Source: Sideroxydans sp. CL21 (GTDB lineage Bacteria; Pseudomonadota; Gammaproteobacteria; Burkholderiales; Gallionellaceae). From it: a DNA stretch of 64,000 bases. The notes under the pieces were generated by a model. That model worked only from the letters and a program-made list of their open reading frames with translations, was not told the DNA's origin and did not search any database. A program made the position numbers and the translations under genes. The stretch spans positions 3,298,501 to 3,362,500 of the forward strand of contig NZ_LR699166.1 of the NCBI RefSeq assembly GCF_902459525.1, read 5' to 3'. Positions within the stretch are counted from its first letter, which is position 1; every line of letters begins with the position of its first letter. Below are positions 1-64,000 of the stretch, in pieces.

Positions 1-1
1 G

Positions 2-364
2 ATTGACCCTTTGGCTCATGCACACATGAATTTGGTAGGTGGCGTGGTTCTGCTTGCTATGTGCGTAACATATTATTTACTGCCAATTTTTACTGGAAAA
101 AAAATATATTCCATAAAACTGGTTCAGCATACATTCTGGTGGGTCAGCATAGGGGTGTATAGCTTTTACATAATACAAATGGTATTTGGTATTTGGGAAG
201 GTCTTCTAATAAGTAACCCAGGAGACATGGCTTCGGTACACCGATTTTATGGGCCCGTTATGGCGCTTTCCGGCACAACAATGGCCATAGGCTTTTGTAC
301 CTATCTGGCAAATGTGATTTTGACGATAACATCCCGATCCAAGGACGACATTACGGTTACTTAA
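2..364 (+). CDS. Short heme-copper oxidase subunit-I-like membrane protein (5' end missing)
   Basis: The frame is open to the window edge, so the N-terminus is lost; about 120 residues are visible. It has three or four hydrophobic segments and begins with a HAHMNLVGG motif, which resembles the helix of oxidase subunit I that carries the paired heme-ligating histidines (HxH). It is clearly related to the 172-residue protein at 14593: both have HxHxNLxG, a YYxxP turn, an IYSxxLV stretch and HFW. Its stop codon overlaps the stop of the convergent lipoprotein gene by four bases. Family membership is well supported. Whether it binds heme or is an accessory fragment cannot be told from sequence. 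Confidence 0.75.
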   Translation: MDPLAHAHMNLVGGVVLLAMCVTYYLLPIFTGKKIYSIKLVQHTFWWVSIGVYSFYIIQMVFGIWEGLLISNPGDMASVHRFYGPVMALSGTTMAIGFCTYLANVILTITSRSKDDITVT

Positions 365-756
365 GTATTATTCTTTGCCAGCTTCAGTGGGAATATCAGT
401 ACCTTTTTATCCGTACCTTGTTGCAATTGCACCTGAAGTGCTACTGATTCACCGTCTCCAATATCTATACCCCGACGATACACTCCAATATTTCCATCTT
501 GTATCGCCTGCACCCATTGCATAGAGTCATTTCCACGCAGCGACACCGTCAAGTCCTGGACAGGACGTCCGCGTAGTCCCGTCACAATAACGACAATTTC
601 GGACATTCCGGCGAGCGGTGGATTTGGATGTGTTTCTATACGAACGTCTGCCTCTTTCCAATGCTGTGCAGGAATCAAAATCTGCTTGCTATTGTCGCCG
701 CACGCGACAAGATTCATCACGATAAAACTCAATATAACTGGCAGTAGCTTTTTCAT
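361..756 (-). CDS. Small lipoprotein, last gene of the oxidase operon
   Basis: This 131-residue protein has a signal peptide ending in the lipobox LVAC with the lipidated cysteine at residue 19. The mature part is rich in beta-prone sequence (VVIVTGLRGRPVQDLTVSLRG) and may form an Ig-like sandwich. The start codon lies three bases after the upstream stop codon, so the two genes are probably translationally coupled. No catalytic or metal-binding motif is visible. The position behind a CcoG-like gene suggests an assembly or accessory role, loosely like the FixH/CcoH place in standard cbb3 clusters, but I see no sequence proof of that. The product is best treated as unknown. Confidence 0.75.
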   Translation of the reverse strand: MKKLLPVILSFIVMNLVACGDNSKQILIPAQHWKEADVRIETHPNPPLAGMSEIVVIVTGLRGRPVQDLTVSLRGNDSMQWVQAIQDGNIGVYRRGIDIGDGESVALQVQLQQGTDKKVLIFPLKLAKNNT

Positions 757-759
757 TAG

Positions 760-1209
760 TTATTTATCCGAGCTACCACCTTGTTTATTCTTTTCATTTT
801 TTTCTTCATTCTGCTTTTCCTTGTCGGAATCAAGTCTTCCTCCAACATTCGAGCCGTACATATTCACCATGTAATACACAAATGCGGCAGCTGCAGCTAT
901 ATATACAAGCGAACCTAGGAATCCCGGGTCTTTTACCCAATCAACCCAATTGACTACCACCCCCGGTCGCAGGCCCCAGAATGGAAAACTTAGCCCAACC
1001 CCCACGAGCAATACAATCACCACAACCGCCATGAACCAATATGGGACTTTTTGTTGAGATTCTGGAATTTTCTCCACCAATTCCCAATCTTCCAGCCCAC
1101 GTTTTTCCAGGCGTTCTTGATCGGATTTGTAGCCGAAATTATCCTTGCGCAGCTCACCCCATTTGGTCATTTCATCCGAATGTTCCAATTTTTTGTCTGT
1201 GTTTTCCAT
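760..1209 (-). CDS. Two-TM protein with CcoP-like N-terminal pattern but no heme motif
   Basis: The 149-residue protein has a charged N-terminus, a helix at about residues 57-79 ending in FPFWGLRPG, a second helix near 99-117, and a highly charged Lys/Glu/Asn tail. The pattern of an acidic stretch, a P-x-W or P-x-P turn, one helix and then FPxWGxRP recurs in the protein at 8997 and recalls the membrane anchor of CcoP, where the helix ends in YPGLG. There is no CxxCH motif. An AGGGG ribosome site precedes the ATG. It lies between the CcoG-like gene and the lipoprotein. The CcoP relation is an inference from this pattern, not a confirmed homology. Confidence 0.7.
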   Translation of the reverse strand: MENTDKKLEHSDEMTKWGELRKDNFGYKSDQERLEKRGLEDWELVEKIPESQQKVPYWFMAVVVIVLLVGVGLSFPFWGLRPGVVVNWVDWVKDPGFLGSLVYIAAAAAFVYYMVNMYGSNVGGRLDSDKEKQNEEKNEKNKQGGSSDK

Positions 1210-1221
1210 GACTAGATACCC

Positions 1222-2538
1222 CTATTCAACAAAATGCTGAAGATTAAAACGTCCGGTCCAGCCATCATTGGAACGAACCACCACTGCAAATGGATGCAAG
1301 CCTCGCTCCAATTTCGGTGACACGGTAAGAAAGACTGATGTTCTGCCGACCGATTGCATACTTACTGTTGGCCTGCTCAGGGTGAATGCGCTCTCAGGCA
1401 AGCCTTCCACAGCAACGCTTAATTCAGATGGACGATAACGTTTGCTGGATATCTCGATACGGTAATCGCGCGCAGTTTGATTATGTTCCGTCTGCAAATA
1501 GCCCACCGCGATGTGATATGGCTGATATGACCATACTCCCCATGTAAACAGAATGATACCCAGAATTGCAAAGGGGGCGGTCCAGCGAAATCTCGATAGT
1601 AACGACATCGTGTTATCTCTAAGCTTTTGGATCTTGCCCGATGCTCGCTGTCCGAACTCAAACCGCAGCAAGCCAATTCCTCCCTTTTTTGCATGCAAAT
1701 TGTTGCATGCATCAATACAATCACCGCAATTTATGCAACTGTCATAAATTTCTGTTTTTCGGGGGTCCAACTCGATAAAACAGGTCGTCACGCAGTAATT
1801 ACATTTTTCGCATTCGTTAGCCCGGGTGGCGTCGTAAAGCACGTGCAACGTTTCCTTGGTTTTGAACGAATGTTGCCAAACCCTGTAGACGCAAGCAAAA
1901 CGGCACCAGAAATGCCTGAGCACCGCTATATCCAAAAGGATCATCATTACCCATACAGAATAAATCCAATACAAGGAACCAGCCAGTCTCGAATCCGTTC
2001 TGAAAATCATGAAAGACCAAACCACATCCGGCGGGTAAAAATACAGCAATGGCAACAAGGCAAAAAACATCGCCGCGCCTATGAACGAGAGCGCAAGCAA
2101 CGTCCAGTTCAGCGCTTTATTCTTGGCTGCAGCCACTTTTGGCGCTTCACCGGTCAGGCTGACTTCAGCACGTTTGCCTAGCAGTTTATGGGTCATGTGA
2201 TTCGCCCATTCAGCTATGGTGTTTTGCGGGCAGGCCCATCCGCAAAACACAGTACCTGCGATGGAATACAGCGCGACCAATGCGCTGGCTATCATTATCC
2301 ACAGGCCGGATATCAGAAAAAAATCGGCGAACCAGATTTGCCAGCCCAATACAACTAACGCCCCATTTTCAGGGTCAATCCGGAACAGTCCGGACACCGG
2401 AATGATCACCAGCAGAAATAGAATGATTATTTGAATTGAGCGGCGCTTCCATTGATAATTCCCAGCCCCATTTTTCATGCCGGGACCGATCACTTTGACT
2501 GGAATGCTGGATAGCGCTTTGTGCATACTGGAGGACAT
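1222..2538 (-). CDS. ccoG: CcoG/RdxA-type 4Fe-4S membrane protein
   Basis: This 438-residue protein matches the CcoG (FixG/RdxA) family, which acts in cbb3 oxidase assembly by reducing copper for delivery to the CuB site. Membrane segments occupy roughly residues 34-51, 68-97, 140-165 and 180-205. A CGWACPQ motif lies at 99-105, and two cluster motifs of the form CxxCxxCxxxC (CEKCNYCVTTC and CINCGDCIDAC) lie near 240-285. The C-terminal part after a final helix is a periplasmic beta domain, as in the family. The first cluster motif lacks the usual proline after its last cysteine. The ATG is preceded by AGAGG. It supports the view that the operon encodes a copper oxidase. Confidence 0.9.
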   Translation of the reverse strand: MSSSMHKALSSIPVKVIGPGMKNGAGNYQWKRRSIQIIILFLLVIIPVSGLFRIDPENGALVVLGWQIWFADFFLISGLWIMIASALVALYSIAGTVFCGWACPQNTIAEWANHMTHKLLGKRAEVSLTGEAPKVAAAKNKALNWTLLALSFIGAAMFFALLPLLYFYPPDVVWSFMIFRTDSRLAGSLYWIYSVWVMMILLDIAVLRHFWCRFACVYRVWQHSFKTKETLHVLYDATRANECEKCNYCVTTCFIELDPRKTEIYDSCINCGDCIDACNNLHAKKGGIGLLRFEFGQRASGKIQKLRDNTMSLLSRFRWTAPFAILGIILFTWGVWSYQPYHIAVGYLQTEHNQTARDYRIEISSKRYRPSELSVAVEGLPESAFTLSRPTVSMQSVGRTSVFLTVSPKLERGLHPFAVVVRSNDGWTGRFNLQHFVE

Positions 2539-2572
2539 GTTTACCTCTTAACTAACTGCATAATTTACAAAT

Positions 2573-5191
2573 TTATTGAATTGATCTCGCTTCACTGTCC
2601 AAGGGTGAATTTGCAAGCAAACGTGAACGGTACTGCTCTGCTATTTGTGGTTTACCCTCAGTTGACTCCAGATGCCACAGGGCACGTAAAGCACCAACAT
2701 GGTCCGGGTACACTTTAATGATGCGCTGCAAGGCATCACGCTCGCTCAGCCCCCGTTCCTTGGCTTGTGTTAAGGACTGCCACATGCTATCAGCTAGTGA
2801 ATTTGCTATCCAGCGATCTTGAGGGTTAGCCTGATAGGCCAACCAAATCAGATTTCCCGCCTTTGCGGCATCACCTTGAATGGATAAAACCCACGCACGA
2901 ACTGTGAGTTCAGTTGCCACATAGTCGCGCCCGAATTTACTCTTGTCACTCTCATCTATTGCCAACATTTTCATCGCGGATTCTGGCGCTGGATGACGTT
3001 GCAACAACCACGACATCAAATTAGCAAGATTCACATTGCCATCGTAGCGAGCTCTCGGCAATTTATATTCGATATATGGCTCCCACTCGTCCTGAATCGG
3101 ACCGTTCATTTCATCTATTGGCCCCCAATATCGTCCTATCCAGGTCCAGCCCCCTTCTCCACCTGTTGCCTGGCTTTGCTCCGAAACATCCATCCGCATT
3201 AAGTTCTGTAAAATCGAACTTGCTCCAGTAAATTCATCTTTGGGACCAACCAAGGCCAAATGCATGCCATCCATAAACAATTGTGCGTTTGGATACACGC
3301 GCTCAAAACTTCTCAGCACCACCTTGAGTGATTCTATTTCGAATTGGTTAAGCGCCAGCCATTGCACAAATACCCCGCCCTGGTTCAGCCTGTTTTTTGC
3401 TCTTTCAAATTGCTGCACTGATAGAAGCGACCCCATTCCTGCTATATCCGGGTGAAATAAATCTCCCACGATGACATCGTAGTGGCGTTGTGTGCTGCTC
3501 AGGAAATGTCTTGCATCATCCCTTTGTATTTGTACTTGATCCAGAATATTTCCATTGACCGGCGAGAAGAGGTACTTGGCCGAGTTAATCGAGCCCTGTG
3601 ATAGTTCCACTGCACTTCGAATCAGACTTGGAAATGGCTTGGATCCTGCCACTGAGATTCCGGTTCCCAACCCAAGGAACAATACACTTTTCGGTGCAGG
3701 GTGAAGTAGCAATGCAAGTCTGGCCTGATCTTTCTGTATTTCAACCGCACTCGGATCGGTTGAGGCATCCATACGCTGCAGGTCGCTCAGCAATATCCGT
3801 TGTCCATCCGGCTGGCGGACAACATGAGTTAACGAAATCGCATCTTCATACAGATAAAGATTCCGGCTATCTGCTTCGATTTTGGGCAGCAACTCATGCA
3901 CAGGAGGCATGGTGCGCAACGGCCAAGCTGCCACGAGCAGTACGACAAATCCCAACCAGGCTCTGCGCGAATTTGCCCAGATCAGGCCAAATGCGGGGAT
4001 TGCAACTGCGCACAAAGCAATCATCCCTACGGTGCCCAGCAGAGGAATGCCAACCAAACAGGCGATAATTGCTCCGGCACCCCCGCCCAGGCAATTTGCC
4101 CCATACAACCAAACGCCGCTTGACTCAGCATTTTCGTAACGGGTTGCCAACAGCGGTAACCAGGCTCCCAGGGCCAATGTAATCGGGAGTGTAAATATTC
4201 CCAAAATCAATGCCTGATATGTTGTTGCCCAAAAAAATGATTTGAAATCACTTTGCTCTATCCAGGCAGAAGTGGCCGGCAAGAGGAACAAACCCAGCAA
4301 CACACCTCCACCAATTGCAAACGGCATCAAAATTGACAGACCGTATTTCTTCAATCGCGGCAAAAAAAGGCTGCCCAGTGCGATCCCCAAAAGAAACACG
4401 GCCAGTATCAAGCCAAGCACATATTCTGTGCGTAACATGATCATGCCGTATATGCGCACCCATCCAATCTCGAGCATGATGCTTCCGGCCCCGATCCCGG
4501 CATAAATCATCAGCGCCGAAACGGGTGGTCGTTCGTCATTCTTCTTTTCCGGTAATGATGCCCTTGCCTGGCTGATTGAGCGAGACAAAGCCAGTGCTGT
4601 AATCCCGACTCCCAAACCTAATACCGCCATGATTCTCACTGAATCGGCCCATCCAATTGCCGGCAGACTCCACAACGGAAATATTGCTCCGGCTACTCCG
4701 CCTAACGTATTCAACCCATAGATTTTTCCGAGGGAAATTGGTGTGTGCTCAACCACTTTCAGCACCAGCGCAAAACCTACTCCCATGGCAAACGCCGGGA
4801 TCAGCAACAAACACAATGCTCCCGCACCTTGGAGCAGATACCACTGCAGCAAGGTCAGTTGACTTGAAAGTCCTTCCATCCATCCGCTTGTGTAACGGAG
4901 AAATATTGGAAGTAAAAGGGCATATATTGCTATTCCAATTTCAAGAACTGCAAATACTGATATGGGGTTTTTACTTTGCCCGGCCCATTTGATTCCCGCC
5001 AGGCTACCCAAGCCCAATCCAATCATGAAGGCTGCAACAGTCAGGACCACGCCGAAGATACTGACCCCAAACTGCATGGACAGCATGCGCGACCACAGCA
5101 CTTCATAGGCAAGACTTGTCAAGCCCGAAAAGAAATACAGGATTGCTACCAGCCACCATATCTTGTGTGTATTTCCTGAATTGATGTTCAT
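2573..5191 (-). CDS. Fused membrane transporter-like / spermidine synthase-like protein
   Basis: The N-terminal half has about a dozen hydrophobic helices and starts with FFSGLTSLAYEVLW, typical of the fused MFS/spermidine synthase family. The C-terminal half has a Rossmann methyltransferase-like fold with the SAM-type glycine motif FLGLGTGIS, an acidic strand end and VGDLFHP, followed by a helical tail that may contain TPR-like repeats. I place the start at the ATG at 5191 because the helices begin directly after it. A TTG at 5314 is an alternative and would add 41 residues without helix character. Family members are rarely characterised and polyamine synthesis should not be assumed. Why such a protein sits in an oxidase operon is unclear. 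Confidence 0.8.
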   Translation of the reverse strand: MNINSGNTHKIWWLVAILYFFSGLTSLAYEVLWSRMLSMQFGVSIFGVVLTVAAFMIGLGLGSLAGIKWAGQSKNPISVFAVLEIGIAIYALLLPIFLRYTSGWMEGLSSQLTLLQWYLLQGAGALCLLLIPAFAMGVGFALVLKVVEHTPISLGKIYGLNTLGGVAGAIFPLWSLPAIGWADSVRIMAVLGLGVGITALALSRSISQARASLPEKKNDERPPVSALMIYAGIGAGSIMLEIGWVRIYGMIMLRTEYVLGLILAVFLLGIALGSLFLPRLKKYGLSILMPFAIGGGVLLGLFLLPATSAWIEQSDFKSFFWATTYQALILGIFTLPITLALGAWLPLLATRYENAESSGVWLYGANCLGGGAGAIIACLVGIPLLGTVGMIALCAVAIPAFGLIWANSRRAWLGFVVLLVAAWPLRTMPPVHELLPKIEADSRNLYLYEDAISLTHVVRQPDGQRILLSDLQRMDASTDPSAVEIQKDQARLALLLHPAPKSVLFLGLGTGISVAGSKPFPSLIRSAVELSQGSINSAKYLFSPVNGNILDQVQIQRDDARHFLSSTQRHYDVIVGDLFHPDIAGMGSLLSVQQFERAKNRLNQGGVFVQWLALNQFEIESLKVVLRSFERVYPNAQLFMDGMHLALVGPKDEFTGASSILQNLMRMDVSEQSQATGGEGGWTWIGRYWGPIDEMNGPIQDEWEPYIEYKLPRARYDGNVNLANLMSWLLQRHPAPESAMKMLAIDESDKSKFGRDYVATELTVRAWVLSIQGDAAKAGNLIWLAYQANPQDRWIANSLADSMWQSLTQAKERGLSERDALQRIIKVYPDHVGALRALWHLESTEGKPQIAEQYRSRLLANSPLDSEARSIQ

Positions 5192-5330
5192 GGGCGGAAT
5201 GAGTGGCGTTGGTACTACTCGAAATTGCTGAGGCTTAAATGGGAGTGGAATTTGTGTAAGGCTACGAAGGGGATGCGCAACAAATTGCGCGATGCCTGAG
5301 AGCGCAACAGGCAATCTGCTTGTTTAATTC

Positions 5331-5708
5331 CTAGAAAGGATAAAACCACACTAATGCCACGACCGCGTGAACCACAGCCAGCGTCATGCTGAGCCCGGCA
5401 AATATCATGTGAGCCACGAACACCGACTTCCCGAACAGCCCCATCGCGATTCCCAACCCTCCGGTAATCAGTACGAGGGTTAACAGCGAGGCCCCCAACA
5501 AAAACATGACGCGCTGTTTGTCTTTATCGGTGATTGATTTTGCATGCTCTGTTTCTCTGTGTTGTTTATTAAATGCCTGCAAAATCTGGGCGCTTTCACC
5601 TTCATGGGGTGCGTCCTCTGCATACGCAGGAATAACGCAAGAAACCGACAACAGGAATGCCAGCAAAACAGGAAAGGTTCGAGAAATCGATAATCCGAAA
5701 AATGTCAT
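5331..5708 (-). CDS. Small membrane protein with signal peptide, unknown function
   Basis: This 125-residue protein has an N-terminal signal or anchor helix ending in AYA at about residue 30, a short periplasmic charged region, then two helices close to the C-terminus ending in WFYPF. The second helix contains two histidines (AHMIFAG and VVHAVVALVW), which could in principle face a heme, but no known motif is met. No strong ribosome site is visible before the ATG. It lies in the oxidase operon between the fusion protein and an 82-residue membrane protein. I do not recognise a family. Confidence 0.65.
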   Translation of the reverse strand: MTFFGLSISRTFPVLLAFLLSVSCVIPAYAEDAPHEGESAQILQAFNKQHRETEHAKSITDKDKQRVMFLLGASLLTLVLITGGLGIAMGLFGKSVFVAHMIFAGLSMTLAVVHAVVALVWFYPF

Positions 5709-5728
5709 ATGATTTTCAGTAAAATTGT

Positions 5729-5977
5729 CTATTGATGCGAAGGATTCTGGCCTTCTTCTGTAATTTCAGAAGTCGGTTTTCGCATGGCATTTCTCCATGC
5801 CAGTATAACCATCAATACAAATGGTGCAAAAACTCCCATCAACAAGAAGATGAAAATGTACCATGGAGTTGCAATAGTAACGTGTGCGAATCGGTAGCTA
5901 TCGACTGCCGCCTGCGCCAGTGGAGCCACAGCCAGACCGATGAGGATCAGGGCAGTTCTCATCCAGATGGAACTCAT
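5729..5977 (-). CDS. Small two-TM membrane protein, unknown function
   Basis: The 82-residue product has a hydrophobic N-terminus ending in AQAAVDS, which may be a signal peptide, and one strong helix at about residues 38-62 (WYIFIFLLMGVFAPFVLMV) followed by a polar tail. A GGAGG ribosome site lies seven bases before the ATG. It follows the SUMF1-like gene by 16 bases and so belongs to the same transcript. No family is recognised. Confidence 0.65.
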   Translation of the reverse strand: MSSIWMRTALILIGLAVAPLAQAAVDSYRFAHVTIATPWYIFIFLLMGVFAPFVLMVILAWRNAMRKPTSEITEEGQNPSHQ

Positions 5978-5993
5978 AATATACCTCCGATAA

Positions 5994-7055
5994 TTAATTA
6001 GTTTTCACGCTTGATGCACAGCGAAACCCATAAAAGTCTGAGGCATAGTTGGGCCAGGAATAGTCCCTATGGTACGTTGCGGTCGAAAATGGATCGCCCT
6101 TCCAGGACCCGCCGCGCAAGACTTTGTAGTACTTGTTTACCGGCACCAAATCGGCTACTTTCATCGCCTGGTCCTGCTCGTTTTGGACTTTGGCGATTTT
6201 CCCCTTGAATACCTCTGCTTCTGCATCCGTGCCTTTATAAGGCAGGAAATCGTCTTCCACCCATTCGTTCACATTTCCGGCCATGTCAAACACGCCATAT
6301 GGACTTGCACCATTTGAATATGTCGTTACATTAGTCGCTGATCCCACATTGTAGTAAGTATTCAAGCGGGCCGGATCCATTTCATTACCCCATGGCCAAC
6401 GCCTGCCGTCTGTACCTCGAGCTGCCTTTTCCCATTCAGCCTCCGTAGGCAGGCGCTTTCCAGCCCATTTCGCATAGGCTGACGCGTCGTACCAATTGAC
6501 CAGGGTAACAGGATACTGCAGGGTGCCTTCCTGAATTTTCCCGTTTTTCCAATCGGATGGCGGACGATGTCCGGTCGCCGCGATGAATCTTGCATACTGT
6601 GCATTGGTCACTAAATATTTATCGATCTGGAATGCATCCAGATTGACTTGGTGTTGGGGATGGGAAGCCGCATCGGCATTTTTCAGGTTTGTGCCCATCA
6701 GAAACTTCCCGGCAGGAATCGTTACCATACTATCCAACTCTTTCCACTGCTCTTTTGTCAGCAGCGCGTCTGCTTCAGACACCGTATAACCTGCGGATTG
6801 ATTCTTGCGGTTTTCGTTTTCTTCGTGAAGAGCAATATCTTCTCCCGCAGCACGTATCCTGGTTGATTCTTCCTTTAGGTTATAGGTTGCCAGAGCGCGC
6901 ATTTCACCCATACGTATCGAACCCAGTTTGACTACGTGCAAACTTCCTCCGACAACCACCAGCGCTATGCATGTAATTATTGTGGCTGAAAAGAAGCGCT
7001 TTCTTCGAAGTTGTTCAGCCGGACTTAATATGATCTTTTTGTCCAATTTCGACAT
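5994..7055 (-). CDS. Membrane-anchored SUMF1/FGE-fold protein lacking the catalytic cysteine pair
   Basis: The 353-residue protein has one anchor helix near residues 22-42 and a formylglycine-generating-enzyme-sulfatase fold from about 105 to 350. Hallmarks are IPAGKFLMGT, PVTLVNWYDA, LPTEAEWEKAARG, WPWG, VFDMAGNVNEWV, VLRGGSW and the closing GFRC. True FGE enzymes carry an active-site cysteine pair shortly before GFRC; here that stretch (TATYHRDYSWPNY) has no cysteine, so sulfatase activation is unlikely. Relatives of this fold, such as NirV near copper nitrite reductases, occur beside respiratory genes. The start overlaps the upstream stop (TGATG). A structural or maturation role outside the cytoplasmic membrane is an inference. 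Confidence 0.85.
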   Translation of the reverse strand: MSKLDKKIILSPAEQLRRKRFFSATIITCIALVVVGGSLHVVKLGSIRMGEMRALATYNLKEESTRIRAAGEDIALHEENENRKNQSAGYTVSEADALLTKEQWKELDSMVTIPAGKFLMGTNLKNADAASHPQHQVNLDAFQIDKYLVTNAQYARFIAATGHRPPSDWKNGKIQEGTLQYPVTLVNWYDASAYAKWAGKRLPTEAEWEKAARGTDGRRWPWGNEMDPARLNTYYNVGSATNVTTYSNGASPYGVFDMAGNVNEWVEDDFLPYKGTDAEAEVFKGKIAKVQNEQDQAMKVADLVPVNKYYKVLRGGSWKGDPFSTATYHRDYSWPNYASDFYGFRCASSVKTN

Positions 7056-7501
7056 CAGGAGTTCCTTTCCGCGATCGGCGACTTGTCCGCGGCGGCAGTT
7101 ATTTTTGTGCGTCCATACACCCTCTTGATCATGACTTCACCAACTATTCCGCCTATTCCAGCCGCTTCCATTGCCAGGATTACATAAAATCCCCACCAGC
7201 CCATCGGGTGCAATATGCTCCCATGGGGAACACCTGTGACATACAGAATTTCAGCATAACTTATGCTGCGCACTATCAATGGCGGGAAATAACACAGCCA
7301 TTTTCCGCCCATGCCGAATATCCAGGACACGACCAATCCGACAAAAAACGGTAAAACGAACAAATCTACTCCCCAAGCAAAGCTGAAGGTCGACAATCCT
7401 GAAAACAGCTCTATTTTCACCCCCAGCAATCTGTCGCCCAAATGATTCAGGGCTATGCCTGCCAGGAGTGCTACCAGACCCGTTAGATATCTATGCTTCA
7501 T
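7055..7501 (-). CDS. Four-TM membrane protein of the oxidase operon, unknown function
   Basis: The 148-residue protein has about four membrane helices (roughly residues 5-25, 40-62, 65-80 and 100-128) and a basic C-terminal tail. No cofactor motif is visible apart from scattered histidines (GVPHGSILHPMGWW). Its ATG overlaps the stop of the upstream cytochrome gene (ATGA) and its own stop overlaps the next ATG, so it is tightly coupled in the operon. I do not recognise a family. Confidence 0.7.
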   Translation of the reverse strand: MKHRYLTGLVALLAGIALNHLGDRLLGVKIELFSGLSTFSFAWGVDLFVLPFFVGLVVSWIFGMGGKWLCYFPPLIVRSISYAEILYVTGVPHGSILHPMGWWGFYVILAMEAAGIGGIVGEVMIKRVYGRTKITAAADKSPIAERNS

Positions 7502-7980
7502 TTCTGGGGCTCCGTTCCATTCAATTTCTCAAACTCTAATTTCTTAGTCTGATCGAGATACCAGTCTTTAACTTTCAAGCTTGCCAGGTATGCTGATAGA
7601 ACGCGCCGCTCTTCATCCGGCATTTTTGAATAGGAAGGCATCCGATATTCCTTTTTCAGTCTTGAAGGTAATACTGACTGTGGATCTGCAGATGAAAGAT
7701 AATCGTAAATCCATGATTCCGTGCGTATTGAACCTATTCCGTCCAACATGGGCGCCGGTACCGACTCCATCATGTTTTTCAAGGTCCAGAGCGTATGGCA
7801 GTTTCTACAGTTATTGCTGCGGTAGATGTCCATCGCTTTGCTGGCAACATCGTTGCTGGCAGTGCTGTAGAAAGGAATCTCCCGGTCATGCTGCTCTTCG
7901 ACATGCAGCAGGGACCTAAGCATCCCTGCCGCAACGACCAGCCCAATGATGAGCAGTACGGCTTTTTCTCCGCGCTTCAT
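7498..7980 (-). CDS. Membrane-anchored monoheme cytochrome c
   Basis: This 160-residue protein begins MKRGEK, has one N-terminal helix (about residues 7-24) and a heme motif CRNCH with cysteines at 58 and 61 and histidine at 62. A likely sixth ligand is a methionine in YRMPSYSKMP. It resembles the cytochrome at 14028, which begins MKKGEK and has the same architecture, suggesting an old duplication split between the two divergent operons. The start overlaps the stop of the CcoS-like gene. A role in feeding electrons to the oxidase, perhaps in place of the hemes absent from the CcoP-like subunit, is an inference. Confidence 0.85.
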   Translation of the reverse strand: MKRGEKAVLLIIGLVVAAGMLRSLLHVEEQHDREIPFYSTASNDVASKAMDIYRSNNCRNCHTLWTLKNMMESVPAPMLDGIGSIRTESWIYDYLSSADPQSVLPSRLKKEYRMPSYSKMPDEERRVLSAYLASLKVKDWYLDQTKKLEFEKLNGTEPQK

Positions 7981-8255
7981 GCCCCGGACTTGTGCTTCTC
8001 GGCATCTGCAGCCAAAAATCGATCACGGCTTGCAATCTGGGCTTTGATTACAGACTGGCTTTTTGCAAACTCTTCCGGCGCCATCTTGGGCCGATCCTTC
8101 TCGTCAAAAAGCACATATTTGATATCTTCATCAAACTGCTCATTTTTTATGCCCCAGCGTATCCAGTAAATTACGGCAAGAATAATTACCGCTCCTATAA
8201 TCAGCCACAGGTATATGGTCCAACCATCGGGAAGATTTTCAATGAAATTTGCCAT
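7977..8255 (-). CDS. CcoS-like cbb3 oxidase maturation protein
   Basis: The 92-residue protein has one helix (about residues 12-33) followed by NEQFDEDIKYVLFDEKDRP. This matches the CcoS signature in which one helix is followed by a GQFDD stretch and an ILFDD turn. CcoS is needed for cofactor insertion into cbb3 oxidases. This copy has a longer C-terminal tail than usual CcoS proteins (about 45-70 aa). A GGAGG site precedes the ATG. The alternative is a CcoQ-like structural subunit, which also has one helix and a polar tail. Confidence 0.6.
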   Translation of the reverse strand: MANFIENLPDGWTIYLWLIIGAVIILAVIYWIRWGIKNEQFDEDIKYVLFDEKDRPKMAPEEFAKSQSVIKAQIASRDRFLAADAEKHKSGA

Positions 8256-8276
8256 TATGTTCCTCCACCAAAATAT

Positions 8277-8597
8277 TCAGAAAAGGTAGCCGCCCAGCAT
8301 TTGCACTGCGCCTACAATTACAGCAACGACTATACCCATTATTATCGCTGTGAACATGAATCGTTCACCCAACTTCATTTCTTTCGGTCGATTTTTGCTG
8401 AATATAAAAGCAATGACAATCCCTGAAAAGATAATGATGCTTATCAGCAAAAATACGAAAATCCACTCACTGAACTGTTGACTGCGCATCCCTTCGATAC
8501 TGAGGTCAAGTTTCGGAGAAATTTCTGGGCTTATTTGCGAAACAGCGGGAACGGCGGAATTTAAATCGGAGATTTGAATCGTAGACTCCCGCAACAA
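8277..8597 (-). CDS. Small two-TM protein, start uncertain
   Basis: The frame encodes up to 106 residues from a TTG at 8597; a shorter form of 70 residues would start at the ATG at 8489. Neither has a convincing ribosome site. Two helices follow (WIFVFLLISIIIFSGIVIAFIF and a C-terminal one ending in MLGGYLF), with a conserved-looking KLGERF turn between them. It lies 21 bases upstream of the CcoS-like gene. The long N-terminus before the first helix is low in structure and may not be translated. No family is recognised. Confidence 0.6.
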   Translation of the reverse strand: MLRESTIQISDLNSAVPAVSQISPEISPKLDLSIEGMRSQQFSEWIFVFLLISIIIFSGIVIAFIFSKNRPKEMKLGERFMFTAIIMGIVVAVIVGAVQMLGGYLF

Positions 8598-8617
8598 TTT
8601 GATAAGTACTGATTAGA

Positions 8618-8639
8618 AACCCCGGTTTCAGCCGGGGTT
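8618..8639. repeat. GC-rich hairpin in the intercistronic gap
   Basis: A perfect 8-bp inverted repeat (AACCCCGG / CCGGGGTT) with a 6-base loop lies in the 220-base gap between the 34-aa peptide gene and the next gene. No T-run follows on either strand, so it is not a classic terminator. It may be a processing or RNA-stability element that sets different levels for the structural and accessory parts of the operon. Confidence 0.6.
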
Positions 8640-8818
8640 CCATACCGTCTAATTATTTAAACGGGATTAATTTTGCCTAAAGTGCTACGGCTGGACTTTG
8701 CCTTCATTTCCTGAGCGCACCCATTCAACTGAAAGCATCGATTTATTTACCCATTCGCATCCTATCAAAATAGCTTCAATCATGCTGGTAAATTTGACTC
8801 CAGCTGAAATTGATTTGA

Positions 8819-8923
8819 TTATTTCTTAATGCGATCAATAAAGAACGAGTAAATTGTCGGCGCTATAAACACTATCAATATTATCCCGCCAAGTACGCCA
8901 GGCCCAAAATCGACTTCTATCAT
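8819..8923 (-). CDS. 34-residue single-TM peptide of the oxidase operon
   Basis: A short frame starts with ATG at 8923 and ends with TAA at 8819. The peptide begins MIEVDFGPGV, has one helix (GGIILIVFIAPTIYSFF) and ends in DRIKK, giving an N-out or N-in helix with a basic end. A TAGGAG ribosome site lies eight bases before the ATG, which strongly favours translation. It sits between the CcoP-like and the two-TM genes. By size and position it may be a small oxidase subunit, like CcoQ/CcoH/CcoM-type peptides, but no sequence match is claimed. Confidence 0.7.
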   Translation of the reverse strand: MIEVDFGPGVLGGIILIVFIAPTIYSFFIDRIKK

Positions 8924-8996
8924 AATAATTGCTCCTATATTGTTTGCCGACGAACCGGATTGACCTTATTAATTCAGGCCAATCCGATACGAATTA

Positions 8997-9614
8997 TCAA
9001 TGCGTATGCTTAGGCTGCCAGGTTGAAGGCGGCAATCTCTTGATCAGGATAATCACCATCGTAAAGAAATACAGTACGTAGAAAATATCGATGGTGTAGC
9101 CCCTGTCCCACCATGGCTGCTTTCTTTCAGGGGTTCCGTCTGCCTTGACGTTGCCCTCGAAATTCGCCAGAACCACTCTATCTCCAACGATGTTGTATTC
9201 CTGCAAATCCACACCCTTAGCCATCAATGCTTCGATTTGTGGCTTGATGATGCGCAAATCATTCATGCTCAGAGGGTGACGCTCCAACAGCTCATCATAT
9301 TTGCCGCCCAAATTCATCTGAACGATCTTTTTCATTGCAGCTTCATCATCCTGAATCGCCTGCACTTCAGGAGTGTTCATCGCTTTTACGTAGCCTTCGT
9401 AGATTGCTGCATTTGGGCGTTGCCCCCACAACGGGAAAGTAACTGCAAAAGCAGTGAGAACAGTCAACACAACGAGCAATACAACAGGCATAGGCATGCG
9501 ATGGTTGTCTTCGGTGATTCCACCCAAGTTTTCCTTTTCCCAAAGCACTTTATCGGCCTCGTTTGTCGCGGGATCGCACATCGTGACTAGCGGCTTATTA
9601 AAATTCCAAGACAT
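8997..9614 (-). CDS. CcoP-like membrane protein without heme-binding motifs
   Basis: This 205-residue protein directly follows the CcoO-like gene, the usual place of ccoP or ccoQ. It has a helix at about residues 42-62 preceded by EDNHRMPMP and ending FPLWGQRPN, which resembles the CcoP anchor helix. A 100-residue soluble region follows, with a second helix near 174-192. Canonical CcoP has two CxxCH motifs; here there is none. A GGAGG site lies eight to nine bases before the ATG. It may be a heme-less replacement of CcoP. The protein at 760 shares the helix pattern. Confidence 0.75.
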   Translation of the reverse strand: MSWNFNKPLVTMCDPATNEADKVLWEKENLGGITEDNHRMPMPVVLLVVLTVLTAFAVTFPLWGQRPNAAIYEGYVKAMNTPEVQAIQDDEAAMKKIVQMNLGGKYDELLERHPLSMNDLRIIKPQIEALMAKGVDLQEYNIVGDRVVLANFEGNVKADGTPERKQPWWDRGYTIDIFYVLYFFTMVIILIKRLPPSTWQPKHTH

Positions 9615-9630
9615 TTTTGTATCCTCCTCG

Positions 9631-10587
9631 TTACTTCAGACTCAGCATGAAGTCAATCAGACTGCGGATTTCAGAATCGCTGGCATAAGCAGGAACATCC
9701 GGAGGCGATACACGTTTGCCTTCGCGATATTCGTCATACTCTGCACGCCATTTGTCGTAATCGATCTTGTTACCGGACGCATCCTTTTCGCCCCACAGAT
9801 AGTCGAAGCGCGGCATGATCGAATGCGGCTGGACCAGGCGTGGATTGAAGAAGTGCATCATCAACCACTCTTTGGAAGAGTTGCGAGAACCTACGTGCAT
9901 CAAGTCTGGAGCCTTACGGTCCGAACCGAACGCGGTTGGAGATTCGCCGTTGAAGTCACCCAGCATCGGGGGCGCACCGAATACCTGCCAGTCCTGTGTC
10001 TGCTCCGGAAGCAGGGTATGGCACCACCAGCACCCTTCACGCACAAAATACGTCTTGCCGGCGCCTGCATGAGAAATATCCTCATCCTTGGCTAAGTGCA
10101 TCACGTCGGCCGGCATCCACCCTTTGGTAGCAGTCAGATTATCGATATAGCTGAACTCTTTCCCCTGGTACGTCCCTTTGCTTACGGTAAAGACCGCGCC
10201 GTAGGCCTTTTGCGCATCGGTAATATGACCCTGCTCAACGCTCAGCTGCTCGATACCCTGCCCCAGAATCCGCGGATGCAATATCCCGGCAGGAAATGTC
10301 GTTCCCGGTTGATACACGAACACTGAAACAGGCTCTCCGAGCGGCTGGCCTGTTTTCGGGTCAGCCTTCAGAGCGACAACCATAGGCTTGTTCTTGCCCT
10401 GCAGAAACGGGTCTTCCAGATTGAAGCCCGTTTCATGGCCCACTGCCAGTTGCTTCGAAAGCGCTACATCAGTCGAAGATACCGACGCAATATTGATGCT
10501 CGGAAAAAACAACGTAATCGTCATCGAGCCGCCAAATGCCATGGCGAATAACCTCGCACCAACTTTATATTCTCTAAATCCAGCCAT
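9631..10587 (-). CDS. ccoO: CcoO-like monoheme cytochrome c subunit with long insert
   Basis: The 318-residue protein has an N-terminal anchor (about residues 12-35) and a C-terminal heme domain: YFVREGCWWCH with cysteines at 186 and 189 and histidine at 190, then FGSDRKAPDLMHVGSR, HFFNPRLVQP and SIMP with the probable axial methionine at 258. These are the CcoO landmarks. Standard CcoO has the heme motif much closer to the helix; here about 140 residues separate them, including a beta-rich insert of unknown function. GGGAG precedes the ATG. It lies 33 bases after the CcoN-like gene and should pass electrons to it. Confidence 0.85.
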   Translation of the reverse strand: MAGFREYKVGARLFAMAFGGSMTITLFFPSINIASVSSTDVALSKQLAVGHETGFNLEDPFLQGKNKPMVVALKADPKTGQPLGEPVSVFVYQPGTTFPAGILHPRILGQGIEQLSVEQGHITDAQKAYGAVFTVSKGTYQGKEFSYIDNLTATKGWMPADVMHLAKDEDISHAGAGKTYFVREGCWWCHTLLPEQTQDWQVFGAPPMLGDFNGESPTAFGSDRKAPDLMHVGSRNSSKEWLMMHFFNPRLVQPHSIMPRFDYLWGEKDASGNKIDYDKWRAEYDEYREGKRVSPPDVPAYASDSEIRSLIDFMLSLK

Positions 10588-10620
10588 GCTTATTCTCCCT
10601 AAATTTTACACTGGCTAATA

Positions 10621-12027
10621 TTAGCGCTCGTATCCCAGTTCATGCGGCATACGACCCTCAGGCACTTCAGTTCCCTTGCGCGCTGTCATCCACATGTTGT
10701 ACAGCCACAGAATGTTGCCAGTGAATACCAGGGTACCGCCGATCCAACGGGCGATCATGTACGGGTGCTCAGCAATCACAACATCGATATACGGAACCTC
10801 GTAAATTTTGCCAGCGCCCTGAATCAGACCGGCAATCGTCATGGAAACCCAGTAAATCGAGAAGCCGATCAGCAACAGCCAGAAGTGCATATTGGCCAGC
10901 GTCAAGGAGTACAACTTGCGCTTCATGATTGTTTGCAAGCCCAGGTAAACCGCAGCAGCCTCGAGGAAGGTAGAGAATCCGAGCAAAGCCAAGTGTGCGT
11001 GAGCAACGATCCAGCCTGTTCCGTGGATGTACCAGTTAATCGCACGAGTTTGCTGGAAACCGCCTTGCATATTCAGGGGAATAGCCATCAAGCAACCCGT
11101 GATGGTAAAACGCACCTCGATGTTCTCGACGAACATATGCCACTTGCCCTTCATCGTCAGCATGATGTTCGATACGAACGCAATCGCTGGCACCAGGATC
11201 AGCACACCTTCAACGGAAGCGAAAGACTTCAACCACTCAGGCAAAGGCGCCGACATCAGGTGGTGCGCCGCCGGAGTGGAATAGAACACCACAACAGACC
11301 AAAAGTGCAAGTGACCAATGCGGTGCGAGTACAGCGGATTTCCCGTGACCTTGGGGATGGTGTAATAAGCGATCGCAGCAGCCACCGGAGTGATCCAGAG
11401 TCCCAGTACGTTGTGCGCGAACCACCAAGTCAGATAAGCCTCGGTAAGACCGGTCAGGTGGAAAAACTCAGGAGAGTTACCCACCAGGAACACGATGATC
11501 ACCATGAAAATGGCAGAAGCAAAGAACCAGTTTGTGGTGTAAATACCTTGAGTACGGCGAGTCAAAACCGTCATCCAGACGTTGATTGCCAACGGGATGA
11601 ACACGAAGAAGGCCAAGTACAAGTCTATAGGCCACGGAAAGTCCGAATATTCACGGCCGGACGTGATACCCGCCCACAAAACGGTCAGGCCAAGTGTCAG
11701 CCCCACGTTCCACAGCAAGCAGTTCCACAGACCCAATTTTTCGGACCACAGCTTTGTGTTGCCCAACGCCGGCGTGATATACATCATGGCCATGGCAAAC
11801 GCCATGGAAATCCAGCCAAAAATAACCGCCATCACGTGAACCTGGCGCATATGACCAAAGGCGAAATAAATATTCCCGGTCACAAAATCCGGAAATGCAA
11901 GTTTCGCCGCATTAAACGATCCCAGTCCGGTACCGATTACGAACCAGATAATCGCTGAAAATCCGAAGAACACCGCCGCCGAACCGGCGGGTATATCTTC
12001 GTTCTTGGCAAACAAATATTTAAACAT
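10621..12027 (-). CDS. ccoN: cbb3-type (C-family) oxidase catalytic subunit, divergent CcoN
   Basis: The 468-residue, about 12-helix protein is the oxygen-reducing subunit. Counting from the ATG at 12027 (preceded by GAGGGGGAG), the low-spin heme histidine is H64 (MRQVHVMAVIF), the CuB ligands are H205, H255 and H256, and the HAHLALLG motif gives H343 and H345. A tyrosine at 249, seven residues before H256, matches the helix-VII tyrosine of C-family oxidases that is crosslinked to a CuB histidine. The glutamate usually found in the next segment (FEGPMM) is glutamine here (Q321). The tyrosine favours oxygen reductase over NO reductase, but activity is untested. Confidence 0.88.
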   Translation of the reverse strand: MFKYLFAKNEDIPAGSAAVFFGFSAIIWFVIGTGLGSFNAAKLAFPDFVTGNIYFAFGHMRQVHVMAVIFGWISMAFAMAMMYITPALGNTKLWSEKLGLWNCLLWNVGLTLGLTVLWAGITSGREYSDFPWPIDLYLAFFVFIPLAINVWMTVLTRRTQGIYTTNWFFASAIFMVIIVFLVGNSPEFFHLTGLTEAYLTWWFAHNVLGLWITPVAAAIAYYTIPKVTGNPLYSHRIGHLHFWSVVVFYSTPAAHHLMSAPLPEWLKSFASVEGVLILVPAIAFVSNIMLTMKGKWHMFVENIEVRFTITGCLMAIPLNMQGGFQQTRAINWYIHGTGWIVAHAHLALLGFSTFLEAAAVYLGLQTIMKRKLYSLTLANMHFWLLLIGFSIYWVSMTIAGLIQGAGKIYEVPYIDVVIAEHPYMIARWIGGTLVFTGNILWLYNMWMTARKGTEVPEGRMPHELGYER

Positions 12028-12051
12028 GTTACTCCCCCTCAACTCGAAAAA

Positions 12052-12162
12052 TTAGTGATTATCGCCACTGCTGTCATCTTCATGTGGGACAAGTATGTAC
12101 CACGATAACAACATGCTCGAAAACGCTAATAGCACGCCCAGTGAACCCGCAATTAAAGCCAT
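12052..12162 (-). CDS. 36-residue single-TM peptide upstream of ccoN
   Basis: The frame starts with ATG at 12162 and stops with TAA at 12052. A GAGGGG ribosome site sits six bases before the ATG. The peptide is one hydrophobic helix (LIAGSLGVLLAFSSMLLSWY) followed by an acidic tail HEDDSSGDNH. It lies between the 91-residue membrane protein and ccoN in the same direction. It is likely a small structural or assembly subunit. No known family is recognised. Confidence 0.7.
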   Translation of the reverse strand: MALIAGSLGVLLAFSSMLLSWYILVPHEDDSSGDNH

Positions 12163-12217
12163 AGCACACCCCTCAAATAATTAGTATCAACAGAAAGCAC
12201 GAGGCCGCCCCTCTAAC

Positions 12218-12493
12218 TCAGGCAGCATCGCCTTCCAATTTATAGTGGCGATTCAAGCCAACATACAGAATTCCGCAAAACGCAATTCCGAAAACGATCA
12301 TTGCCTCATCAATAAACCCGGTGAAGGTTGACGGGTCATACGCCATCCACGCAGATCCACCCCAGTTACTAAACCCCCCGCGCCCCATCAGGCACATTAA
12401 AGTCGCGCCAAAAACGCTGCCATTACCCATTCCCGTCAGCATCCCGCTCACAAGAATCAGCCAAATGGATAGAGATTTTTTCTTTGTACTCAT
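12218..12493 (-). CDS. 91-residue two-TM protein, first gene of the leftward oxidase operon
   Basis: The start is taken at the ATG at 12493, which has a G-rich ribosome site (AAGGGGGG) just before it; a longer upstream extension is open but reads through promoter-like AT-rich sequence. The protein has a helix at about residues 8-33 with a MCLMGRGG turn, a Trp/Gly-rich loop (FSNWGGSAWMAYDP) and a second helix ending in a polar tail. It is the first gene after the intergenic control region. Function is unknown. Confidence 0.7.
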   Translation of the reverse strand: MSTKKKSLSIWLILVSGMLTGMGNGSVFGATLMCLMGRGGFSNWGGSAWMAYDPSTFTGFIDEAMIVFGIAFCGILYVGLNRHYKLEGDAA

Positions 12494-12655
12494 GACCCCC
12501 CTTAAATTAATAAAAATCAAAACTTGCCAAAAAAACCGGTTACCCCATAACTCGAGACACAATCGAATTTCATTTGAATTACATTTAAATCTAAAAATCA
12601 ATCAGTTGAAGCATTGCGGCCAACAACGAATTTTTAATACAAACTTTGTTTTCCA

Positions 12656-12671
12656 GATGGTAATTACCATC
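12656..12671. promoter_or_regulatory. Perfect 16-bp palindrome, probable operator
   Basis: The sequence GATGGTAATTACCATC is a perfect inverted repeat without spacer, followed by a short C-run. It lies 163 bases before the ATG of the leftward operon and 210 bases before that of the rightward one. Such a site would suit a dimeric regulator. The cognate protein is not in the window as far as I can see. Confidence 0.6.
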
Positions 12672-12709
12672 CCCTCAACTTGTCAAGGGAATTGTATGCG
12701 TTCCAGCGT

Positions 12710-12760
12710 ATTTACCGTGATTTACCGCAATTTAACGTTAATTTAACGCATATTTAACGT
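12710..12760. repeat. Five phased direct repeats (ATTTAMCG, 10-11 bp period)
   Basis: Five copies of ATTTA(C/A)CG start at 12710, 12720, 12730, 12741 and 12752. The first two read ATTTACCG and the last three ATTTAACG. The period of 10 or 11 bases puts all copies on one face of the helix, as with direct-repeat sites of OmpR/PhoB-type regulators. The array is about 120 bases before the rightward operon. It is probably a cooperative activator or repressor site. Confidence 0.7.
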
Positions 12761-12880
12761 AAGAAGAGCGCAATAACACTATTGCTTCGGGGATTTCTTG
12801 GTGCTAATATCGCGCCGTCTGAAAGGGTATATTTTTTAGTGCGGATGTTCTTATAACGATGATTGATCAAGGAGATACAC

Positions 12881-12985
12881 ATGCTTGAGCCAGATGTAAC
12901 GACCAGCGAAGTTCTTATTATGTATGCAGGTATTTTCGTATTTTTGTTCGGCTTGGCTTTTATTCTGATGAAAAAGCATTCTTAA
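12881..12985 (+). CDS. 34-residue single-TM peptide, first gene of the rightward operon
   Basis: The ATG at 12881 has an AAGGAG ribosome site six bases upstream. The peptide begins MLEPDVTTSE, has one helix (VLIMYAGIFVFLFGLAFIL) and ends in MKKHS. It precedes the diheme cytochrome gene by 93 bases. It is the third such micropeptide in the oxidase locus, after those at 8819 and 12052. Function is unknown; a small oxidase subunit or assembly peptide is a reasonable guess. Confidence 0.7.
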   Translation: MLEPDVTTSEVLIMYAGIFVFLFGLAFILMKKHS

Positions 12986-13078
12986 TATCGGCAGGACCTG
13001 AATCCGGTTGCATGTAAGGAATGAAATGGCTTTGTCCTGCATGAATTGCAGGTAATTAATAATTTGAGGGGGAGGCAC

Positions 13079-13867
13079 ATGCGTAAATTATCAAATTTGG
13101 CAATGGCGTGTTTGGGGACGGCCGCCATGCTGGTTTTTTCAGGTGCAAGTTTGGCTGACGGCAGCGCCGTAAGTGTGAATTTAACCAACGGCAAAAGCAT
13201 TTTCGAAAATGGCAAGCCGGACGGGAGCGTACCAGCTTGCGCCACATGTCATGGCGACAAGGCGATGGGGCAAGATGCAATGAAAGCACCCAGGCTTGCA
13301 AATATTGGATATGTGTACATCGTCAAGCAACTAACGAATTTCGCTGAAGACAAGCGTACCGACAATATCATGCAGCAGATGAATGGCATTGCTAAGGCTT
13401 TGAGCGAACAGGATCGTCGCGACCTGGCTGCATATGAGAACAGCTTCCCAAGGAATGCCGAACTCTCCGACCTGAATCAGCTTAAAACTGATGGAACAAA
13501 AATTGGCGAGGCTTACAAAGGCTCGATCCTTGTTCGCTATGGACGGAATGGTCCGGGCGTGGCAGAAAAAGATAGAGTATCTGCTTGCACATCCTGCCAT
13601 GGCTTTAACGGCCGCGGTGCCGATCCGGTGTATCCCAAGATCGGTCAGCAGAAATATACCTACCTGGTTGCTCAGTTGACTAACTGGCGTGACGCCACCC
13701 GTACCAATGACCCTATGGGGCAAATGCGAAAAGTCGCCCACAACCTGTCCGATGATGACATCATTGACGTAGCCACCTTCTTGTCACAGGCTCCGGATAG
13801 CACGAGTGGAGACGGCATGGAAATCGGCAATCAGACGGTTCTGGAAAAGCTGAAGGTAGTACGTTAA
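13079..13867 (+). CDS. Diheme cytochrome c (c4-like), periplasmic
   Basis: The 262-residue protein has a signal peptide of about 26 residues (ending ASLADG) and two heme motifs, CATCH at 54-58 and CTSCHGFNGRG at 170-174, in two similar domains as in cytochrome c4. The start at 13079 is chosen because GAGGGGGAG lies just upstream and the signal peptide begins there. It is likely a periplasmic electron carrier to the oxidase. A terminator follows at 13926, so the peptide and this cytochrome may form their own transcript. Confidence 0.88.
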   Translation: MRKLSNLAMACLGTAAMLVFSGASLADGSAVSVNLTNGKSIFENGKPDGSVPACATCHGDKAMGQDAMKAPRLANIGYVYIVKQLTNFAEDKRTDNIMQQMNGIAKALSEQDRRDLAAYENSFPRNAELSDLNQLKTDGTKIGEAYKGSILVRYGRNGPGVAEKDRVSACTSCHGFNGRGADPVYPKIGQQKYTYLVAQLTNWRDATRTNDPMGQMRKVAHNLSDDDIIDVATFLSQAPDSTSGDGMEIGNQTVLEKLKVVR

Positions 13868-13891
13868 ACGCCAGACATCGGGTATTTTCTA

Positions 13892-13915
13892 CCAGCGCCA
13901 ACTGGCTGGCGCTGG
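13892..13915. repeat. Hairpin downstream of the diheme cytochrome gene
   Basis: A perfect 9-bp stem (CCAGCGCCA / TGGCGCTGG) with a 6-base loop lies 25 bases after the stop codon. It has no T-run and precedes the true terminator. It may protect the 3' end of the cytochrome mRNA. Confidence 0.6.
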
Positions 13916-13925
13916 AACTAAAAGG

Positions 13926-13962
13926 GATACTGATCTATCATAGCGATCAGTATCTTTTTTGT
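13926..13962 (+). terminator. Rho-independent terminator after the diheme cytochrome gene
   Basis: A 10-bp stem (GATACTGATC / GATCAGTATC) with a 9-base loop is followed by six T residues and a further T-rich stretch. It lies 59 bases after the stop codon of the cytochrome gene and 66 bases before the next start. Confidence 0.85.
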
Positions 13963-14027
13963 TTTTTAGTCTCTGCCTGACAGGCAAGCACTGCGCGAAT
14001 TCATAATAGTAGCAAGATTGGAGAAAC

Positions 14028-14609
14028 ATGAAAAAAGGAGAAAAGATCCTTTTTGGGATAGTTGCGCTACTCGTAGTTATTACGGTGATCAATTTTACGG
14101 TCCTGGAATCAATTAGACGAAACTCGGACAAGCCCTTGTTTCCTATTCTGACTCACTTCGTTTTTTCAGACGAAGGTTTGCGCGGCTACCAGATATATCA
14201 GCAAAGAGACTGCTATACCTGCCATAGGGCGGTTGGCAGCGGAACGAGTATGGGCATCAGTCTCGATGGCCTGGGTTCAAAGCATGACGTTGATTACTTC
14301 TATGCTTTCCTTAAAAAGCCGGAACAGACTTACGGTTCAAAGACCATGGATCATGGGGCCCCTCCCAAAGATGCCGCTTATGTGTCCGAGCTTCCGGATG
14401 CGGAATTGCACACCGTGGCGGTTTTTCTATCCGAGCTAAAGTCTGACCAGGGTTCATCTTCGTCTTTTATTCCACCAAAGGGCGATTCAAGTTTTATTGA
14501 TGCCATGCTGGATATGTGGGCTCCGGACGGCTGGAGATCACAATACAAAGATATTCGCGATTGGATGAAAACAAAACCTCAAGAGGAGCAACATGAAACA
14601 AAGCATTGA
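14028..14609 (+). CDS. Membrane-anchored monoheme cytochrome c
   Basis: The 193-residue protein begins MKKGEK, has one helix (about residues 8-26) and a heme motif CYTCH with cysteines at 62 and 65. It is a paralogue-like partner of the cytochrome at 7498 (MKRGEK start, same layout), but has a longer C-terminal extension after the heme domain. A GGAGA site precedes the ATG. Its last 17 bases overlap the start of the next gene. Together with the subunit-I-like protein that follows, it may form a NorC/CcoO-like pair, which is inference. Confidence 0.85.
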   Translation: MKKGEKILFGIVALLVVITVINFTVLESIRRNSDKPLFPILTHFVFSDEGLRGYQIYQQRDCYTCHRAVGSGTSMGISLDGLGSKHDVDYFYAFLKKPEQTYGSKTMDHGAPPKDAAYVSELPDAELHTVAVFLSELKSDQGSSSSFIPPKGDSSFIDAMLDMWAPDGWRSQYKDIRDWMKTKPQEEQHETKH

Positions 14610-15111
14610 GCACAGCGCCGCACAACTCGAAGACTTTAACAAATACCTTTTATGGTTCGTCTACGCGTGCATTATTTACAGCATTATCGGCTTCACGTGG
14701 GGAGCAGTTATGGGTGGCGTCCCGGCCTTCCGCTATTTTGTGGACTATAGCGCGCACGGGCGTCTGATCACGCTGGCACATGGTCACATCAACCTGCTGG
14801 GGTGGGTTGAAATGGCGATATTCGCCGCTTTATACTATGTCGTCCCTACGGTTTCCCGCCGCCAGATATACAGCGTGCGTCTCGTGAGAATACACTTCTG
14901 GATGCACAATTTCGGATTGATCGGAATGGTGGTTTTTTTCCTTTCAGCCGGACTGATTGGCGGCTTGGGCTCGGGCGAAAATACCGAAAAAGTAGTGAGT
15001 CATTTGCTGGCCTTTGTCGGGATGTTTGGCATGCTGGTTCTGTCTGCAAACATCATCTGGGGCTATAACTTGTATAAAACAACCAAAGTCGGGTGGCAAA
15101 AGCCATTATGA
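14593..15111 (+). CDS. Short heme-copper oxidase subunit-I-like membrane protein
   Basis: The 172-residue protein has four or five helices and contains AHGHINLLGW followed by YYVVP, the pattern of the HxH helix in oxidase subunit I, then a QIYSVRLVRIHFW stretch. Full subunit I proteins have 12 helices, so this is a mini-protein of that superfamily, often annotated simply as cbb3 subunit I. It shares its landmarks with the truncated gene at the left window edge. It overlaps both neighbours (17 bases before, 4 after), so it is translated together with the cytochrome and the thioredoxin-like lipoprotein. Confidence 0.78.
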   Translation: MKQSIEHSAAQLEDFNKYLLWFVYACIIYSIIGFTWGAVMGGVPAFRYFVDYSAHGRLITLAHGHINLLGWVEMAIFAALYYVVPTVSRRQIYSVRLVRIHFWMHNFGLIGMVVFFLSAGLIGGLGSGENTEKVVSHLLAFVGMFGMLVLSANIIWGYNLYKTTKVGWQKPL

Positions 15112-15605
15112 AGAAACGCAAGTTCCTGTCGGCATGCTTGGCATTGGCTCTTTTGAGCACGGTTAGCGGCTGCGAGCAGAATTTATCCGCCGGTTTTGCG
15201 GTAGGAATGCACGCGCCGAGTTTGCCCACCAAAACCCTGGCAGATGCCGACGGAAACTTCAGCAAGGTCACGACTTATCGCCAGCCGGATCCCCGCATGT
15301 ATCAATATTCAGTTGATAAGGCATTGCTGACGGGCAAGCCGATCGTGTTGGAATTTGCCACGCCGGGACACTGTACCAATTGCGACCAGCAGCTTCAGAT
15401 GCTGAAGGGCGTGATGGATCAGTATCAGGACAAAATCATATTTATCCACATAGACCAATATGCCAATCCCCAGGCCTATAAGGCTTATAGAGTCATGGGC
15501 GACCCCTGGACCTTTATCATCGACAAGCATGGCGTCGTTCAGTTTGAACAAGCCGGTAGGATGCTGCTCGGTGAAATGGACAGTGCATTGAAAACAATCA
15601 ATTGA
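15108..15605 (+). CDS. Thioredoxin-fold lipoprotein
   Basis: The start at 15108 overlaps the upstream stop (ATGA). The 165-residue protein has a signal peptide with the lipobox VSGC and a thioredoxin-like fold with a CxxC motif in GHCTNCDQQ and a later cis-proline region (MGDPWTFIIDKHG). It should sit in the periplasm on the inner or outer membrane. In an oxidase operon a role in copper delivery or in keeping heme-binding cysteines reduced, similar to SCO/SenC or CcmG, is likely but not shown. Confidence 0.82.
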   Translation: MKKRKFLSACLALALLSTVSGCEQNLSAGFAVGMHAPSLPTKTLADADGNFSKVTTYRQPDPRMYQYSVDKALLTGKPIVLEFATPGHCTNCDQQLQMLKGVMDQYQDKIIFIHIDQYANPQAYKAYRVMGDPWTFIIDKHGVVQFEQAGRMLLGEMDSALKTIN

Positions 15606-15682
15606 AAATTGTCATTTGAGGCAATCAACCGATCCTGGTTGCTGCCGCAAATACAATTTGAACAGAATACGGTAGACAGCTT

Positions 15683-16147
15683 ATGAAGGAGACGATGAAT
15701 TTCGATTTGGTGCCTGATCGCAAAGGAATGGTATGGGATTTGTTGCTGTACATTCCAACCGTGGTGGCGCTGGCTTCGATCGCTGCTGGTTTCTGGTACG
15801 ACGATGACCACAACATGGGTTACCTGTTCTTCTTCCTGACTTGCTTCTTTTTCATCGCCGGGTTTAACCGGGTATTCAAAACCAGGTTGATGCTTTTACC
15901 CTCTGCGCCGATATCACTCAAGGTAACAGACGAGAATCTGGGCTTGGTCCAGCGTAACGGTACCCAGGTTAATCTGGTGAAGAACCTGCGCTACTTCCCC
16001 GACTATTCGGGAAAGACATTCGGCATTTCGGGTTTGGATGGCGCAGGCAAGCAACAGCAGTTCGTGTTTCACAAGGGCCAGTTTCCTACTCCTGAAAAGT
16101 TTGATTCCATTCAAACTTACTTTAAAGCCCACTTGAACAAAAAATAA
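15683..16147 (+). CDS. Two-TM membrane protein with cytosolic C-terminal domain, unknown
   Basis: The 154-residue protein has two helices (about residues 18-40 and 47-65) and a C-terminal beta-rich domain (VTDENLGLVQRNG, FGISGLDGAGKQQQF) that may be PH-like. The ATG at 15683 has no clear ribosome site; an internal ATG at 15695 has AAGGAG only three bases before it. It is the last gene of the rightward operon, 77 bases after the thioredoxin-like gene. No family is recognised. Confidence 0.65.
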   Translation: MKETMNFDLVPDRKGMVWDLLLYIPTVVALASIAAGFWYDDDHNMGYLFFFLTCFFFIAGFNRVFKTRLMLLPSAPISLKVTDENLGLVQRNGTQVNLVKNLRYFPDYSGKTFGISGLDGAGKQQQFVFHKGQFPTPEKFDSIQTYFKAHLNKK

Positions 16148-16217
16148 GAACGCCTCGCCGGGCATTTATTCAAATCATGGTTCCCGGCTATAGATCCTTG
16201 ATATCCCAGAGCAACTC

Positions 16218-16763
16218 CTACTTTTGACGCACTGCGTGTGCCGGACGGAACACCTTGCATTGTTCGGGATCGGATTCCAGATACGCCCCCTCGATCAGGT
16301 CGATGCAATAAGGGATCGCCGGAAACACCGCATTCAGGCAATCGTCTATTGAGGAAGGCTTTCCGGGCAAGTTGAGTATCAGGCTCTTGCCGCGCACCCC
16401 CGCTGTCTGCCGCGACAGGATGGCAGTCAGCACGAACTTCAGGGATGCCGCGCGCATCTGCTCACCAAAACCCGGCAGCATCTTCTCGCACACAGCTTCG
16501 GTCGCTTCCGGCGTCACGTCGCGCAAGGCCGGGCCGGTGCCGCCTGTGGTGACGATGAGGCTGCAGCCAACAACATCGCTCAATTCGATGAGGGTCGCCT
16601 CGATCAGCGCCTGTTCATCGGGGATCACCCTCGCCACGGCTTCCCACGGACAGGTCAACACGCGCGTAAACCATGCCCGCATCGCCGGCCCTCCTTTGTC
16701 TTCGTACTCGCCGCGACTGGCGCGGTCCGAGATGGTCACAATACCGATGCGTGCGATGCTCAT
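16218..16763 (-). CDS. mog: Molybdopterin adenylyltransferase
   Basis: The 181-residue protein is of usual length for Mog/MogA and carries RIGIVTISDRASRGEYEDKGG at the N-terminus and the nucleotide-binding TTGGTGPALRDVTPEAT. The enzyme adenylylates molybdopterin before MoeA inserts molybdate. The gene lies two bases after moeA in the same direction and ends the molybdenum cofactor block. Confidence 0.93.
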   Translation of the reverse strand: MSIARIGIVTISDRASRGEYEDKGGPAMRAWFTRVLTCPWEAVARVIPDEQALIEATLIELSDVVGCSLIVTTGGTGPALRDVTPEATEAVCEKMLPGFGEQMRAASLKFVLTAILSRQTAGVRGKSLILNLPGKPSSIDDCLNAVFPAIPYCIDLIEGAYLESDPEQCKVFRPAHAVRQK

Positions 16764-16765
16764 GC

Positions 16766-18004
16766 TTACTCCCTGTACCCGATTTCGTCCTGAAAGACTG
16801 TGCCGTCCAGCAGTTGCACAGTGACCTGTTCACCCTCTGCCAGCCCGGTGCTGTCTGATGGAATCACCAGCAAGCCGTCCGCCCTGGCCATGGACATCAA
16901 CACCCCGCTGCTTTGCGAGCCGGTGGAACTCGCGATGTATCCGGCGGCATCGCGCGATAGCTGCACACGCACGAACTCGGTACGCCCGGGACGGAATTTC
17001 ACCGGGTGTGCAAGCCGGGCAGTCACGGTGCGGCGATACAGACGCGTGCTGCCCATCATGTGGCGCAATGCCGGGGCGACGAACTCTTCAAAACAGACCA
17101 TGCTGGAAACCGGATTGCCGGGCAAACCAAACACAGATGTCTTATCGGCCCTGCCAAATGCGAGCGGGTGCCCCGGCTTGATCGCAACGCGCCAGAACTT
17201 CATCTGCACACCCAACGCTTCCAGTGTCGGGCGCACATAATCATGTACGCCAACCGAGGTGCCACCGGAGACCAGCAATACGTCGAACTGCAAACCCTCC
17301 TGCAGGTAGCGGCGCAATTCAGCGGGTTCATCGCGTGCGATGCCGAGCAGCACCGGCTCGATGCCGAGTGCCTGCACTTGCCCCATCAGCGCATAGGTGT
17401 TGGATTCGGGGATCTTGTTCGAATCGACCGGATCGCGCATGCCTTCCAGCTCGTCGCCCGTCGAAAGGATGGCCACGCTCGGGCGGCGATACACCGTAAA
17501 CTGCGCCGCCTTCACCGTCGCCAGCACACCGATCACCCCCGGCGTGATCTCGGTACCCGCCGTCAGCACCACATCGCCATTCTTCATGCTCTCACCCCGC
17601 GGCCGGACGTCGTTACCGGGTTTCACTATCTTGTCGATCTGCACATCGCCTGCAGGCAATGCCTTCGTATCTTCCACTCTTATCACCGCATCCGCACCTC
17701 GCGGCATCGGTGCGCCGGTCATGATGCGCGCACACTGCCCGGCCTGCACGGTCTTGGTCGGCATGTCGCCCGCCTTGATATCCTCGATGATGGCAAGCCG
17801 GGTCGGCGCATTCGCCACATCCACACTGCGCACGGCAAAGCCGTCCATCGCCGACACGTCGTAAGGCGGCAGGTCGCGATTGGCGCTGATCGCCTCGGCC
17901 AGCACGCGCCCCAGCGACTGTTCCAGCATCACTGTCTCGACCCCGGATAGCGGGACCGATTCGAGTATGAGGCTCAGCGCCTCGCTTGCACGTAAATGCT
18001 CCAT
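16766..18004 (-). CDS. moeA: Molybdopterin molybdenumtransferase
   Basis: The 412-residue protein matches MoeA in length and motifs: DVSAMDGFAV near residue 50, STGDEL, LVSGGTSVGVHDYV and FGLPGNPVSS. It inserts molybdate into adenylylated molybdopterin. Its ATG overlaps the mobA stop by one base and mog follows two bases later, so mobA-moeA-mog are one unit. The presence of this pathway implies molybdoenzymes elsewhere in the genome, none of which is in the window. Confidence 0.95.
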   Translation of the reverse strand: MEHLRASEALSLILESVPLSGVETVMLEQSLGRVLAEAISANRDLPPYDVSAMDGFAVRSVDVANAPTRLAIIEDIKAGDMPTKTVQAGQCARIMTGAPMPRGADAVIRVEDTKALPAGDVQIDKIVKPGNDVRPRGESMKNGDVVLTAGTEITPGVIGVLATVKAAQFTVYRRPSVAILSTGDELEGMRDPVDSNKIPESNTYALMGQVQALGIEPVLLGIARDEPAELRRYLQEGLQFDVLLVSGGTSVGVHDYVRPTLEALGVQMKFWRVAIKPGHPLAFGRADKTSVFGLPGNPVSSMVCFEEFVAPALRHMMGSTRLYRRTVTARLAHPVKFRPGRTEFVRVQLSRDAAGYIASSTGSQSSGVLMSMARADGLLVIPSDSTGLAEGEQVTVQLLDGTVFQDEIGYRE

Positions 18005-18597
18005 TACTTCTTCACCTCGTTCATCGCGATCGCCACATCCTGCGGCGTATCCAGATCAAAAAAACTGCGCAGCTGCGGATCGACCGCCAACATCTGCTCC
18101 TCGTTCACATAGCACACCGACAATTTTTCAAGCAGCGCGCGCAGGCTGTGCTTGCCTTCTCCGTTGAGGATGCTTTCTGCCACATCCCGGCAACTTGTCG
18201 CATAGAACGCTGCGAGCGGTTGCGGAATGCCGCGCACCAGGGGAACCACCGCCTGATGACCCGCACGCTGCCCCGCAAGATACTCGATCATTGCCGGCTT
18301 GATGAAGGGCATGTCGCAGGCCACGGCAAATATCCATGGTGTGGCCGCACTTTTCATCCCTGCCGCCAACCCGGCCAGCGGCCCACTGGCAGTGTGTTCG
18401 TCGCGCACCTGCGGCACATCCACTCCTGTACGCAGTTGCCGCACGCTGACGATCACCTTGGGAAAGACGGAGTGCATAGTCGTCGTAACACTTTCCAGCA
18501 GCGTCTTCCCATCCAGCACCAATTCCGCCTTGTCCTGCCCCATGCGGCTTGAGTCGCCACCCGCCAGAATCAGCGCCGTGCAATCCGTTATCTTCAT
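18004..18597 (-). CDS. mobA: Molybdenum cofactor guanylyltransferase
   Basis: From the ATG at 18597 the protein has 197 residues and begins MKITDCTALILAGGDSSRMG, the MobA nucleotide-binding signature, followed by GQDKAEL, GPLAGLAAG and AVACDMPF. It attaches GMP to Mo-molybdopterin to form the bis-MGD cofactor used by DMSO-reductase-family enzymes. A longer upstream frame exists but runs through a REP-like element and is not credible. The ribosome site is weak. Confidence 0.92.
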   Translation of the reverse strand: MKITDCTALILAGGDSSRMGQDKAELVLDGKTLLESVTTTMHSVFPKVIVSVRQLRTGVDVPQVRDEHTASGPLAGLAAGMKSAATPWIFAVACDMPFIKPAMIEYLAGQRAGHQAVVPLVRGIPQPLAAFYATSCRDVAESILNGEGKHSLRALLEKLSVCYVNEEQMLAVDPQLRSFFDLDTPQDVAIAMNEVKK

Positions 18598-18609
18598 AAG
18601 AACATTCCA

Positions 18610-18638
18610 TTCGTGGTGAGCTTGTCGAACCATGAACG
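18610..18638 (-). repeat. REP-like element
   Basis: On the minus strand this reads GGTTCGACAAGCTCACCACG with flanking GAA, a widespread REP-type palindromic unit of proteobacterial intergenic regions. A related copy with the same TTCGACAAGCTCA core lies at 21215 in the other orientation. It sits between mobB and mobA. Confidence 0.6.
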
Positions 18639-18721
18639 ACCGTTCGATATGGCCTTTAATCCCGGGCTTGGCTGAAGGGTCGGAGCGAACGACCATTTGT
18701 TCCACAAACAATTTGCCACTT

Positions 18722-19210
18722 TCATTTAGTCCGTTTCAGGATGAAATCGACAATACCACTCGCATCCTCGAGCGCAAAGTGCGGCAATTGCGGATAGACC
18801 TCGTCCATATCGGTAACGATGGCGATCAACCCGTCTGCGATAGCGCAACGCGGAGACTGTTCACATGCACGGCGCAGCACTTCGATCTTTGCTCCCGGCG
18901 CATGCGAAAAACCCTCCGCCAGCACCACATCCGCCTCGCCCAGAAAACGTTGCGCCAATTGTTCCGGCTCGCGCTCCTCCTTGGCATCCGCCACCAGTTG
19001 CAGCGCGTCGCGCGTGAGCAACATGCTCATCACCGCTCCGGCATCCTTGTAGCGGTAACTGTCCTTGCCCGGCGTATCCAGCTCCACCTTGTGATGGGCG
19101 TGCTTGATCGTCGCGACTTTCAAACCGCGAGCGCACAGTTCACGAATGAGCTTTTCCACCAGGGTGGTTTTACCGGAACCGGAATGCCCGACGATTGAGA
19201 TGACTGTCAT
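18722..19210 (-). CDS. mobB: Molybdopterin-guanine dinucleotide biosynthesis adapter protein
   Basis: The 162-residue GTP-binding protein has the P-loop GHSGSGKTTL near residues 8-17 and IKHAHHKVELDTPGKDSYR, both diagnostic of MobB. It supports MobA in building the dinucleotide form of the cofactor. It lies upstream of mobA on the same strand with a REP-like element between them. Confidence 0.93.
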   Translation of the reverse strand: MTVISIVGHSGSGKTTLVEKLIRELCARGLKVATIKHAHHKVELDTPGKDSYRYKDAGAVMSMLLTRDALQLVADAKEEREPEQLAQRFLGEADVVLAEGFSHAPGAKIEVLRRACEQSPRCAIADGLIAIVTDMDEVYPQLPHFALEDASGIVDFILKRTK

Positions 19211-19321
19211 TGTTCACAAGAGCCTGGATTCAGTTGTTGGATTCGATGAATGTTGTTACTCGTTTCAATATGTCTGACTGCATTTAACCCGAAGCGGCCA
19301 CTTGCGATTTCAACAGGGCGG

Positions 19322-20173
19322 TCAACGTGAAGTCACCTGCGCGGCGCGTATTGCATCTACGTATTGATAGACCATTTCGCGAACACAAGACTTTAGGTTC
19401 GCCATATGTCTGTTGAGTACTTCGGATAAAGCAATTGCACCTGATGCGTGCGAAAACCCCAATTCCTCACCTCCGCCAGCTAGCATAAAGCCCCGCTGAC
19501 TCAAATTAATAGTTCCTGCCTGTACATACCCGTAGTGTGAGATCTGATCTCGAAGTGATTTTCGATCACCTTCGGAAAGAACGAATTCGAACATTGGACG
19601 GTACTTCTCGTGTAGCACTATAAGTGGCTTGGCTATGCTTTCAGGCTTAAGTTTCTTAAGGTATGTGCCGAGTCGTCTAAAAGAATGAAAGTCATTCTTA
19701 AAGTAAGTACATATCGCTCTGGCCAAATAGTCAAGACATCGACGGTAGGCAAGGATGAAAGCTTGATACTCGAAATCCCAAACCAAGGTATTACCAAGAG
19801 CTATTGTTGAATTACCTAATACCTTTCTGTAATCAAACTTCTCGATGCTTTCGATTACTTCAGTTTCAATAGCAACAAGTCTTTCATAATGGTAAGAGAC
19901 GCACGCCAACGTGTTCTGAAGATCCATCAGAACGCCATTTGAAAACTTGTGATACCACGTTTCAAGCGCTGGGTCTGCACGCCACGCCGAGACAAATTCA
20001 GGCTCTGGATTTGTCAGGTAATTATGAAAGTAGAGAAAGGGTTGCCTATCGACCGCAGAGAGTTGATAGCCAGTAATTGATTGCACTGCCGACAAGCACC
20101 CCTGAATCTCAGGATTGAAGAAGCTCGCAGTCATATTCTTGAAAATATCTTCGTCCACGTACAAGCCCTTCAA
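19322..20173 (-). CDS. HEPN-like hypothetical protein
   Basis: The 283-residue protein is mostly helical and contains SLRDQISHYG, which fits the HEPN Rx4-6H motif with a polar residue after the arginine; HEPN proteins are often ribonucleases in toxin, defence or RNA-processing systems. No nucleotidyltransferase (MNT) partner is adjacent. The start is uncertain: TTG at 20173 or GTG at 20158, the latter with AAGGG upstream. It looks more AT-rich than the surrounding molybdenum genes and interrupts them, suggesting insertion by transfer. The HEPN call rests on one motif and predicted helicity. Confidence 0.55.
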   Translation of the reverse strand: MKGLYVDEDIFKNMTASFFNPEIQGCLSAVQSITGYQLSAVDRQPFLYFHNYLTNPEPEFVSAWRADPALETWYHKFSNGVLMDLQNTLACVSYHYERLVAIETEVIESIEKFDYRKVLGNSTIALGNTLVWDFEYQAFILAYRRCLDYLARAICTYFKNDFHSFRRLGTYLKKLKPESIAKPLIVLHEKYRPMFEFVLSEGDRKSLRDQISHYGYVQAGTINLSQRGFMLAGGGEELGFSHASGAIALSEVLNRHMANLKSCVREMVYQYVDAIRAAQVTSR

Positions 20174-20282
20174 CTGTCGAATGAATCTATAGCAAAGACA
20201 ATAATCATGAGTAAAAGCGCGCTCTGAACAAAACTAACAATAATAAACGACTGCTTTTGGCCGATAACAGACTTACAGATCA

Positions 20283-20657
20283 CTACCGACTTCTTGGTTG
20301 CTCCATCTTCTCTTTGCACTCCGAAGACAATTCACTTTCATGTTGTTTGAGGCATCGAACGATTCTGCCTCGCCCTGGCTTTATGTCACTGCAAAGTTTT
20401 TCTTCATCTGCCTTGCATGCCTGGACGAAATCCTGGAACTTTTCTTTCTTTATTTTTAGATCATCCTTGCAGGCAGGCGACAGTTCATTTGAATGTTGCT
20501 TGAGGCATTGCGCCAAACGCCCTTGCCCCGGCTGCACGCCCTTGCAAAAGTTGGCGACATCTTCTGCACAGGGCTTTGCATTTGGTTCTGCCCAAGCCGA
20601 GGACACCATGGATAAACAAAACGCGGCTGCAAGCGTAGCCATCTTCCAGTTTTTCAT
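20283..20657 (-). CDS. Secreted cysteine-rich repeat protein (GLG1/FGFR-like repeats)
   Basis: From the ATG at 20657, with GGAGGAG upstream, the protein has 124 residues, a signal peptide ending in SAWA, and two tandem repeats. Each repeat has a CxxxxxxxC start, a P-G-x-G-R turn and a CLKQH(S/E)xEL(S)xxC end. These match the cysteine-rich repeat first known from Golgi apparatus protein 1, which also occurs in short bacterial secreted proteins. It is periplasmic or exported, and function in bacteria is unknown. It stands alone between the HEPN-like gene and moaE. Confidence 0.82.
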   Translation of the reverse strand: MKNWKMATLAAAFCLSMVSSAWAEPNAKPCAEDVANFCKGVQPGQGRLAQCLKQHSNELSPACKDDLKIKKEKFQDFVQACKADEEKLCSDIKPGRGRIVRCLKQHESELSSECKEKMEQPRSR

Positions 20658-20759
20658 TTGCCAACTCCTCCGTCTGATTTTAAAAGCAACCAAAAACTGT
20701 CATACCAGCCGACCGTTTCCTTCAGCGATTCCTGATTCAGAAATCCTCATCGGCGATCA

Positions 20760-21185
20760 CTAGGGATGCGGCGTCACCCAGGCATCGCCTTGCGGCGTGA
20801 TCTCTTTCTTCCAGATCGGCACGCGCTGTTTCAGCTCGTCTATCATCCAGCAGCAGGCTTCCAGCGCCGGGGCGCGATGCTCGGCTCCGGCCGCGATGAA
20901 CACGATGTTGTCGCCGCCTTTCACCGTGCCGATGCGGTGCACGAGGCGCGCATCCAGCAGGCCGAATTTCTCGATGGCCTCGCTGCGCAGCTTGTTCATT
21001 TCCGATATCGCCATGCTGCCGTAGGCATCGAAGCTGATCTCGGATACTTCGCGACCTTCGGAGAAATCTCGGGCGCACCCTAGAAAGGTGGCGATGCCTC
21101 CCATGCGCTTCGAGCTGGCTTGCAATGCCCTGATCTCTTCGTCCTGGGAGAAGTCTGCTTCCTGAATGCGGACAGGGTCACTCAT
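20760..21185 (-). CDS. moaE: Molybdopterin synthase catalytic subunit
   Basis: Starting at the ATG at 21185 the protein has 141 residues, the usual MoaE length. Landmarks are FLGCARDFSEG, the RLVHRIGTVKGGDNIV stretch, HRAPALEACCWMIDELK and a C-terminal VPIWKKE, which contains the catalytic lysine. With MoaD it converts precursor Z to molybdopterin. It is separated from moaD by about 90 bases that contain a REP-like element. Confidence 0.94.
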   Translation of the reverse strand: MSDPVRIQEADFSQDEEIRALQASSKRMGGIATFLGCARDFSEGREVSEISFDAYGSMAISEMNKLRSEAIEKFGLLDARLVHRIGTVKGGDNIVFIAAGAEHRAPALEACCWMIDELKQRVPIWKKEITPQGDAWVTPHP

Positions 21186-21214
21186 CGCCAATGCACCGAT
21201 AAGTTGTCCACCCT

Positions 21215-21240
21215 CCCTTCGACAAGCTCAGGGCGAACGT
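21215..21240 (+). repeat. REP-like element
   Basis: The plus strand reads CCTTCGACAAGCTCAGGGCG followed by AACG, a common REP-type unit. It shares the core TTCGACAAGCTCA with the element at 18610 and lies in the gap between moaD and moaE. Confidence 0.6.
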
Positions 21241-21271
21241 ACAAATAGTTGAAGAAGTTAGCGGACTCATC

Positions 21272-21507
21272 TCAACCTCCCGAAAACTTCGCCATAAAGG
21301 CGATCTCGTCGTTATCGTGCAGGATCAACTGCTTGTCGTGAACCTGTGCCTGATTGACGGCGATGAAGCTGACGATGCCGAAGGCGCTCGGGTGCTGGGC
21401 GCCGAGGTGCACGATGACATCGTGCAATGTCATCCCGGGCGTGAATTCGACTTGCGTCTCGCGCATCTGCACCCGGTCGGCGACGGGGCCAAAAAACAGT
21501 ATCTTTA

Positions 21508-21511
<4 letters not shown>
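21272..21511 (-). CDS. moaD: Molybdopterin synthase sulfur-carrier subunit
   Basis: The 79-residue ubiquitin-fold protein begins [14 protein letters not shown] and ends with FSGG, the C-terminal Gly-Gly that is adenylylated and thiocarboxylated to donate sulfur. The ATG at 21511 overlaps the moaC stop (ATGA). A longer frame upstream is a shadow inside moaC. Confidence 0.93.
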
Positions 21512-22008
<497 letters not shown>

Positions 22009-22791
22009 TTATTGAGTCACTCTTTTTTCAAATGCAGGCGTTGTCTTCTGACCGCACACACGACAGGAAGGATCCTTGCTCAAGGTACTGCGCAGGATAT
22101 TCATGTCCAGTGCGTTCACGGAAAGCAGTTTGCCGCTCAGGCCGCGGTCTATTCCGATCAGCAGCTTGAGCGCTTCCGCTGCCTGCAAAGTGCCGATGAT
22201 GCCCACCAGCGGCGCAAAGACGCCGGTCGTCGCGCAGCGCAATTCTTCCGCCTCGCTGTCTTCCGGGAACAGGCAGTTGTAGCAGGGCGTGTCGTCGCGG
22301 CGGTAATCAAACACGGCGACCTGGCCGTGGAACTGGATGGCCGCACCCGATACCAGCGGCTTGCGCCGGGCCAGGCAAGCACGGTTGACCGCATAGCGCG
22401 TATCGAAGTTGTCGCTGCAATCCAGCACGATATCGGCCTGTGCGACCAGTTCGTTCAAGCGCGCTTCGTCGGCGCGAATCGGCAAGGCGACGCATTCGAC
22501 TTCGGGATTGATCTCGTGGAGTGCAGTCTGCGCCGAAACGACCTTGGGCTGGCCGACCATTGCTGTGCGGTGGATGATCTGGCGCTGCAGGTTGCTGAAA
22601 TCAACCGTGTCGTGGTCGCACAAGGTGAGCCGCCCGACGCCGCTTGCAGCCAGATACAACGCAGCGGGTGAACCCAGCCCGCCGACGCCGATGATGAGCG
22701 CATGGCTGCCCAGCAGACGCTGCTGGCCTTCAATGCCGATCTCTTCCAACAGGATATGGCGGCTATAGCGCAGTAGTTGTTGATCGTTCAT
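22009..22791 (-). CDS. moeB: ThiF/MoeB-family adenylyltransferase
   Basis: The 260-residue E1-like enzyme has GVGGLGSPAALYLAASGVG for ATP binding, FSNLQRQI, CSDNFDTRYAVN, and two zinc CxxC pairs (CYNC and CRVC). It activates the C-terminus of MoaD, or of ThiS if shared. Context beside moaC and moaD favours MoeB. A second function with ThiS is possible, as in many bacteria with one copy. Confidence 0.88.
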   Translation of the reverse strand: MNDQQLLRYSRHILLEEIGIEGQQRLLGSHALIIGVGGLGSPAALYLAASGVGRLTLCDHDTVDFSNLQRQIIHRTAMVGQPKVVSAQTALHEINPEVECVALPIRADEARLNELVAQADIVLDCSDNFDTRYAVNRACLARRKPLVSGAAIQFHGQVAVFDYRRDDTPCYNCLFPEDSEAEELRCATTGVFAPLVGIIGTLQAAEALKLLIGIDRGLSGKLLSVNALDMNILRSTLSKDPSCRVCGQKTTPAFEKRVTQ

Positions 22792-22878
22792 TTGTCGGCA
22801 AACCCTATCTGACCATTCACGCCATGAAGAACAGGCCGGTTTCCCGGCCCGTTCGCTACGCCAGTCACTTTCTCCAGA

Positions 22879-23973
22879 TCAGGTGTTCTGCACCACGATC
22901 TTGGGGAAGGCCGCACTGTGGTCTTGTGCCATGTCAGCGACTTTGACCGCGACGCGCCGTGCGATCTGCTTGTAGACCTTGGCAAGCTTGCCATCGGGAT
23001 CGGCCACCACCGTCGGCTTGCCGGAATCGGCCTGTTCGCGGATGCGGATATCCAGCGGCAGTCCGCCGAGAAATTCCACCTTGTAATCGGCGCACATCTT
23101 CTCGCCGCCGCCCGCACCGAAGATATGCTCTTCGTGTCCGCACTTGGAACAGATATGCGTGCTCATGTTCTCGACGATGCCGATGATTTTCACATCCACC
23201 TTCTCGAACATCTTCAGGCCCTTTTTCGCATCCAGCAGTGCAATGTCCTGCGGGGTGGTGACAATCACCGCACCGGTGACCGGCACTTTTTGCGCCAGGG
23301 TGAGCTGGATGTCGCCCGTGCCGGGAGGCAGGTCGATCACCAGGTAATCCAGATTGTCCCAATTCGTCTGGCGCAGCAACTGCTCCAGCGCCTGTGTCAC
23401 CATGGGGCCGCGCCAGACCATCGGCGCATCGTCACCTTCGATCATGAAGCCGATGGACATCGCTTGCAAACCATGTCCCTCCATGGGTTCCATCGACTTG
23501 CCGTCCTTGGAAACCGGCTGCCCCGTGATGCCCAGCATCGTGGGTTGCGAAGGTCCGTAGATATCGGCATCCAGGATACCGACACGGGCGCCTTCGGCAG
23601 CCAAGGCCAGCGCCAGATTCACTGCGGTGGTACTTTTTCCGACACCGCCCTTGCCGCTCGCCACGGCAATGATGTTCTTCACACCGTCGACCAGTTTCAC
23701 ACCGCGCTGCACGGCATGCGGCACGACTTTGCTGCTGACGTTGACGCTGACCTTGCCGCTTCCCGGCAATGCGGATTTCAGATGCGCTTCGACCAGCTGT
23801 CTGATCTCGTCCCACACGCTCTTGGCAGGATAGCCGAGCAAGATATCCAGCGAGACATCGGATCCGTTGATCTTGATATTCTTCACGGACTTGCTGCTGA
23901 CGAAATCCTTTTTGGTGTTGGGATCAGTCAGCCCCTTCAGTGCATTCTGTACGTCGGCTTCAGTAAAACTCAT
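22879..23973 (-). CDS. mrp: Mrp/ApbC-type iron-sulfur cluster carrier ATPase
   Basis: The 364-residue protein has an N-terminal DUF59/MIP18-like domain (about residues 1-90) and a ParA-like ATPase with the deviant Walker A VASGKGGVGKSTT near residue 100. The CxxC pair in HICSKCGHEEH binds the transferred 4Fe-4S cluster. GGAG precedes the ATG. It lies upstream of the moeB-like gene and may serve iron-sulfur enzymes generally. Confidence 0.94.
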   Translation of the reverse strand: MSFTEADVQNALKGLTDPNTKKDFVSSKSVKNIKINGSDVSLDILLGYPAKSVWDEIRQLVEAHLKSALPGSGKVSVNVSSKVVPHAVQRGVKLVDGVKNIIAVASGKGGVGKSTTAVNLALALAAEGARVGILDADIYGPSQPTMLGITGQPVSKDGKSMEPMEGHGLQAMSIGFMIEGDDAPMVWRGPMVTQALEQLLRQTNWDNLDYLVIDLPPGTGDIQLTLAQKVPVTGAVIVTTPQDIALLDAKKGLKMFEKVDVKIIGIVENMSTHICSKCGHEEHIFGAGGGEKMCADYKVEFLGGLPLDIRIREQADSGKPTVVADPDGKLAKVYKQIARRVAVKVADMAQDHSAAFPKIVVQNT

Positions 23974-24149
23974 TGTCTGCTCCTGCGAATATTCGAGTGG
24001 ATAATTCTATACCAGAGTGGCTCACCATAGCCCCGACTTGGGATGCGGTCAATCACCCGTTAGAGGTCGGCATTTGCTCCACGGTGCGCGGGCATGCCGG
24101 AAAAATACCCGCGCTTTACAGCATACCTGCGCTGCCTTACATTGCGCCC

Positions 24150-24620
24150 ATGAAAATTCCGCTGACTCTTTCCGTCTTGTTGCTGCTAAGCGCCTGCAGC
24201 GCGGCTCCCAACCGGGAATATACCGCCTCGGATGACCGGATGAACGATCTGGTTATGTATACCGTGAGCCTGGCCGACACCCCCTATCGCTACGGTGGCA
24301 ACTCGGCCAATGGCGGCTTTGATTGCAGCGGCTTTGTCGACCATGTATACCGCCACTCGCTCGGCATAACCCTGCCGAGGACCAGCCGGGAAATCAGCCG
24401 CGTCGGTACGCCGATCAGCGTGGATGAATTGAGTCCGGGCGATCTGGTGTTCTACAACACCCAGCATGCGGCCTACTCGCATGTGGGCATCTACGTCGGC
24501 GACGGCAAGTTCGTGCACTCACCCAGGACCGGGGAAAGTGTGCGCACCGAGCAGATGCAGATGCGCTATTGGAAAACACGTTACAACGGTGCGCGGCGCA
24601 TCCACCGCACGCTTCAGTAG
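24150..24620 (+). CDS. NlpC/P60 family lipoprotein peptidase
   Basis: From the ATG at 24150 the protein has 156 residues, a lipobox LSAC and an NlpC/P60 domain with the catalytic cysteine in GGFDCSGFVDHV, the histidine in YSHVGIYVGDG and a third polar residue after FVHSP. Such enzymes cut peptide crosslinks in peptidoglycan. It diverges from mrp, and its 3' end overlaps the convergent mltB by seven bases. Confidence 0.92.
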   Translation: MKIPLTLSVLLLLSACSAAPNREYTASDDRMNDLVMYTVSLADTPYRYGGNSANGGFDCSGFVDHVYRHSLGITLPRTSREISRVGTPISVDELSPGDLVFYNTQHAAYSHVGIYVGDGKFVHSPRTGESVRTEQMQMRYWKTRYNGARRIHRTLQ

Positions 24621-25564
24621 CGCGCGCGACGGATTTCTTCGGCCAGCTGGAACACCGACATCGCGTAGTAGTTGCTGTTGTTGTAGCGCATGATGACGTT
24701 GAAATTGCTGAACACCAGCCAGTATTCCTTGCCCGACTCTACCGTGAAATCCAGCAGCCATGAAGGCGGCAGGTATCCCTCCTGCTTCTTCACCGGCACC
24801 ACGCCTGCATCCTGCCAGGCAATGAACGGGCGCGACTCTCCCACGATGCCCAGGCGTTTTTCGTCCTCGATCTTGCACAGGATTGCCACCGGTTCGCTAC
24901 TGCGCCAGCCGTACTGCCTGAGATAGTTGGCGACACTGCCGATCGCGTCTTCCGGCTCGTTCATGATATCGATCTTGCCGTTGTGGTTGAAATCCACCGC
25001 ATAGCGGCGGTAACTGCTGGGCATGAACTGCGGTATACCGAGCGCGCCGGCGTAGGAAGACTGAACAGACAGGAGATCGAATCCCTGTTCCCGCGCCAGC
25101 AACAGGTATTGCTCCAGTTCATCATGGAAAAAATCGGCCCGGCGCGGATAATCGAAAGCAAGGGTCGTCAGCGCATCCAGCGCCCGGTAGCGCCCCAGGT
25201 TGCGGCCGAACATCGTTTCCACACCAAGAATGCCGAGAATGATCTCTTGCGGAACACCGTACTGCTTTTCGGCACGCTTCAGCGCAGCCGAATATTTTTC
25301 CCAGAATTGCACACCGTCGCCGATGCGTTGCGGATTGATGAAGTTCGGTCGGTATTCCACCCAGGGCTTGAGGATCGCTGGTTTGGTGATGGAGTCGATG
25401 GCGTCGGCGCGGAATTCGGCAAGCCTGAATGCCTGCTCCAACTCCTCGCGTTTGAACTGGTGTTTGGCCACCATCTCGTCGATGAAGGCCGGGATACCTG
25501 GTAGATCTACCGCTTGCGCAGTGCAATGCATGAACAACAGGACAAGGAATAATCGTTTCTTCAT
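24614..25564 (-). CDS. mltB: Membrane-bound lytic murein transglycosylase B
   Basis: The 316-residue protein has a signal peptide (ends in TAQAVD) and the MltB fold: ILGVETMFGRNLGRYRALDAL with the catalytic glutamate, GALGIPQFMPSSYRRYAVDFN, the calcium-site-like DFNHNGKIDI, and VANYLRQYGW. There is no lipobox cysteine in the signal peptide, so it may be a soluble periplasmic form. Confidence 0.92.
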   Translation of the reverse strand: MKKRLFLVLLFMHCTAQAVDLPGIPAFIDEMVAKHQFKREELEQAFRLAEFRADAIDSITKPAILKPWVEYRPNFINPQRIGDGVQFWEKYSAALKRAEKQYGVPQEIILGILGVETMFGRNLGRYRALDALTTLAFDYPRRADFFHDELEQYLLLAREQGFDLLSVQSSYAGALGIPQFMPSSYRRYAVDFNHNGKIDIMNEPEDAIGSVANYLRQYGWRSSEPVAILCKIEDEKRLGIVGESRPFIAWQDAGVVPVKKQEGYLPPSWLLDFTVESGKEYWLVFSNFNVIMRYNNSNYYAMSVFQLAEEIRRARY

Positions 25565-25623
25565 AGCGCCTCGGTGTTGCGAATCGGCTCATTCTACTCG
25601 ACAGCAGGGGCCGTCACTGTTAA

Positions 25624-26622
<999 letters not shown>

Positions 26623-26625
26623 CTG

Positions 26626-27144
26626 GTGAAGGAAAAGCCGGAACAGGACACAGACTTGTTCCGGCAAGCACTGGAAGGCGTCACACCGCTTGCACCACCC
26701 GACCGCATCGCACCATCCGCCAGGCCGCGCAAATCCATCAGGCGTGACAACCCTGTTTCACCTCCCGTTGCCGACGTCTTGTCCGATCACGGTGCGGGCG
26801 ATAGCGCGGTCACCGAGTTCCTTCGTCCCGGTTTGAACCGGATGACCCTGCGCAAATTGCGGCGCGGGGAATGGCCGCCGAAGGACGAGCTTGATTTGCA
26901 TGGCCTCAACTCCGATGCGGCAAGAAAACTGCTTGCAGAATTTTTGCATGAAGCAACGCAACGCGGGTTGCGCTGCATCGGCGTAATACACGGCAAGGGA
27001 TGGCGCAGCGAAGGACGGGACGGCATATTGAAAGTTCATACCCGCCATTGGTTGACCCAGCATCCGCAAGTATTGGCATTCTGCGAGGCACCCCCGCAGG
27101 CAGGGGGCGGCGGTGCAGTATGGGTGTTGCTGAAAAGCAGTTAA
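26626..27144 (+). CDS. Smr-domain protein
   Basis: The 172-residue protein starts at GTG 26626, four bases after trxB. An unstructured basic N-terminal region of about 80 residues is followed by an Smr domain with ELDLHGLNSDAARKLL and the GVIHGKGWRSEGRDGILK loop. Small MutS-related domains are nucleases or RNA-binding modules, and bacterial stand-alone forms include the ribosome-rescue nuclease SmrB. The exact role here is unknown. Confidence 0.88.
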   Translation: MKEKPEQDTDLFRQALEGVTPLAPPDRIAPSARPRKSIRRDNPVSPPVADVLSDHGAGDSAVTEFLRPGLNRMTLRKLRRGEWPPKDELDLHGLNSDAARKLLAEFLHEATQRGLRCIGVIHGKGWRSEGRDGILKVHTRHWLTQHPQVLAFCEAPPQAGGGGAVWVLLKSS

Positions 27145-27185
27145 CCTCCCTGCCTCAACTGAGATACCCCCGGTATTCATGACAA

Positions 27186-27213
27186 CAAAAAAGCTCCCGA
27201 GGGAGCTTTTTTG
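27186..27213. terminator. Bidirectional terminator between the Smr gene and ahpC-like gene
   Basis: A stem of AAAAAAGCTCCC and GGGAGCTTTTTT with a short loop lies between two convergent genes and gives a T-run on both strands. It can end transcripts from both sides. Confidence 0.9.
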
Positions 27214-27232
27214 CTGAAACAGATTGTTCTTC

Positions 27233-27835
27233 TTACAGCTCTTTGGCGTGCGAAGCCAGATACTTGGCCACACCTTCCGTCGATGCATTCATGCCGGCCT
27301 TGCCTTTGCTCCAGCCTGCGGGGCAGACTTCGCCGTGTTCTTCGTGGAATTGCAGCGCGTCGACCATGCGCAGCATTTCGTCGATGTTACGGCCCAGCGG
27401 CAGATCATTCACCACTTGGTGACGCACTACACCGGCTTTGTCGATCAGGAATGAGCCACGGAATGCTACACCGCCTGCAGCTTCCACATCGTAGGCTTTG
27501 CAGATTTCGTGCTTGATGTCGGCCACCAGGGGGTAGCGCACTTGGCCGATGCCGCCGTTGTTGACGGCTGTGTTCTTCCATGCAAGGTGAGTGAAGTGGG
27601 AGTCGATGGAGACGCCGATCACTTCCACGTTGCGTTTCTTGAATTCATCCAAACGGTGATCGAAGGCGATAATCTCGGAAGGACACACGAAAGTGAAATC
27701 CAGCGGGTAGAAAAACACTACGGCTGCCTTGCCTTTGATGTGTTTGCTCAGGTTAAAAGTTTCATTGATCTCGTTGTTGCCCATGACGGCAACAGCGTTG
27801 AAATCGGGTGCTTGCTTACCTACGAGTACGGCCAT
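27233..27835 (-). CDS. Typical 2-Cys peroxiredoxin (AhpC/Prx1 group)
   Basis: The 200-residue protein has the peroxidatic cysteine at about residue 51 in DFTFVCPSE and the resolving cysteine near 171 in EVCPAGW. It reduces hydrogen peroxide and organic peroxides in the cytoplasm with electrons from thioredoxin; trxB is close by. It matches the Prx1/AhpC subgroup by length and the conserved HLAW and HQVVNDLPLGR segments. No regulator site was identified in the 258-base upstream gap. Confidence 0.93.
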   Translation of the reverse strand: MAVLVGKQAPDFNAVAVMGNNEINETFNLSKHIKGKAAVVFFYPLDFTFVCPSEIIAFDHRLDEFKKRNVEVIGVSIDSHFTHLAWKNTAVNNGGIGQVRYPLVADIKHEICKAYDVEAAGGVAFRGSFLIDKAGVVRHQVVNDLPLGRNIDEMLRMVDALQFHEEHGEVCPAGWSKGKAGMNASTEGVAKYLASHAKEL

Positions 27836-28093
27836 GATGATCTCCTGAAAAAGTGGTTGGGGAAATTAGTGAGATTTGGTTGAGTGAATTTCTCGGGTAT
27901 CAAATTTACCAGATATGTTAGCAGTGTCAACTGAATTGCCTCCCATTTTCAAGACAATGCTCAGCCTGATGCATTGTTCCTCAAAATCCAAGGTAGCCAG
28001 ACTTCAATGAGTTGCACTGAAAGACACCGAACGGCTCAACGAAGTCCAGGTTTGGTTCGGATTCGGAAGCGGACTTCCTGCCAGCAAACCGAT

Positions 28094-28678
28094 TCAGGCT
28101 GCCTTTGCACCATGCTGCTTGCCCGTCAAAATGGAGTACAGCATCTGCAAAACGACGGCCCCGCCGATGTACATCACTGCCACTTCGACATAAGGGGCAA
28201 AGTATTGCGCCACGCTGGAAGTATATTCTGCTGCGCTCATGCGACCGAAATATCCGGCCAACAGATAGAAGCTTACGTTGGCGATGACGAAGGCCAGGCT
28301 GCCCGCAACCACTGCCGCAGCAAACAAACCAACCAGGCTTTTGCTTGTCAGATCATGGCGCGGCGCGTACCAGCGCCCGACAAACCACAAACTGGAATAT
28401 GCAAACACGAGGAAACCGTAAGCCGAAGTCACGCACCATCCGCTGACACCGAGGAAATTGATCGCGTAATAATCCACCAGCGCGGCTTCTACCAGCAACA
28501 ACGCCAACACAACCAGCGCTCCGCGTATCCGCCCAAGGAACAGGCCACCCAAAAAGTACACCGCGTACGACGCGTCGGGCAAAACCGCCGACGAGCCGAA
28601 GTGGTTGAAACGCGTCAGCGCCATCAACAACGCCAGCGCCACGCCTATCCATATCGTTTTATTTTGCAAAATTTTCAT
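28094..28678 (-). CDS. Six-TM membrane protein downstream of btuB, possible cobalamin-related transporter
   Basis: The 194-residue protein has about six helices with short loops, like an ECF-type substrate-binding (S) component. It follows btuB on the same strand, which is under a cobalamin riboswitch, with a hairpin terminator between. Genes in this position are often predicted inner-membrane cobalamin or cobalt transporters, but the sequence alone does not establish this. There is no ATPase gene nearby. Confidence 0.6.
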   Translation of the reverse strand: MKILQNKTIWIGVALALLMALTRFNHFGSSAVLPDASYAVYFLGGLFLGRIRGALVVLALLLVEAALVDYYAINFLGVSGWCVTSAYGFLVFAYSSLWFVGRWYAPRHDLTSKSLVGLFAAAVVAGSLAFVIANVSFYLLAGYFGRMSAAEYTSSVAQYFAPYVEVAVMYIGGAVVLQMLYSILTGKQHGAKAA

Positions 28679-28730
28679 GTTGTCTCCTTAATATGTGCGT
28701 GCCAAGCCTGAATTGGCGCCAACTTTAACA

Positions 28731-28768
28731 GAAAAGGCCGGGGCGGGCGACAGCGGCCGTCCCGGCCG
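28731..28768 (-). terminator. Hairpin terminator after btuB
   Basis: On the minus strand a GC-rich stem (GGCCGGGaCGG / CCGcCCCGGCC) is followed by TTTTCTGTT. The short T-run suggests partial termination, allowing some readthrough into the six-TM gene. Confidence 0.6.
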
Positions 28769-28773
28769 ACCCA

Positions 28774-30618
28774 TCAGCGATAGCTCAATCCGACAAACAA
28801 GGTGCGGCCCAGCGTGTTGTAGCTGTACACCTCGGAATAATTGCGGTTGAACAGATTGTCCACGCGCGCGTTCAGGCTGAAGTGCTTGTCAATACTGTAG
28901 CTCGATGTCAGATTGAGCAACGAGTAACCCGGCAGGGTGACAGCCGTGGATGGATATGTATAGTAATTTGCATCCTGACGCGCACCGCTGTATCGCACCT
29001 CGGCCCCCAGATTCCACGCCGCAAAATCATGAGTCGCGGCAACGCTCGCAAACTCCCTGGCTCGACGCAGCAGCACCGCATTGGTACCAACGTCGCGGGG
29101 ATCCTGGAAAGTAGCGCTGGCTTTCAAATGACTATCGCCGAAATCACCCGCATAACTTAGTTCCTGGCCGGTGATTTGCGCCTGGTTGATGTTCACGACG
29201 GTTGTGAATCCGGCGTTGTTTGCGATCAGGTCGCTGATACGGTTATCGAAATACACTGCATCCACATGCTGTCCATTCGCTGCATAATGCAGTCCGGCTT
29301 CTCTATTGTGCGAACGCTCCGGCTTCAGGTTCGGATTGCCTTGATAACCGAACGTCAACGGGTAATACATGTCGTTGAAGGTTGGCGCCTTGAAGGCACT
29401 GCTGACCGTGGCCGTAGCGCGCCAATTGTCCGCGAAGGCCAGGCCGTAACCCAGCAAACCGGTATTTGCCGTACCGAAATCCGAATAGTCATCCTGGCGC
29501 AGGTTGAGCTGGATTTGCTGCGCGCCATAGTCTCCCGTGTAACCACCCAGTACGCTGTTCACATTGCGTTTGACTTGTGTGTACATCGTGTCGGAGTTGA
29601 CCGACTGGCCCAAATGTTCCGTTGCCAGGCTCAATTGCTGACCGTCCGCAATCTTGAAATTGTTCTGCCAGGCCAGTTGATTGTTCTGGGTCCGGTAACG
29701 ATACGCAAGTGCACCGTTGAGATAGGTGTGGCTATCGTCCACGCCTTGTGCGAGACGCACCTGGCTGTGCCAAATATTTGTGAGTTGGTCGTCGGAAGCC
29801 AGCGAATACTTGTCGATGCTCTCTACGGTATTGTTGACATCGGTGACGGCCGGATTATACGGATTGTCAAACGAGGTATTGCCGCGCGTGCTGAACACGG
29901 AAGCAGACAATGCGTGATCTGCGTTGATTGTGTGCTTGATTTGGGCATTGACAGTGTTGTTGTCATAACCATTGTTGTTTGGATTTGTATTTGTACCCGG
30001 AGCAAGCAGCGGATTGATTGCCGACACGCCATCGGTCTTGACTCTGCCCGCATTCACATTGAACGAGGTGTCATTCACTTCTCCGGAAACTCCGGCTGAC
30101 AAACGTTGTGTACCGTAGCTGCCCAAACCCGCACTGGCATTCAAGGCCGGGGCCCCCGTTCCATGTTTGGTAAACAACTGGATCACACCGCCTATGGCCT
30201 CGGAACCGTACAAGCTGCTGACGTTGCCGCGCACCACCTCAATGCGCTCGATGCTGTCCAGCATGATGTGCTCGAGCGCGGTTGAGCCCGTTGTGGCGGA
30301 GTCGACGCGTACTCCGTCTATCAGCACCAGTACCTGATTGGAATTTGTCCCGCGCATGAAAATGCCGGACTGCGCCCCTAATCCCCCGGACTGGGCGACC
30401 TCGACCCCCGCCAGCGAACGCAACAGTGTCGGCACGTCCGTCGCGCCGGAATTGCGTATATCCTGTTCGTTCAAAACGGTGGTATCCGCGATGGTCTTGT
30501 CCAAAGGCTGTGGCATGCGTGTAGCCGTAACAACCACTTCGTCCAGACTATCGGTTGCAGCTTGCGCGAGGGGGGTGACTGCGAAGAATAATGCGGTAAA
30601 AAGGTATTTTTGTTTCAT
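28774..30618 (-). CDS. btuB: TonB-dependent cobalamin receptor
   Basis: From the ATG at 30618 (AGGAAG upstream) the protein has 614 residues, a signal peptide ending in AQAA, a TonB box DEVVVTATRMP and a plug domain with GIFMRGTNSNQVLVLIDGVR and SSLYGSEAIGGVI. A 22-strand barrel follows, ending in an aromatic residue pattern (LFVGLSYR). BtuB imports vitamin B12 across the outer membrane. Assignment to cobalamin rests mainly on the riboswitch in its leader. Confidence 0.92.
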   Translation of the reverse strand: MKQKYLFTALFFAVTPLAQAATDSLDEVVVTATRMPQPLDKTIADTTVLNEQDIRNSGATDVPTLLRSLAGVEVAQSGGLGAQSGIFMRGTNSNQVLVLIDGVRVDSATTGSTALEHIMLDSIERIEVVRGNVSSLYGSEAIGGVIQLFTKHGTGAPALNASAGLGSYGTQRLSAGVSGEVNDTSFNVNAGRVKTDGVSAINPLLAPGTNTNPNNNGYDNNTVNAQIKHTINADHALSASVFSTRGNTSFDNPYNPAVTDVNNTVESIDKYSLASDDQLTNIWHSQVRLAQGVDDSHTYLNGALAYRYRTQNNQLAWQNNFKIADGQQLSLATEHLGQSVNSDTMYTQVKRNVNSVLGGYTGDYGAQQIQLNLRQDDYSDFGTANTGLLGYGLAFADNWRATATVSSAFKAPTFNDMYYPLTFGYQGNPNLKPERSHNREAGLHYAANGQHVDAVYFDNRISDLIANNAGFTTVVNINQAQITGQELSYAGDFGDSHLKASATFQDPRDVGTNAVLLRRAREFASVAATHDFAAWNLGAEVRYSGARQDANYYTYPSTAVTLPGYSLLNLTSSYSIDKHFSLNARVDNLFNRNYSEVYSYNTLGRTLFVGLSYR

Positions 30619-30729
30619 GATGCTTCCTAATTTTAGGTTCCAAGCGTCCCCGTTGGAACATTGAACAAAATCAGGAATACAGCGAGAAGAAAAGATGGCC
30701 TTTGAAGAACGAGCATCCATGCGCCTCCC

Positions 30730-30925
30730 GCAGCATTTCCTGAACCTAGCTCAAGGCCGGTATCCGGGCTCACAAGTCTTGATTCACCGCCTTCCCATGA
30801 TTGCTCACAGTGGCCAATTGGCAAATCCACACTTGCTTACCGTTGCGGGGGCAGCACAGGCTTTGGAGTTAATGCCTCCTTACCTGTTTCCCGTTTAACT
30901 GAAAGGCTCGCACCTTTCTGCACCT
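30730..30925 (-). promoter_or_regulatory. Cobalamin (AdoCbl) riboswitch
   Basis: On the minus strand the btuB leader contains GGTGCGAGCC, GGGAAACAGGT, the B12 box GCTGCCCCCGCAACGGTAAG, GCCACTGTG, GGGAAGGCG and GTGAGCCCGGATACCGGCC in the order of the cobalamin riboswitch consensus. It should repress btuB when adenosylcobalamin is plentiful. The boundaries are approximate. Confidence 0.93.
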
Positions 30926-31033
30926 TGAAGCATTCCAGATTCTACCAGAGGTTAATAGCGTAAATTCCAAAGCACTTGCAAAACACACTGTTACCGATTG
31001 ACTTAACAGGCTTTTTAAATTTATAGTTCGGGC

Positions 31034-31234
31034 ATGCATAGCGAACTCGATGTCCTCGACCAAAAATTGGCCCAACTGGTACAGCTTACCCAGCGCCTGC
31101 GCGCCGAGAATCTGCAATTGCGTCAGGAGATCGCAGCTGCTGTAAGCCAGCAACGCAAGAGCCAAGACAAAGTTAACGAGGCGGCGCAGCGACTGGAAAA
31201 GCTCCTGTCCCAACTTCCCGAGGATACACAATGA
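31034..31234 (+). CDS. Small coiled-coil protein (ZapB-like) upstream of zapA
   Basis: The 66-residue protein is one heptad-rich coiled coil (LDQKLAQLVQLTQRLRAENLQLRQEI) with no other domain. It overlaps zapA by four bases. Small coiled-coil genes in this position are common in beta- and gammaproteobacteria and are described as ZapB-like division factors. The specific role is inferred from context. Confidence 0.8.
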   Translation: MHSELDVLDQKLAQLVQLTQRLRAENLQLRQEIAAAVSQQRKSQDKVNEAAQRLEKLLSQLPEDTQ

Positions 31235-31539
31235 GCAAAGTCAGTTCACTTGATGTGACTATCCTCGACCGCGAATTGCGCGTCGCCTGTCCCGACAATG
31301 AGCGCGCCGAACTGCTTGATGCGGTTGCTTATCTGGACAAAAAGATGCGCGAGATACGCGATGCCGGCAAGATCGCGTCGATCGAACGCATTGCCATCAT
31401 GGCCGCGCTCAACATCACCCATGAGCTCCTCACCACACGCATTGGCGGGGGATTTGACCTCGCCGAATTCAAGCGTAGAATGGACTCCATGCAGGCAACC
31501 ATCGACGCGACGTTAGCGGAACAGGATGAGTTGTTTTAG
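31231..31539 (+). CDS. zapA: Cell division protein ZapA
   Basis: The 102-residue protein has the ZapA globular start (SLDVTILDREL, ACPDNERAELLDAVAYLDKKMREIR) and a C-terminal coiled coil. ZapA binds FtsZ and promotes filament bundling. It overlaps the ZapB-like gene and is followed by 6S RNA, the standard order in proteobacteria. Confidence 0.94.
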   Translation: MSKVSSLDVTILDRELRVACPDNERAELLDAVAYLDKKMREIRDAGKIASIERIAIMAALNITHELLTTRIGGGFDLAEFKRRMDSMQATIDATLAEQDELF

Positions 31540-31540
31540 T

Positions 31541-31720
31541 TTGTCCCCTGCGGTGTTCGTCAGACTCATAATTCTTTGAACCAATGAGCTAATGCTTAGG
31601 TTGCGCCCCATTAAAGTTACTGTTGTGAGCATCCCCCGCGGATGCACCTGATGTAACCGGGAACCGACCCTCTTGAACCCCGGTTCAAGATATTGAGTCA
31701 ACGGCACAGGCGGGGGACTC
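31541..31720 (+). ncRNA. ssrS: 6S RNA
   Basis: Directly after zapA lies an intergenic transcript with a closing stem GTCCCC (31543) pairing with GGGGAC (31712) and flanking CTGC/GGCG, a long central unpaired region and a terminal stem around GAACCCCGGTTC. This location and fold match 6S RNA, which mimics an open promoter and inhibits sigma70 RNA polymerase. The ends are approximate; a terminator follows at 31728. Confidence 0.82.
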
Positions 31721-31727
31721 CATTCAA

Positions 31728-31753
31728 AATGCGGCGCAAGCCGCATTTTCTTT
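31728..31753 (+). terminator. Rho-independent terminator after 6S RNA
   Basis: A 7-bp stem (AATGCGG / CCGCATT) with a CGCAAG loop is followed by TTCTTTT. It ends the zapA-6S transcript just before the EVE-domain gene. Confidence 0.82.
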
Positions 31754-31767
31754 TCAGCGAGTTTGGC

Positions 31768-32235
31768 ATGAGATACTGGTTGATGAAATCGGAACCCGGC
31801 GATTGCAGCATAGACGACCTTGCGGCGTTGCCGGATCAAACCGTGGCCTGGTATGGCGTACGCAACTATCAGGCTCGCAACTTCATGCGCGACCAGATGC
31901 AGGTCGGCGACGGAGTGCTGTTCTACCACTCCAACTGCAAGGAACCCGGCATCGCCGGTATCGCGCAGGTCAGCAGCACGGCTTATCCCGATGCCACGCA
32001 ATTCGAGAAGAAAAGTAAATACTTCGACCCCAAGGCAACGCAGGAGACTCCGCGCTGGTTCAACGTGGATGTGAAGCTGGTAAAGAAAATTGAACTCATT
32101 TCCATAGACGAATTGCGCAAACATGCAGAATTGGAGCACCTGCGCACTCTTCAGCGCGGCAACCGGCTTTCCATCACGCCACTTGACCCTGCCGAGTGGA
32201 AGTTCATCACGACCAAGCTGGCTCAAGACTCATAG
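31768..32235 (+). CDS. EVE-domain protein
   Basis: From the ATG at 31768 the protein has 155 residues and begins MRYWLMKSEPGDCSIDDL, the usual start of stand-alone EVE-domain (thymocyte nuclear protein 1-like) proteins, followed by WYGVRNYQARNFMRDQM and VLFYHSNCKEPGIAGIA. EVE domains bind modified bases in DNA or RNA. The neighbourhood is housekeeping, not a restriction locus. Confidence 0.9.
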   Translation: MRYWLMKSEPGDCSIDDLAALPDQTVAWYGVRNYQARNFMRDQMQVGDGVLFYHSNCKEPGIAGIAQVSSTAYPDATQFEKKSKYFDPKATQETPRWFNVDVKLVKKIELISIDELRKHAELEHLRTLQRGNRLSITPLDPAEWKFITTKLAQDS

Positions 32236-32519
32236 ACTCATCGTTGTTTTCATCGGCATGATGCCTTGCATCAAGCCACGGCTCGCTTACACTTGAACAC
32301 GCAACATTTCTTCCGAGCACAGCCTAAAAGCAACCCATGCCCCCTCATGATCAATTTGCAAAGGTATGTATTTGAAATTAAATGCTCGAGCGTGAAACTC
32401 CTGCCCACCTCCTTCAATAAAATCGATTTTGTGCCGATAGAGTTGAAGATCATCGCAGCAATCCGGATAGGCCGTCACGGCATTTGTATGAAGCTTTGAA
32501 TCGAATTGAGGTATACACC

Positions 32520-34178
32520 TTGTCCAAACACAGTAAAAATCTATCCATCAGTTGGCAAATAAGACTTTCCTTTCTTTGCCTTTTACTGCTGTCCGAACTC
32601 GCGCTGGCCACCGTCGGCGGTTTGGTTCAGACCATGTCTTTTGCGGCATGGGCACTGACAAGCATCGCAGTGGCACTGCTGGCCACACTTCTCTTTGACA
32701 GGCTGTTGAATTACCGCATCCGCCAGTTGGGCGAACTGGTCACAGCGGTATCATCGTTGGGCCGGGGAGACCTGAGCGTCAATATACTTTGGGCGGCACC
32801 GGTTAAAACCGATCCCGACCCCGAGCTGGCGGCCAGAACTGAAAAATTGGCCAGGGATTTTGCGGGGAATTTCAGTGGAGCATTCTCACTTGACCCAGAC
32901 ACTCCTGTCACCGTCGGCAAGATCCGAGTCCCTGCCTTGCGCTGCGGCCAAACAACGCTCAACCTTGAAACGAAAATCGTAGACAGGATCACCGAAAACA
33001 ATAGCGGTGTTGCCACTATCTTTGCGATGCGTGGCAACGATCTGGTGCGGATTGCCACTTCGCTAAAAAAACCAGACGGTTCGCGCGTCGTTGGCACCAT
33101 GCTCGACAGCACCGGCGGGGCTTACCTGAAGTTGCAAAAGGGTGAGGTTTATACCGGGATTGCGCAGTTGTTCGGCAAAACCTACATGACCCACTACGAA
33201 CCGGTGAAATCGGAGCAGGGACAGACCATCGGAGCCTTGTTTGTCGGCCAGGAACTGGTGTATCGCAATGACTCCGGCAACGAAATACTTGCATTGGCAC
33301 GGGGCATCAACAAGGTGTCAGCAGATTTTAGCGGATTCATTGCCGGCCTGACCAAGGCATCTGAAGCAGTAGCAGGTGCGGCAACCGAACTGGCAGTCAA
33401 CACTGAAAAGGTAGCCGGCAGTTCCAGGCGCCAGAGCGAGGCGGCCACCACGACGGCTGCCGCAGTCGAACAAGTGACAGTGAGCATCAATCATGTCTCC
33501 GACCATGCCAGTTCGACCGAGGTGAATTCAATCAAGACAAGCACTCTTTCGGAAGAAGGTGAGCGAATTGTTCAGGATGCATCGACAGAGATATCGAGAA
33601 TCGCCGATTCTGTAAAGAATCTGTCGCAAGTCATCGCTTCACTCGGCGAGCGTTCGAAAGAGATCAGTGAAATTGTCCAGGTCATAAAAAAGGTGGCTGA
33701 CCAGACCAACCTGCTGGCGCTAAATGCCGCCATCGAAGCCGCCCGGGCCGGTGAGCAGGGACGTGGATTTGCTGTGGTTGCCGACGAAGTGCGCAAACTG
33801 GCCGAGAGCACCGGCGCGGCAACGTTGCGGATATCGGGCATGATCGACGGCATCACGCAGCAAATCAATGATGCTATGCTCAATATGAACCAAAGTCAGA
33901 CCCAGGTTCAATCGGGAGTTGTTCTGGCGAATCGCGCGCGGGAATCGCTGGGAATGATACGCCAGGAAACGCGCAACACACTGGTGATGGTCACGGAAAT
34001 AAGTGCCGCAACCAAGGAACAAAGTATCGCCAGCAACGAAATAGCCAGCAATGTCGAGACGATTGCGCTGATGACAGAGGAAAACACATCGGTTATCGGG
34101 CATCTGGCTGGTGCTGCCGCCAATTTGGAGCAGATGTCATCTAACCTTCAAAATCTGGTGAATCGTTTCAGGTTATAG
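32520..34178 (+). CDS. Methyl-accepting chemotaxis protein with N-terminal TM hairpin and downstream Cache domain
   Basis: I choose the TTG at 32520 (GAGG upstream), giving 552 residues. Two adjacent helices occupy about residues 10-55, followed by a HAMP-like stretch ([22 protein letters not shown]), a Cache-type domain at about 90-260 ([34 protein letters not shown]) and the MCP signalling domain with [20 protein letters not shown]. Canonical receptors have the Cache domain between the two helices, in the periplasm. Here no helix follows it, so the sensor would be cytoplasmic. It should talk to CheA/CheW. No chemotaxis genes are adjacent. Confidence 0.85.
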
Positions 34179-34447
34179 GCAGCATCCCCAGCCTTCCGTG
34201 ACTGCAAATTTGAATCGATAGGTGTTAATCAATGGCGCAAGGGTCGATGTACAACCAATATCTGCATTGCAGAATTCCTTTATACATATCCTCTCAATTG
34301 TTATAACGATTGATACTTTACGCAGAACTTCTACAGGATTTGTTGAGCTGGACATGCGGCACTTCATGTAGAATTAACACAATTAATTGGTTTGAGCGGT
34401 TAATTCAGTTCAATTTCTATCGATCAGAAAAACCTCTGGGAGCAAGG

Positions 34448-34726
34448 ATGGGAAGCTCGAAAGACAATACGCCTTTCAGTCCAAATCAGTCATGGAGACT
34501 TGTAGATAATGTGGATTTCATCGAAGCACAATTTTCCCTTGGGGATTTCTGCCTGAATCACTTTCCCGAGAATCTGCAATTCGCCCGTTCCATACAGAAC
34601 GCCAATTCTGTCGCCGATCTCAAAACCACACTCAAGCCGATCCTGCATCTGCTCTATACAGAGCGGAATGACCTGGCCGAAGAATTCACTTTATTGTTAC
34701 ACCGGATCAACCAGACGACAGAATAA
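34448..34726 (+). CDS. Hypothetical 92-residue cytoplasmic protein between two Cache genes
   Basis: The ATG at 34448 is preceded by GGGAG. The protein is soluble and helical, with no recognised motif (DNVDFIEAQFSLGDFCLNHFPENL, LKTTLKPILHLLYTERNDLAEEF). It ends 18 bases before the next ATG, so it is co-transcribed with the Cache sensor at 34745. Confidence 0.6.
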   Translation: MGSSKDNTPFSPNQSWRLVDNVDFIEAQFSLGDFCLNHFPENLQFARSIQNANSVADLKTTLKPILHLLYTERNDLAEEFTLLLHRINQTTE

Positions 34727-34744
34727 CCACAAAGGAAAAAACGT

Positions 34745-36037
34745 ATGGCAATGAGCTTTAAAACCAAAATCATCGGATCCGTCGTAGTTCCGACGATAGT
34801 GCTGATCATTCTGGGCGCCGTAGCGTTGGCATTCAACGTCTACTCTGAGCAAAACAAGGCGGCGACCGAGAAAGTCCAGTCCGATCTCGACTCCGTGCAA
34901 CGTCTGCTGCAGGAATCCGCACGTTTGATGACGACGAAAACAACGACTTCAATGAGCATCCTGGAGGATATTTCCAGCGCGGCAGGTTCTGCGTCGGCAG
35001 GCGACTCCTTGGTTATTGTTCCCGGCGTGAGCGCACCCAACATCTCCTTTGGCAAGGAAGCACAAGCCGGCAATTTCCGCATCGTGGACAAGGTAACCCA
35101 ACTTGCCGGCGGCACGGCAACCATTTTTTCCAAGTCTGACGGCTCTTTTGTCCGCATCACAACCAATGTCAAGAAGCAGGATGGATCCAGGGCTGTCGGC
35201 ACCGTTCTGGACCCGGAAGGGCCGGCTTTCGCGGCCATCATGGACAATCGGGAATATGAAGGTGTGGTCGATATTCTGGGCAATCCCTTTTTCACCATAT
35301 ACAAACCGATGATGGACAGCCAGAACAAATTGATCGGCATATATTACGTCGGTTATGAAGCTTCTCTCGCCAGTGTGGAAGCTGCCGTAGGAAAGACGAG
35401 AATTTTAAAAACCGGATTTCTGGCTTTGGTGGACGGCAAGGGAAAAGTCCGTTTCAGCACGCAAGGCATCTCCCCCGAACAGGCGGAATCCACCATCAAA
35501 TCCGTTCCTGCAGGTTGGAGTGTGAACTCGCGTGATGTTGCCGGATGGGGCTATAAGGTATACGCAGCCTACCCGAAATCCGAGTTGCGCGAAGGTGCCC
35601 TGACCACTGCCGCAATCATCATCGGCGGCGGCCTAGCGCTCGCCCTGATACTCAGTGTGCTGGTTGGTTTATTGATCGAATCCATGGTGGTGGCCCCGCT
35701 CGGCGGAGAGCCTTCACAGGCCAGTGCGGCAATGGCTGTAATTGCAGCCGGAAATCTGGATGTGGAGATCGGGCAGGCTCGTTCCGGAAGCTTGCTGAAC
35801 AATCTCTCGCTGATGCAGGAAAAACTTCGTAACATTATAAATGCCATCCACAAATCGGTCGCCAAATCCAAAGAACAACATGACCGGTTCGAGGAAGCAC
35901 TCAAGGCTTTCCTGAATGCCAGGAATGAAAGTCCGGACAAGCAGAAACTGACCGAAGACGGGCTGATCGCTGCGGCTCAAAAGGTTGCCAAGAGTGACGA
36001 TTCGGTAAGCAGGGCAGTGGAACGGTTGAAAATTTGA
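34745..36037 (+). CDS. Cache-domain membrane receptor with HAMP but no output domain
   Basis: The 430-residue protein has a first helix (about residues 9-30), a large periplasmic Cache_3-Cache_2-type region (about 40-280; GGTATIFSKSDGSFVRITT, DGSRAVGTVL, NPFFTIYKPM, IGIYYVGYEA), a second helix (about 285-310) and a HAMP-like segment (PLGGEPSQASAAMAVIAAGNLDVEI). After this there is only a short helical tail and no MCP, kinase or cyclase domain. The Cache region is homologous to that of the MCP at 32520. It may signal through a partner protein. Confidence 0.82.
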   Translation: MAMSFKTKIIGSVVVPTIVLIILGAVALAFNVYSEQNKAATEKVQSDLDSVQRLLQESARLMTTKTTTSMSILEDISSAAGSASAGDSLVIVPGVSAPNISFGKEAQAGNFRIVDKVTQLAGGTATIFSKSDGSFVRITTNVKKQDGSRAVGTVLDPEGPAFAAIMDNREYEGVVDILGNPFFTIYKPMMDSQNKLIGIYYVGYEASLASVEAAVGKTRILKTGFLALVDGKGKVRFSTQGISPEQAESTIKSVPAGWSVNSRDVAGWGYKVYAAYPKSELREGALTTAAIIIGGGLALALILSVLVGLLIESMVVAPLGGEPSQASAAMAVIAAGNLDVEIGQARSGSLLNNLSLMQEKLRNIINAIHKSVAKSKEQHDRFEEALKAFLNARNESPDKQKLTEDGLIAAAQKVAKSDDSVSRAVERLKI

Positions 36038-36065
36038 TCTGCTCTTAATTTGCTGCTAGCCAGTT

Positions 36066-36099
36066 GGCCGCGTCTGATTTTTATAAAAATCATGCGGCC
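36066..36099. terminator. Bidirectional hairpin between convergent genes
   Basis: An inverted repeat (GGCCGCg ... TGATTTTTATAAAAATCA ... GCGGCC) forms a long stem with an AT core and lies between the Cache receptor gene and the convergent liv operon. It lacks a clean external T-run, so it may be a terminator or a simple palindrome. Confidence 0.5.
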
Positions 36100-36169
36100 G
36101 CTTGGTGTTGCAGGAACATCCCGGCAAAGCAAGCTGCGCCGAAATGGGACACCAGCAAATCAATTCCGG

Positions 36170-36886
36170 TTACGCTCCCAGATACGCGCGCTGCACAGCA
36201 TCGCTCCCCAGCAACTCACCCGCCGTACCCGACAAGCTGATAGCACCACTCTCGAGTACATAGCCACGCTGCGCGGCTTCCAGTGCCAGTTTGGCGTTCT
36301 GTTCGACCAGCAGAATGGTTACGCCCTGTGCAGAGATGCTGCGTATGGTTTCGAATATCTTCTCCACCATCAACGGCGCGAGTCCCATGCTGGGTTCGTC
36401 CAGCATCAATAATTTCGGCTGGCTCATCAAAGCGCGCGCCATGGCGACCATTTGCTGCTCTCCACCGGAAAGTGTTCCTGCGAGTTGCGTGCGGCGTTCC
36501 GCAAGTCGCGGGAACAGGAGGTATTGGCGTTCAAGGTCGGCGGTGATCCCGCCTTTGTCGCTGCGGATGTAAGCACCCATCAACAGATTCTCTTCCACCG
36601 TGAGCCGTGCGAAGATACCGCGGCCTTCCGGTACAAGCGCGATGCCATTAACCACGCGCTGATGTGCCGGAACATGCAGCAAGGACTTTTCCCGATAATG
36701 GAGCTTGCCGGAGGCAGGATGCAGCAATCCGGCCAGCGCTTTGAGCATGGTGGTTTTGCCCGCGCCGTTGCTGCCGATGAGTGTGACGAGTTCGCCGTCA
36801 GCGATGTTCAGGCTGATGCCCTTCAGCGCCTGGATTCCGCCGTAGGAAACTTTGAGGTTTTCCACTTCCAGGAGGCTATTCATCAT
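36170..36886 (-). CDS. livF: Branched-chain amino acid ABC transporter ATPase LivF
   Basis: From the ATG at 36886 (AGGAGG six bases upstream) the protein has 238 residues. It shows the Walker A GSNGAGKTTMLKAL, signature LSGGEQQMVAMARALM, Walker B LLMLDEPSMGLAP and LVEQNAKLAL typical of LivF. It pairs with LivG in the transporter. The start overlaps the livG stop. Confidence 0.94.
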   Translation of the reverse strand: MMNSLLEVENLKVSYGGIQALKGISLNIADGELVTLIGSNGAGKTTMLKALAGLLHPASGKLHYREKSLLHVPAHQRVVNGIALVPEGRGIFARLTVEENLLMGAYIRSDKGGITADLERQYLLFPRLAERRTQLAGTLSGGEQQMVAMARALMSQPKLLMLDEPSMGLAPLMVEKIFETIRSISAQGVTILLVEQNAKLALEAAQRGYVLESGAISLSGTAGELLGSDAVQRAYLGA

Positions 36887-37671
36887 GCATCGCCTCCTGC
36901 GCTGCCACCCAGATAAGCGGCAATCACTGCCGGATTGCGACGCACTTCTTCCGGCACACCTTCGGCGATCTTCTTGCCGTAGTCCAGCACGGCAACGCGG
37001 TCGCACAGCCCCATGATGAGTTTGACGTCATGTTCGATCAGCAGCACGGTGACGCCGCCGACACGTATCTTCTGCAGCAGCGCTTTCAACGCGACGGTTT
37101 CGGTCGCGTTCATGCCGGCTGCAGGCTCGTCCAGCGCCAGCAATTTTGGTTCGGTGGCGAGAGCGCGGGCGATCTCCAGGCGGCGTTGCTCGCCGTAGGA
37201 CAGATGCTTGGCCAGGGTCTGGTGTGCGGAGTCGATACCGACATATTCCAGCAACTCGCGCGCACGCTGCACGGTGTCGCGCTCTTCGGCACGGGCGGCG
37301 GCATGCCGCGTCAGCGCGCCCCAAATGCCGGTGTGCGTGCGCAGATGGCGCCCGACCATGATGTTTTCCAGCGCGCTCATGTTGGCGAACAGGCGGATGT
37401 TCTGGAAGGTGCGCGCGATGCCGGCTTGCGCCAGCAGATGCGGTTTGCAGTGCGCATAGCGCTGGCCGTCGAAATCGAACGAACCATTGTCCAGTTGGTA
37501 CAACCCGGTAACGACGTTGAACAGCGTGGTCTTGCCCGCACCGTTGGGCCCGATCAGGCCGTATATCTCGCCCCGCCGGATGTGCAGCGAGACATCGGCC
37601 AGGGCGGTCACTCCGCCGAAGTGTTTGCCGACATTGGCGAGTTCGAGCAGGCGGTCACTTGCTGGCGCCAT
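36883..37671 (-). CDS. livG: Branched-chain amino acid ABC transporter ATPase LivG
   Basis: The ATG at 37671 (AGGAAA upstream) lies inside the end of livM, giving 262 residues. Motifs are GPNGAGKTTLFNVVTGLY, GIARTFQNIRLF, LSYGEQRRLEIARALA and LLALDEPAAGMN, the LivG pattern. A longer upstream frame exists but is a shadow of livM. Confidence 0.94.
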   Translation of the reverse strand: MAPASDRLLELANVGKHFGGVTALADVSLHIRRGEIYGLIGPNGAGKTTLFNVVTGLYQLDNGSFDFDGQRYAHCKPHLLAQAGIARTFQNIRLFANMSALENIMVGRHLRTHTGIWGALTRHAAARAEERDTVQRARELLEYVGIDSAHQTLAKHLSYGEQRRLEIARALATEPKLLALDEPAAGMNATETVALKALLQKIRVGGVTVLLIEHDVKLIMGLCDRVAVLDYGKKIAEGVPEEVRRNPAVIAAYLGGSAGGDA

Positions 37672-38752
37672 ACACCGTTTCCTGTTCTTGTTGCAGCACA
37701 CTGTCCTGGGCATCGAATTCGCGACGGCGCTGTGTGGAAGGCCACAAACCGGCAGGTCGCCACAGCATCACCAGAATCAGAGCCAAGCCAAACATCAACA
37801 TGCGCAGGCTTTCCGGGTCGACCACGACACGACCCATCAGCGCTTGCTGTACCGGTCCGGCCGCATTGCGGAACAGTTCCGGCAACACCACCAGCAGTAT
37901 GCCGCCCAGCACTACGCCGCCGACATTGCCCATGCCGCCCAGCACCACCATGCACAGCACCATCACGGATTCCATCAGGCTGAAACTCTCCGGACTGACG
38001 AAACCCTGGAAGCCCGCGAACAGGCCGCCGGAGATACCGCCAAAGGTAGCGCCCATGGCGAAGGCCAGCAATTTGATATTGCGTGTATTGATCCCCATCG
38101 CCGAGGCGGCGACCTCGTCTTCGCGTATCGCCACCCAGGCACGGCCGATGCGCGAATCTTCAAGACGGCGCGAAACGAAGATCACCAGCAGGGTGAAGAC
38201 AAGGAACAGGTAGTAATGCAGGTGCACGTCGTCCACGCGCAAACCGAACCACTTGTACGAGTTGCCGAACGAGAAGCTGCCGATCTGCAGTGGATCGATC
38301 GCGCTGATGCCCTGCGGGCCGTTGGTGATGTTGACCGGCGCATTCAGGTTGTTGAGGAAGATGCGTATGATCTCGCCGAAGCCAAGAGTGACGATGGCGA
38401 GGTAGTCGCCGCGCAACTTGAGCGTGGGCGCGCCAAGCAATACGCCGAACCCGCAGGCGATGAGCGCCCCCAGCGGCAGAGTGATCCACATCGGCCAGTG
38501 CAGGCCGAACTGCGGTGAGCCGAGCAAGGCGTAGGTATAAGCGCCCACCGCAAAGAACGCGATGTAACCCAGATCAAGCAAGCCCGCATAACCGACCACG
38601 ATGTTGAGTCCCAGCGCGAGCATGATGTAGAGCAATGCAAAGTCAGCAATGCGCACCCAACCGTGGCCGAGCAACGCATCAATGACGAAGGGCAGCACCA
38701 GCAACACGGCAACAAATACAAAGCGGCTCGACGATGAACGATGCAGCTTCAT
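37655..38752 (-). CDS. livM: Branched-chain amino acid ABC transporter permease LivM
   Basis: The 365-residue membrane protein carries the LivM landmarks GYAGLLDLGYIAFFAVGAYTYAL, LRGDYLAIVTLGFGEIIRI and AWVAIREDEVAASAMGIN. The start overlaps the livH stop by four bases. It forms the inner-membrane channel with LivH. Confidence 0.94.
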   Translation of the reverse strand: MKLHRSSSSRFVFVAVLLVLPFVIDALLGHGWVRIADFALLYIMLALGLNIVVGYAGLLDLGYIAFFAVGAYTYALLGSPQFGLHWPMWITLPLGALIACGFGVLLGAPTLKLRGDYLAIVTLGFGEIIRIFLNNLNAPVNITNGPQGISAIDPLQIGSFSFGNSYKWFGLRVDDVHLHYYLFLVFTLLVIFVSRRLEDSRIGRAWVAIREDEVAASAMGINTRNIKLLAFAMGATFGGISGGLFAGFQGFVSPESFSLMESVMVLCMVVLGGMGNVGGVVLGGILLVVLPELFRNAAGPVQQALMGRVVVDPESLRMLMFGLALILVMLWRPAGLWPSTQRRREFDAQDSVLQQEQETVYGASK

Positions 38753-39672
38753 GCGCGCTCCGCCAGTTTCTCGCCGAGCAGGCCGGACGGGCGCAGGATC
38801 AATACCGCAATCAGGACAAAGAAGGCGAATACATCCTGATAGTTGCTGCCGAGAAAGCCGCCGGTGATGTCGCCGATGTAGCCCGCCCCCAGGCTTTCGA
38901 TCAAGCCCAGCAACACGCCACCCAGCATCGCCCCGCGCAAGTTGCCGATGCCGCCCAGAACCGCCGCAGTGAAGGCCTTCAAACCCAGCATGAAACCCAT
39001 GTAGTAATGCACGATGCCATAGTTGGCGCTCACCATAAAGCCGGCCACTGCCGCCAGAGCGGATCCGAGCATGAAGGTGACGGAAATGACGCGATTGATG
39101 TCCACGCCCATCAGCGCTGCCGCTGCCGGATTCTCAGACACGGCGCGCATCGCCCTGCCCATACGGGTGCGATGTACCAGCCACATCAAGGCGGTCATGA
39201 TGAGCAATGCGACGATGACAATGGCGATTTGCACATCGTTCACTATTGCCCCGGCAAGCTGGTGGGAGGCGCTGTTGAACGGCAGCGGAAAGGAATGATA
39301 TTCGCGCCCCCAGATCATCATCGCCACATTCTGCAGCACGATGGAGACGCCGATGGCGGTGATCAGGGGTGCCAGGCGTGGCGCATTGCGCAACGGACGG
39401 TAGGCGATGCGCTCAATGCCGTAACCCAGCACCATGCAAGCCGCCATTGCCGTCAGCAGGCTGAGCAATACTGCCAGCACGGGTGCCATAGCCGCGGTTA
39501 ACAGGGCTTGCAACACGGTCATCGCGATCATCGCGCCTATCATCACCACTTCGCCGTGCGCGAAGTTGATCAGGCCGAGGATGCCGTACACCATGGTGTA
39601 GCCCAGCGCAACGAGAGCGTAGACACTGCCCTGAACCAGGCCATTGACGATCTGCTGAAGAAGGATTTCCAC
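38749..39672 (-). CDS. livH: Branched-chain amino acid ABC transporter permease LivH
   Basis: The 307-residue membrane protein begins with LLQQIVNGLVQGSVYALVALGYTMVYGILGLINFAHGEV, the LivH signature, and later has GIERIAYRPLRNAPRL and MGRAMRAVSENPAAAALMGVD. It is separated from the binding-protein gene by a hairpin. Confidence 0.94.
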   Translation of the reverse strand: MEILLQQIVNGLVQGSVYALVALGYTMVYGILGLINFAHGEVVMIGAMIAMTVLQALLTAAMAPVLAVLLSLLTAMAACMVLGYGIERIAYRPLRNAPRLAPLITAIGVSIVLQNVAMMIWGREYHSFPLPFNSASHQLAGAIVNDVQIAIVIVALLIMTALMWLVHRTRMGRAMRAVSENPAAAALMGVDINRVISVTFMLGSALAAVAGFMVSANYGIVHYYMGFMLGLKAFTAAVLGGIGNLRGAMLGGVLLGLIESLGAGYIGDITGGFLGSNYQDVFAFFVLIAVLILRPSGLLGEKLAERA

Positions 39673-39698
39673 GGTTACTTTGGCAATCTATACAAAGA

Positions 39699-39725
39699 AA
39701 AAGCGACACGCCCGGTGTCGCTTTC
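39699..39725 (-). terminator. Hairpin between livK and livH
   Basis: A 10-bp stem (AAAGCGACAC / GTGTCGCTTT) lies in the 70-base gap after livK. On the minus strand it is followed by CTTTG rather than a long T-run, so it is probably a partial terminator giving more binding protein than permease. Confidence 0.7.
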
Positions 39726-39742
39726 CATGACTGCAAACCGGC

Positions 39743-40918
39743 TCACGGCTTGGCTGCGGGCGCGCCGCCCATCGTCTGCACGGCAAACCATTTACCTTGG
39801 CGCACCTGGTACACGGTGACTGCGCCACCCTTGATATCACCCTTCTCGTCGAACGCGATCCTCGCCGTCACGCCATCGATTTCGATCTTGCCTAGCTCCG
39901 GCAGATACTTTTCGGGCTCGGCAGAACCGGCCTTCTGCATCGCTGCGATCATCACGTTGACGGCGTCGTAGCAATACGGGGCATAGAGCTGGATAGGTTG
40001 ATGGAAACGTTCTTCATAGCGTTTGGCGAAATCGCGCCCGCTCGGCATGTTGTCCAGCGGCACACCGGGTAGCGAGGCATACACACCTTCCGCTGCATCG
40101 CCGGCCAGTTCGATCAGCTTCGGCGTATAGCCGCCGTCGCCCATCATGAACTGCGACTTGATACCCAATGCCCGCAGCTGCTTGATCATGGGCACGCCCT
40201 GCGGATCCATGCCGCCGAAGAACAACAGGTCCGGCTGCTTGCCTTTGATCGAGGTGAGCACTGCAGTGAAGTCCACCGCCTTGTCGGTGGTGTACTCGCG
40301 CACGATGATTTTCGCGCCATTGGCTTCGGCAGATTTGACGAACTCATCCGCCAGTCCTTGCCCGTAGGCGGTGCGGTCGTCGATGACCGCGATTTGCTTC
40401 GCTCCCAGTACCTTGGCCGCAAACTCGCCGAGCGCCTTGCCTTGCTGGGCATCGTTGCTCATCACGCGAAATGCAGTTTTGTAACCCTGGGCGGTATATC
40501 TGACTGCGGTAGCGGAAGGCGAGATTTGCGGGATGCCGTTCTTGAAGTAGATGGCGGAAGCGGGGATGGTGGTACCGGAATTGAGGTGTCCGATCACGCC
40601 ATTCACTTTTGCATCAACCAGTTGCTGCGCCACGATGGTTGCCGTTTTTGGATCGGTCTGGTCGTCTTCGCTCAGCAACTCAAAATGCGCTTTCTTGCCG
40701 CCGATGATCACGCCCCTGGTATTCGCGTCGTCGATCGCCATGCGCGTGCCGTTCTCATTGTCCTTGCCGATATGTGCCTGAGGTCCGGTGAGCGGAGCCG
40801 CTGCGCCGATCTTGACCACGAGTTCATCAGAAGCGGGCTTCGATGCTGTCTCACTTTTCCCGCATCCGGCGAGTGCGATGCCGAATAGGACAAACAGGGA
40901 AAATTTATTGATCAACAT
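39743..40918 (-). CDS. livK: Branched-chain amino acid ABC transporter substrate-binding lipoprotein
   Basis: The 391-residue protein has a lipobox (LAGC) and the type-I periplasmic binding fold of Leu/Ile/Val-binding proteins: VKIGAAAPLTGPQAHIGKDNENG, VVAQQLVDAKVNGVIGHLNSG and IDDRTAYGQGLADEF. It is lipid-anchored. It heads the livKHMGF operon. Confidence 0.92.
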   Translation of the reverse strand: MLINKFSLFVLFGIALAGCGKSETASKPASDELVVKIGAAAPLTGPQAHIGKDNENGTRMAIDDANTRGVIIGGKKAHFELLSEDDQTDPKTATIVAQQLVDAKVNGVIGHLNSGTTIPASAIYFKNGIPQISPSATAVRYTAQGYKTAFRVMSNDAQQGKALGEFAAKVLGAKQIAVIDDRTAYGQGLADEFVKSAEANGAKIIVREYTTDKAVDFTAVLTSIKGKQPDLLFFGGMDPQGVPMIKQLRALGIKSQFMMGDGGYTPKLIELAGDAAEGVYASLPGVPLDNMPSGRDFAKRYEERFHQPIQLYAPYCYDAVNVMIAAMQKAGSAEPEKYLPELGKIEIDGVTARIAFDEKGDIKGGAVTVYQVRQGKWFAVQTMGGAPAAKP

Positions 40919-40997
40919 TGTTGAAATCCGGCGGGTTAATAAAGTGTCCGGATTATGCGGAGCGCCCTATCCCTTGTCAATTCAGCGAATCAGCGCA

Positions 40998-41029
40998 ATA
41001 AAAAAGCCGACTTGCGTCGGCTTTTTTGC
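40998..41029 (-). terminator. Rho-independent terminator after the small cytochrome c gene
   Basis: A stem (AAAAAAGCCGAC / GTCGGCTTTTTT) with a short loop lies 18 bases after the stop codon of the cytochrome gene on the minus strand and gives a T-run in that direction. Confidence 0.88.
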
Positions 41030-41046
41030 AAGTATCGCTTTCAAGC

Positions 41047-41370
41047 TTACTTGGCCAGACCCAGAATGAATTTAACCAGAGTCTTGATGTCTGCATCTGA
41101 AACTTTGGGAGCATTTGCAGGCATAGGCATGGAACCCCAAACACCGCCACCGCCCTTGGCAACCTTGGCTTCCAGCTTGGCTTCTGCACCGGCATCGCCC
41201 TTGTACTTCTTGGCAACGTCCATCCAGCCCGGACCAACCAACTTACCGTCGATCTTGTGGCAAGTTGTGCAGTTGCTCTTCTTGGCCAGATCGGGCATAT
41301 CAGTTGCCATTGAAGAACCTGCCGCCATCAGGCCTGCAACTGCGATCATGCAAACAACGATAGATTTCAT
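41047..41370 (-). CDS. Small class I cytochrome c (c551/c552-like)
   Basis: From the ATG at 41370 (GGAG six bases upstream) the protein has 107 residues, a signal peptide ending in SSMA, a heme motif SNCTTCHKIDGKLVGP and an axial methionine in SMPMPANAPKV. Size and layout match periplasmic cytochrome c551/c552, an electron donor for oxidases or nitrite reductases. It has its own terminator and is probably a single-gene transcript. Confidence 0.93.
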   Translation of the reverse strand: MKSIVVCMIAVAGLMAAGSSMATDMPDLAKKSNCTTCHKIDGKLVGPGWMDVAKKYKGDAGAEAKLEAKVAKGGGGVWGSMPMPANAPKVSDADIKTLVKFILGLAK

Positions 41371-41604
41371 ATCTTTCTCCATTTTTAGTTATGTCTATTT
41401 GTCAAACAAGCGTGAAATGAAAGTCAAACAAACGGAAGTGCATTCTAAACAACATGGGCCTGTTTGCAAACCTTCATTAGCGCATTCTAATAACGCCACA
41501 ATGGTCGGCAGAGTTGACACCCATTTAATATCGTTATCCGAATTCGATAGCCTATTGATCCAATTAAATTTTTATAAACCATGTGATTCTGCATTTCCCC
41601 AAGG

Positions 41605-42225
41605 CTATTCTTCCGAACGCTCCAGCCAGTTGGTAAGGTAGGCCCATTGTTCAAGTTCTCGCTCTGCCAACGAGGGTGACAGGTCGAACAGGGTCTTGCC
41701 TTCGAAAGCTGCATTGACGTAAACCTGTGCTTCACGCAGATAGGCGAGAATTGGCAAATCCAAACCTTTCAGGAACTGCTCCAGCGTAAGTGCTGCACGA
41801 GTGCGCGAATCCATGCGCATACCGACCACGCCGACGAATATCTTTCCTTTGCGCACAGTTTTTTCATGATGCAGTGCTTCCAGAAAGTCACGGCTGGCCT
41901 GAATATCGAAAGCCGATGGGGCAATGGGGACGATCACCTTGTGCACTAGCCTCAAGGCATGTTCCAGATTTTTTCCGTGCAAGCCGGCGGGAGAATCGAT
42001 CACCAGCCAGTCCACCGGCGCATTCATATCTGATTCGGAATGCATCAATTCAATGCCGGGCAGATTGCGCGGTCGATTTGCAAGCCATTGCGTTGCCGAT
42101 TTTTGCCGGTCCAGGTCCAGTATCGCCACGCGTTGCCCTCGCGAAGCAAGGTAGCCTGCGATATTGGTGGTCAGCGTAGTTTTGCCGCTGCCGCCCTTGG
42201 GATTTGCAACCAGTATTGCTTTCAC
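41605..42225 (-). CDS. ParA/MinD-family ATPase
   Basis: The 206-residue protein begins MKAILVANPKGGSGKTTL with the deviant Walker A motif, followed by VAILDLDRQKSATQWL and VDWLVIDSPAG. It is an orphan ParA-like ATPase without a parB neighbour. Such proteins position cell structures or large complexes. It lies 28 bases downstream of ilvD. Confidence 0.88.
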   Translation of the reverse strand: MKAILVANPKGGSGKTTLTTNIAGYLASRGQRVAILDLDRQKSATQWLANRPRNLPGIELMHSESDMNAPVDWLVIDSPAGLHGKNLEHALRLVHKVIVPIAPSAFDIQASRDFLEALHHEKTVRKGKIFVGVVGMRMDSRTRAALTLEQFLKGLDLPILAYLREAQVYVNAAFEGKTLFDLSPSLAERELEQWAYLTNWLERSEE

Positions 42226-42253
42226 GCTACCGTCCTTCCCTTGCTTTATTGCA

Positions 42254-44107
42254 CTACTTGTTCTCCACCTGTGACACGTCTCTTACTGCTCCCTTGTCGG
42301 CGCTGGTCACCATGGCGGCGTAAGCCCTGAGCGCCGACGATACTTTGCGCTGACGAACTTCCACCGGCTTCCATGCGAGTTTGCCTTTTGCTTCCATTGC
42401 AGCGCGTCGTTGCGCCAGCTCGGCGTCCGTGATCGCCAGATTGATGCTGCGATTCGGGATGTCGATCTCGATGCGGTCGCCTTCCTGCACCAGGCCGATC
42501 GCACCGCCGCTGGCAGCTTCCGGCGAAACGTGACCGATGCTCAAACCGGACGTACCTCCCGAAAAACGCCCGTCGGTAAGCAATGCGCATACCTTGCCCA
42601 TGCCTTTCGACTTCAGGTACGAAGTCGGATACAGCATCTCCTGCATGCCCGGCCCGCCTTTCGGTCCTTCGTAACGGATCACCACCACGTCGCCCGCGAC
42701 GATCTGGTCGGCCAGGATACCTGCAGTCGCCGCGTCCTGACTTTCGAACAGGCGCGCGCGCCCGCTGAATTTCAAAATGCTCTCGTCCACCCCGGCTGTT
42801 TTCACGATGCAGCCGTCTAGCGCAATGTTGCCGTGCAGCACCGCCAATCCGCCGTCTTTGGAATAGGCATGCGCCTTGTCGCGTATGCAGCCTTGCGCTC
42901 TATCCGTATCCAGGTCCGGATACAGCATGGATTGCGAAAAGGCGATGGTGGTAATGATGCCGCCGGGCGCCGCACGGAAGAATTTCTTCACTTCCTCGTT
43001 TTGCGTTTGCGCGATGTCCCACTGCTTGAGTCCGTCGCGCAGCGTCTTGCTATGTACCGTACTCACCTCGCCGTGCAGCAAGCCTGCCCGATCCAGCTCG
43101 CCCAATATCGCGGCAATGCCGCCGGCACGATGCACATCTTCCAGGTGGTATTCGGACGACGGCGCAACCTTGCACAGGGTCGGCACATGGCGCGACAATC
43201 GATCCATGTCCTTCATGGTGAAATCCACTTCCGCTTCGCGCGCAATGGCGAGCAGATGCAACACGGTATTGGTCGAGCCGCCCATGGCGATATCCAGCGT
43301 CATTGCATTCTCGAACGCTTCGAAGGTGGCGATGCCGCGCGGCAATACCGAGGCGTCGTCCTGCTCGTAATAGCGCTTGCACAATTCGACAATGGTGCGT
43401 CCGGCACGCAGGAACAGTTGTTTGCGGTCGGCGTGCGTCGCCACCAGCGAACCGTTTCCGGGCAGCGACAACCCCAGGGCTTCGGTCAGGCAATTCATCG
43501 AATTCGCAGTGAACATGCCGGAGCATGAACCGCAAGTGGGGCAGGCGGAACGTTCTATCACGGCCACGTCTTCGTCGCTGACTCTGCTGTCTGCCGCCGC
43601 CACCATCGCGTCGATCAAGTCCAGACCTTTGGACTTGCCCTGCAAGGTCACCTTGCCCGCCTCCATCGGCCCGCCGGAAACAAATACCACCGGGATGTTC
43701 AGGCGCATCGCGGCCATCAGCATGCCGGGCGTGATCTTGTCGCAGTTGGAAATGCACACCAGCGCATCGGCACAATGCGCGTTGACCATATACTCTACCG
43801 AGTCGGCAATCAGGTCGCGCGAAGGCAGCGAATACAGCATGCCGTCGTGCCCCATGGCGATGCCGTCATCAACGGCGATCGTGTTGAATTCCTTGGCGAT
43901 GCCGCCCGCCTTCTCGATCTCGCGCGCCACCAGCTGCCCCATGTCTTTAAGATGGACGTGTCCGGGCACGAACTGGGTAAAGGAATTGGCGATCGCGATG
44001 ATGGGCTTGCCGAAATCGCCGTCAACCATGCCGGTGGCGCGCCACAGCGCGCGCGCGCCGGCCATGTTGCGGCCGTGGGTGGAGGTACGGGAACGATAAG
44101 CTGGCAT
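42254..44107 (-). CDS. ilvD: Dihydroxy-acid dehydratase
   Basis: The 617-residue protein has the standard length and motifs: [54 protein letters not shown] and GGFSGGT-like [18 protein letters not shown]. The cysteines hold an iron-sulfur cluster. It catalyses the last common step of valine and isoleucine synthesis. It diverges from lgt. Confidence 0.97.
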
Positions 44108-44175
44108 GATGATGTCTCTCTAATGTAATGATGATGCACGTATAATCCGTCGCTCAATTCTAACCGATTCGCACT

Positions 44176-44964
44176 ATGCTCGTTCACCCACAATTCGACC
44201 CTGTCGCCATCCATCTCGGCTCTTTTGGCATCCATTGGTACGGGCTGATGTATCTGCTCGGCTTTGTGACGTTCATCTGGCTGGGCAGAAAGCGCCTGCG
44301 CGCACTCAATCGTCCAGGCTGGGACGAAAAATTCCTGGACGATCTGTTGTTTTACGGCGTGCTCGGCGTCGTGCTCGGCGGGCGTTTGGGCGAGGTATTG
44401 TTCTACAACCCGGGCTATTATTTTTCGCATCCGTTGAAGATCTTCGCAGTATGGGAAGGCGGCATGTCGTTCCATGGCGGCTTCCTCGGTGTACTGGCGG
44501 CGATGATACTGTTTGCGCGCAACCGCAACATCCAGTGGCTGGCGCTCATGGATTTCATCGCGCCTCTCGTACCGCCGGGCCTAGCCTTCGGGCGGCTGGG
44601 CAATTTCATCAACGGAGAGTTGTGGGGGCGTCCGACCGATGTGCCCTGGGCCATGATATTCCCCCAGGCGGACAATATCCCGCGCCATCCTTCGCAACTG
44701 TATGAGTTTGCGCTGGAAGGTGTCGCGCTGTTCACCTTGTTGTGGATATTCTCCAACAAGCCTCGCCCAGTGGGTACAGTGTCCGGCCTGTTTCTCATCG
44801 GCTACGGCTGCTTCCGCTTCATCGGCGAATTCACGCGCAACCCTGACGACGGCATCTTTGGCTTGATGACATTCGGCATCAGTATGGGACAGTGGTTGAG
44901 TCTGCCAATGGTGATTGCCGGCATCGCCCTGATGATCTGGTCGTATCGCCGCGCTTCCCGCTAA
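44176..44964 (+). CDS. lgt: Prolipoprotein diacylglyceryl transferase
   Basis: The 262-residue membrane protein shows [20 protein letters not shown], the Lgt signature [17 protein letters not shown] and [12 protein letters not shown]. It transfers diacylglycerol to the lipobox cysteine of prolipoproteins, such as the several in this window. Confidence 0.96.
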
Positions 44965-44975
44965 ACTCTCGCCCC

Positions 44976-45956
44976 ATGCATCGCGCCCTTGTATTCCCTT
45001 TCATTTGCGCGTTTCTCCCCAATCTTGCATATGCCGAAAATTCCGCTTTTGAAGCATGCTCCAGCATCGTGAACAAGATTGACCGCCTGAAGTGTTACGA
45101 CCAGGCCGCCGCCGCCAAGCCGCCAACCCGCAGCTACCTGACCCGGGCATGGGATCTGGATGGACAGGGGAATCCCGACACCAGCGGCATACGCCGCCTG
45201 GAACCCTATCGCAAGAACTATCTGTTGATGCGCCATACCTCGAACATCAACAGTTCGCCGAGCTCTCCTTCGCCCAATCATACGGTTCTGACACCTTACC
45301 CCTATCAGAATGAAGAGATTAAATTCCAGTACAGCGTCAAATCCGAGATAGGAAATTACCGCGATCTGGAATTTCTGGGTTTTAAGAACTTTCGAGTTTG
45401 GGGAGCATTCACCCAGCAATCGTTTTGGCAGGCGTTCAATGTGGGCGCATCCTCTCCTTTCCGCGACTCCAACTACGAACCCGAGCTAATCGGGACCTTC
45501 GGCACAGGCAACGCGCAAGGATGGAAATTGCTCAATCTCGGTTTATCGCACCAATCGAACGGTCGCGGCAATCCGGAATCGCGGAGCTGGAACCGTTTGT
45601 ATCTCCAGGGCGGCTGGGAATGGGATGATTTCTATATGACAGGACGGGGCTGGTGGCGCATCCCTGAAAATGCCTCCAAGGACGACAATCCGGACATGGT
45701 CAATTATATGGGGCGTGCCGAACTGGTCACTCATTGGTCGCCGGACCGCGACGATGAAGTCATTCTGCTGCTGCGCAGCAACCTCGATCCGCACGGGCAT
45801 AAGGGCTTCATGCAACTTGACTGGGCCAGCCCGTTCAAGCTCGGTCATTCTTCCCAGCTCAATCTGCAATTCACCAGCGGCTATGGAGACAGTCTGATCG
45901 ACTACAACCATTGGCAAACGACCCTCGGCATCGGCATCGTGTTCAAGGAATGGTAA
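44976..45956 (+). CDS. pldA: Outer-membrane phospholipase A
   Basis: From the ATG at 44976 the protein has 326 residues, a signal peptide ending in AYAEN and a 12-strand barrel pattern. The OMPLA catalytic triad is visible as H and S in LSHQSNGRGNPESRSWNR plus the asparagine that follows. Family members hydrolyse phospholipids in the outer leaflet after membrane damage. It starts 11 bases after lgt. Confidence 0.9.
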   Translation: MHRALVFPFICAFLPNLAYAENSAFEACSSIVNKIDRLKCYDQAAAAKPPTRSYLTRAWDLDGQGNPDTSGIRRLEPYRKNYLLMRHTSNINSSPSSPSPNHTVLTPYPYQNEEIKFQYSVKSEIGNYRDLEFLGFKNFRVWGAFTQQSFWQAFNVGASSPFRDSNYEPELIGTFGTGNAQGWKLLNLGLSHQSNGRGNPESRSWNRLYLQGGWEWDDFYMTGRGWWRIPENASKDDNPDMVNYMGRAELVTHWSPDRDDEVILLLRSNLDPHGHKGFMQLDWASPFKLGHSSQLNLQFTSGYGDSLIDYNHWQTTLGIGIVFKEW

Positions 45957-46030
45957 GGCGCCGCTGCGATTGACACTGCCATCCCCCGCCCCGATACTGC
46001 GCACATCGCGTTAATTTAAGGTTGTTTGCT

Positions 46031-47317
46031 TTGGACGATTTCTCGCCGGGCGTGCTGTTTATTGCCCTTCTGATTATCCTGATCTGCTCCGGGTTCTTTT
46101 CTGCATCCGAAACCAGCATGATGGCGATCAACCGCTACCGTCTGAACCACTTGGTGCGCAAAGGCAACAAAAGCGCAAAACTCACCGCAAAATTACTCGC
46201 GCAGACCGACAAACTGCTCGGCTCCATCCTGCTTGGCAATACCCTGCTCAATGTAGCGGCTGCCACATTGGCTGAAATCATCGTGTTGCGGCTGTTCGGA
46301 CATGACAACAGCACAGCGCTGCTGGTCGGTTCACTGACCATCACCTTTGCAATTCTGGTATTCAGCGAAATCATGCCCAAGGTCATTGCCGCCAGTCATG
46401 CAGAACGCGTGGCTTTGCCATCCAGCTATGCGCTGGCGCTCATTATCAAGTTGTTTTATCCGGTCGTATCCATTGCCACCGCCATGGTACGAGGCATGTT
46501 GTGGCTGCTACGTATCAAGGTGCAGACGGATCACAGCCACCACAAGATGAGCCTGGAAGAATTGCGCTCACTGGTACTGGATGCCGAAAATTTTCTGCCG
46601 CGCAAACACCAGAAGATGTTGCTCAATCTGGTCGATCTGGAACGTATCACCGTCAATGACGTCATGATTCCGCGCAACCAGATCGAGGCATTGAACGTCG
46701 ATGCAGCGCCGGAAGAATTGCGCCAGCAAATCATTACCTGCCATCATACGTTGCTACCGGTGTACTCCGAAATGCCCAGCAATGTAATCGGAATCCTGCA
46801 CATCAAACGGGTATTGCCCCTGCTGCTGGAAGAAGCGCTGGATACTACGCAATTGCGCGAGATACTCAACGATGCCTATTTCATCCCTTCCGACACGCCG
46901 TTGCTCAAGCAATTGCAGCAATTTCAGGAACGCCAGACCCGTTTGGGATTGGTAGTGGATGAGTACGGCGAGTTACTCGGCCTAGTGACGCTGGAGAACA
47001 TTCTGGAAGAAATTGTGGGCGATTTCACGACGCAATCTCCATCCCAGACCGGAAAATTCCTGCGCCAGGACGATGGCAGCCTGCTACTCGAAGGCAGCAG
47101 CAGCCTGCGCGAATTGAATCGCAAACTGGGCCTGCATCTGCCTTTGGGCGAGGCAAAAACACTCAACGGCCTGATTCTGGAACATCTGGAAGACATCCCG
47201 GAAGCAGGTACCAGTTTGAAGATCGGCAACTATCCGATCGAGATTATTCAGACCCAGGATCGTGCCGTCAAAGTCGCGCGCATTTTCCCGGTACAACCCA
47301 ACAAACCAAGCAGTTAG
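46031..47317 (+). CDS. CNNM/CorC-type membrane protein with CBS domains
   Basis: I choose the TTG at 46031, which is about ten bases after AAGG; a TTG at 46022 is too close to it. The protein has an N-terminal CNNM domain with four helices (GFFSASETSMMAINRYRLNHLV), a CBS pair (VMIPRNQIEAL, LVVDEYGELLGLVTLENILEEIVGD) and a C-terminal CorC/HlyC domain. Relatives are linked to magnesium or cobalt efflux. It is about 428 residues, the normal length. Confidence 0.9.
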   Translation: MDDFSPGVLFIALLIILICSGFFSASETSMMAINRYRLNHLVRKGNKSAKLTAKLLAQTDKLLGSILLGNTLLNVAAATLAEIIVLRLFGHDNSTALLVGSLTITFAILVFSEIMPKVIAASHAERVALPSSYALALIIKLFYPVVSIATAMVRGMLWLLRIKVQTDHSHHKMSLEELRSLVLDAENFLPRKHQKMLLNLVDLERITVNDVMIPRNQIEALNVDAAPEELRQQIITCHHTLLPVYSEMPSNVIGILHIKRVLPLLLEEALDTTQLREILNDAYFIPSDTPLLKQLQQFQERQTRLGLVVDEYGELLGLVTLENILEEIVGDFTTQSPSQTGKFLRQDDGSLLLEGSSSLRELNRKLGLHLPLGEAKTLNGLILEHLEDIPEAGTSLKIGNYPIEIIQTQDRAVKVARIFPVQPNKPSS

Positions 47318-47440
47318 CCGCTTTACAAAGAATAGAAAGCCGTGCATCATTCAAAAATCCTTTAAAATCTGGCGTGTCTGTGCTGGTTTTGATAATTAAC
47401 GGGAAGTTTCCCTGGACCGCATTTGAATCGAGGTAACCGG

Positions 47441-48658
47441 ATGGCTGTCGACAAGTCTGCAAAAACCAAAGAAATTCAATATAGCTGGGAAGGCAAGGAT
47501 AAAGCCGGCAAGATAGTCAAAGGCGACATTCGCGGTGCCGGCGAAGCCAGTGTATCCGCGCACTTGCGCCGCCAAGGCATCACCGTCACCAAAATCAAAA
47601 AAAGTGCATCGGGCAGGGGCAAAGTCACGGAAAAAGATATCACTCTTTTTACCCGGCAACTCGCCACCATGCTGAAATCCGGAGTACCGCTGCTCCAAGC
47701 CTTTGACATCGTCGGCAAAGGTCATGACAACCCCGCAGTTTCGCGCTTGCTGTTCGACATCAAGACCGATGTGGAGACCGGAAGCAGCCTGGAACAATCT
47801 TTCCGCAAGTTCCCGCTGTATTTCGACGACCTGTATTGCAATCTGCTCGGGGCGGGCGAAGCTGCGGGTATTCTGGACAGCCTGCTGGATCGTCTGGCAA
47901 CCTATAAGGAAAAGATTCTTGCCATCAAGAGCAAGATAAAATCCGCGTTGTTCTACCCGATCTCCATCATTGTCATCGCCTTTGTCATTACCGCTGTCAT
48001 CATGATCTTCGTGATCCCGGCGTTCAAACAGTTATTTTCCAGCTTCGGTGCCGATTTGCCCGGCCCCACTCTGGTGGTCATGGCCATTTCCGATTTCTTC
48101 GTGGCATGGTGGTGGGCGATTTTCGCCATCATCGGGGGCAGTGTGTACGGTTTCTTTTACGCCTGGAAGCGCAACAAGACCATGCAACGACGCATGGATC
48201 AACTGATGCTAAAAATCCCCGTTCTCGGACCTATTGTACGTAAAGCCTCCATCGCGCGCTGGTCTCGCACCCTGGCCACCATGTTCGCGGCAGGCGTTCC
48301 ACTGGTGGAAGCCTTCGATTCAGTGGCGGGCGCTGCCGGTAATGTTGTTTATTACGATGCGACCAAGGCCATTCAGCGCGAAGTGACTTCGGGTACCAGC
48401 CTGACCGTCGCCATGCAGAATACCGATGTTTTTCCCAGCATGGTATTGCAAATGGTCGCCATCGGCGAAGAGTCCGGCGCGCTGGATAGCATGTTGAGTA
48501 AGGTTGCCGACTTTTTTGAAGCCGAAGTGGACGATGCGGTGGAAGCTCTATCGAGCCTGATGGAGCCGGTAATTATGGTGGTGTTGGGTACGCTCATCGG
48601 CGGCTTGGTGATCGCGATGTACCTGCCGATCTTCAAAATGGGTCAGGCCGTCGGCTAA
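47441..48658 (+). CDS. pilC: Type IV pilus inner-membrane platform protein PilC
   Basis: The 405-residue protein starts at ATG 47441 and has two GSPII_F domains, each with the pattern TRQLATMLKSGVPLLQAFD or SRTLATMFAAGVPLVEAFD, and three helices (near residues 170, 220 and 375). It recruits the assembly ATPase. PilB, often just upstream, is not here. A terminator separates it from pilD. Confidence 0.95.
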   Translation: MAVDKSAKTKEIQYSWEGKDKAGKIVKGDIRGAGEASVSAHLRRQGITVTKIKKSASGRGKVTEKDITLFTRQLATMLKSGVPLLQAFDIVGKGHDNPAVSRLLFDIKTDVETGSSLEQSFRKFPLYFDDLYCNLLGAGEAAGILDSLLDRLATYKEKILAIKSKIKSALFYPISIIVIAFVITAVIMIFVIPAFKQLFSSFGADLPGPTLVVMAISDFFVAWWWAIFAIIGGSVYGFFYAWKRNKTMQRRMDQLMLKIPVLGPIVRKASIARWSRTLATMFAAGVPLVEAFDSVAGAAGNVVYYDATKAIQREVTSGTSLTVAMQNTDVFPSMVLQMVAIGEESGALDSMLSKVADFFEAEVDDAVEALSSLMEPVIMVVLGTLIGGLVIAMYLPIFKMGQAVG

Positions 48659-48675
48659 TCGACCGGTTCGCAAAC

Positions 48676-48703
48676 AGGCGCGGCGATGACCGCGCCTTTT
48701 TTA
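48676..48703 (+). terminator. Rho-independent terminator between pilC and pilD
   Basis: A stem GGCGCGG / CCGCGCC with a six-base loop is followed by six T residues, 18 bases after the pilC stop codon. pilD then probably has its own promoter or depends on readthrough. Confidence 0.88.
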
Positions 48704-48720
48704 TATGCCAAGGTGATTCG

Positions 48721-49581
48721 ATGCTGCTTCTGTTGCAAACCTCCCCCCTGATTTTTTCCCTATTCGCCGGAATTATCGGGCTGGTTGTCGGTAGTTTTCT
48801 CAATGTCGTCATCCATCGCCTGCCCAAAATGATGGAACGCGAATGGCATAAACAATGCGCAGAACTCAGCGGCAAAGCGCCGGAAGACTCCCCCAAATAC
48901 AATCTGTTGGTGCCGCGATCCGCCTGTCCGCTTTGCGGCCACGCCATTACCGCCGCAGAGAACATTCCCGTACTCAGCTATCTCTTTCAGCGCGGCAAAT
49001 GCACCGGATGCGGAGCTGCAATATCTCCGCGCTATCCCCTGGTAGAGGCTACCAGCTGCATACTGAGTGCGTATGCTGCTTGGAATTTCGGCTTCGGATT
49101 CGCCGGACTTGCCGCGATTGTATTCATTTGGGCGCTGATTGCGCTTGCTTTCATCGACTTTGATACCCAGCTGCTGCCGGACGACATCACCCTACCATTG
49201 CTCTGGCTGGGTCTGCTGCTCAATCTCAACGGGACATTTACTTCCTTACCGAATGCGGTCATCGGCGCCATGGTTGGCTATCTTTCGTTGTGGAGCGTGT
49301 ACTGGGCATTCAAACTGACCACCGGCAAGGAAGGTATGGGCTTTGGCGATTTCAAATTGCTCGCCGCCATCGGTGCATGGTTGGGCTGGACCTTACTGCC
49401 GCTGGTCATCCTGCTGTCCTCGCTGGTCGGAGCCGTGGTCGGCATCTCACTCATCATTTTCACCAAGCGCGGCCGGAATATCCCGATCCCCTTTGGTCCC
49501 TATCTGGCAGGAGGAGGTTTGATTGCCCTGTTTTGGGGACAAACGCTGACACAGAATTATCTGCAACTTCTGGCGCCGTGA
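48721..49581 (+). CDS. pilD: Prepilin peptidase / N-methyltransferase PilD
   Basis: The 286-residue protein carries the four-cysteine domain CPLCGH ... CTGCG and the two aspartate motifs FIDFDTQLLPDD and GFGDFKLLAAIGAW of the aspartyl prepilin peptidase. It cuts and methylates pilins. It overlaps the coaE start by four bases. Confidence 0.96.
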   Translation: MLLLLQTSPLIFSLFAGIIGLVVGSFLNVVIHRLPKMMEREWHKQCAELSGKAPEDSPKYNLLVPRSACPLCGHAITAAENIPVLSYLFQRGKCTGCGAAISPRYPLVEATSCILSAYAAWNFGFGFAGLAAIVFIWALIALAFIDFDTQLLPDDITLPLLWLGLLLNLNGTFTSLPNAVIGAMVGYLSLWSVYWAFKLTTGKEGMGFGDFKLLAAIGAWLGWTLLPLVILLSSLVGAVVGISLIIFTKRGRNIPIPFGPYLAGGGLIALFWGQTLTQNYLQLLAP

Positions 49582-50189
49582 ACTATCTGGTTGGATTGAC
49601 AGGCGGAATCGGCAGCGGCAAAAGCACCGTCGCTGACATATTCGCCGCGCTAGGCGTACGCATCGTCGATACCGACGTCATTTCACACCAGTTGACGCAA
49701 ACTGGCGGGGCAGCCATTCCGGCATTACGCAACGCTTTCGGTGCAGATATCATCGATGCACAGGGCGCACTGAATCGCAGCAAAATGCGCGAAATTGTCT
49801 TTAATGACCCTGCCAAAAAAAAGCAGCTGGAAGCCATTCTGCACCCACTTATATTCGCCCAGACCAGGCAGCAAGCTGCATCCCCCACTGCAGCTCCCTA
49901 CACACTGGTTGTGGTTCCATTGCTGTTTGAAAGCGGGCGCTATGCCAACTGGTTGCAACGCGTGATTACCGTGGACTGCCCGGAAGAATCACAGATAGCC
50001 CGCACCATGCAACGCAGCAAACTGGACGAGTCTGCCGTGCGGGCCATCATGGCCCAGCAGATTAGCCGCGAGGAACGGCTGGCATTGTCCGACGAGATAA
50101 TCCTCAACAATGGCAGCCTGGGCGACCTGAAAATGCAGATTGTCGGAATGCACCGCCGTTTATCCGAATTGGCGACGGAAAGCGATTGA
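49578..50189 (+). CDS. coaE: Dephospho-CoA kinase
   Basis: It starts at GTG 49578, overlapping the pilD stop (GTGA), and has 203 residues. Motifs are VGLTGGIGSGKSTV (P-loop), VDTDVISH and VVPLLFE, typical of CoaE, the last enzyme of coenzyme A synthesis. The long frame upstream is a shadow of pilD. Confidence 0.95.
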   Translation: MNYLVGLTGGIGSGKSTVADIFAALGVRIVDTDVISHQLTQTGGAAIPALRNAFGADIIDAQGALNRSKMREIVFNDPAKKKQLEAILHPLIFAQTRQQAASPTAAPYTLVVVPLLFESGRYANWLQRVITVDCPEESQIARTMQRSKLDESAVRAIMAQQISREERLALSDEIILNNGSLGDLKMQIVGMHRRLSELATESD

Positions 50190-50249
50190 CGGCATGCCGC
50201 ACTGGCTATATCTTTCGCAACCAATTAAACCCCTCCCCGCTAGCTGAAA

Positions 50250-51008
50250 GTGATCAACTACGAGTTCCCTCTCAATGAAAGAGTTCGCACCATGCTGCGT
50301 CTTGAGGACCTCTACTTTCGCATCGACCGGTTTATCGAAAGCGACAGAAGTACGGACCATCATGCTGCGCTGGGCGTCCTGTTCGAGATACTCGAAGTTG
50401 CCAGCCGCGCCGATCTCAAATCCGAACTGCTGCAAGAACTGGAGCGCCAAAAGAAAGCGTTAAACAACCTCCATAACAATCCCGAAATCCTGGAAGACGC
50501 ACTGGATGCGGTACTCGGCGAAATCGAAGGGGCCAGCTCAAGACTGCTAAGCATGGGTGGCAAGATCGGCCAGCATCTGCGCGACGATGAGTGGCTGATG
50601 GGTATCAAGCAACGCGCTTGCATCCCGGGCGGCGTCTGCGAATTCGATCTCCCCTCCTATCATTACTGGCAACATCAAAGCCCGGAACGCCGTCGCCAGA
50701 GTCTAGGCGTCTGGCTCGGTCCCCTCTTGCCATTACACGATGGGATTACCATTTTGCTCAAGCTGCTGCGTGAGAATGGCAAAGTGCACCACTTCACCGC
50801 CTTTCACGGCAGTTTCCAGCAAATGCAGGGGGGGCGTGTGGCGCAGATGTTACGCATTTCGCTCGATCCAGACCTGCCGTGCATTCCCGAGATCAGTGCC
50901 AATAAATACGCACTCAACATCCGCTTCGTCGAGGCCAAGTATGCCGCCAAGACCGCGCTCTACGATCAGGATGTTCCTTTTGATCTGACTTTCTGTTCAC
51001 TGCAATGA
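50250..51008 (+). CDS. zapD: Cell division protein ZapD
   Basis: The 252-residue protein starts at GTG 50250 and begins [21 protein letters not shown], the typical ZapD (YacF) start, followed by helical and beta regions ending near VPFDLTFC. It bundles FtsZ filaments. It lies between coaE and yacG, the usual order. Confidence 0.95.
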
Positions 51009-51190
51009 GCAAACCGCCTGTCGTCACTTGCCCGACTTGCGGCAAAGAGCATGTATGGGACACCAACAATCGTTTCCGCCCGTTCTGCAGCGAGCGCTGC
51101 AAACTCATCGATCTTGGCAAATGGGCAAACGAGGAATATCGCGTTGAACAACGCGAGCAGGAATTGCCTGATTCTGATCACCAAGCATGA
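51005..51190 (+). CDS. yacG: DNA gyrase inhibitor YacG
   Basis: The 61-residue zinc protein has [24 protein letters not shown] with four zinc-binding cysteines and [13 protein letters not shown]. It overlaps zapD by four bases, and its end overlaps the convergent Nudix-ThiE gene by 13 bases. Confidence 0.94.
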
Positions 51191-52128
51191 CGCAGCAAAG
51201 CAATTCCGTGAGCTCCGTGCTGCCACGCAGTCTGCATATCCTCCTTGTTCAAGCCACCCAAGGCATATACCGGAATCGTTGAACCTGCCGCCATTGCGGC
51301 GAACTTCTCCCAACCCAGATGCGGCGCTCCCGGATGGGATTTGGTCGGCAACACCGGACTCAGTAATGCAAAATCACAGCCTAACGTTTCAGCACGGCGT
51401 AATTCATCTGCACTGTGACAGGAAGCCGCACACCAATCGATTGCCGGGCGCGCCTTCAATTCCGCAAGCTGAATCGAAGTCAGTTGCACCCCATCCGCTC
51501 GCACCTCCTGTGCCAATGCCACATCGCCGCTGAGCAATACCTTCGCGCCGCACTTGTGTGCCAATGCCACTACGCGCAGTGCAAGCTCGCGCAATTCGCT
51601 ACGCGAGAGGTCTTTTTCGCGCAACTGAACCAGCCGCAGTCCCTTTTTCAACTTGGCTTGCAGGCTTGCCAGGAACGGCCCAACCCCCATCTCGGCGACA
51701 TTGCTGATGGCGTACAAAACCGGCAATTCAAGTGCGCGCAGAACGGGAGCGTTGGCGGGAAGGATGGGATCGACCAAAACCCAAGCCGGTTGTTGCCAGG
51801 AGAATTGCTGGCCTTCATGCGGATGCAACTCGCCGCTCCATGCCGTCGCGCGGAAAAAATTCAGACGCACTGTTGCGTGCGGATAAGTAAAGATGCGGGT
51901 AAGCCAGGGATAAGCGGTTTGGACGGTGATGCCGAGTTCTTCATGCAACTCCCGAACCAGTGCGGTGTATGGCGTCTCGCCCGGCTCGATCTTGCCGCCG
52001 GGAAATTCCCAGTAGCCAGCCCAGATTTTATCGGGAGGGCGTTGGGCGAGGAGAAAGGAGTTATCTGGCCGTTGCAATACAGCGGCGGAAACTTCAATGA
52101 TTTTGTTTTTTTCGGGTTGGGGGTTCAA
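51178..52128 (-). CDS. Nudix hydrolase fused to a ThiE-like domain
   Basis: The 316-residue protein has an N-terminal MutT-type domain with the Nudix box [24 protein letters not shown] and a C-terminal thiamine-phosphate-synthase-like barrel (about residues 140-316; [36 protein letters not shown]). The fusion is known in beta- and gammaproteobacteria. The Nudix part probably removes oxidised dGTP; the role of the ThiE part is unclear. Confidence 0.9.
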
Positions 52129-52227
52129 TGTGATCTTTCAAGCTTTCAGTTTTCCGACGGCTTGGGCCGTTCTTGGCAAGGACCATGGAAAGAACAGACT
52201 GTGATGCTCTCCACGAAAGGAGATAAA

Positions 52228-53082
52228 CTAATTCCTTCCGCACCAATCCCTGGCAAACTGCCCTGCCACCCTTCCACTTCTCGATCCCCTCATCAACGAC
52301 CACTGCAACGCCGCTGTTCGCACCTCATCAGTGAGTCCCTGCTTCCACCCATGATGAGCCAGCCAATGCTCGGCTACGGCCAGATATTCATCCTGTGCAA
52401 ACGGATAAAATGAAATCCACAAACCGAAACGCTCCGACAGCGACACCTTTTCCTCAACGCTTTCCGCCGGATGCACTTCATCACCCACATGTTTCGTAGC
52501 GAGGTTGTCCTGCATGTAGTCCGGCATCAAATGGCGACGGTTGGACGTGGCATAAATCAGCAGGTTGTCTGAGAAGGCCACCAGGTCCCCGTCCAGCGCA
52601 GCCTTGAGCGATTGGTAACCGGGTTCGGCATCATTGAAGGAGAGGTCGTCGCAGTAGAGGATGAAACGCTCGGCCCGGCCCTGTACCAGTCCGACGATGT
52701 GTGAAAGGTCTATCAGCCCCTGTTTGTCGATCTGGATCACGCGCAAACCTTGGTCGGCATATTCATTCAACAGGGCTTTGACCAGCGACGACTTGCCCGT
52801 GCCGCGGGCACCGGAAAGCAGGACGTTATTTGCCGTGCCGCCGCGGACGAATTGCAGCGTATTCTGCAGGATGCGTTGTTTCTGGTCGTCGATACCGAGC
52901 AAATCGGTGAGCGCGATGCGCTGAAAATTCGGAACGGGATGCAATGCGCGTTGCTGATGATCCCAACGAAACGCAGCGGCAGCTTGCCAGTCCGGTGATT
53001 GCAGCTGCGCGCCGGGCAGTACATTTTCCAGTCGTGCGAGCAAGCTTTCGGCGCGGGTGAGGAATTTGTCTAACTTGTCCAT
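52228..53082 (-). CDS. DUF815 AAA+-like ATPase
   Basis: The 284-residue protein has a P-loop SGARGTGKSSLVKALLNEY, Walker B FILYCDDLSF, and YATSNRRHLMPDYMQDN, the DUF815 pattern. The family consists of P-loop ATPases of unknown role, frequent next to argJ and the nudix gene in betaproteobacteria. It lies 37 bases downstream of argJ. Confidence 0.92.
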   Translation of the reverse strand: MDKLDKFLTRAESLLARLENVLPGAQLQSPDWQAAAAFRWDHQQRALHPVPNFQRIALTDLLGIDDQKQRILQNTLQFVRGGTANNVLLSGARGTGKSSLVKALLNEYADQGLRVIQIDKQGLIDLSHIVGLVQGRAERFILYCDDLSFNDAEPGYQSLKAALDGDLVAFSDNLLIYATSNRRHLMPDYMQDNLATKHVGDEVHPAESVEEKVSLSERFGLWISFYPFAQDEYLAVAEHWLAHHGWKQGLTDEVRTAALQWSLMRGSRSGRVAGQFARDWCGRN

Positions 53083-53119
53083 GGAACGTTGCTATCCTCT
53101 CCGCTGCCGAAACCGCGAT

Positions 53120-54337
53120 TCAACTTCTGTAGCTGGCGTTGATCTTTACGTAATCGTATGAAAAGTCGCATGTCCACAAGGTCGCATTCACCGCCCCGCG
53201 ATTGAGTACCACGCGAATTGTAATATCGCTCTGCAGCATCACACGCTGCCCGTCTTGCTCCTGATAGCTGCCCGCGCGTCCGCCATTCTCGGCCACCAGC
53301 ACGTCGTCCAAGTACAGCTTGAGTTTCTCTACATCAAGGTCACCCACCCCGGCATAACCAATCGCGGCAAGAATGCGCCCGAGATTTGGATCCGAGGCAA
53401 AGAATGCTGTCTTGACCAGTGGCGAATGCGCGATTGCATAGCCGATCTTCCTGCACTCGGCTTCATCGCGGCCAGCTTCGATTTTGATGGTGATGAACTT
53501 GGTCGCGCCTTCGCCGTCGCGCACGATGGCTTGCGCCAGCAGGGTTGCCACTTCCGTGACGACGGCTTGCATCGCCGCGCGGTTCGCGGCATCAACGAGG
53601 ACGCCACTCTTGCCGGTGGCGATCAGCATCAGCGCATCATTGGTGGAAGTGTCGCCATCCACTGTGATGCAGTTGAAGGAACGATTGGCTGCCTCGCTCA
53701 CCATCTGTTGCAGCAGCGGTTGGGCGATGGCCGCGTCCGTCGCGATATAACCCAGCATGGTCGCCATGTTGGGATGGATCATTCCTGAGCCTTTGGACAT
53801 GCCGGTGACAGTGACGGTCTTGCCGTTGATCTGCACTTGCTTCGACACAGCCTTGGCAACGATGTCGGTGGTCATGATGGCGTTTGCGGCATCGAACCAG
53901 TTATTGGCATTCAGGTTCGCCACGGCTTGCGGCATTCCGGCAACGATTTTGTCCACGGGCAGCGGTTCCATGATGACGCCCGTGGAATAGGGCAACACTT
54001 GCTCGGGCACACAGCCCAACAATTTTGCCAGCTCAGCGCAGGTAGTACGCGCAGTCGCCATACCCTGTTCGCCGGTTCCCGCATTGGCATTACCGGTGTT
54101 TACCACCAGCGCGCGTATTCCTTTGTTCGCGGCGAGATGTTGCTTCGCAAGTGTGACAGGCGCGGCGCAAAAACGGTTGGCGGTGAACACGCCCGCTACG
54201 GTCGCGCCTTCATCCAGTTTGATAACCAACAGATCCTTGCGGTCGGCGCGCTTGATGCCCGCTTCCGCAGTCCCCAAAGAAACGCCCGCGACGGGCAACA
54301 GTTGTGCCGCAACGGGCGCTGAGAGATTTACCGGCAT
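53120..54337 (-). CDS. argJ: Bifunctional ornithine acetyltransferase / N-acetylglutamate synthase
   Basis: The 405-residue protein has [20 protein letters not shown], where the precursor is cleaved before the threonine nucleophile in MATML, plus [12 protein letters not shown] and [14 protein letters not shown]. Length and motifs are those of ArgJ, which recycles acetyl groups in arginine synthesis. Confidence 0.96.
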
Positions 54338-54347
54338 TTAACTTCCT

Positions 54348-54845
54348 TTAGAAACGTCCTTTTGTCTTGTAGATGTAGTTGCTCATTTCGACAGTTTCGG
54401 TGTTCATACGGCGAACAATTCCATGCGTATGACGCACGATACCGCGCATCACGTAATAAACAATAGCGGGTTGTGTGTTCAGCAGGGCTTCAAATTTCGA
54501 GCGTTCCAACAGCAGCACCTGACAATCCGTTTTTGCCATCACGGTCGCACTGATCTGCGAAACATTGCCCCCGGCAAAAGTGATGATGCCGGCCAAGTCT
54601 CCCGGCTGCAGCAGGTGTAGGGTCGCTTGCTCTCCGCCCAGAGTTGCAGTCGCCTCCACCTCTCCGCTGGCCAGAACAATCAGGGAGTTCTTCAGACGCT
54701 CCTCGCCTGGGCGCAGCAGGGCTTCACCGCTTTTGAATTCCTTGACTTCGAACAGTCGTGCCAGTATCTCGATCTCGGCATCGCGCAATTCTTCCGTCAA
54801 CGTCGAATTGTTCAGTGTTTGCAAAACCAGATTGTGTGTCGGCAT
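54348..54845 (-). CDS. Cyclic nucleotide-binding domain protein
   Basis: From the ATG at 54845 the protein has 165 residues and a single CNB (CAP-type) domain with GEALLRPGEER, VLASGEVEATATLGGEQATLHLLQPGDLAG. There is no helix-turn-helix after it, so it is not a Crp-type regulator. It ends 10 bases before argJ and is on the same strand. Its partner is unknown. Confidence 0.85.
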   Translation of the reverse strand: MPTHNLVLQTLNNSTLTEELRDAEIEILARLFEVKEFKSGEALLRPGEERLKNSLIVLASGEVEATATLGGEQATLHLLQPGDLAGIITFAGGNVSQISATVMAKTDCQVLLLERSKFEALLNTQPAIVYYVMRGIVRHTHGIVRRMNTETVEMSNYIYKTKGRF

Positions 54846-55377
54846 TTTTAATTCTCCCAAAATTTGGTGTTCAGCTCAATTTTTCATGGCACTGCTGGTA
54901 TTGCCACGCAACGTCCATACCAGACTGATTATTTAATCTATTTAATAGTAAAAATTGCGCATACAAAATTTGTAGAACATGGCAATTGTGCTCAATATTC
55001 AGCGCATCAGCTTGCCAATTTAACACAACATTGCATTACATGAATATGAAGTAGCCTGATGTGCACGCACTTAGAGCTTACTTGCAAATAATATTACCCT
55101 CTGACGGCACCTTATGGAACGCTATTAATTTGTGCTGCTGGCAACAGCAACTTAATTTGCGTTGCATGTCCTGCACTTACAGTTATAGCGCCCACTGATG
55201 CATAAATATCTTCGACAGTTTTCGGCGCCTTAAATACAGGCATGTCTCAAAGTTGCACGTCATTCCGGAATTCCCCTTAAAATTTGCGTGGCGGCCATTT
55301 TTTAATCATTACCTGCCTCATCATGGCTTACAACAGTTAATTGTGCGCATTCATAGAACATAACTTATAACAATCTC
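54846..55377. other. AT-rich intergenic region without recognisable gene
   Basis: These 532 bases separate divergent transcripts (cyclic-nucleotide-binding gene to the left, CHASE kinase to the right). They are AT-rich with no frame that has a ribosome site and no strong hairpin. They presumably hold two promoters and perhaps a small RNA, but I see no firm signal. Confidence 0.5.
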
Positions 55378-57510
55378 GTGAAATCGATATCCAGACTGAT
55401 GATGTTCAGATACTTGCCATTACTTGTGCTGGCAATCGCTCTTGGACTCACCTATCAGACTTGGGGTGCCGTCAAGCGCGCCAGCATGGTTGACCTCAAG
55501 ATCGATTTTGAATATCGCTCTAATGATGTCATCAATCGCTTAGCCGAAAGACTCCTGTCCTACAAACAAATTCTGATTGGAGTCCAATCACTATTTTCAA
55601 AGCCGGAATTTGTTGACTCAAGCGAGTTTCATACCTATGTGAACTCACTCAATCTCGAGCAAAACTTTCCCGGCATTCACAGCATATTGTTTGTAACGAA
55701 CAACTCGACTCCAAAATCCGAAATTGGCAGACTGCTCTATACCGAGCAGTTCCAGAAAAATGATCAAAGAAAACTACTTGAAAGCTTACTTTCGAATCCA
55801 AAAAGCCTGACGGCTAAAGAGAACGCTGTCGCATCGGGTGAAGTGGGGGTAACGGACAAGATTTCGGTGGGCCGAATATCCGATGGTTACGAGCAGGCCG
55901 GTTTTTTGATGTTTGTTCCTGTGTACAAATTCGATTCAGCAAGCAACCGGATAAGCAAACACGATACTCCGGAGTCAAGGCGTGAAAATTGCATTGGGTT
56001 CGTTGTCGGAACTTTCGTACTTGGCGACCTAATGTCGGGCGTTCTGGGCGGAAACGAGACCGACATTGACATTGAGATCTTTTATGGCAAGGAGTCAAAC
56101 AACAACTCGCTGCTATTCGATACGGATAATAGCCGTACCGATAAGGCCCTCTACCCCAGTTGGTTTCAATCCATCCGTCATATCGATGTTCAAGGATACC
56201 CCTGGACAATCGAGACGTCGTCCTTACCTGCTTTCGAGGCTCATTTGGACAAGTCCAAGCCGTTGCTTGTTATTAAATCTGGAATCGGGATCAGCATCCT
56301 GCTTGCAATTCTTGTATGGGTCCTGGTTCGCGATAGGGCAAGAGCACTGCAAGCAGCTTTTGAGATCACTGAAAGCAAGGCCAGGATTACAGAGAGCAAG
56401 GCCACGTTACAAGCAATTCTGGATAACTCACCCATTGGAATCTGGTTCTCGGGATTTGATGGCCGCTATCGATTCGTCAATAAGGCATTCTGTGATGCAT
56501 TTGGAGTGCAGGAGCAGCGGTTCGAATCGATCCATCCTTTCGAAGTCATCGGCAGTGAAGCCAGTGCGAAACTGGCACGATCGGATGTATTTTGCTTCAA
56601 AAGCAATCAACCGGTCATATCCCGCGAAACTATCGAGCTGTCGGACGGAAAACCCCACTTGCTTGAAATCACCAAGATCAAGTTGTCGGGTGATGGCGCC
56701 AATAGTCAGGGCATCATTGGCATCATGGCTGATATTACGGAAGCATCCGCTTTGCAGGATGCGTTGCAGAAGTCACGCGATGAGATGGAAGTCAGGGTGG
56801 TCGAACGAACGCAGGACCTATTGGCGACGAAAAATAAACTTGAACAGGAAATGTTGGCGAGAAAGGTACTGGAACGGAAAGTCCTCGAGGTGAGCGAAGA
56901 GGCACAAGCGCAAATCGGCAGGGAATTGCACGATGACCTTGGCCAGTTGCTGACTGGTGCTGCATACATGGCCGGGTCATTGGCGAACCGTTTATCGAAG
57001 ATTGATCATGCAGCCAGCGAACAGGCGGAAGTCCTGAAAAGGATTGCTCAGGATGCTATCAAGAGATCACGCTATATTTCCCATAGTCTGATCCCCTTCA
57101 ATGTAGCCAATCGCGGATTAAGGCAGGGGCTCGAACAGTTTGCAGAAGATGTGGTGATCGTCTCGGGAATTCCCTGCGAAGTCCATGTCAGCGGTGACGT
57201 CGAAATCATTGATTTCATGATCGCCACAAATCTTTATCGCATTACCCAGGAAGCCATCAACAATGCTGTGAAGCACAGCAAGGCCAGTCACCTTTCGATC
57301 GATCTTTATTCGGATGCAAAACAGATCCTGCTCACAATTGCTGATAATGGTGTTGGATTGCCAAGAAATTATGAGGAAGAAAGGAAGGGGTTTGGCATGC
57401 TGAATATGTATTACCGGGCTCAACTTATCGGTGCGAAGCTATCTATCGATTCGCGCGAGGGAGGTGGGACGAAAATATCCCTCGATCTTCCTTTCAACGA
57501 AAGTTTCTGA
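55378..57510 (+). CDS. CHASE-PAS sensor histidine kinase (HisKA_3 type)
   Basis: The 710-residue protein starts at GTG 55378. It has a helix near residues 9-28, a periplasmic CHASE domain (about 45-270), a second helix (about 295-320), a PAS domain (about 345-470), a coiled coil, the phosphoacceptor ELHDDLGQLLTGAAYMAGSL and a HATPase with NAVKHSKASHL and DNGVGLP. This is the kinase class that pairs with NarL-type regulators, and one lies 23 bases away on the other strand. The ligand of the CHASE domain is unknown. Confidence 0.92.
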   Translation: MKSISRLMMFRYLPLLVLAIALGLTYQTWGAVKRASMVDLKIDFEYRSNDVINRLAERLLSYKQILIGVQSLFSKPEFVDSSEFHTYVNSLNLEQNFPGIHSILFVTNNSTPKSEIGRLLYTEQFQKNDQRKLLESLLSNPKSLTAKENAVASGEVGVTDKISVGRISDGYEQAGFLMFVPVYKFDSASNRISKHDTPESRRENCIGFVVGTFVLGDLMSGVLGGNETDIDIEIFYGKESNNNSLLFDTDNSRTDKALYPSWFQSIRHIDVQGYPWTIETSSLPAFEAHLDKSKPLLVIKSGIGISILLAILVWVLVRDRARALQAAFEITESKARITESKATLQAILDNSPIGIWFSGFDGRYRFVNKAFCDAFGVQEQRFESIHPFEVIGSEASAKLARSDVFCFKSNQPVISRETIELSDGKPHLLEITKIKLSGDGANSQGIIGIMADITEASALQDALQKSRDEMEVRVVERTQDLLATKNKLEQEMLARKVLERKVLEVSEEAQAQIGRELHDDLGQLLTGAAYMAGSLANRLSKIDHAASEQAEVLKRIAQDAIKRSRYISHSLIPFNVANRGLRQGLEQFAEDVVIVSGIPCEVHVSGDVEIIDFMIATNLYRITQEAINNAVKHSKASHLSIDLYSDAKQILLTIADNGVGLPRNYEEERKGFGMLNMYYRAQLIGAKLSIDSREGGGTKISLDLPFNESF

Positions 57511-57533
57511 TTCGAAAACCAACCATCCTGCAA

Positions 57534-58166
57534 TCACTCTCTCGCCAAGCCATGCTTGATCGCATAACGCACAAGATCCGCATTATTGTCGATTCCAAGT
57601 TTCTGCATCAGATTCGCCTTATGAGTGCTCACCGTCTTCGCACTCAAGAAAAGTGATTCGGCGATCTCTCCCGGGTTGAGACCGGATGCCAGCATCTGCA
57701 ATACTTGCAGCTCCCGGTCAGACAGAATTGAATGGCGCGAATCTTCACCGGTGGCGTTGTCGAATACCATCGCCTCCACCAAGGCCGGGTCGATGAATTT
57801 GTGTCCGGTAGCTACCTTGCGGATGGCCGCGAGAAGCACAATCTGGTCGCTATCTTTCGTCACATAACCCGAAGCACCTGCCTTCAAGGCTCGATTGACG
57901 GATTGTGATTCGTTGTTCATCGACAGGACCAGTATCTTCATCGAGGGGTGTTCCGCAAGCAGTCTCTTGATCAATTCCGGTCCGGTCACGCCTGGCATGG
58001 TCATGTCCAGCAACAGCAGATCGAAGTCGAATTTGCGTGCCAGTTCCAATACTTCTGAGCCATTGGTCGCCTCTCCTACAACGTCAAGGTCGGTCGTGTC
58101 TGAAAAGATCTGCCTCAGCCCGTTTCGGACGATGGCATGATCCTCTGCAATTAGTATTTTTATCAT
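57534..58166 (-). CDS. NarL/LuxR-type response regulator
   Basis: The 210-residue protein has a receiver domain with the phosphorylated aspartate in LLLDMTMPGVTG and a LuxR HTH (SDRELQVLQMLASGLNPGEIAESL, LSAKTVSTHKANLMQKLGI). It is convergent with the CHASE kinase, its likely partner, and divergent from the micropeptide cluster starting at 58460, which it may control. Confidence 0.93.
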   Translation of the reverse strand: MIKILIAEDHAIVRNGLRQIFSDTTDLDVVGEATNGSEVLELARKFDFDLLLLDMTMPGVTGPELIKRLLAEHPSMKILVLSMNNESQSVNRALKAGASGYVTKDSDQIVLLAAIRKVATGHKFIDPALVEAMVFDNATGEDSRHSILSDRELQVLQMLASGLNPGEIAESLFLSAKTVSTHKANLMQKLGIDNNADLVRYAIKHGLARE

Positions 58167-58213
58167 ATTGATTATTTATGGGCATTTTGCACATTCTGTG
58201 CCGTTTAAACAAG

Positions 58214-58227
58214 ACGTTTGCAAACGT
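58214..58227. promoter_or_regulatory. Perfect 14-bp palindrome, possible operator
   Basis: ACGTTTGCAAACGT lies 48 bases upstream of the response regulator start and 233 bases before the micropeptide genes. It is a candidate site for autoregulation or for control of both directions. Confidence 0.45.
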
Positions 58228-58459
58228 TACTGTTATGGCTTTTCCAGCTTAAACCTGAATCCGGAAGATTACTCCCAGTGCCACATCAGAAATTTCCTAG
58301 GCCATGATCAGATTCGACTGAAATACATACCGCATGTTTGCGAGCAATATGCACACATCGCATCACCAACACGATTCACGACGCGAATAGAAATAGCACG
58401 GTAACTGATTGATAGACGCGAATGCAATCATTAAATCATTAACTGAAAGGAAATTTGAA

Positions 58460-58690
58460 ATGGACAAGAGTTTGGACACCAGCGCATTGAGATTGGTACA
58501 TGAAGAAAAACTCAAGGATCTTCTTAAGCAACAAGGGAACCTGAAAGAACTTGAGGCGGAATTGAACAGAATCAATGCGAAGATCAACAAGAAGGAAGAA
58601 TTGACTAACGATGACACGAAGTTCATCGGGAATCTGGGCTGGTTGGCGGCGCTGTCTGTCAGCATCGCGACTATTGCCGCCAGCTTGTAA
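58460..58690 (+). CDS. Small protein with coiled coil and C-terminal LGWLAA helix
   Basis: From ATG 58460 (AAAGGAAA upstream) the 76-residue protein is a charged coiled coil (residues about 5-55) followed by a C-terminal hydrophobic helix with NLGWLAALSVSIATIAASL. The tail is a paralogue of the next peptide (VLGWLAAAAVSIAALASFA). It has no signal peptide and could be a tail-anchored membrane protein. Function is unknown. Confidence 0.72.
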   Translation: MDKSLDTSALRLVHEEKLKDLLKQQGNLKELEAELNRINAKINKKEELTNDDTKFIGNLGWLAALSVSIATIAASL

Positions 58691-58731
58691 TCGTACGCAA
58701 TTCATCTCATCGAAAACTTTAGGAGAACATC

Positions 58732-58845
58732 ATGAACGACAAGATCATCAACGGCGAAGACAAGGCAGATATCCAGTTCCAATCGGTTTTGGGTTGGCTT
58801 GCTGCAGCCGCGGTGTCCATCGCTGCTTTGGCCAGCTTTGCCTAA
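58732..58845 (+). CDS. 37-residue peptide with LGWLAA helix
   Basis: The ATG at 58732 has AGGAGA upstream. The peptide has a charged N-terminus (MNDKIINGEDKADIQF) and a hydrophobic C-terminal helix starting LGWLAAAAVSIAAL, nearly the same as the tail of the preceding protein. It lies 41 bases after it. Such a charged leader plus hydrophobic core recalls bacteriocin or signal-peptide precursors, but no double-glycine site or export gene is present. Confidence 0.7.
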   Translation: MNDKIINGEDKADIQFQSVLGWLAAAAVSIAALASFA

Positions 58846-58919
58846 CTCAACAGTGCTGGAATGCACGACAGGAGTCGCCAAATATTGAATCAGGATCCCA
58901 TTAGAATTGGAGATAACAA

Positions 58920-59024
58920 ATGAAACTCATATACAAAGAAGCAGCCAAGTACGTTCGTTGGATCGTGGCCGCTATTGCGACATTGATAGTGGCATTCCCG
59001 GCACTTTTGGCAAGCGTTGACTAA
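58920..59024 (+). CDS. 34-residue single-TM peptide
   Basis: The ATG at 58920 has GGAG eight bases upstream. The peptide has a basic start (MKLIYKEAAKYVRW) and one helix (IVAAIATLIVAFPALLASV). It follows the two LGWLAA genes by 74 bases. It differs from them in sequence but has the same size class. Confidence 0.65.
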   Translation: MKLIYKEAAKYVRWIVAAIATLIVAFPALLASVD

Positions 59025-59122
59025 ACTGCAGCAATAAAGAAACGAATGTCCAGAGGCTCTGCCGTATTGGCTGGGCCGAAATAATTTGAAACCGGAAACG
59101 CTAACACGCGACGAGGAAATTT

Positions 59123-59449
59123 ATGTCTAAGAATATGGTTGTACTAACCAGTTTTCTGCTGGCGGCTATTGCCGCCCCCGCTTTTGCACATGATGCTGAA
59201 TATGCTAAAGAATGCTCTAAAGAAGGTGCGAAGATTTCCAATAAACATCAAAGAGATATTTTCTTGAAGTCATGCTTGAAGAGAATCGACATGACAGCTT
59301 TTCAATTTAGTGAAAAAGCGGAGCAATGCGATCAGAATGCAAAAAACATGAAGTTGGATGGAATGAAGAAAGATGAGTATTTGAAGCACTGCTATTTGGA
59401 AGATGACACTCATCCCAATCCAGACCAAACACCGCATCCGAAAATGTAA
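59123..59449 (+). CDS. PsiF-like periplasmic protein with two cysteine repeats
   Basis: The 108-residue protein has a signal peptide ending in AFA and two repeats of the form CxxxAKxxx...FLKSCLK / CDQNAKNMKLDGMKKDEYLKHC, matching PsiF repeats. PsiF was named from phosphate-starvation induction in Escherichia coli; its biochemical role is unknown. It follows the micropeptide genes and may share regulation. Confidence 0.8.
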   Translation: MSKNMVVLTSFLLAAIAAPAFAHDAEYAKECSKEGAKISNKHQRDIFLKSCLKRIDMTAFQFSEKAEQCDQNAKNMKLDGMKKDEYLKHCYLEDDTHPNPDQTPHPKM

Positions 59450-59458
59450 TTAATTTTG

Positions 59459-59496
59459 TTCGGTTAACCAGGTGTTTTCACACTTGGTTGACCGAA
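59459..59496 (+). terminator. Strong 16-bp hairpin after the PsiF-like gene
   Basis: TTCGGTTAACCAGGTG pairs with CACTTGGTTGACCGAA (two G-U pairs in RNA) around a six-base loop TTTTCA. It starts nine bases after the stop codon. No T-run follows, so it is either a T-poor terminator or a 3'-end stabilising hairpin. Confidence 0.6.
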
Positions 59497-59749
59497 ATAA
59501 CCTGGAACGCCGCTACGCGGCCCCTTATCTCAACGCTGCCTGTATTGAGTCGCGACTGACAGATACTGGAACTTGGCGCGGGCACGCGAACTGTTGTATG
59601 TCGCACAGGTCGCCGATACAGCACAGCGGATGCCCCTCAAACCCATTCCATCGTCGACACCTTGGCTGCGCAAATAACCTGATTCGCGCACTTGCTCAGC
59701 CTCCAATGATGAATTATTATTTATAATACAGGTGGTTACCAATTATTAA

Positions 59750-59898
59750 GCAATTGGTCATTCATTTGGAATGGGTAAAATATTTTACAACGCAATCTCG
59801 CCCGTCCATGAACTCAATTCATGCACGATGCTTCTGGAAGGATTGGCTCTGGTCTGTTTTATTGCGCGTCGTAGAAAAAGTAACATCATGCGATCTGC
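59750..59898 (+). pseudogene. Remnant of a PEP-CTERM protein gene (3' end)
   Basis: One frame reads NAISPVHELNSCTMLLEGL then ALVCFIARRRKSN. Canonical PEP-CTERM tails read VPEPxxYAMLLAGLGLVGFxARRRKSN. The PEP proline, the next proline, the tyrosine and three glycine or alanine positions each differ by about one base, while the ARRRKSN end is intact. No open frame extends upstream. A strong terminator follows, as expected after such a gene. This looks like a decayed gene end for an exosortase-sorted protein. Confidence 0.65.
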
Positions 59899-59913
59899 GG
59901 TGATGCTTCATCT

Positions 59914-59943
59914 AAAACGGGAGCCCAAGCTCCCGTTTTTTAC
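59914..59943 (+). terminator. Rho-independent terminator after the PEP-CTERM remnant
   Basis: A stem AAAACGGGAGC / GCTCCCGTTTTTT with a CCAA loop and a T-run lies 20 bases after the remnant. It reads as terminator on both strands. Confidence 0.85.
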
Positions 59944-60109
59944 ATTATTGATCCTGCCAAATGAAGTTGAAATCGCGGCCCCCGTCATTCTGCAGTTTGG
60001 AGGGCAGATAAGTTCAAACATGATCTGGCCGGAACAATTGAGGTTTCAGTCCATTTTTCATTACACAAATTAAGGTGCCATCAAAAAACTAACGCATTGA
60101 TTATGTTAA
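59944..60109. other. Intergenic stretch before the secA 3' end
   Basis: These bases hold no recognisable gene. Together with 59497-59749, which shows only a short frame without a ribosome site, they form the rest of a 660-base gap between the PsiF-like gene and secA. Confidence 0.5.
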
Positions 60110-62824
<2,715 letters not shown>

Positions 62825-62857
62825 GCTGTTATTTTCTTATGCTGCCGTTACAAACAA

Positions 62858-62890
62858 ATAAAAAAGGGTGAGGCACACACCTCACCCTTC
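62858..62890 (-). terminator. Rho-independent terminator after the M23 peptidase gene
   Basis: On the minus strand a stem GGGTGAGG / CCTCACCC with a six-base loop is followed by TTTTTTA. It lies just after the peptidase stop codon and before secA, so secA has its own promoter. Confidence 0.9.
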
Positions 62891-62906
62891 TGCAAAACCT
62901 GAACGG

Positions 62907-63830
62907 TCAACTCCTGGCATTTTCCAGGAAACGTACCGGGTTCTGGGCGATGCCCTTGTATCTCACTTCAAAATGCAGATGTGGGCCGGTCGATCTGCCC
63001 GTGCTTCCCGACAAACCGATCTCATCCCCACGCCTGACCATCTGTCCTACTTTGACCAACAGCTTGGACGCATGCGCATAACGCGTTACTACCTCATTGC
63101 CATGATCTATCTCGACCATATTACCATACTGCGGATGCATGTCCGCATACACCACCACCCCGCCAGCCGAAGCATGGATCGGCGTACCCTCCGGAACCAT
63201 GTAATCCACCCCCTCATGCATGGCATTCTTGCCGGTAAAGGGGTCAATACGCCAACCAAAATTGGAGGAATACCAGACTTCATTGATAGGAGGAACCGAA
63301 GGCAACAGCTTTTTGCTCAATTTGTCCTGCATTAACAATGTTTCCAGCGCCACCAGTTTGTCGCTACGGTCGCTCAGCAGCTCATTCAACTCCGCCATCT
63401 GTTGCTCCATGCTCGACATGGAAACTTGTTGTTGCAGGGCTGACGGCAGGTAAGGCCCCCCCTGTGCAGGCGGTTTGTCGAACGAGAACTCTTCCGGCTT
63501 CATGCCGCTCATTTTGGCCAGGCGTGCTCCCAAACCATTCAGCCGCAGCACTTGTGCTTGCATCTGCCCAAGCCGCATAGCCAGAGTATCCAGACTCTTG
63601 TGCATGAAGGTTTCCTGTTTTTGCTGCTCATCCTGTTGGGCGCTGGCCATCCAGGCGCGCAATTCGTTGCTCATCATGCCCGGTTGGAAGCGCACAATGG
63701 CATATTGTGCGGCCAATACCGCCGCAACGAACATCAGTGCGGCCAAGATTGCCAGAACGGCCAGATGCGTTCCCGTCAGCGAAATGCTCCGGGCTTTTGC
63801 AAATCGGTTGGAAACTAGAATAATATTCAC
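62907..63830 (-). CDS. M23-family peptidoglycan endopeptidase, membrane-anchored
   Basis: The 307-residue protein has one N-terminal helix (about residues 22-45), a coiled coil (about 75-190) and a LytM/M23 domain with SSNFGWRIDPFTG, HEGVDYMVPEGTPIHAS, VEIDHGNEVVTRYAHAS and GPHLHFEVR. The zinc ligands (H in MHEGVD with its D, and H in HLHFE) are intact, so it should be an active enzyme, not an EnvC-like activator. It sits between secA and a DciA-like gene, a conserved order. Confidence 0.93.
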   Translation of the reverse strand: MNIILVSNRFAKARSISLTGTHLAVLAILAALMFVAAVLAAQYAIVRFQPGMMSNELRAWMASAQQDEQQKQETFMHKSLDTLAMRLGQMQAQVLRLNGLGARLAKMSGMKPEEFSFDKPPAQGGPYLPSALQQQVSMSSMEQQMAELNELLSDRSDKLVALETLLMQDKLSKKLLPSVPPINEVWYSSNFGWRIDPFTGKNAMHEGVDYMVPEGTPIHASAGGVVVYADMHPQYGNMVEIDHGNEVVTRYAHASKLLVKVGQMVRRGDEIGLSGSTGRSTGPHLHFEVRYKGIAQNPVRFLENARS

Positions 63831-63867
63831 GCAACCCCCTTTTTGATGCGATTCCTGTAAACCTACT

Positions 63868-64000
63868 GTGCCGTCCCGCCTGAACGCCTATTTGGCCTCC
63901 AATCAAGAATTACGGCAACTTTCGAGCAAAGCCAAGCAAACTGCAGCCCTGCAAAAGCACTACGAAGCCATCGCTCCACCCAATCTGGCACGCAACAGCC
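63868..64000 (+). CDS. DciA-like (DUF721) protein, 3' end beyond the window
   Basis: A frame starts at GTG 63868 and stays open to the window edge (44 residues: PSRLNAYLASNQELRQL, then KHYEAIAPPNLARN). The pattern L..YL.....L..L...A.....L...Y....PP.LA matches the start of DUF721/DciA proteins, which load the replicative helicase. DciA-like genes commonly sit beside this M23 gene and secA. It is partial, so confidence is limited. Confidence 0.65.
   Translation, partial: MPSRLNAYLASNQELRQLSSKAKQTAALQKHYEAIAPPNLARNS

Follow-up and report, generated by a model that had tools for sequence, protein, structure and literature searches.

The literature on cbb3-type oxidases of iron-oxidizing bacteria, in the parts available to us, describes two cbb3 subtrees among these organisms (PMC8788666, PMC7029218, PMC10734462). 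For Ferrovum JA12 the accessible text reports a cbb3 enzyme made only of subunits I and II, with c cytochromes encoded at the same location (PMC4725956). Excerpts of expression studies list Slit_2657, a cyc1 homologue of a cbb3 cluster, as up after FeCl2, and one of the two cbb3 types of ES-1, which may or may not be the type described here, as up on thiosulfate and not on Fe(II). In Ca. Tenderia electrophaga, again from part of the source, a non-canonical terminal oxidase termed complex IV-2 ranks near the top in expression, and the Cyc1 region of the genome is syntenic with Mariprofundus (PMC5371394). The oxidase treated here appears in the portions of that literature at hand as a plain cbb3 enzyme, for Nitrotoga one predicted to be a high-affinity proton pump.

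The window that we analysed is a stretch of 64,000 nucleotides from the Sideroxydans-like genome of Sideroxydans sp. CL21 (Gallionellaceae). At -157..16147 it carries a conserved cbb3-type cassette of about 20 genes, whose classes were assigned from reading frames and from Pfam and NCBIfam scans. The occurrence counts given with the features are raw, with contig-end loci included, and come from profiles trained on the same 80 loci; these are 80 of 155 confirmed places, found with patterns from the CcoN clade itself.

1..364, + strand, start 157 bases 5' of the window: mini2, 173 aa, four-helix, COX1-like (PF00115, 2.4e-10)
361..756, - strand: g756, lipoprotein-like, no Pfam/NCBIfam match; 28/80 loci, a count affected by its position at or past the 10-kb flank
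760..1209, - strand: g1209, two-TM protein; 56/80 loci
1222..2538, - strand: CcoG-like membrane ferredoxin (TIGR02745, 117.2 bits, cut-off 316.7); 59/80 loci
2573..5314, - strand: membrane protein with a spermidine-synthase-like domain (PF01564, 4.6e-7); 61/80 loci
5331..5708, - strand: g5708, small membrane protein; 63/80 loci
5729..5977, - strand: g5977, small membrane protein; 66/80 loci
5994..7055, - strand: SUMF1-fold protein, TM-anchored (PF03781, 5.1e-56); 68/80 loci
7055..7501, - strand: g7501, membrane protein; 67/80 loci
7498..7980, - strand: monoheme cytochrome c, TM-anchored (PF00034, 1.8e-6)
7977..8255, - strand: CcoS/FixS-like protein (PF03597, E 0.0014, under cut-off); 73/80 loci
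8277..8597, - strand: g8597, small two-TM protein, start codon uncertain; 73/80 loci
8819..8923, - strand: g8923, 34-aa single-TM mini-protein; 75/80 loci
8997..9614, - strand: g9614, heme-less FixP_N (CcoP-N)-like protein, also with a middle domain and a second TM
9631..10587, - strand: CcoO-like monoheme subunit (PF02433, 1e-16; TIGR00781, 64.8 bits, cut-off 200.65)
10621..12027, - strand: divergent CcoN, 468 aa (PF00115, 3.2e-76; TIGR00780, 231.1 bits, cut-off 583.15)
12218..12496, - strand: g12496, small membrane protein; 80/80 loci
12881..12985, + strand: 34-aa single-TM ORF 5' of the c4 cytochrome; candidate in 38/60 loci by a crude screen, the L059 candidate being dissimilar
13079..13867, + strand: diheme cytochrome c4-like, in a Cyc1-like position; 61/80 loci
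14028..14609, + strand: monoheme cytochrome c, TM-anchored (PF00034, 3.6e-7); 60/80 loci
14593..15111, + strand: mini1, 4-TM, COX1-like, matching CcoN TM IX-XII with the HxH motif kept
15093..15605, + strand: thioredoxin-fold lipoprotein-like protein, C94 and C97 invariant; 52/80 loci
15683..16147, + strand: g16147, two-TM protein; 53/80 loci

Every gene class named by the sequence-only reading was recovered in this way. Beside the two divergent operons that it described, mini2 forms a third, convergent unit (15843-16364 in locus L002). Two 34-aa single-TM ORFs (8819..8923 and 12881..12985) come on top of the genes in its list. Its three or four c-type cytochromes are four genes when CcoO is included, with five CxxCH motifs in total. 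It had also found neither CcoP nor CcoI, which holds for the locus (no diheme CcoP is among the cassette reading frames) but not for the genome: elsewhere lies a canonical ccoOPGHI cluster with a frame-split ccoN, which holds both. The canonical ccoP that had been named as a ground for rejecting the proposal thus exists, but inside a separate canonical cluster.

The cassette is conserved well beyond this genome. CcoN, CcoO and g9614 follow one another in 78 of the 80 loci. Of 60 family genomes, 24 have the cassette CcoN, and g9614 is present in precisely these and in no other, so the set is no chance neighbourhood; the neighbours do co-occur across genomes, the check on which the earlier proposal had been staked. 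Counted by hand over the 60 family genomes, 16 carry the cassette CcoN without a canonical match, 32 the canonical type only, 8 both (one of them through the split canonical copy of the source genome) and 4, which are 72-89% complete, neither. Matches to the minis were found in all 24 CcoN genomes and in 0 of the other 36; the one short match among these 36, in G004, falls inside a 570-aa frame. In 60/80 loci all genes between CcoN and the spermidine-synthase-like gene, these two included, keep their order. The five-gene c4 module stays whole even where it is unlinked from CcoN (two genomes); as a block upstream of CcoN it was not found in 20/80 loci, 10 of which had at least 8 kb available. 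Two family genomes that lack the cassette CcoN have SUMF1 matches too (43-52%), and the part from SUMF1 to CcoG was not found beside CcoN in the distant locus L169. Three of the families represented (f39, f59 and f72) would be Zetaproteobacteria.

Several partners carry further features. FixP_N (PF14715) was detected in 21 of 24 g9614 members; the g9614 of the window is among those without this match, and its predicted model gave no fold match. The first TM region of g1209 is akin to g9614 (hhalign E 3.5e-6, 45 columns). The TM-anchored cytochrome at 7498..7980 has a single CxxCH in 81/81 members, and g12496 has an invariant GMGNGSVF in 92 rows. All 21 SUMF1 proteins compared share a segment RGGS[WF]K[SG]DPF followed by YHR or FHR and contain no Cys there. 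A pair of C-terminal cysteines is what we take to be the active-site motif of formylglycine-generating enzymes; lacking it, the SUMF1-fold protein would not qualify as one of them. In all 19 members compared, mini1 has retained the HxH heme-ligand motif. A second mini is present in 8/8 genomes of an eight-locus set, seven of them drawn from the 31 loci without a profile-named mini1 (L055 already had one), and in 10/10 Nitrotoga genomes; the mini2 profile drifted to mini1, as 2 of its 7 loci (L059, L069) are at the position of mini1.

How many of these proteins belong to the enzyme itself can be read in two ways. We give slightly under even odds to a small working core of CcoN, CcoO, the FixP_N-like protein and one monoheme cytochrome, most other genes encoding assembly factors. 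Judged by their families, the CcoG-, CcoS- and thioredoxin-like proteins serve in assembly, and assembly genes occur in canonical cbb3 clusters too. Three loci are rearranged (L055, L059 and L073); there, just g12496, CcoN, CcoO, g9614 and g8923 remain contiguous, and a search of 10 kb did not find the part from SUMF1 to CcoG. Against so small a core, g12496 and the 34-aa g8923 lie within the structural block and look more like subunits than like enzymes, and the HxH motif retained by mini1 is likewise at odds with it; the small proteins are candidate subunits. A more extreme proposal is doubtful in our view: an oxidase of at least 15 subunits for high-potential donors (Fe2+, nitrite, cathodes), with its ordinary proton channel dismantled and hence few or no protons pumped, in which the minis would serve as additional modules for b heme or for heme loading.

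The catalytic subunit points to oxygen as the substrate. All 94 clade CcoN sequences keep H64, H205, H255, H256, H343 and H345, which, from positions aligned to 3mk7, we take to be the heme b, b3 and CuB ligands. They also all keep Y249, aligned with the cross-link Tyr251 of 3mk7 (P. stutzeri), a position that is Thr or Ser in 5/5 NorB. Four residues past the first ligand His, where 5/5 NorB have the FeB Glu, the clade has Gly (G209) in 94/94. The cassette CcoN and the two minis are the entire set of PF00115 matches in 10/10 Nitrotoga genomes, CcoN being the one full-length protein among them, and no bd oxidase match was found in 8 of the 10; of six further genomes without a canonical CcoN, two encode another heme-copper subunit I. 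The retained ligands and tyrosine, the missing NO-reductase glutamate and the position as sole heme-copper oxidase found in the ten Nitrotoga genomes together lead us to read the enzyme as an O2-reducing terminal oxidase, and apparently the one on which most sampled Nitrotoga depend. The NO-handling complex that had been offered as an alternative finds some kinship, since the C family is related to cNOR and CcoN has a weak match to NorB 4xyd (5.2e-6). Those same residues, the distance from NorB in trees and the Nitrotoga inventory nevertheless argue against an NO reductase or NO-detoxifying member, which sequence already makes very improbable.

The tree that had been proposed as a check places CcoN in its own clade (support 99/95), apart from the FixN/CcoN clade (100/100). 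With respect to the proximal and distal cbb3 subtrees (Ducluzeau), rooting with NorB puts the clade as sister group of the remaining C-type rows as a whole (94/82); the branches are long. Canonical and cassette CcoN share about 31-34% identity, and among matches at E <= 1e-70 no identity falls between 69% and 35%. The CcoN of five distant genomes shows 77-80% identity, as against 56-59% for SecA (no SecA match in G304, which is 84% complete). At the positions of Tyr237, Ser240, Tyr317 and Glu323, presumably proton-channel-region residues, 94/94 clade members have His, Gly, Ala and Gln, whereas the 20 canonical rows show Tyr, Ser and Tyr throughout at the first three positions and Glu (16) or Asp (4) at the fourth; the Gln is also found in the three fused rows and the four rows of Paraburkholderia type. 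These replacements suggest that the proton route is probably altered relative to the standard enzyme, and pumping may be weaker or different. The reading as an ordinary cbb3 oxidase with unrelated neighbours, to which the identical Pfam families and the canonical cluster with CcoP and CcoI elsewhere in the genome might point, can practically be set aside given the separate clade, the missed equivalog cut-offs for ccoN, ccoO and ccoG, and partners conserved in distant genomes, with g9614 and SUMF1 both co-occurring when tested.

Our preferred explanation, to which we give a probability of about 0.78, is that the cassette encodes a separate-clade, C-family (cbb3-like) terminal oxidase reducing O2 in Fe(II)- and nitrite-oxidizing bacteria; going by the literature, electrode-oxidizing bacteria are probably also served by it. 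The donors would be periplasmic carriers: the diheme c4 encoded in the cassette and its two monoheme cytochromes with membrane anchors. Electrons would enter at the CcoO heme and pass to the low-spin heme b and on to heme b3/CuB, the site of O2 reduction. The separate monoheme cytochromes would substitute for the diheme half of CcoP, its membrane part being kept by the heme-less g9614 and perhaps g1209. Assembly would be aided by the CcoG-, CcoS- and thioredoxin-like proteins, with copper probably supplied in trans. What the initial proposal had at its core is supported, namely a divergent oxidase of the C family in which electrons would enter differently and whose conserved partner set is far larger than that of standard cbb3.

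It appears that many iron- and nitrite-oxidizing bacteria respire O2 with an unusual and little-studied version of the oxidase, and many iron-oxidizer relatives also carry it. Should its proton route and its electron entry prove different, the assumed energy yields and O2 affinities of these organisms would have to be checked again. The cassette also provides a marker and names a set of proteins that can be sought, and the four-helix CcoN fragments with heme-ligand motifs bear on the origin of the 12-helix oxidase from smaller modules.

The system is less novel than first supposed, since cbb3 clusters that lack CcoP or are linked to Cyc1 have already been published for iron oxidizers, as the partial sources show. 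Ferrovum myxofaciens P3G has the cassette CcoN (87%) with the downstream block, and another genome (G050) has the cassette CcoN together with the c4 gene; the CcoP-less Ferrovum enzyme and the iron-oxidizer cbb3 subtrees are probably the same enzyme as ours. The available parts of the iron-oxidizer cbb3 literature mention neither the complete set of genes nor the minis, the SUMF1 protein, the ORFs of 34 aa or the residue changes. Complex IV-2 of Tenderia may be the cassette oxidase as well, a likeness drawn from its description and not from a comparison of the Tenderia genes. Like the cNOR complex NorCB, the cassette enzyme belongs to the C family and has a subunit I of 12 TM, but its CcoN has the oxidase Tyr, lacks the NorB FeB Glu and sits on a separate branch. 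With canonical CcoNOQP (3mk7, Pseudomonas stutzeri; FixNOQP) it shares a C-family subunit I with all ligands and the cross-link Tyr, a monoheme CcoO and CcoG- and CcoS-type helpers; unlike it, the cassette does without a diheme CcoP, has four channel-region residues changed in 94/94 and adds a dozen or more conserved genes.

The genes around the divergent cbb3-type subunit I (CcoN, 468 aa) form a cassette and not a chance neighbourhood. Within the window's genome, a single contig of 3.77 Mb, open frames and family scans bore out the gene list proposed by the sequence-only reading.

Genes of the cassette (window positions; from open frames and family scans)
12496 down to 361, minus strand: g12496, CcoN (10621-12027), CcoO, g9614 (heme-less, FixP_N-like), 34-aa ORF (8819-8923), g8597, CcoS-like protein, cytochrome c
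minus strand, continued in order: g7501, SUMF1, g5977, g5708, spermidine-synthase-like membrane protein, CcoG-like protein, g1209, g756
12881-16147, plus strand: 34-aa ORF, diheme c4, monoheme cytochrome c, mini1 (14593-15111; COX1-like, 4 TM), thioredoxin-like protein, g16147
start 157 bases upstream of the window edge, convergent: mini2, the second mini

The two 34-aa single-TM ORFs (12881-12985 and 8819-8923) are kept in many relatives and may be overlooked by ordinary gene callers. Molybdenum-cofactor-like frames (MoaB/MoeA/MobA/MobB-like, by eye) directly adjoin the cassette at 16218-19210, and a protein of long Ala-Lys-rich repeats lies upstream of it (3464-4006 of L002, the locus stretch covering the window's left edge).

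A scan of genome contigs confirmed 155 relatives of the window's CcoN, with record titles including Sideroxydans, Gallionella, Nitrotoga, Ferrovum and Gammaproteobacteria, the nearest named ones being two Sideroxydans MAGs (98-99% identity). Eighty of the 155, at 83-99% identity, were used for comparison of loci.

Loci out of 80 with each family (raw counts, uncorrected for contig ends; profiles trained on the same loci)
g12496 80, CcoO 79, g9614 78, 34-aa ORF at 8819-8923 75
g8597 73, CcoS-like 73, cytochrome 73, SUMF1 68, g7501 67
g5977 66, g5708 63, c4 61, spermidine-synthase-like 61, monoheme cytochrome 60
CcoG 59, g1209 56, g16147 53, thioredoxin 52
mini1 49, g756 28, mini2 7

CcoN, CcoO and g9614 are adjacent and in order in 78 of the 80 loci, the contig stopping there in the other two. 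Between CcoN and the spermidine-synthase-like gene the order is kept in full in 60, and 15 more are consistent up to the contig end; g5977 and g5708 are exchanged in L092 and L113. The SUMF1-to-CcoG part was not found in L055, L059 and L073 despite 10 kb of sequence. These three loci are rearranged, with c4, cytochrome c and mini downstream of CcoN and a second c4 match. The five-gene c4 block (c4 to g16147) is complete, upstream and on the same strand as CcoN in 45/80 loci, a count that takes in L069 (mini labelled mini2) and two loci with the cytochrome in two frames. The window's arrangement, complete on the opposite strand, occurs in 2/80; c4 alone of the block is on the opposite strand in 10/80, nine of them also with the cytochrome. 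No gene of the block was found upstream of CcoN in 20/80 loci, ten of which have at least 8 kb there.

Linkage extends beyond the loci, and the proposed co-occurrence of the neighbours held across genomes. Window-type CcoN is present in 24 of 60 family genomes and g9614 in exactly the same 24; SUMF1 matches at 60% or more in 23 of these (the 24th CcoN lies on a 4.7-kb contig), with matches of 43% and 52% in two genomes having no window-type CcoN. Minis match in 24/24 CcoN genomes versus 0/36 others. Where no mini1 was named beside CcoN it was still in the genome in all seven cases tried, the eighth, L055, already having one, and the second mini was present in all eight. The five-gene module is whole in two genomes though unlinked from CcoN (another contig, or about 280 kb distant). 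In ten "same phylum" loci, presumably Zetaproteobacteria, the genes downstream of CcoN lie beside it in six, are contig-cut in three and absent there in L169; the c4 block is upstream in five, mostly without a recognised c4, cut in two and not found upstream in L170-L172.

The window's CcoN shares 31-34% identity with ordinary CcoN of the family, and in the family survey at E <= 0.001 the interval from 86% down to 34% contained no full-length matches. In a tree of 51 rows (61 less 10 near-copies) it falls outside the ordinary FixN/CcoN clade, as suspected: the window-type clade has support of 99/95, and a distinct clade (100/100) unites the FixN/CcoN rows, among them a sequence of S. meliloti psymA. 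Rooted with NorB, the window-type clade is sister to all remaining rows (94/82), with long branches meeting at an unsure root. The CcoN, CcoO and CcoG-like proteins of the cassette scored below the thresholds of the corresponding NCBIfam models (ccoN, ccoO, ccoG). CcoN would be either strongly constrained or moved between lineages, since in five distant genomes it is 77-80% identical to that of Sideroxydans sp. CL21 and SecA 56-59%. Another C-family oxidase, on Paraburkholderia aromaticivorans pBN2 (L187 4731-11344), lies by cytochrome c, P-type ATPase and molybdopterin oxidoreductase genes and forms a separate clade with three same-order genomes; CcoP is not among the genes annotated in its stretch. 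NorB-like genes at L190 1393-2751 and L192 1423-2772, with cytochrome c and NorQ/VWA adjacent, are annotated as cbb3-type cytochrome c oxidase subunit I.

The suggested lack of canonical CcoP and CcoI stood for the cassette but not for the genome, where canonical ccoO, ccoP, ccoG, ccoH and ccoI (named by eye from frames) lie near 349-357 kb. Canonical ccoN is there split into two overlapping frames (L177 7321-8235 and 8232-8798; contig near 349.3-350.8 kb), followed by open ccoO, ccoP, ccoG, ccoH and ccoI frames. The split is either genuine damage to the gene or an artefact of the assembly; relatives have intact copies. The genome also carries a bd oxidase.

In all ten genomes of genus g8, eight of them named Nitrotoga, PF00115 matches only window-type CcoN and the two minis, and bd oxidase gave no match in eight of the ten. 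Because PF00115 otherwise finds only minis there and an aerobic nitrite oxidizer must have some means of reducing O2, we infer that the window-type enzyme is probably an O2 reductase. From their distribution over the 60 family genomes (window type without canonical match 16, canonical only 32, both 8, neither 4) the two types look largely interchangeable. The four with neither are 72-89% complete, and two of six non-Nitrotoga genomes having the window type without a canonical match carry another heme-copper subunit. The acidophilic Fe(II) oxidizer Ferrovum carries the same enzyme (L102, 87% identity); since, going by established redox potentials, a cell living on Fe(II) has little energy to spare for pumping, reduced proton pumping fits this carriage and is not proven by it.

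Published passages treat cbb3 in iron oxidizers generally (PMC4643136, PMC3770913, PMC3179512) and report proximal and distal forms (PMC7029218, PMC10734462), complex IV-2 as well as synteny of Cyc1 in Tenderia (PMC5371394) and, in ES-1, two cbb3 clusters differing in subunit composition, together with Slit_2657, a homologue of cyc1 that belongs to a cbb3 cluster (PMC8788666). Neither these passages nor the literature listings searched gave a description of the full cassette, minis, 34-aa ORFs or residue changes. The enzyme's anatomy, as far as seen, is thus apparently not in print, whereas its existence already is. Ferrovum JA12 is reported to have subunits I and II only, with co-located c cytochromes that could stand in for subunit III (PMC4725956).
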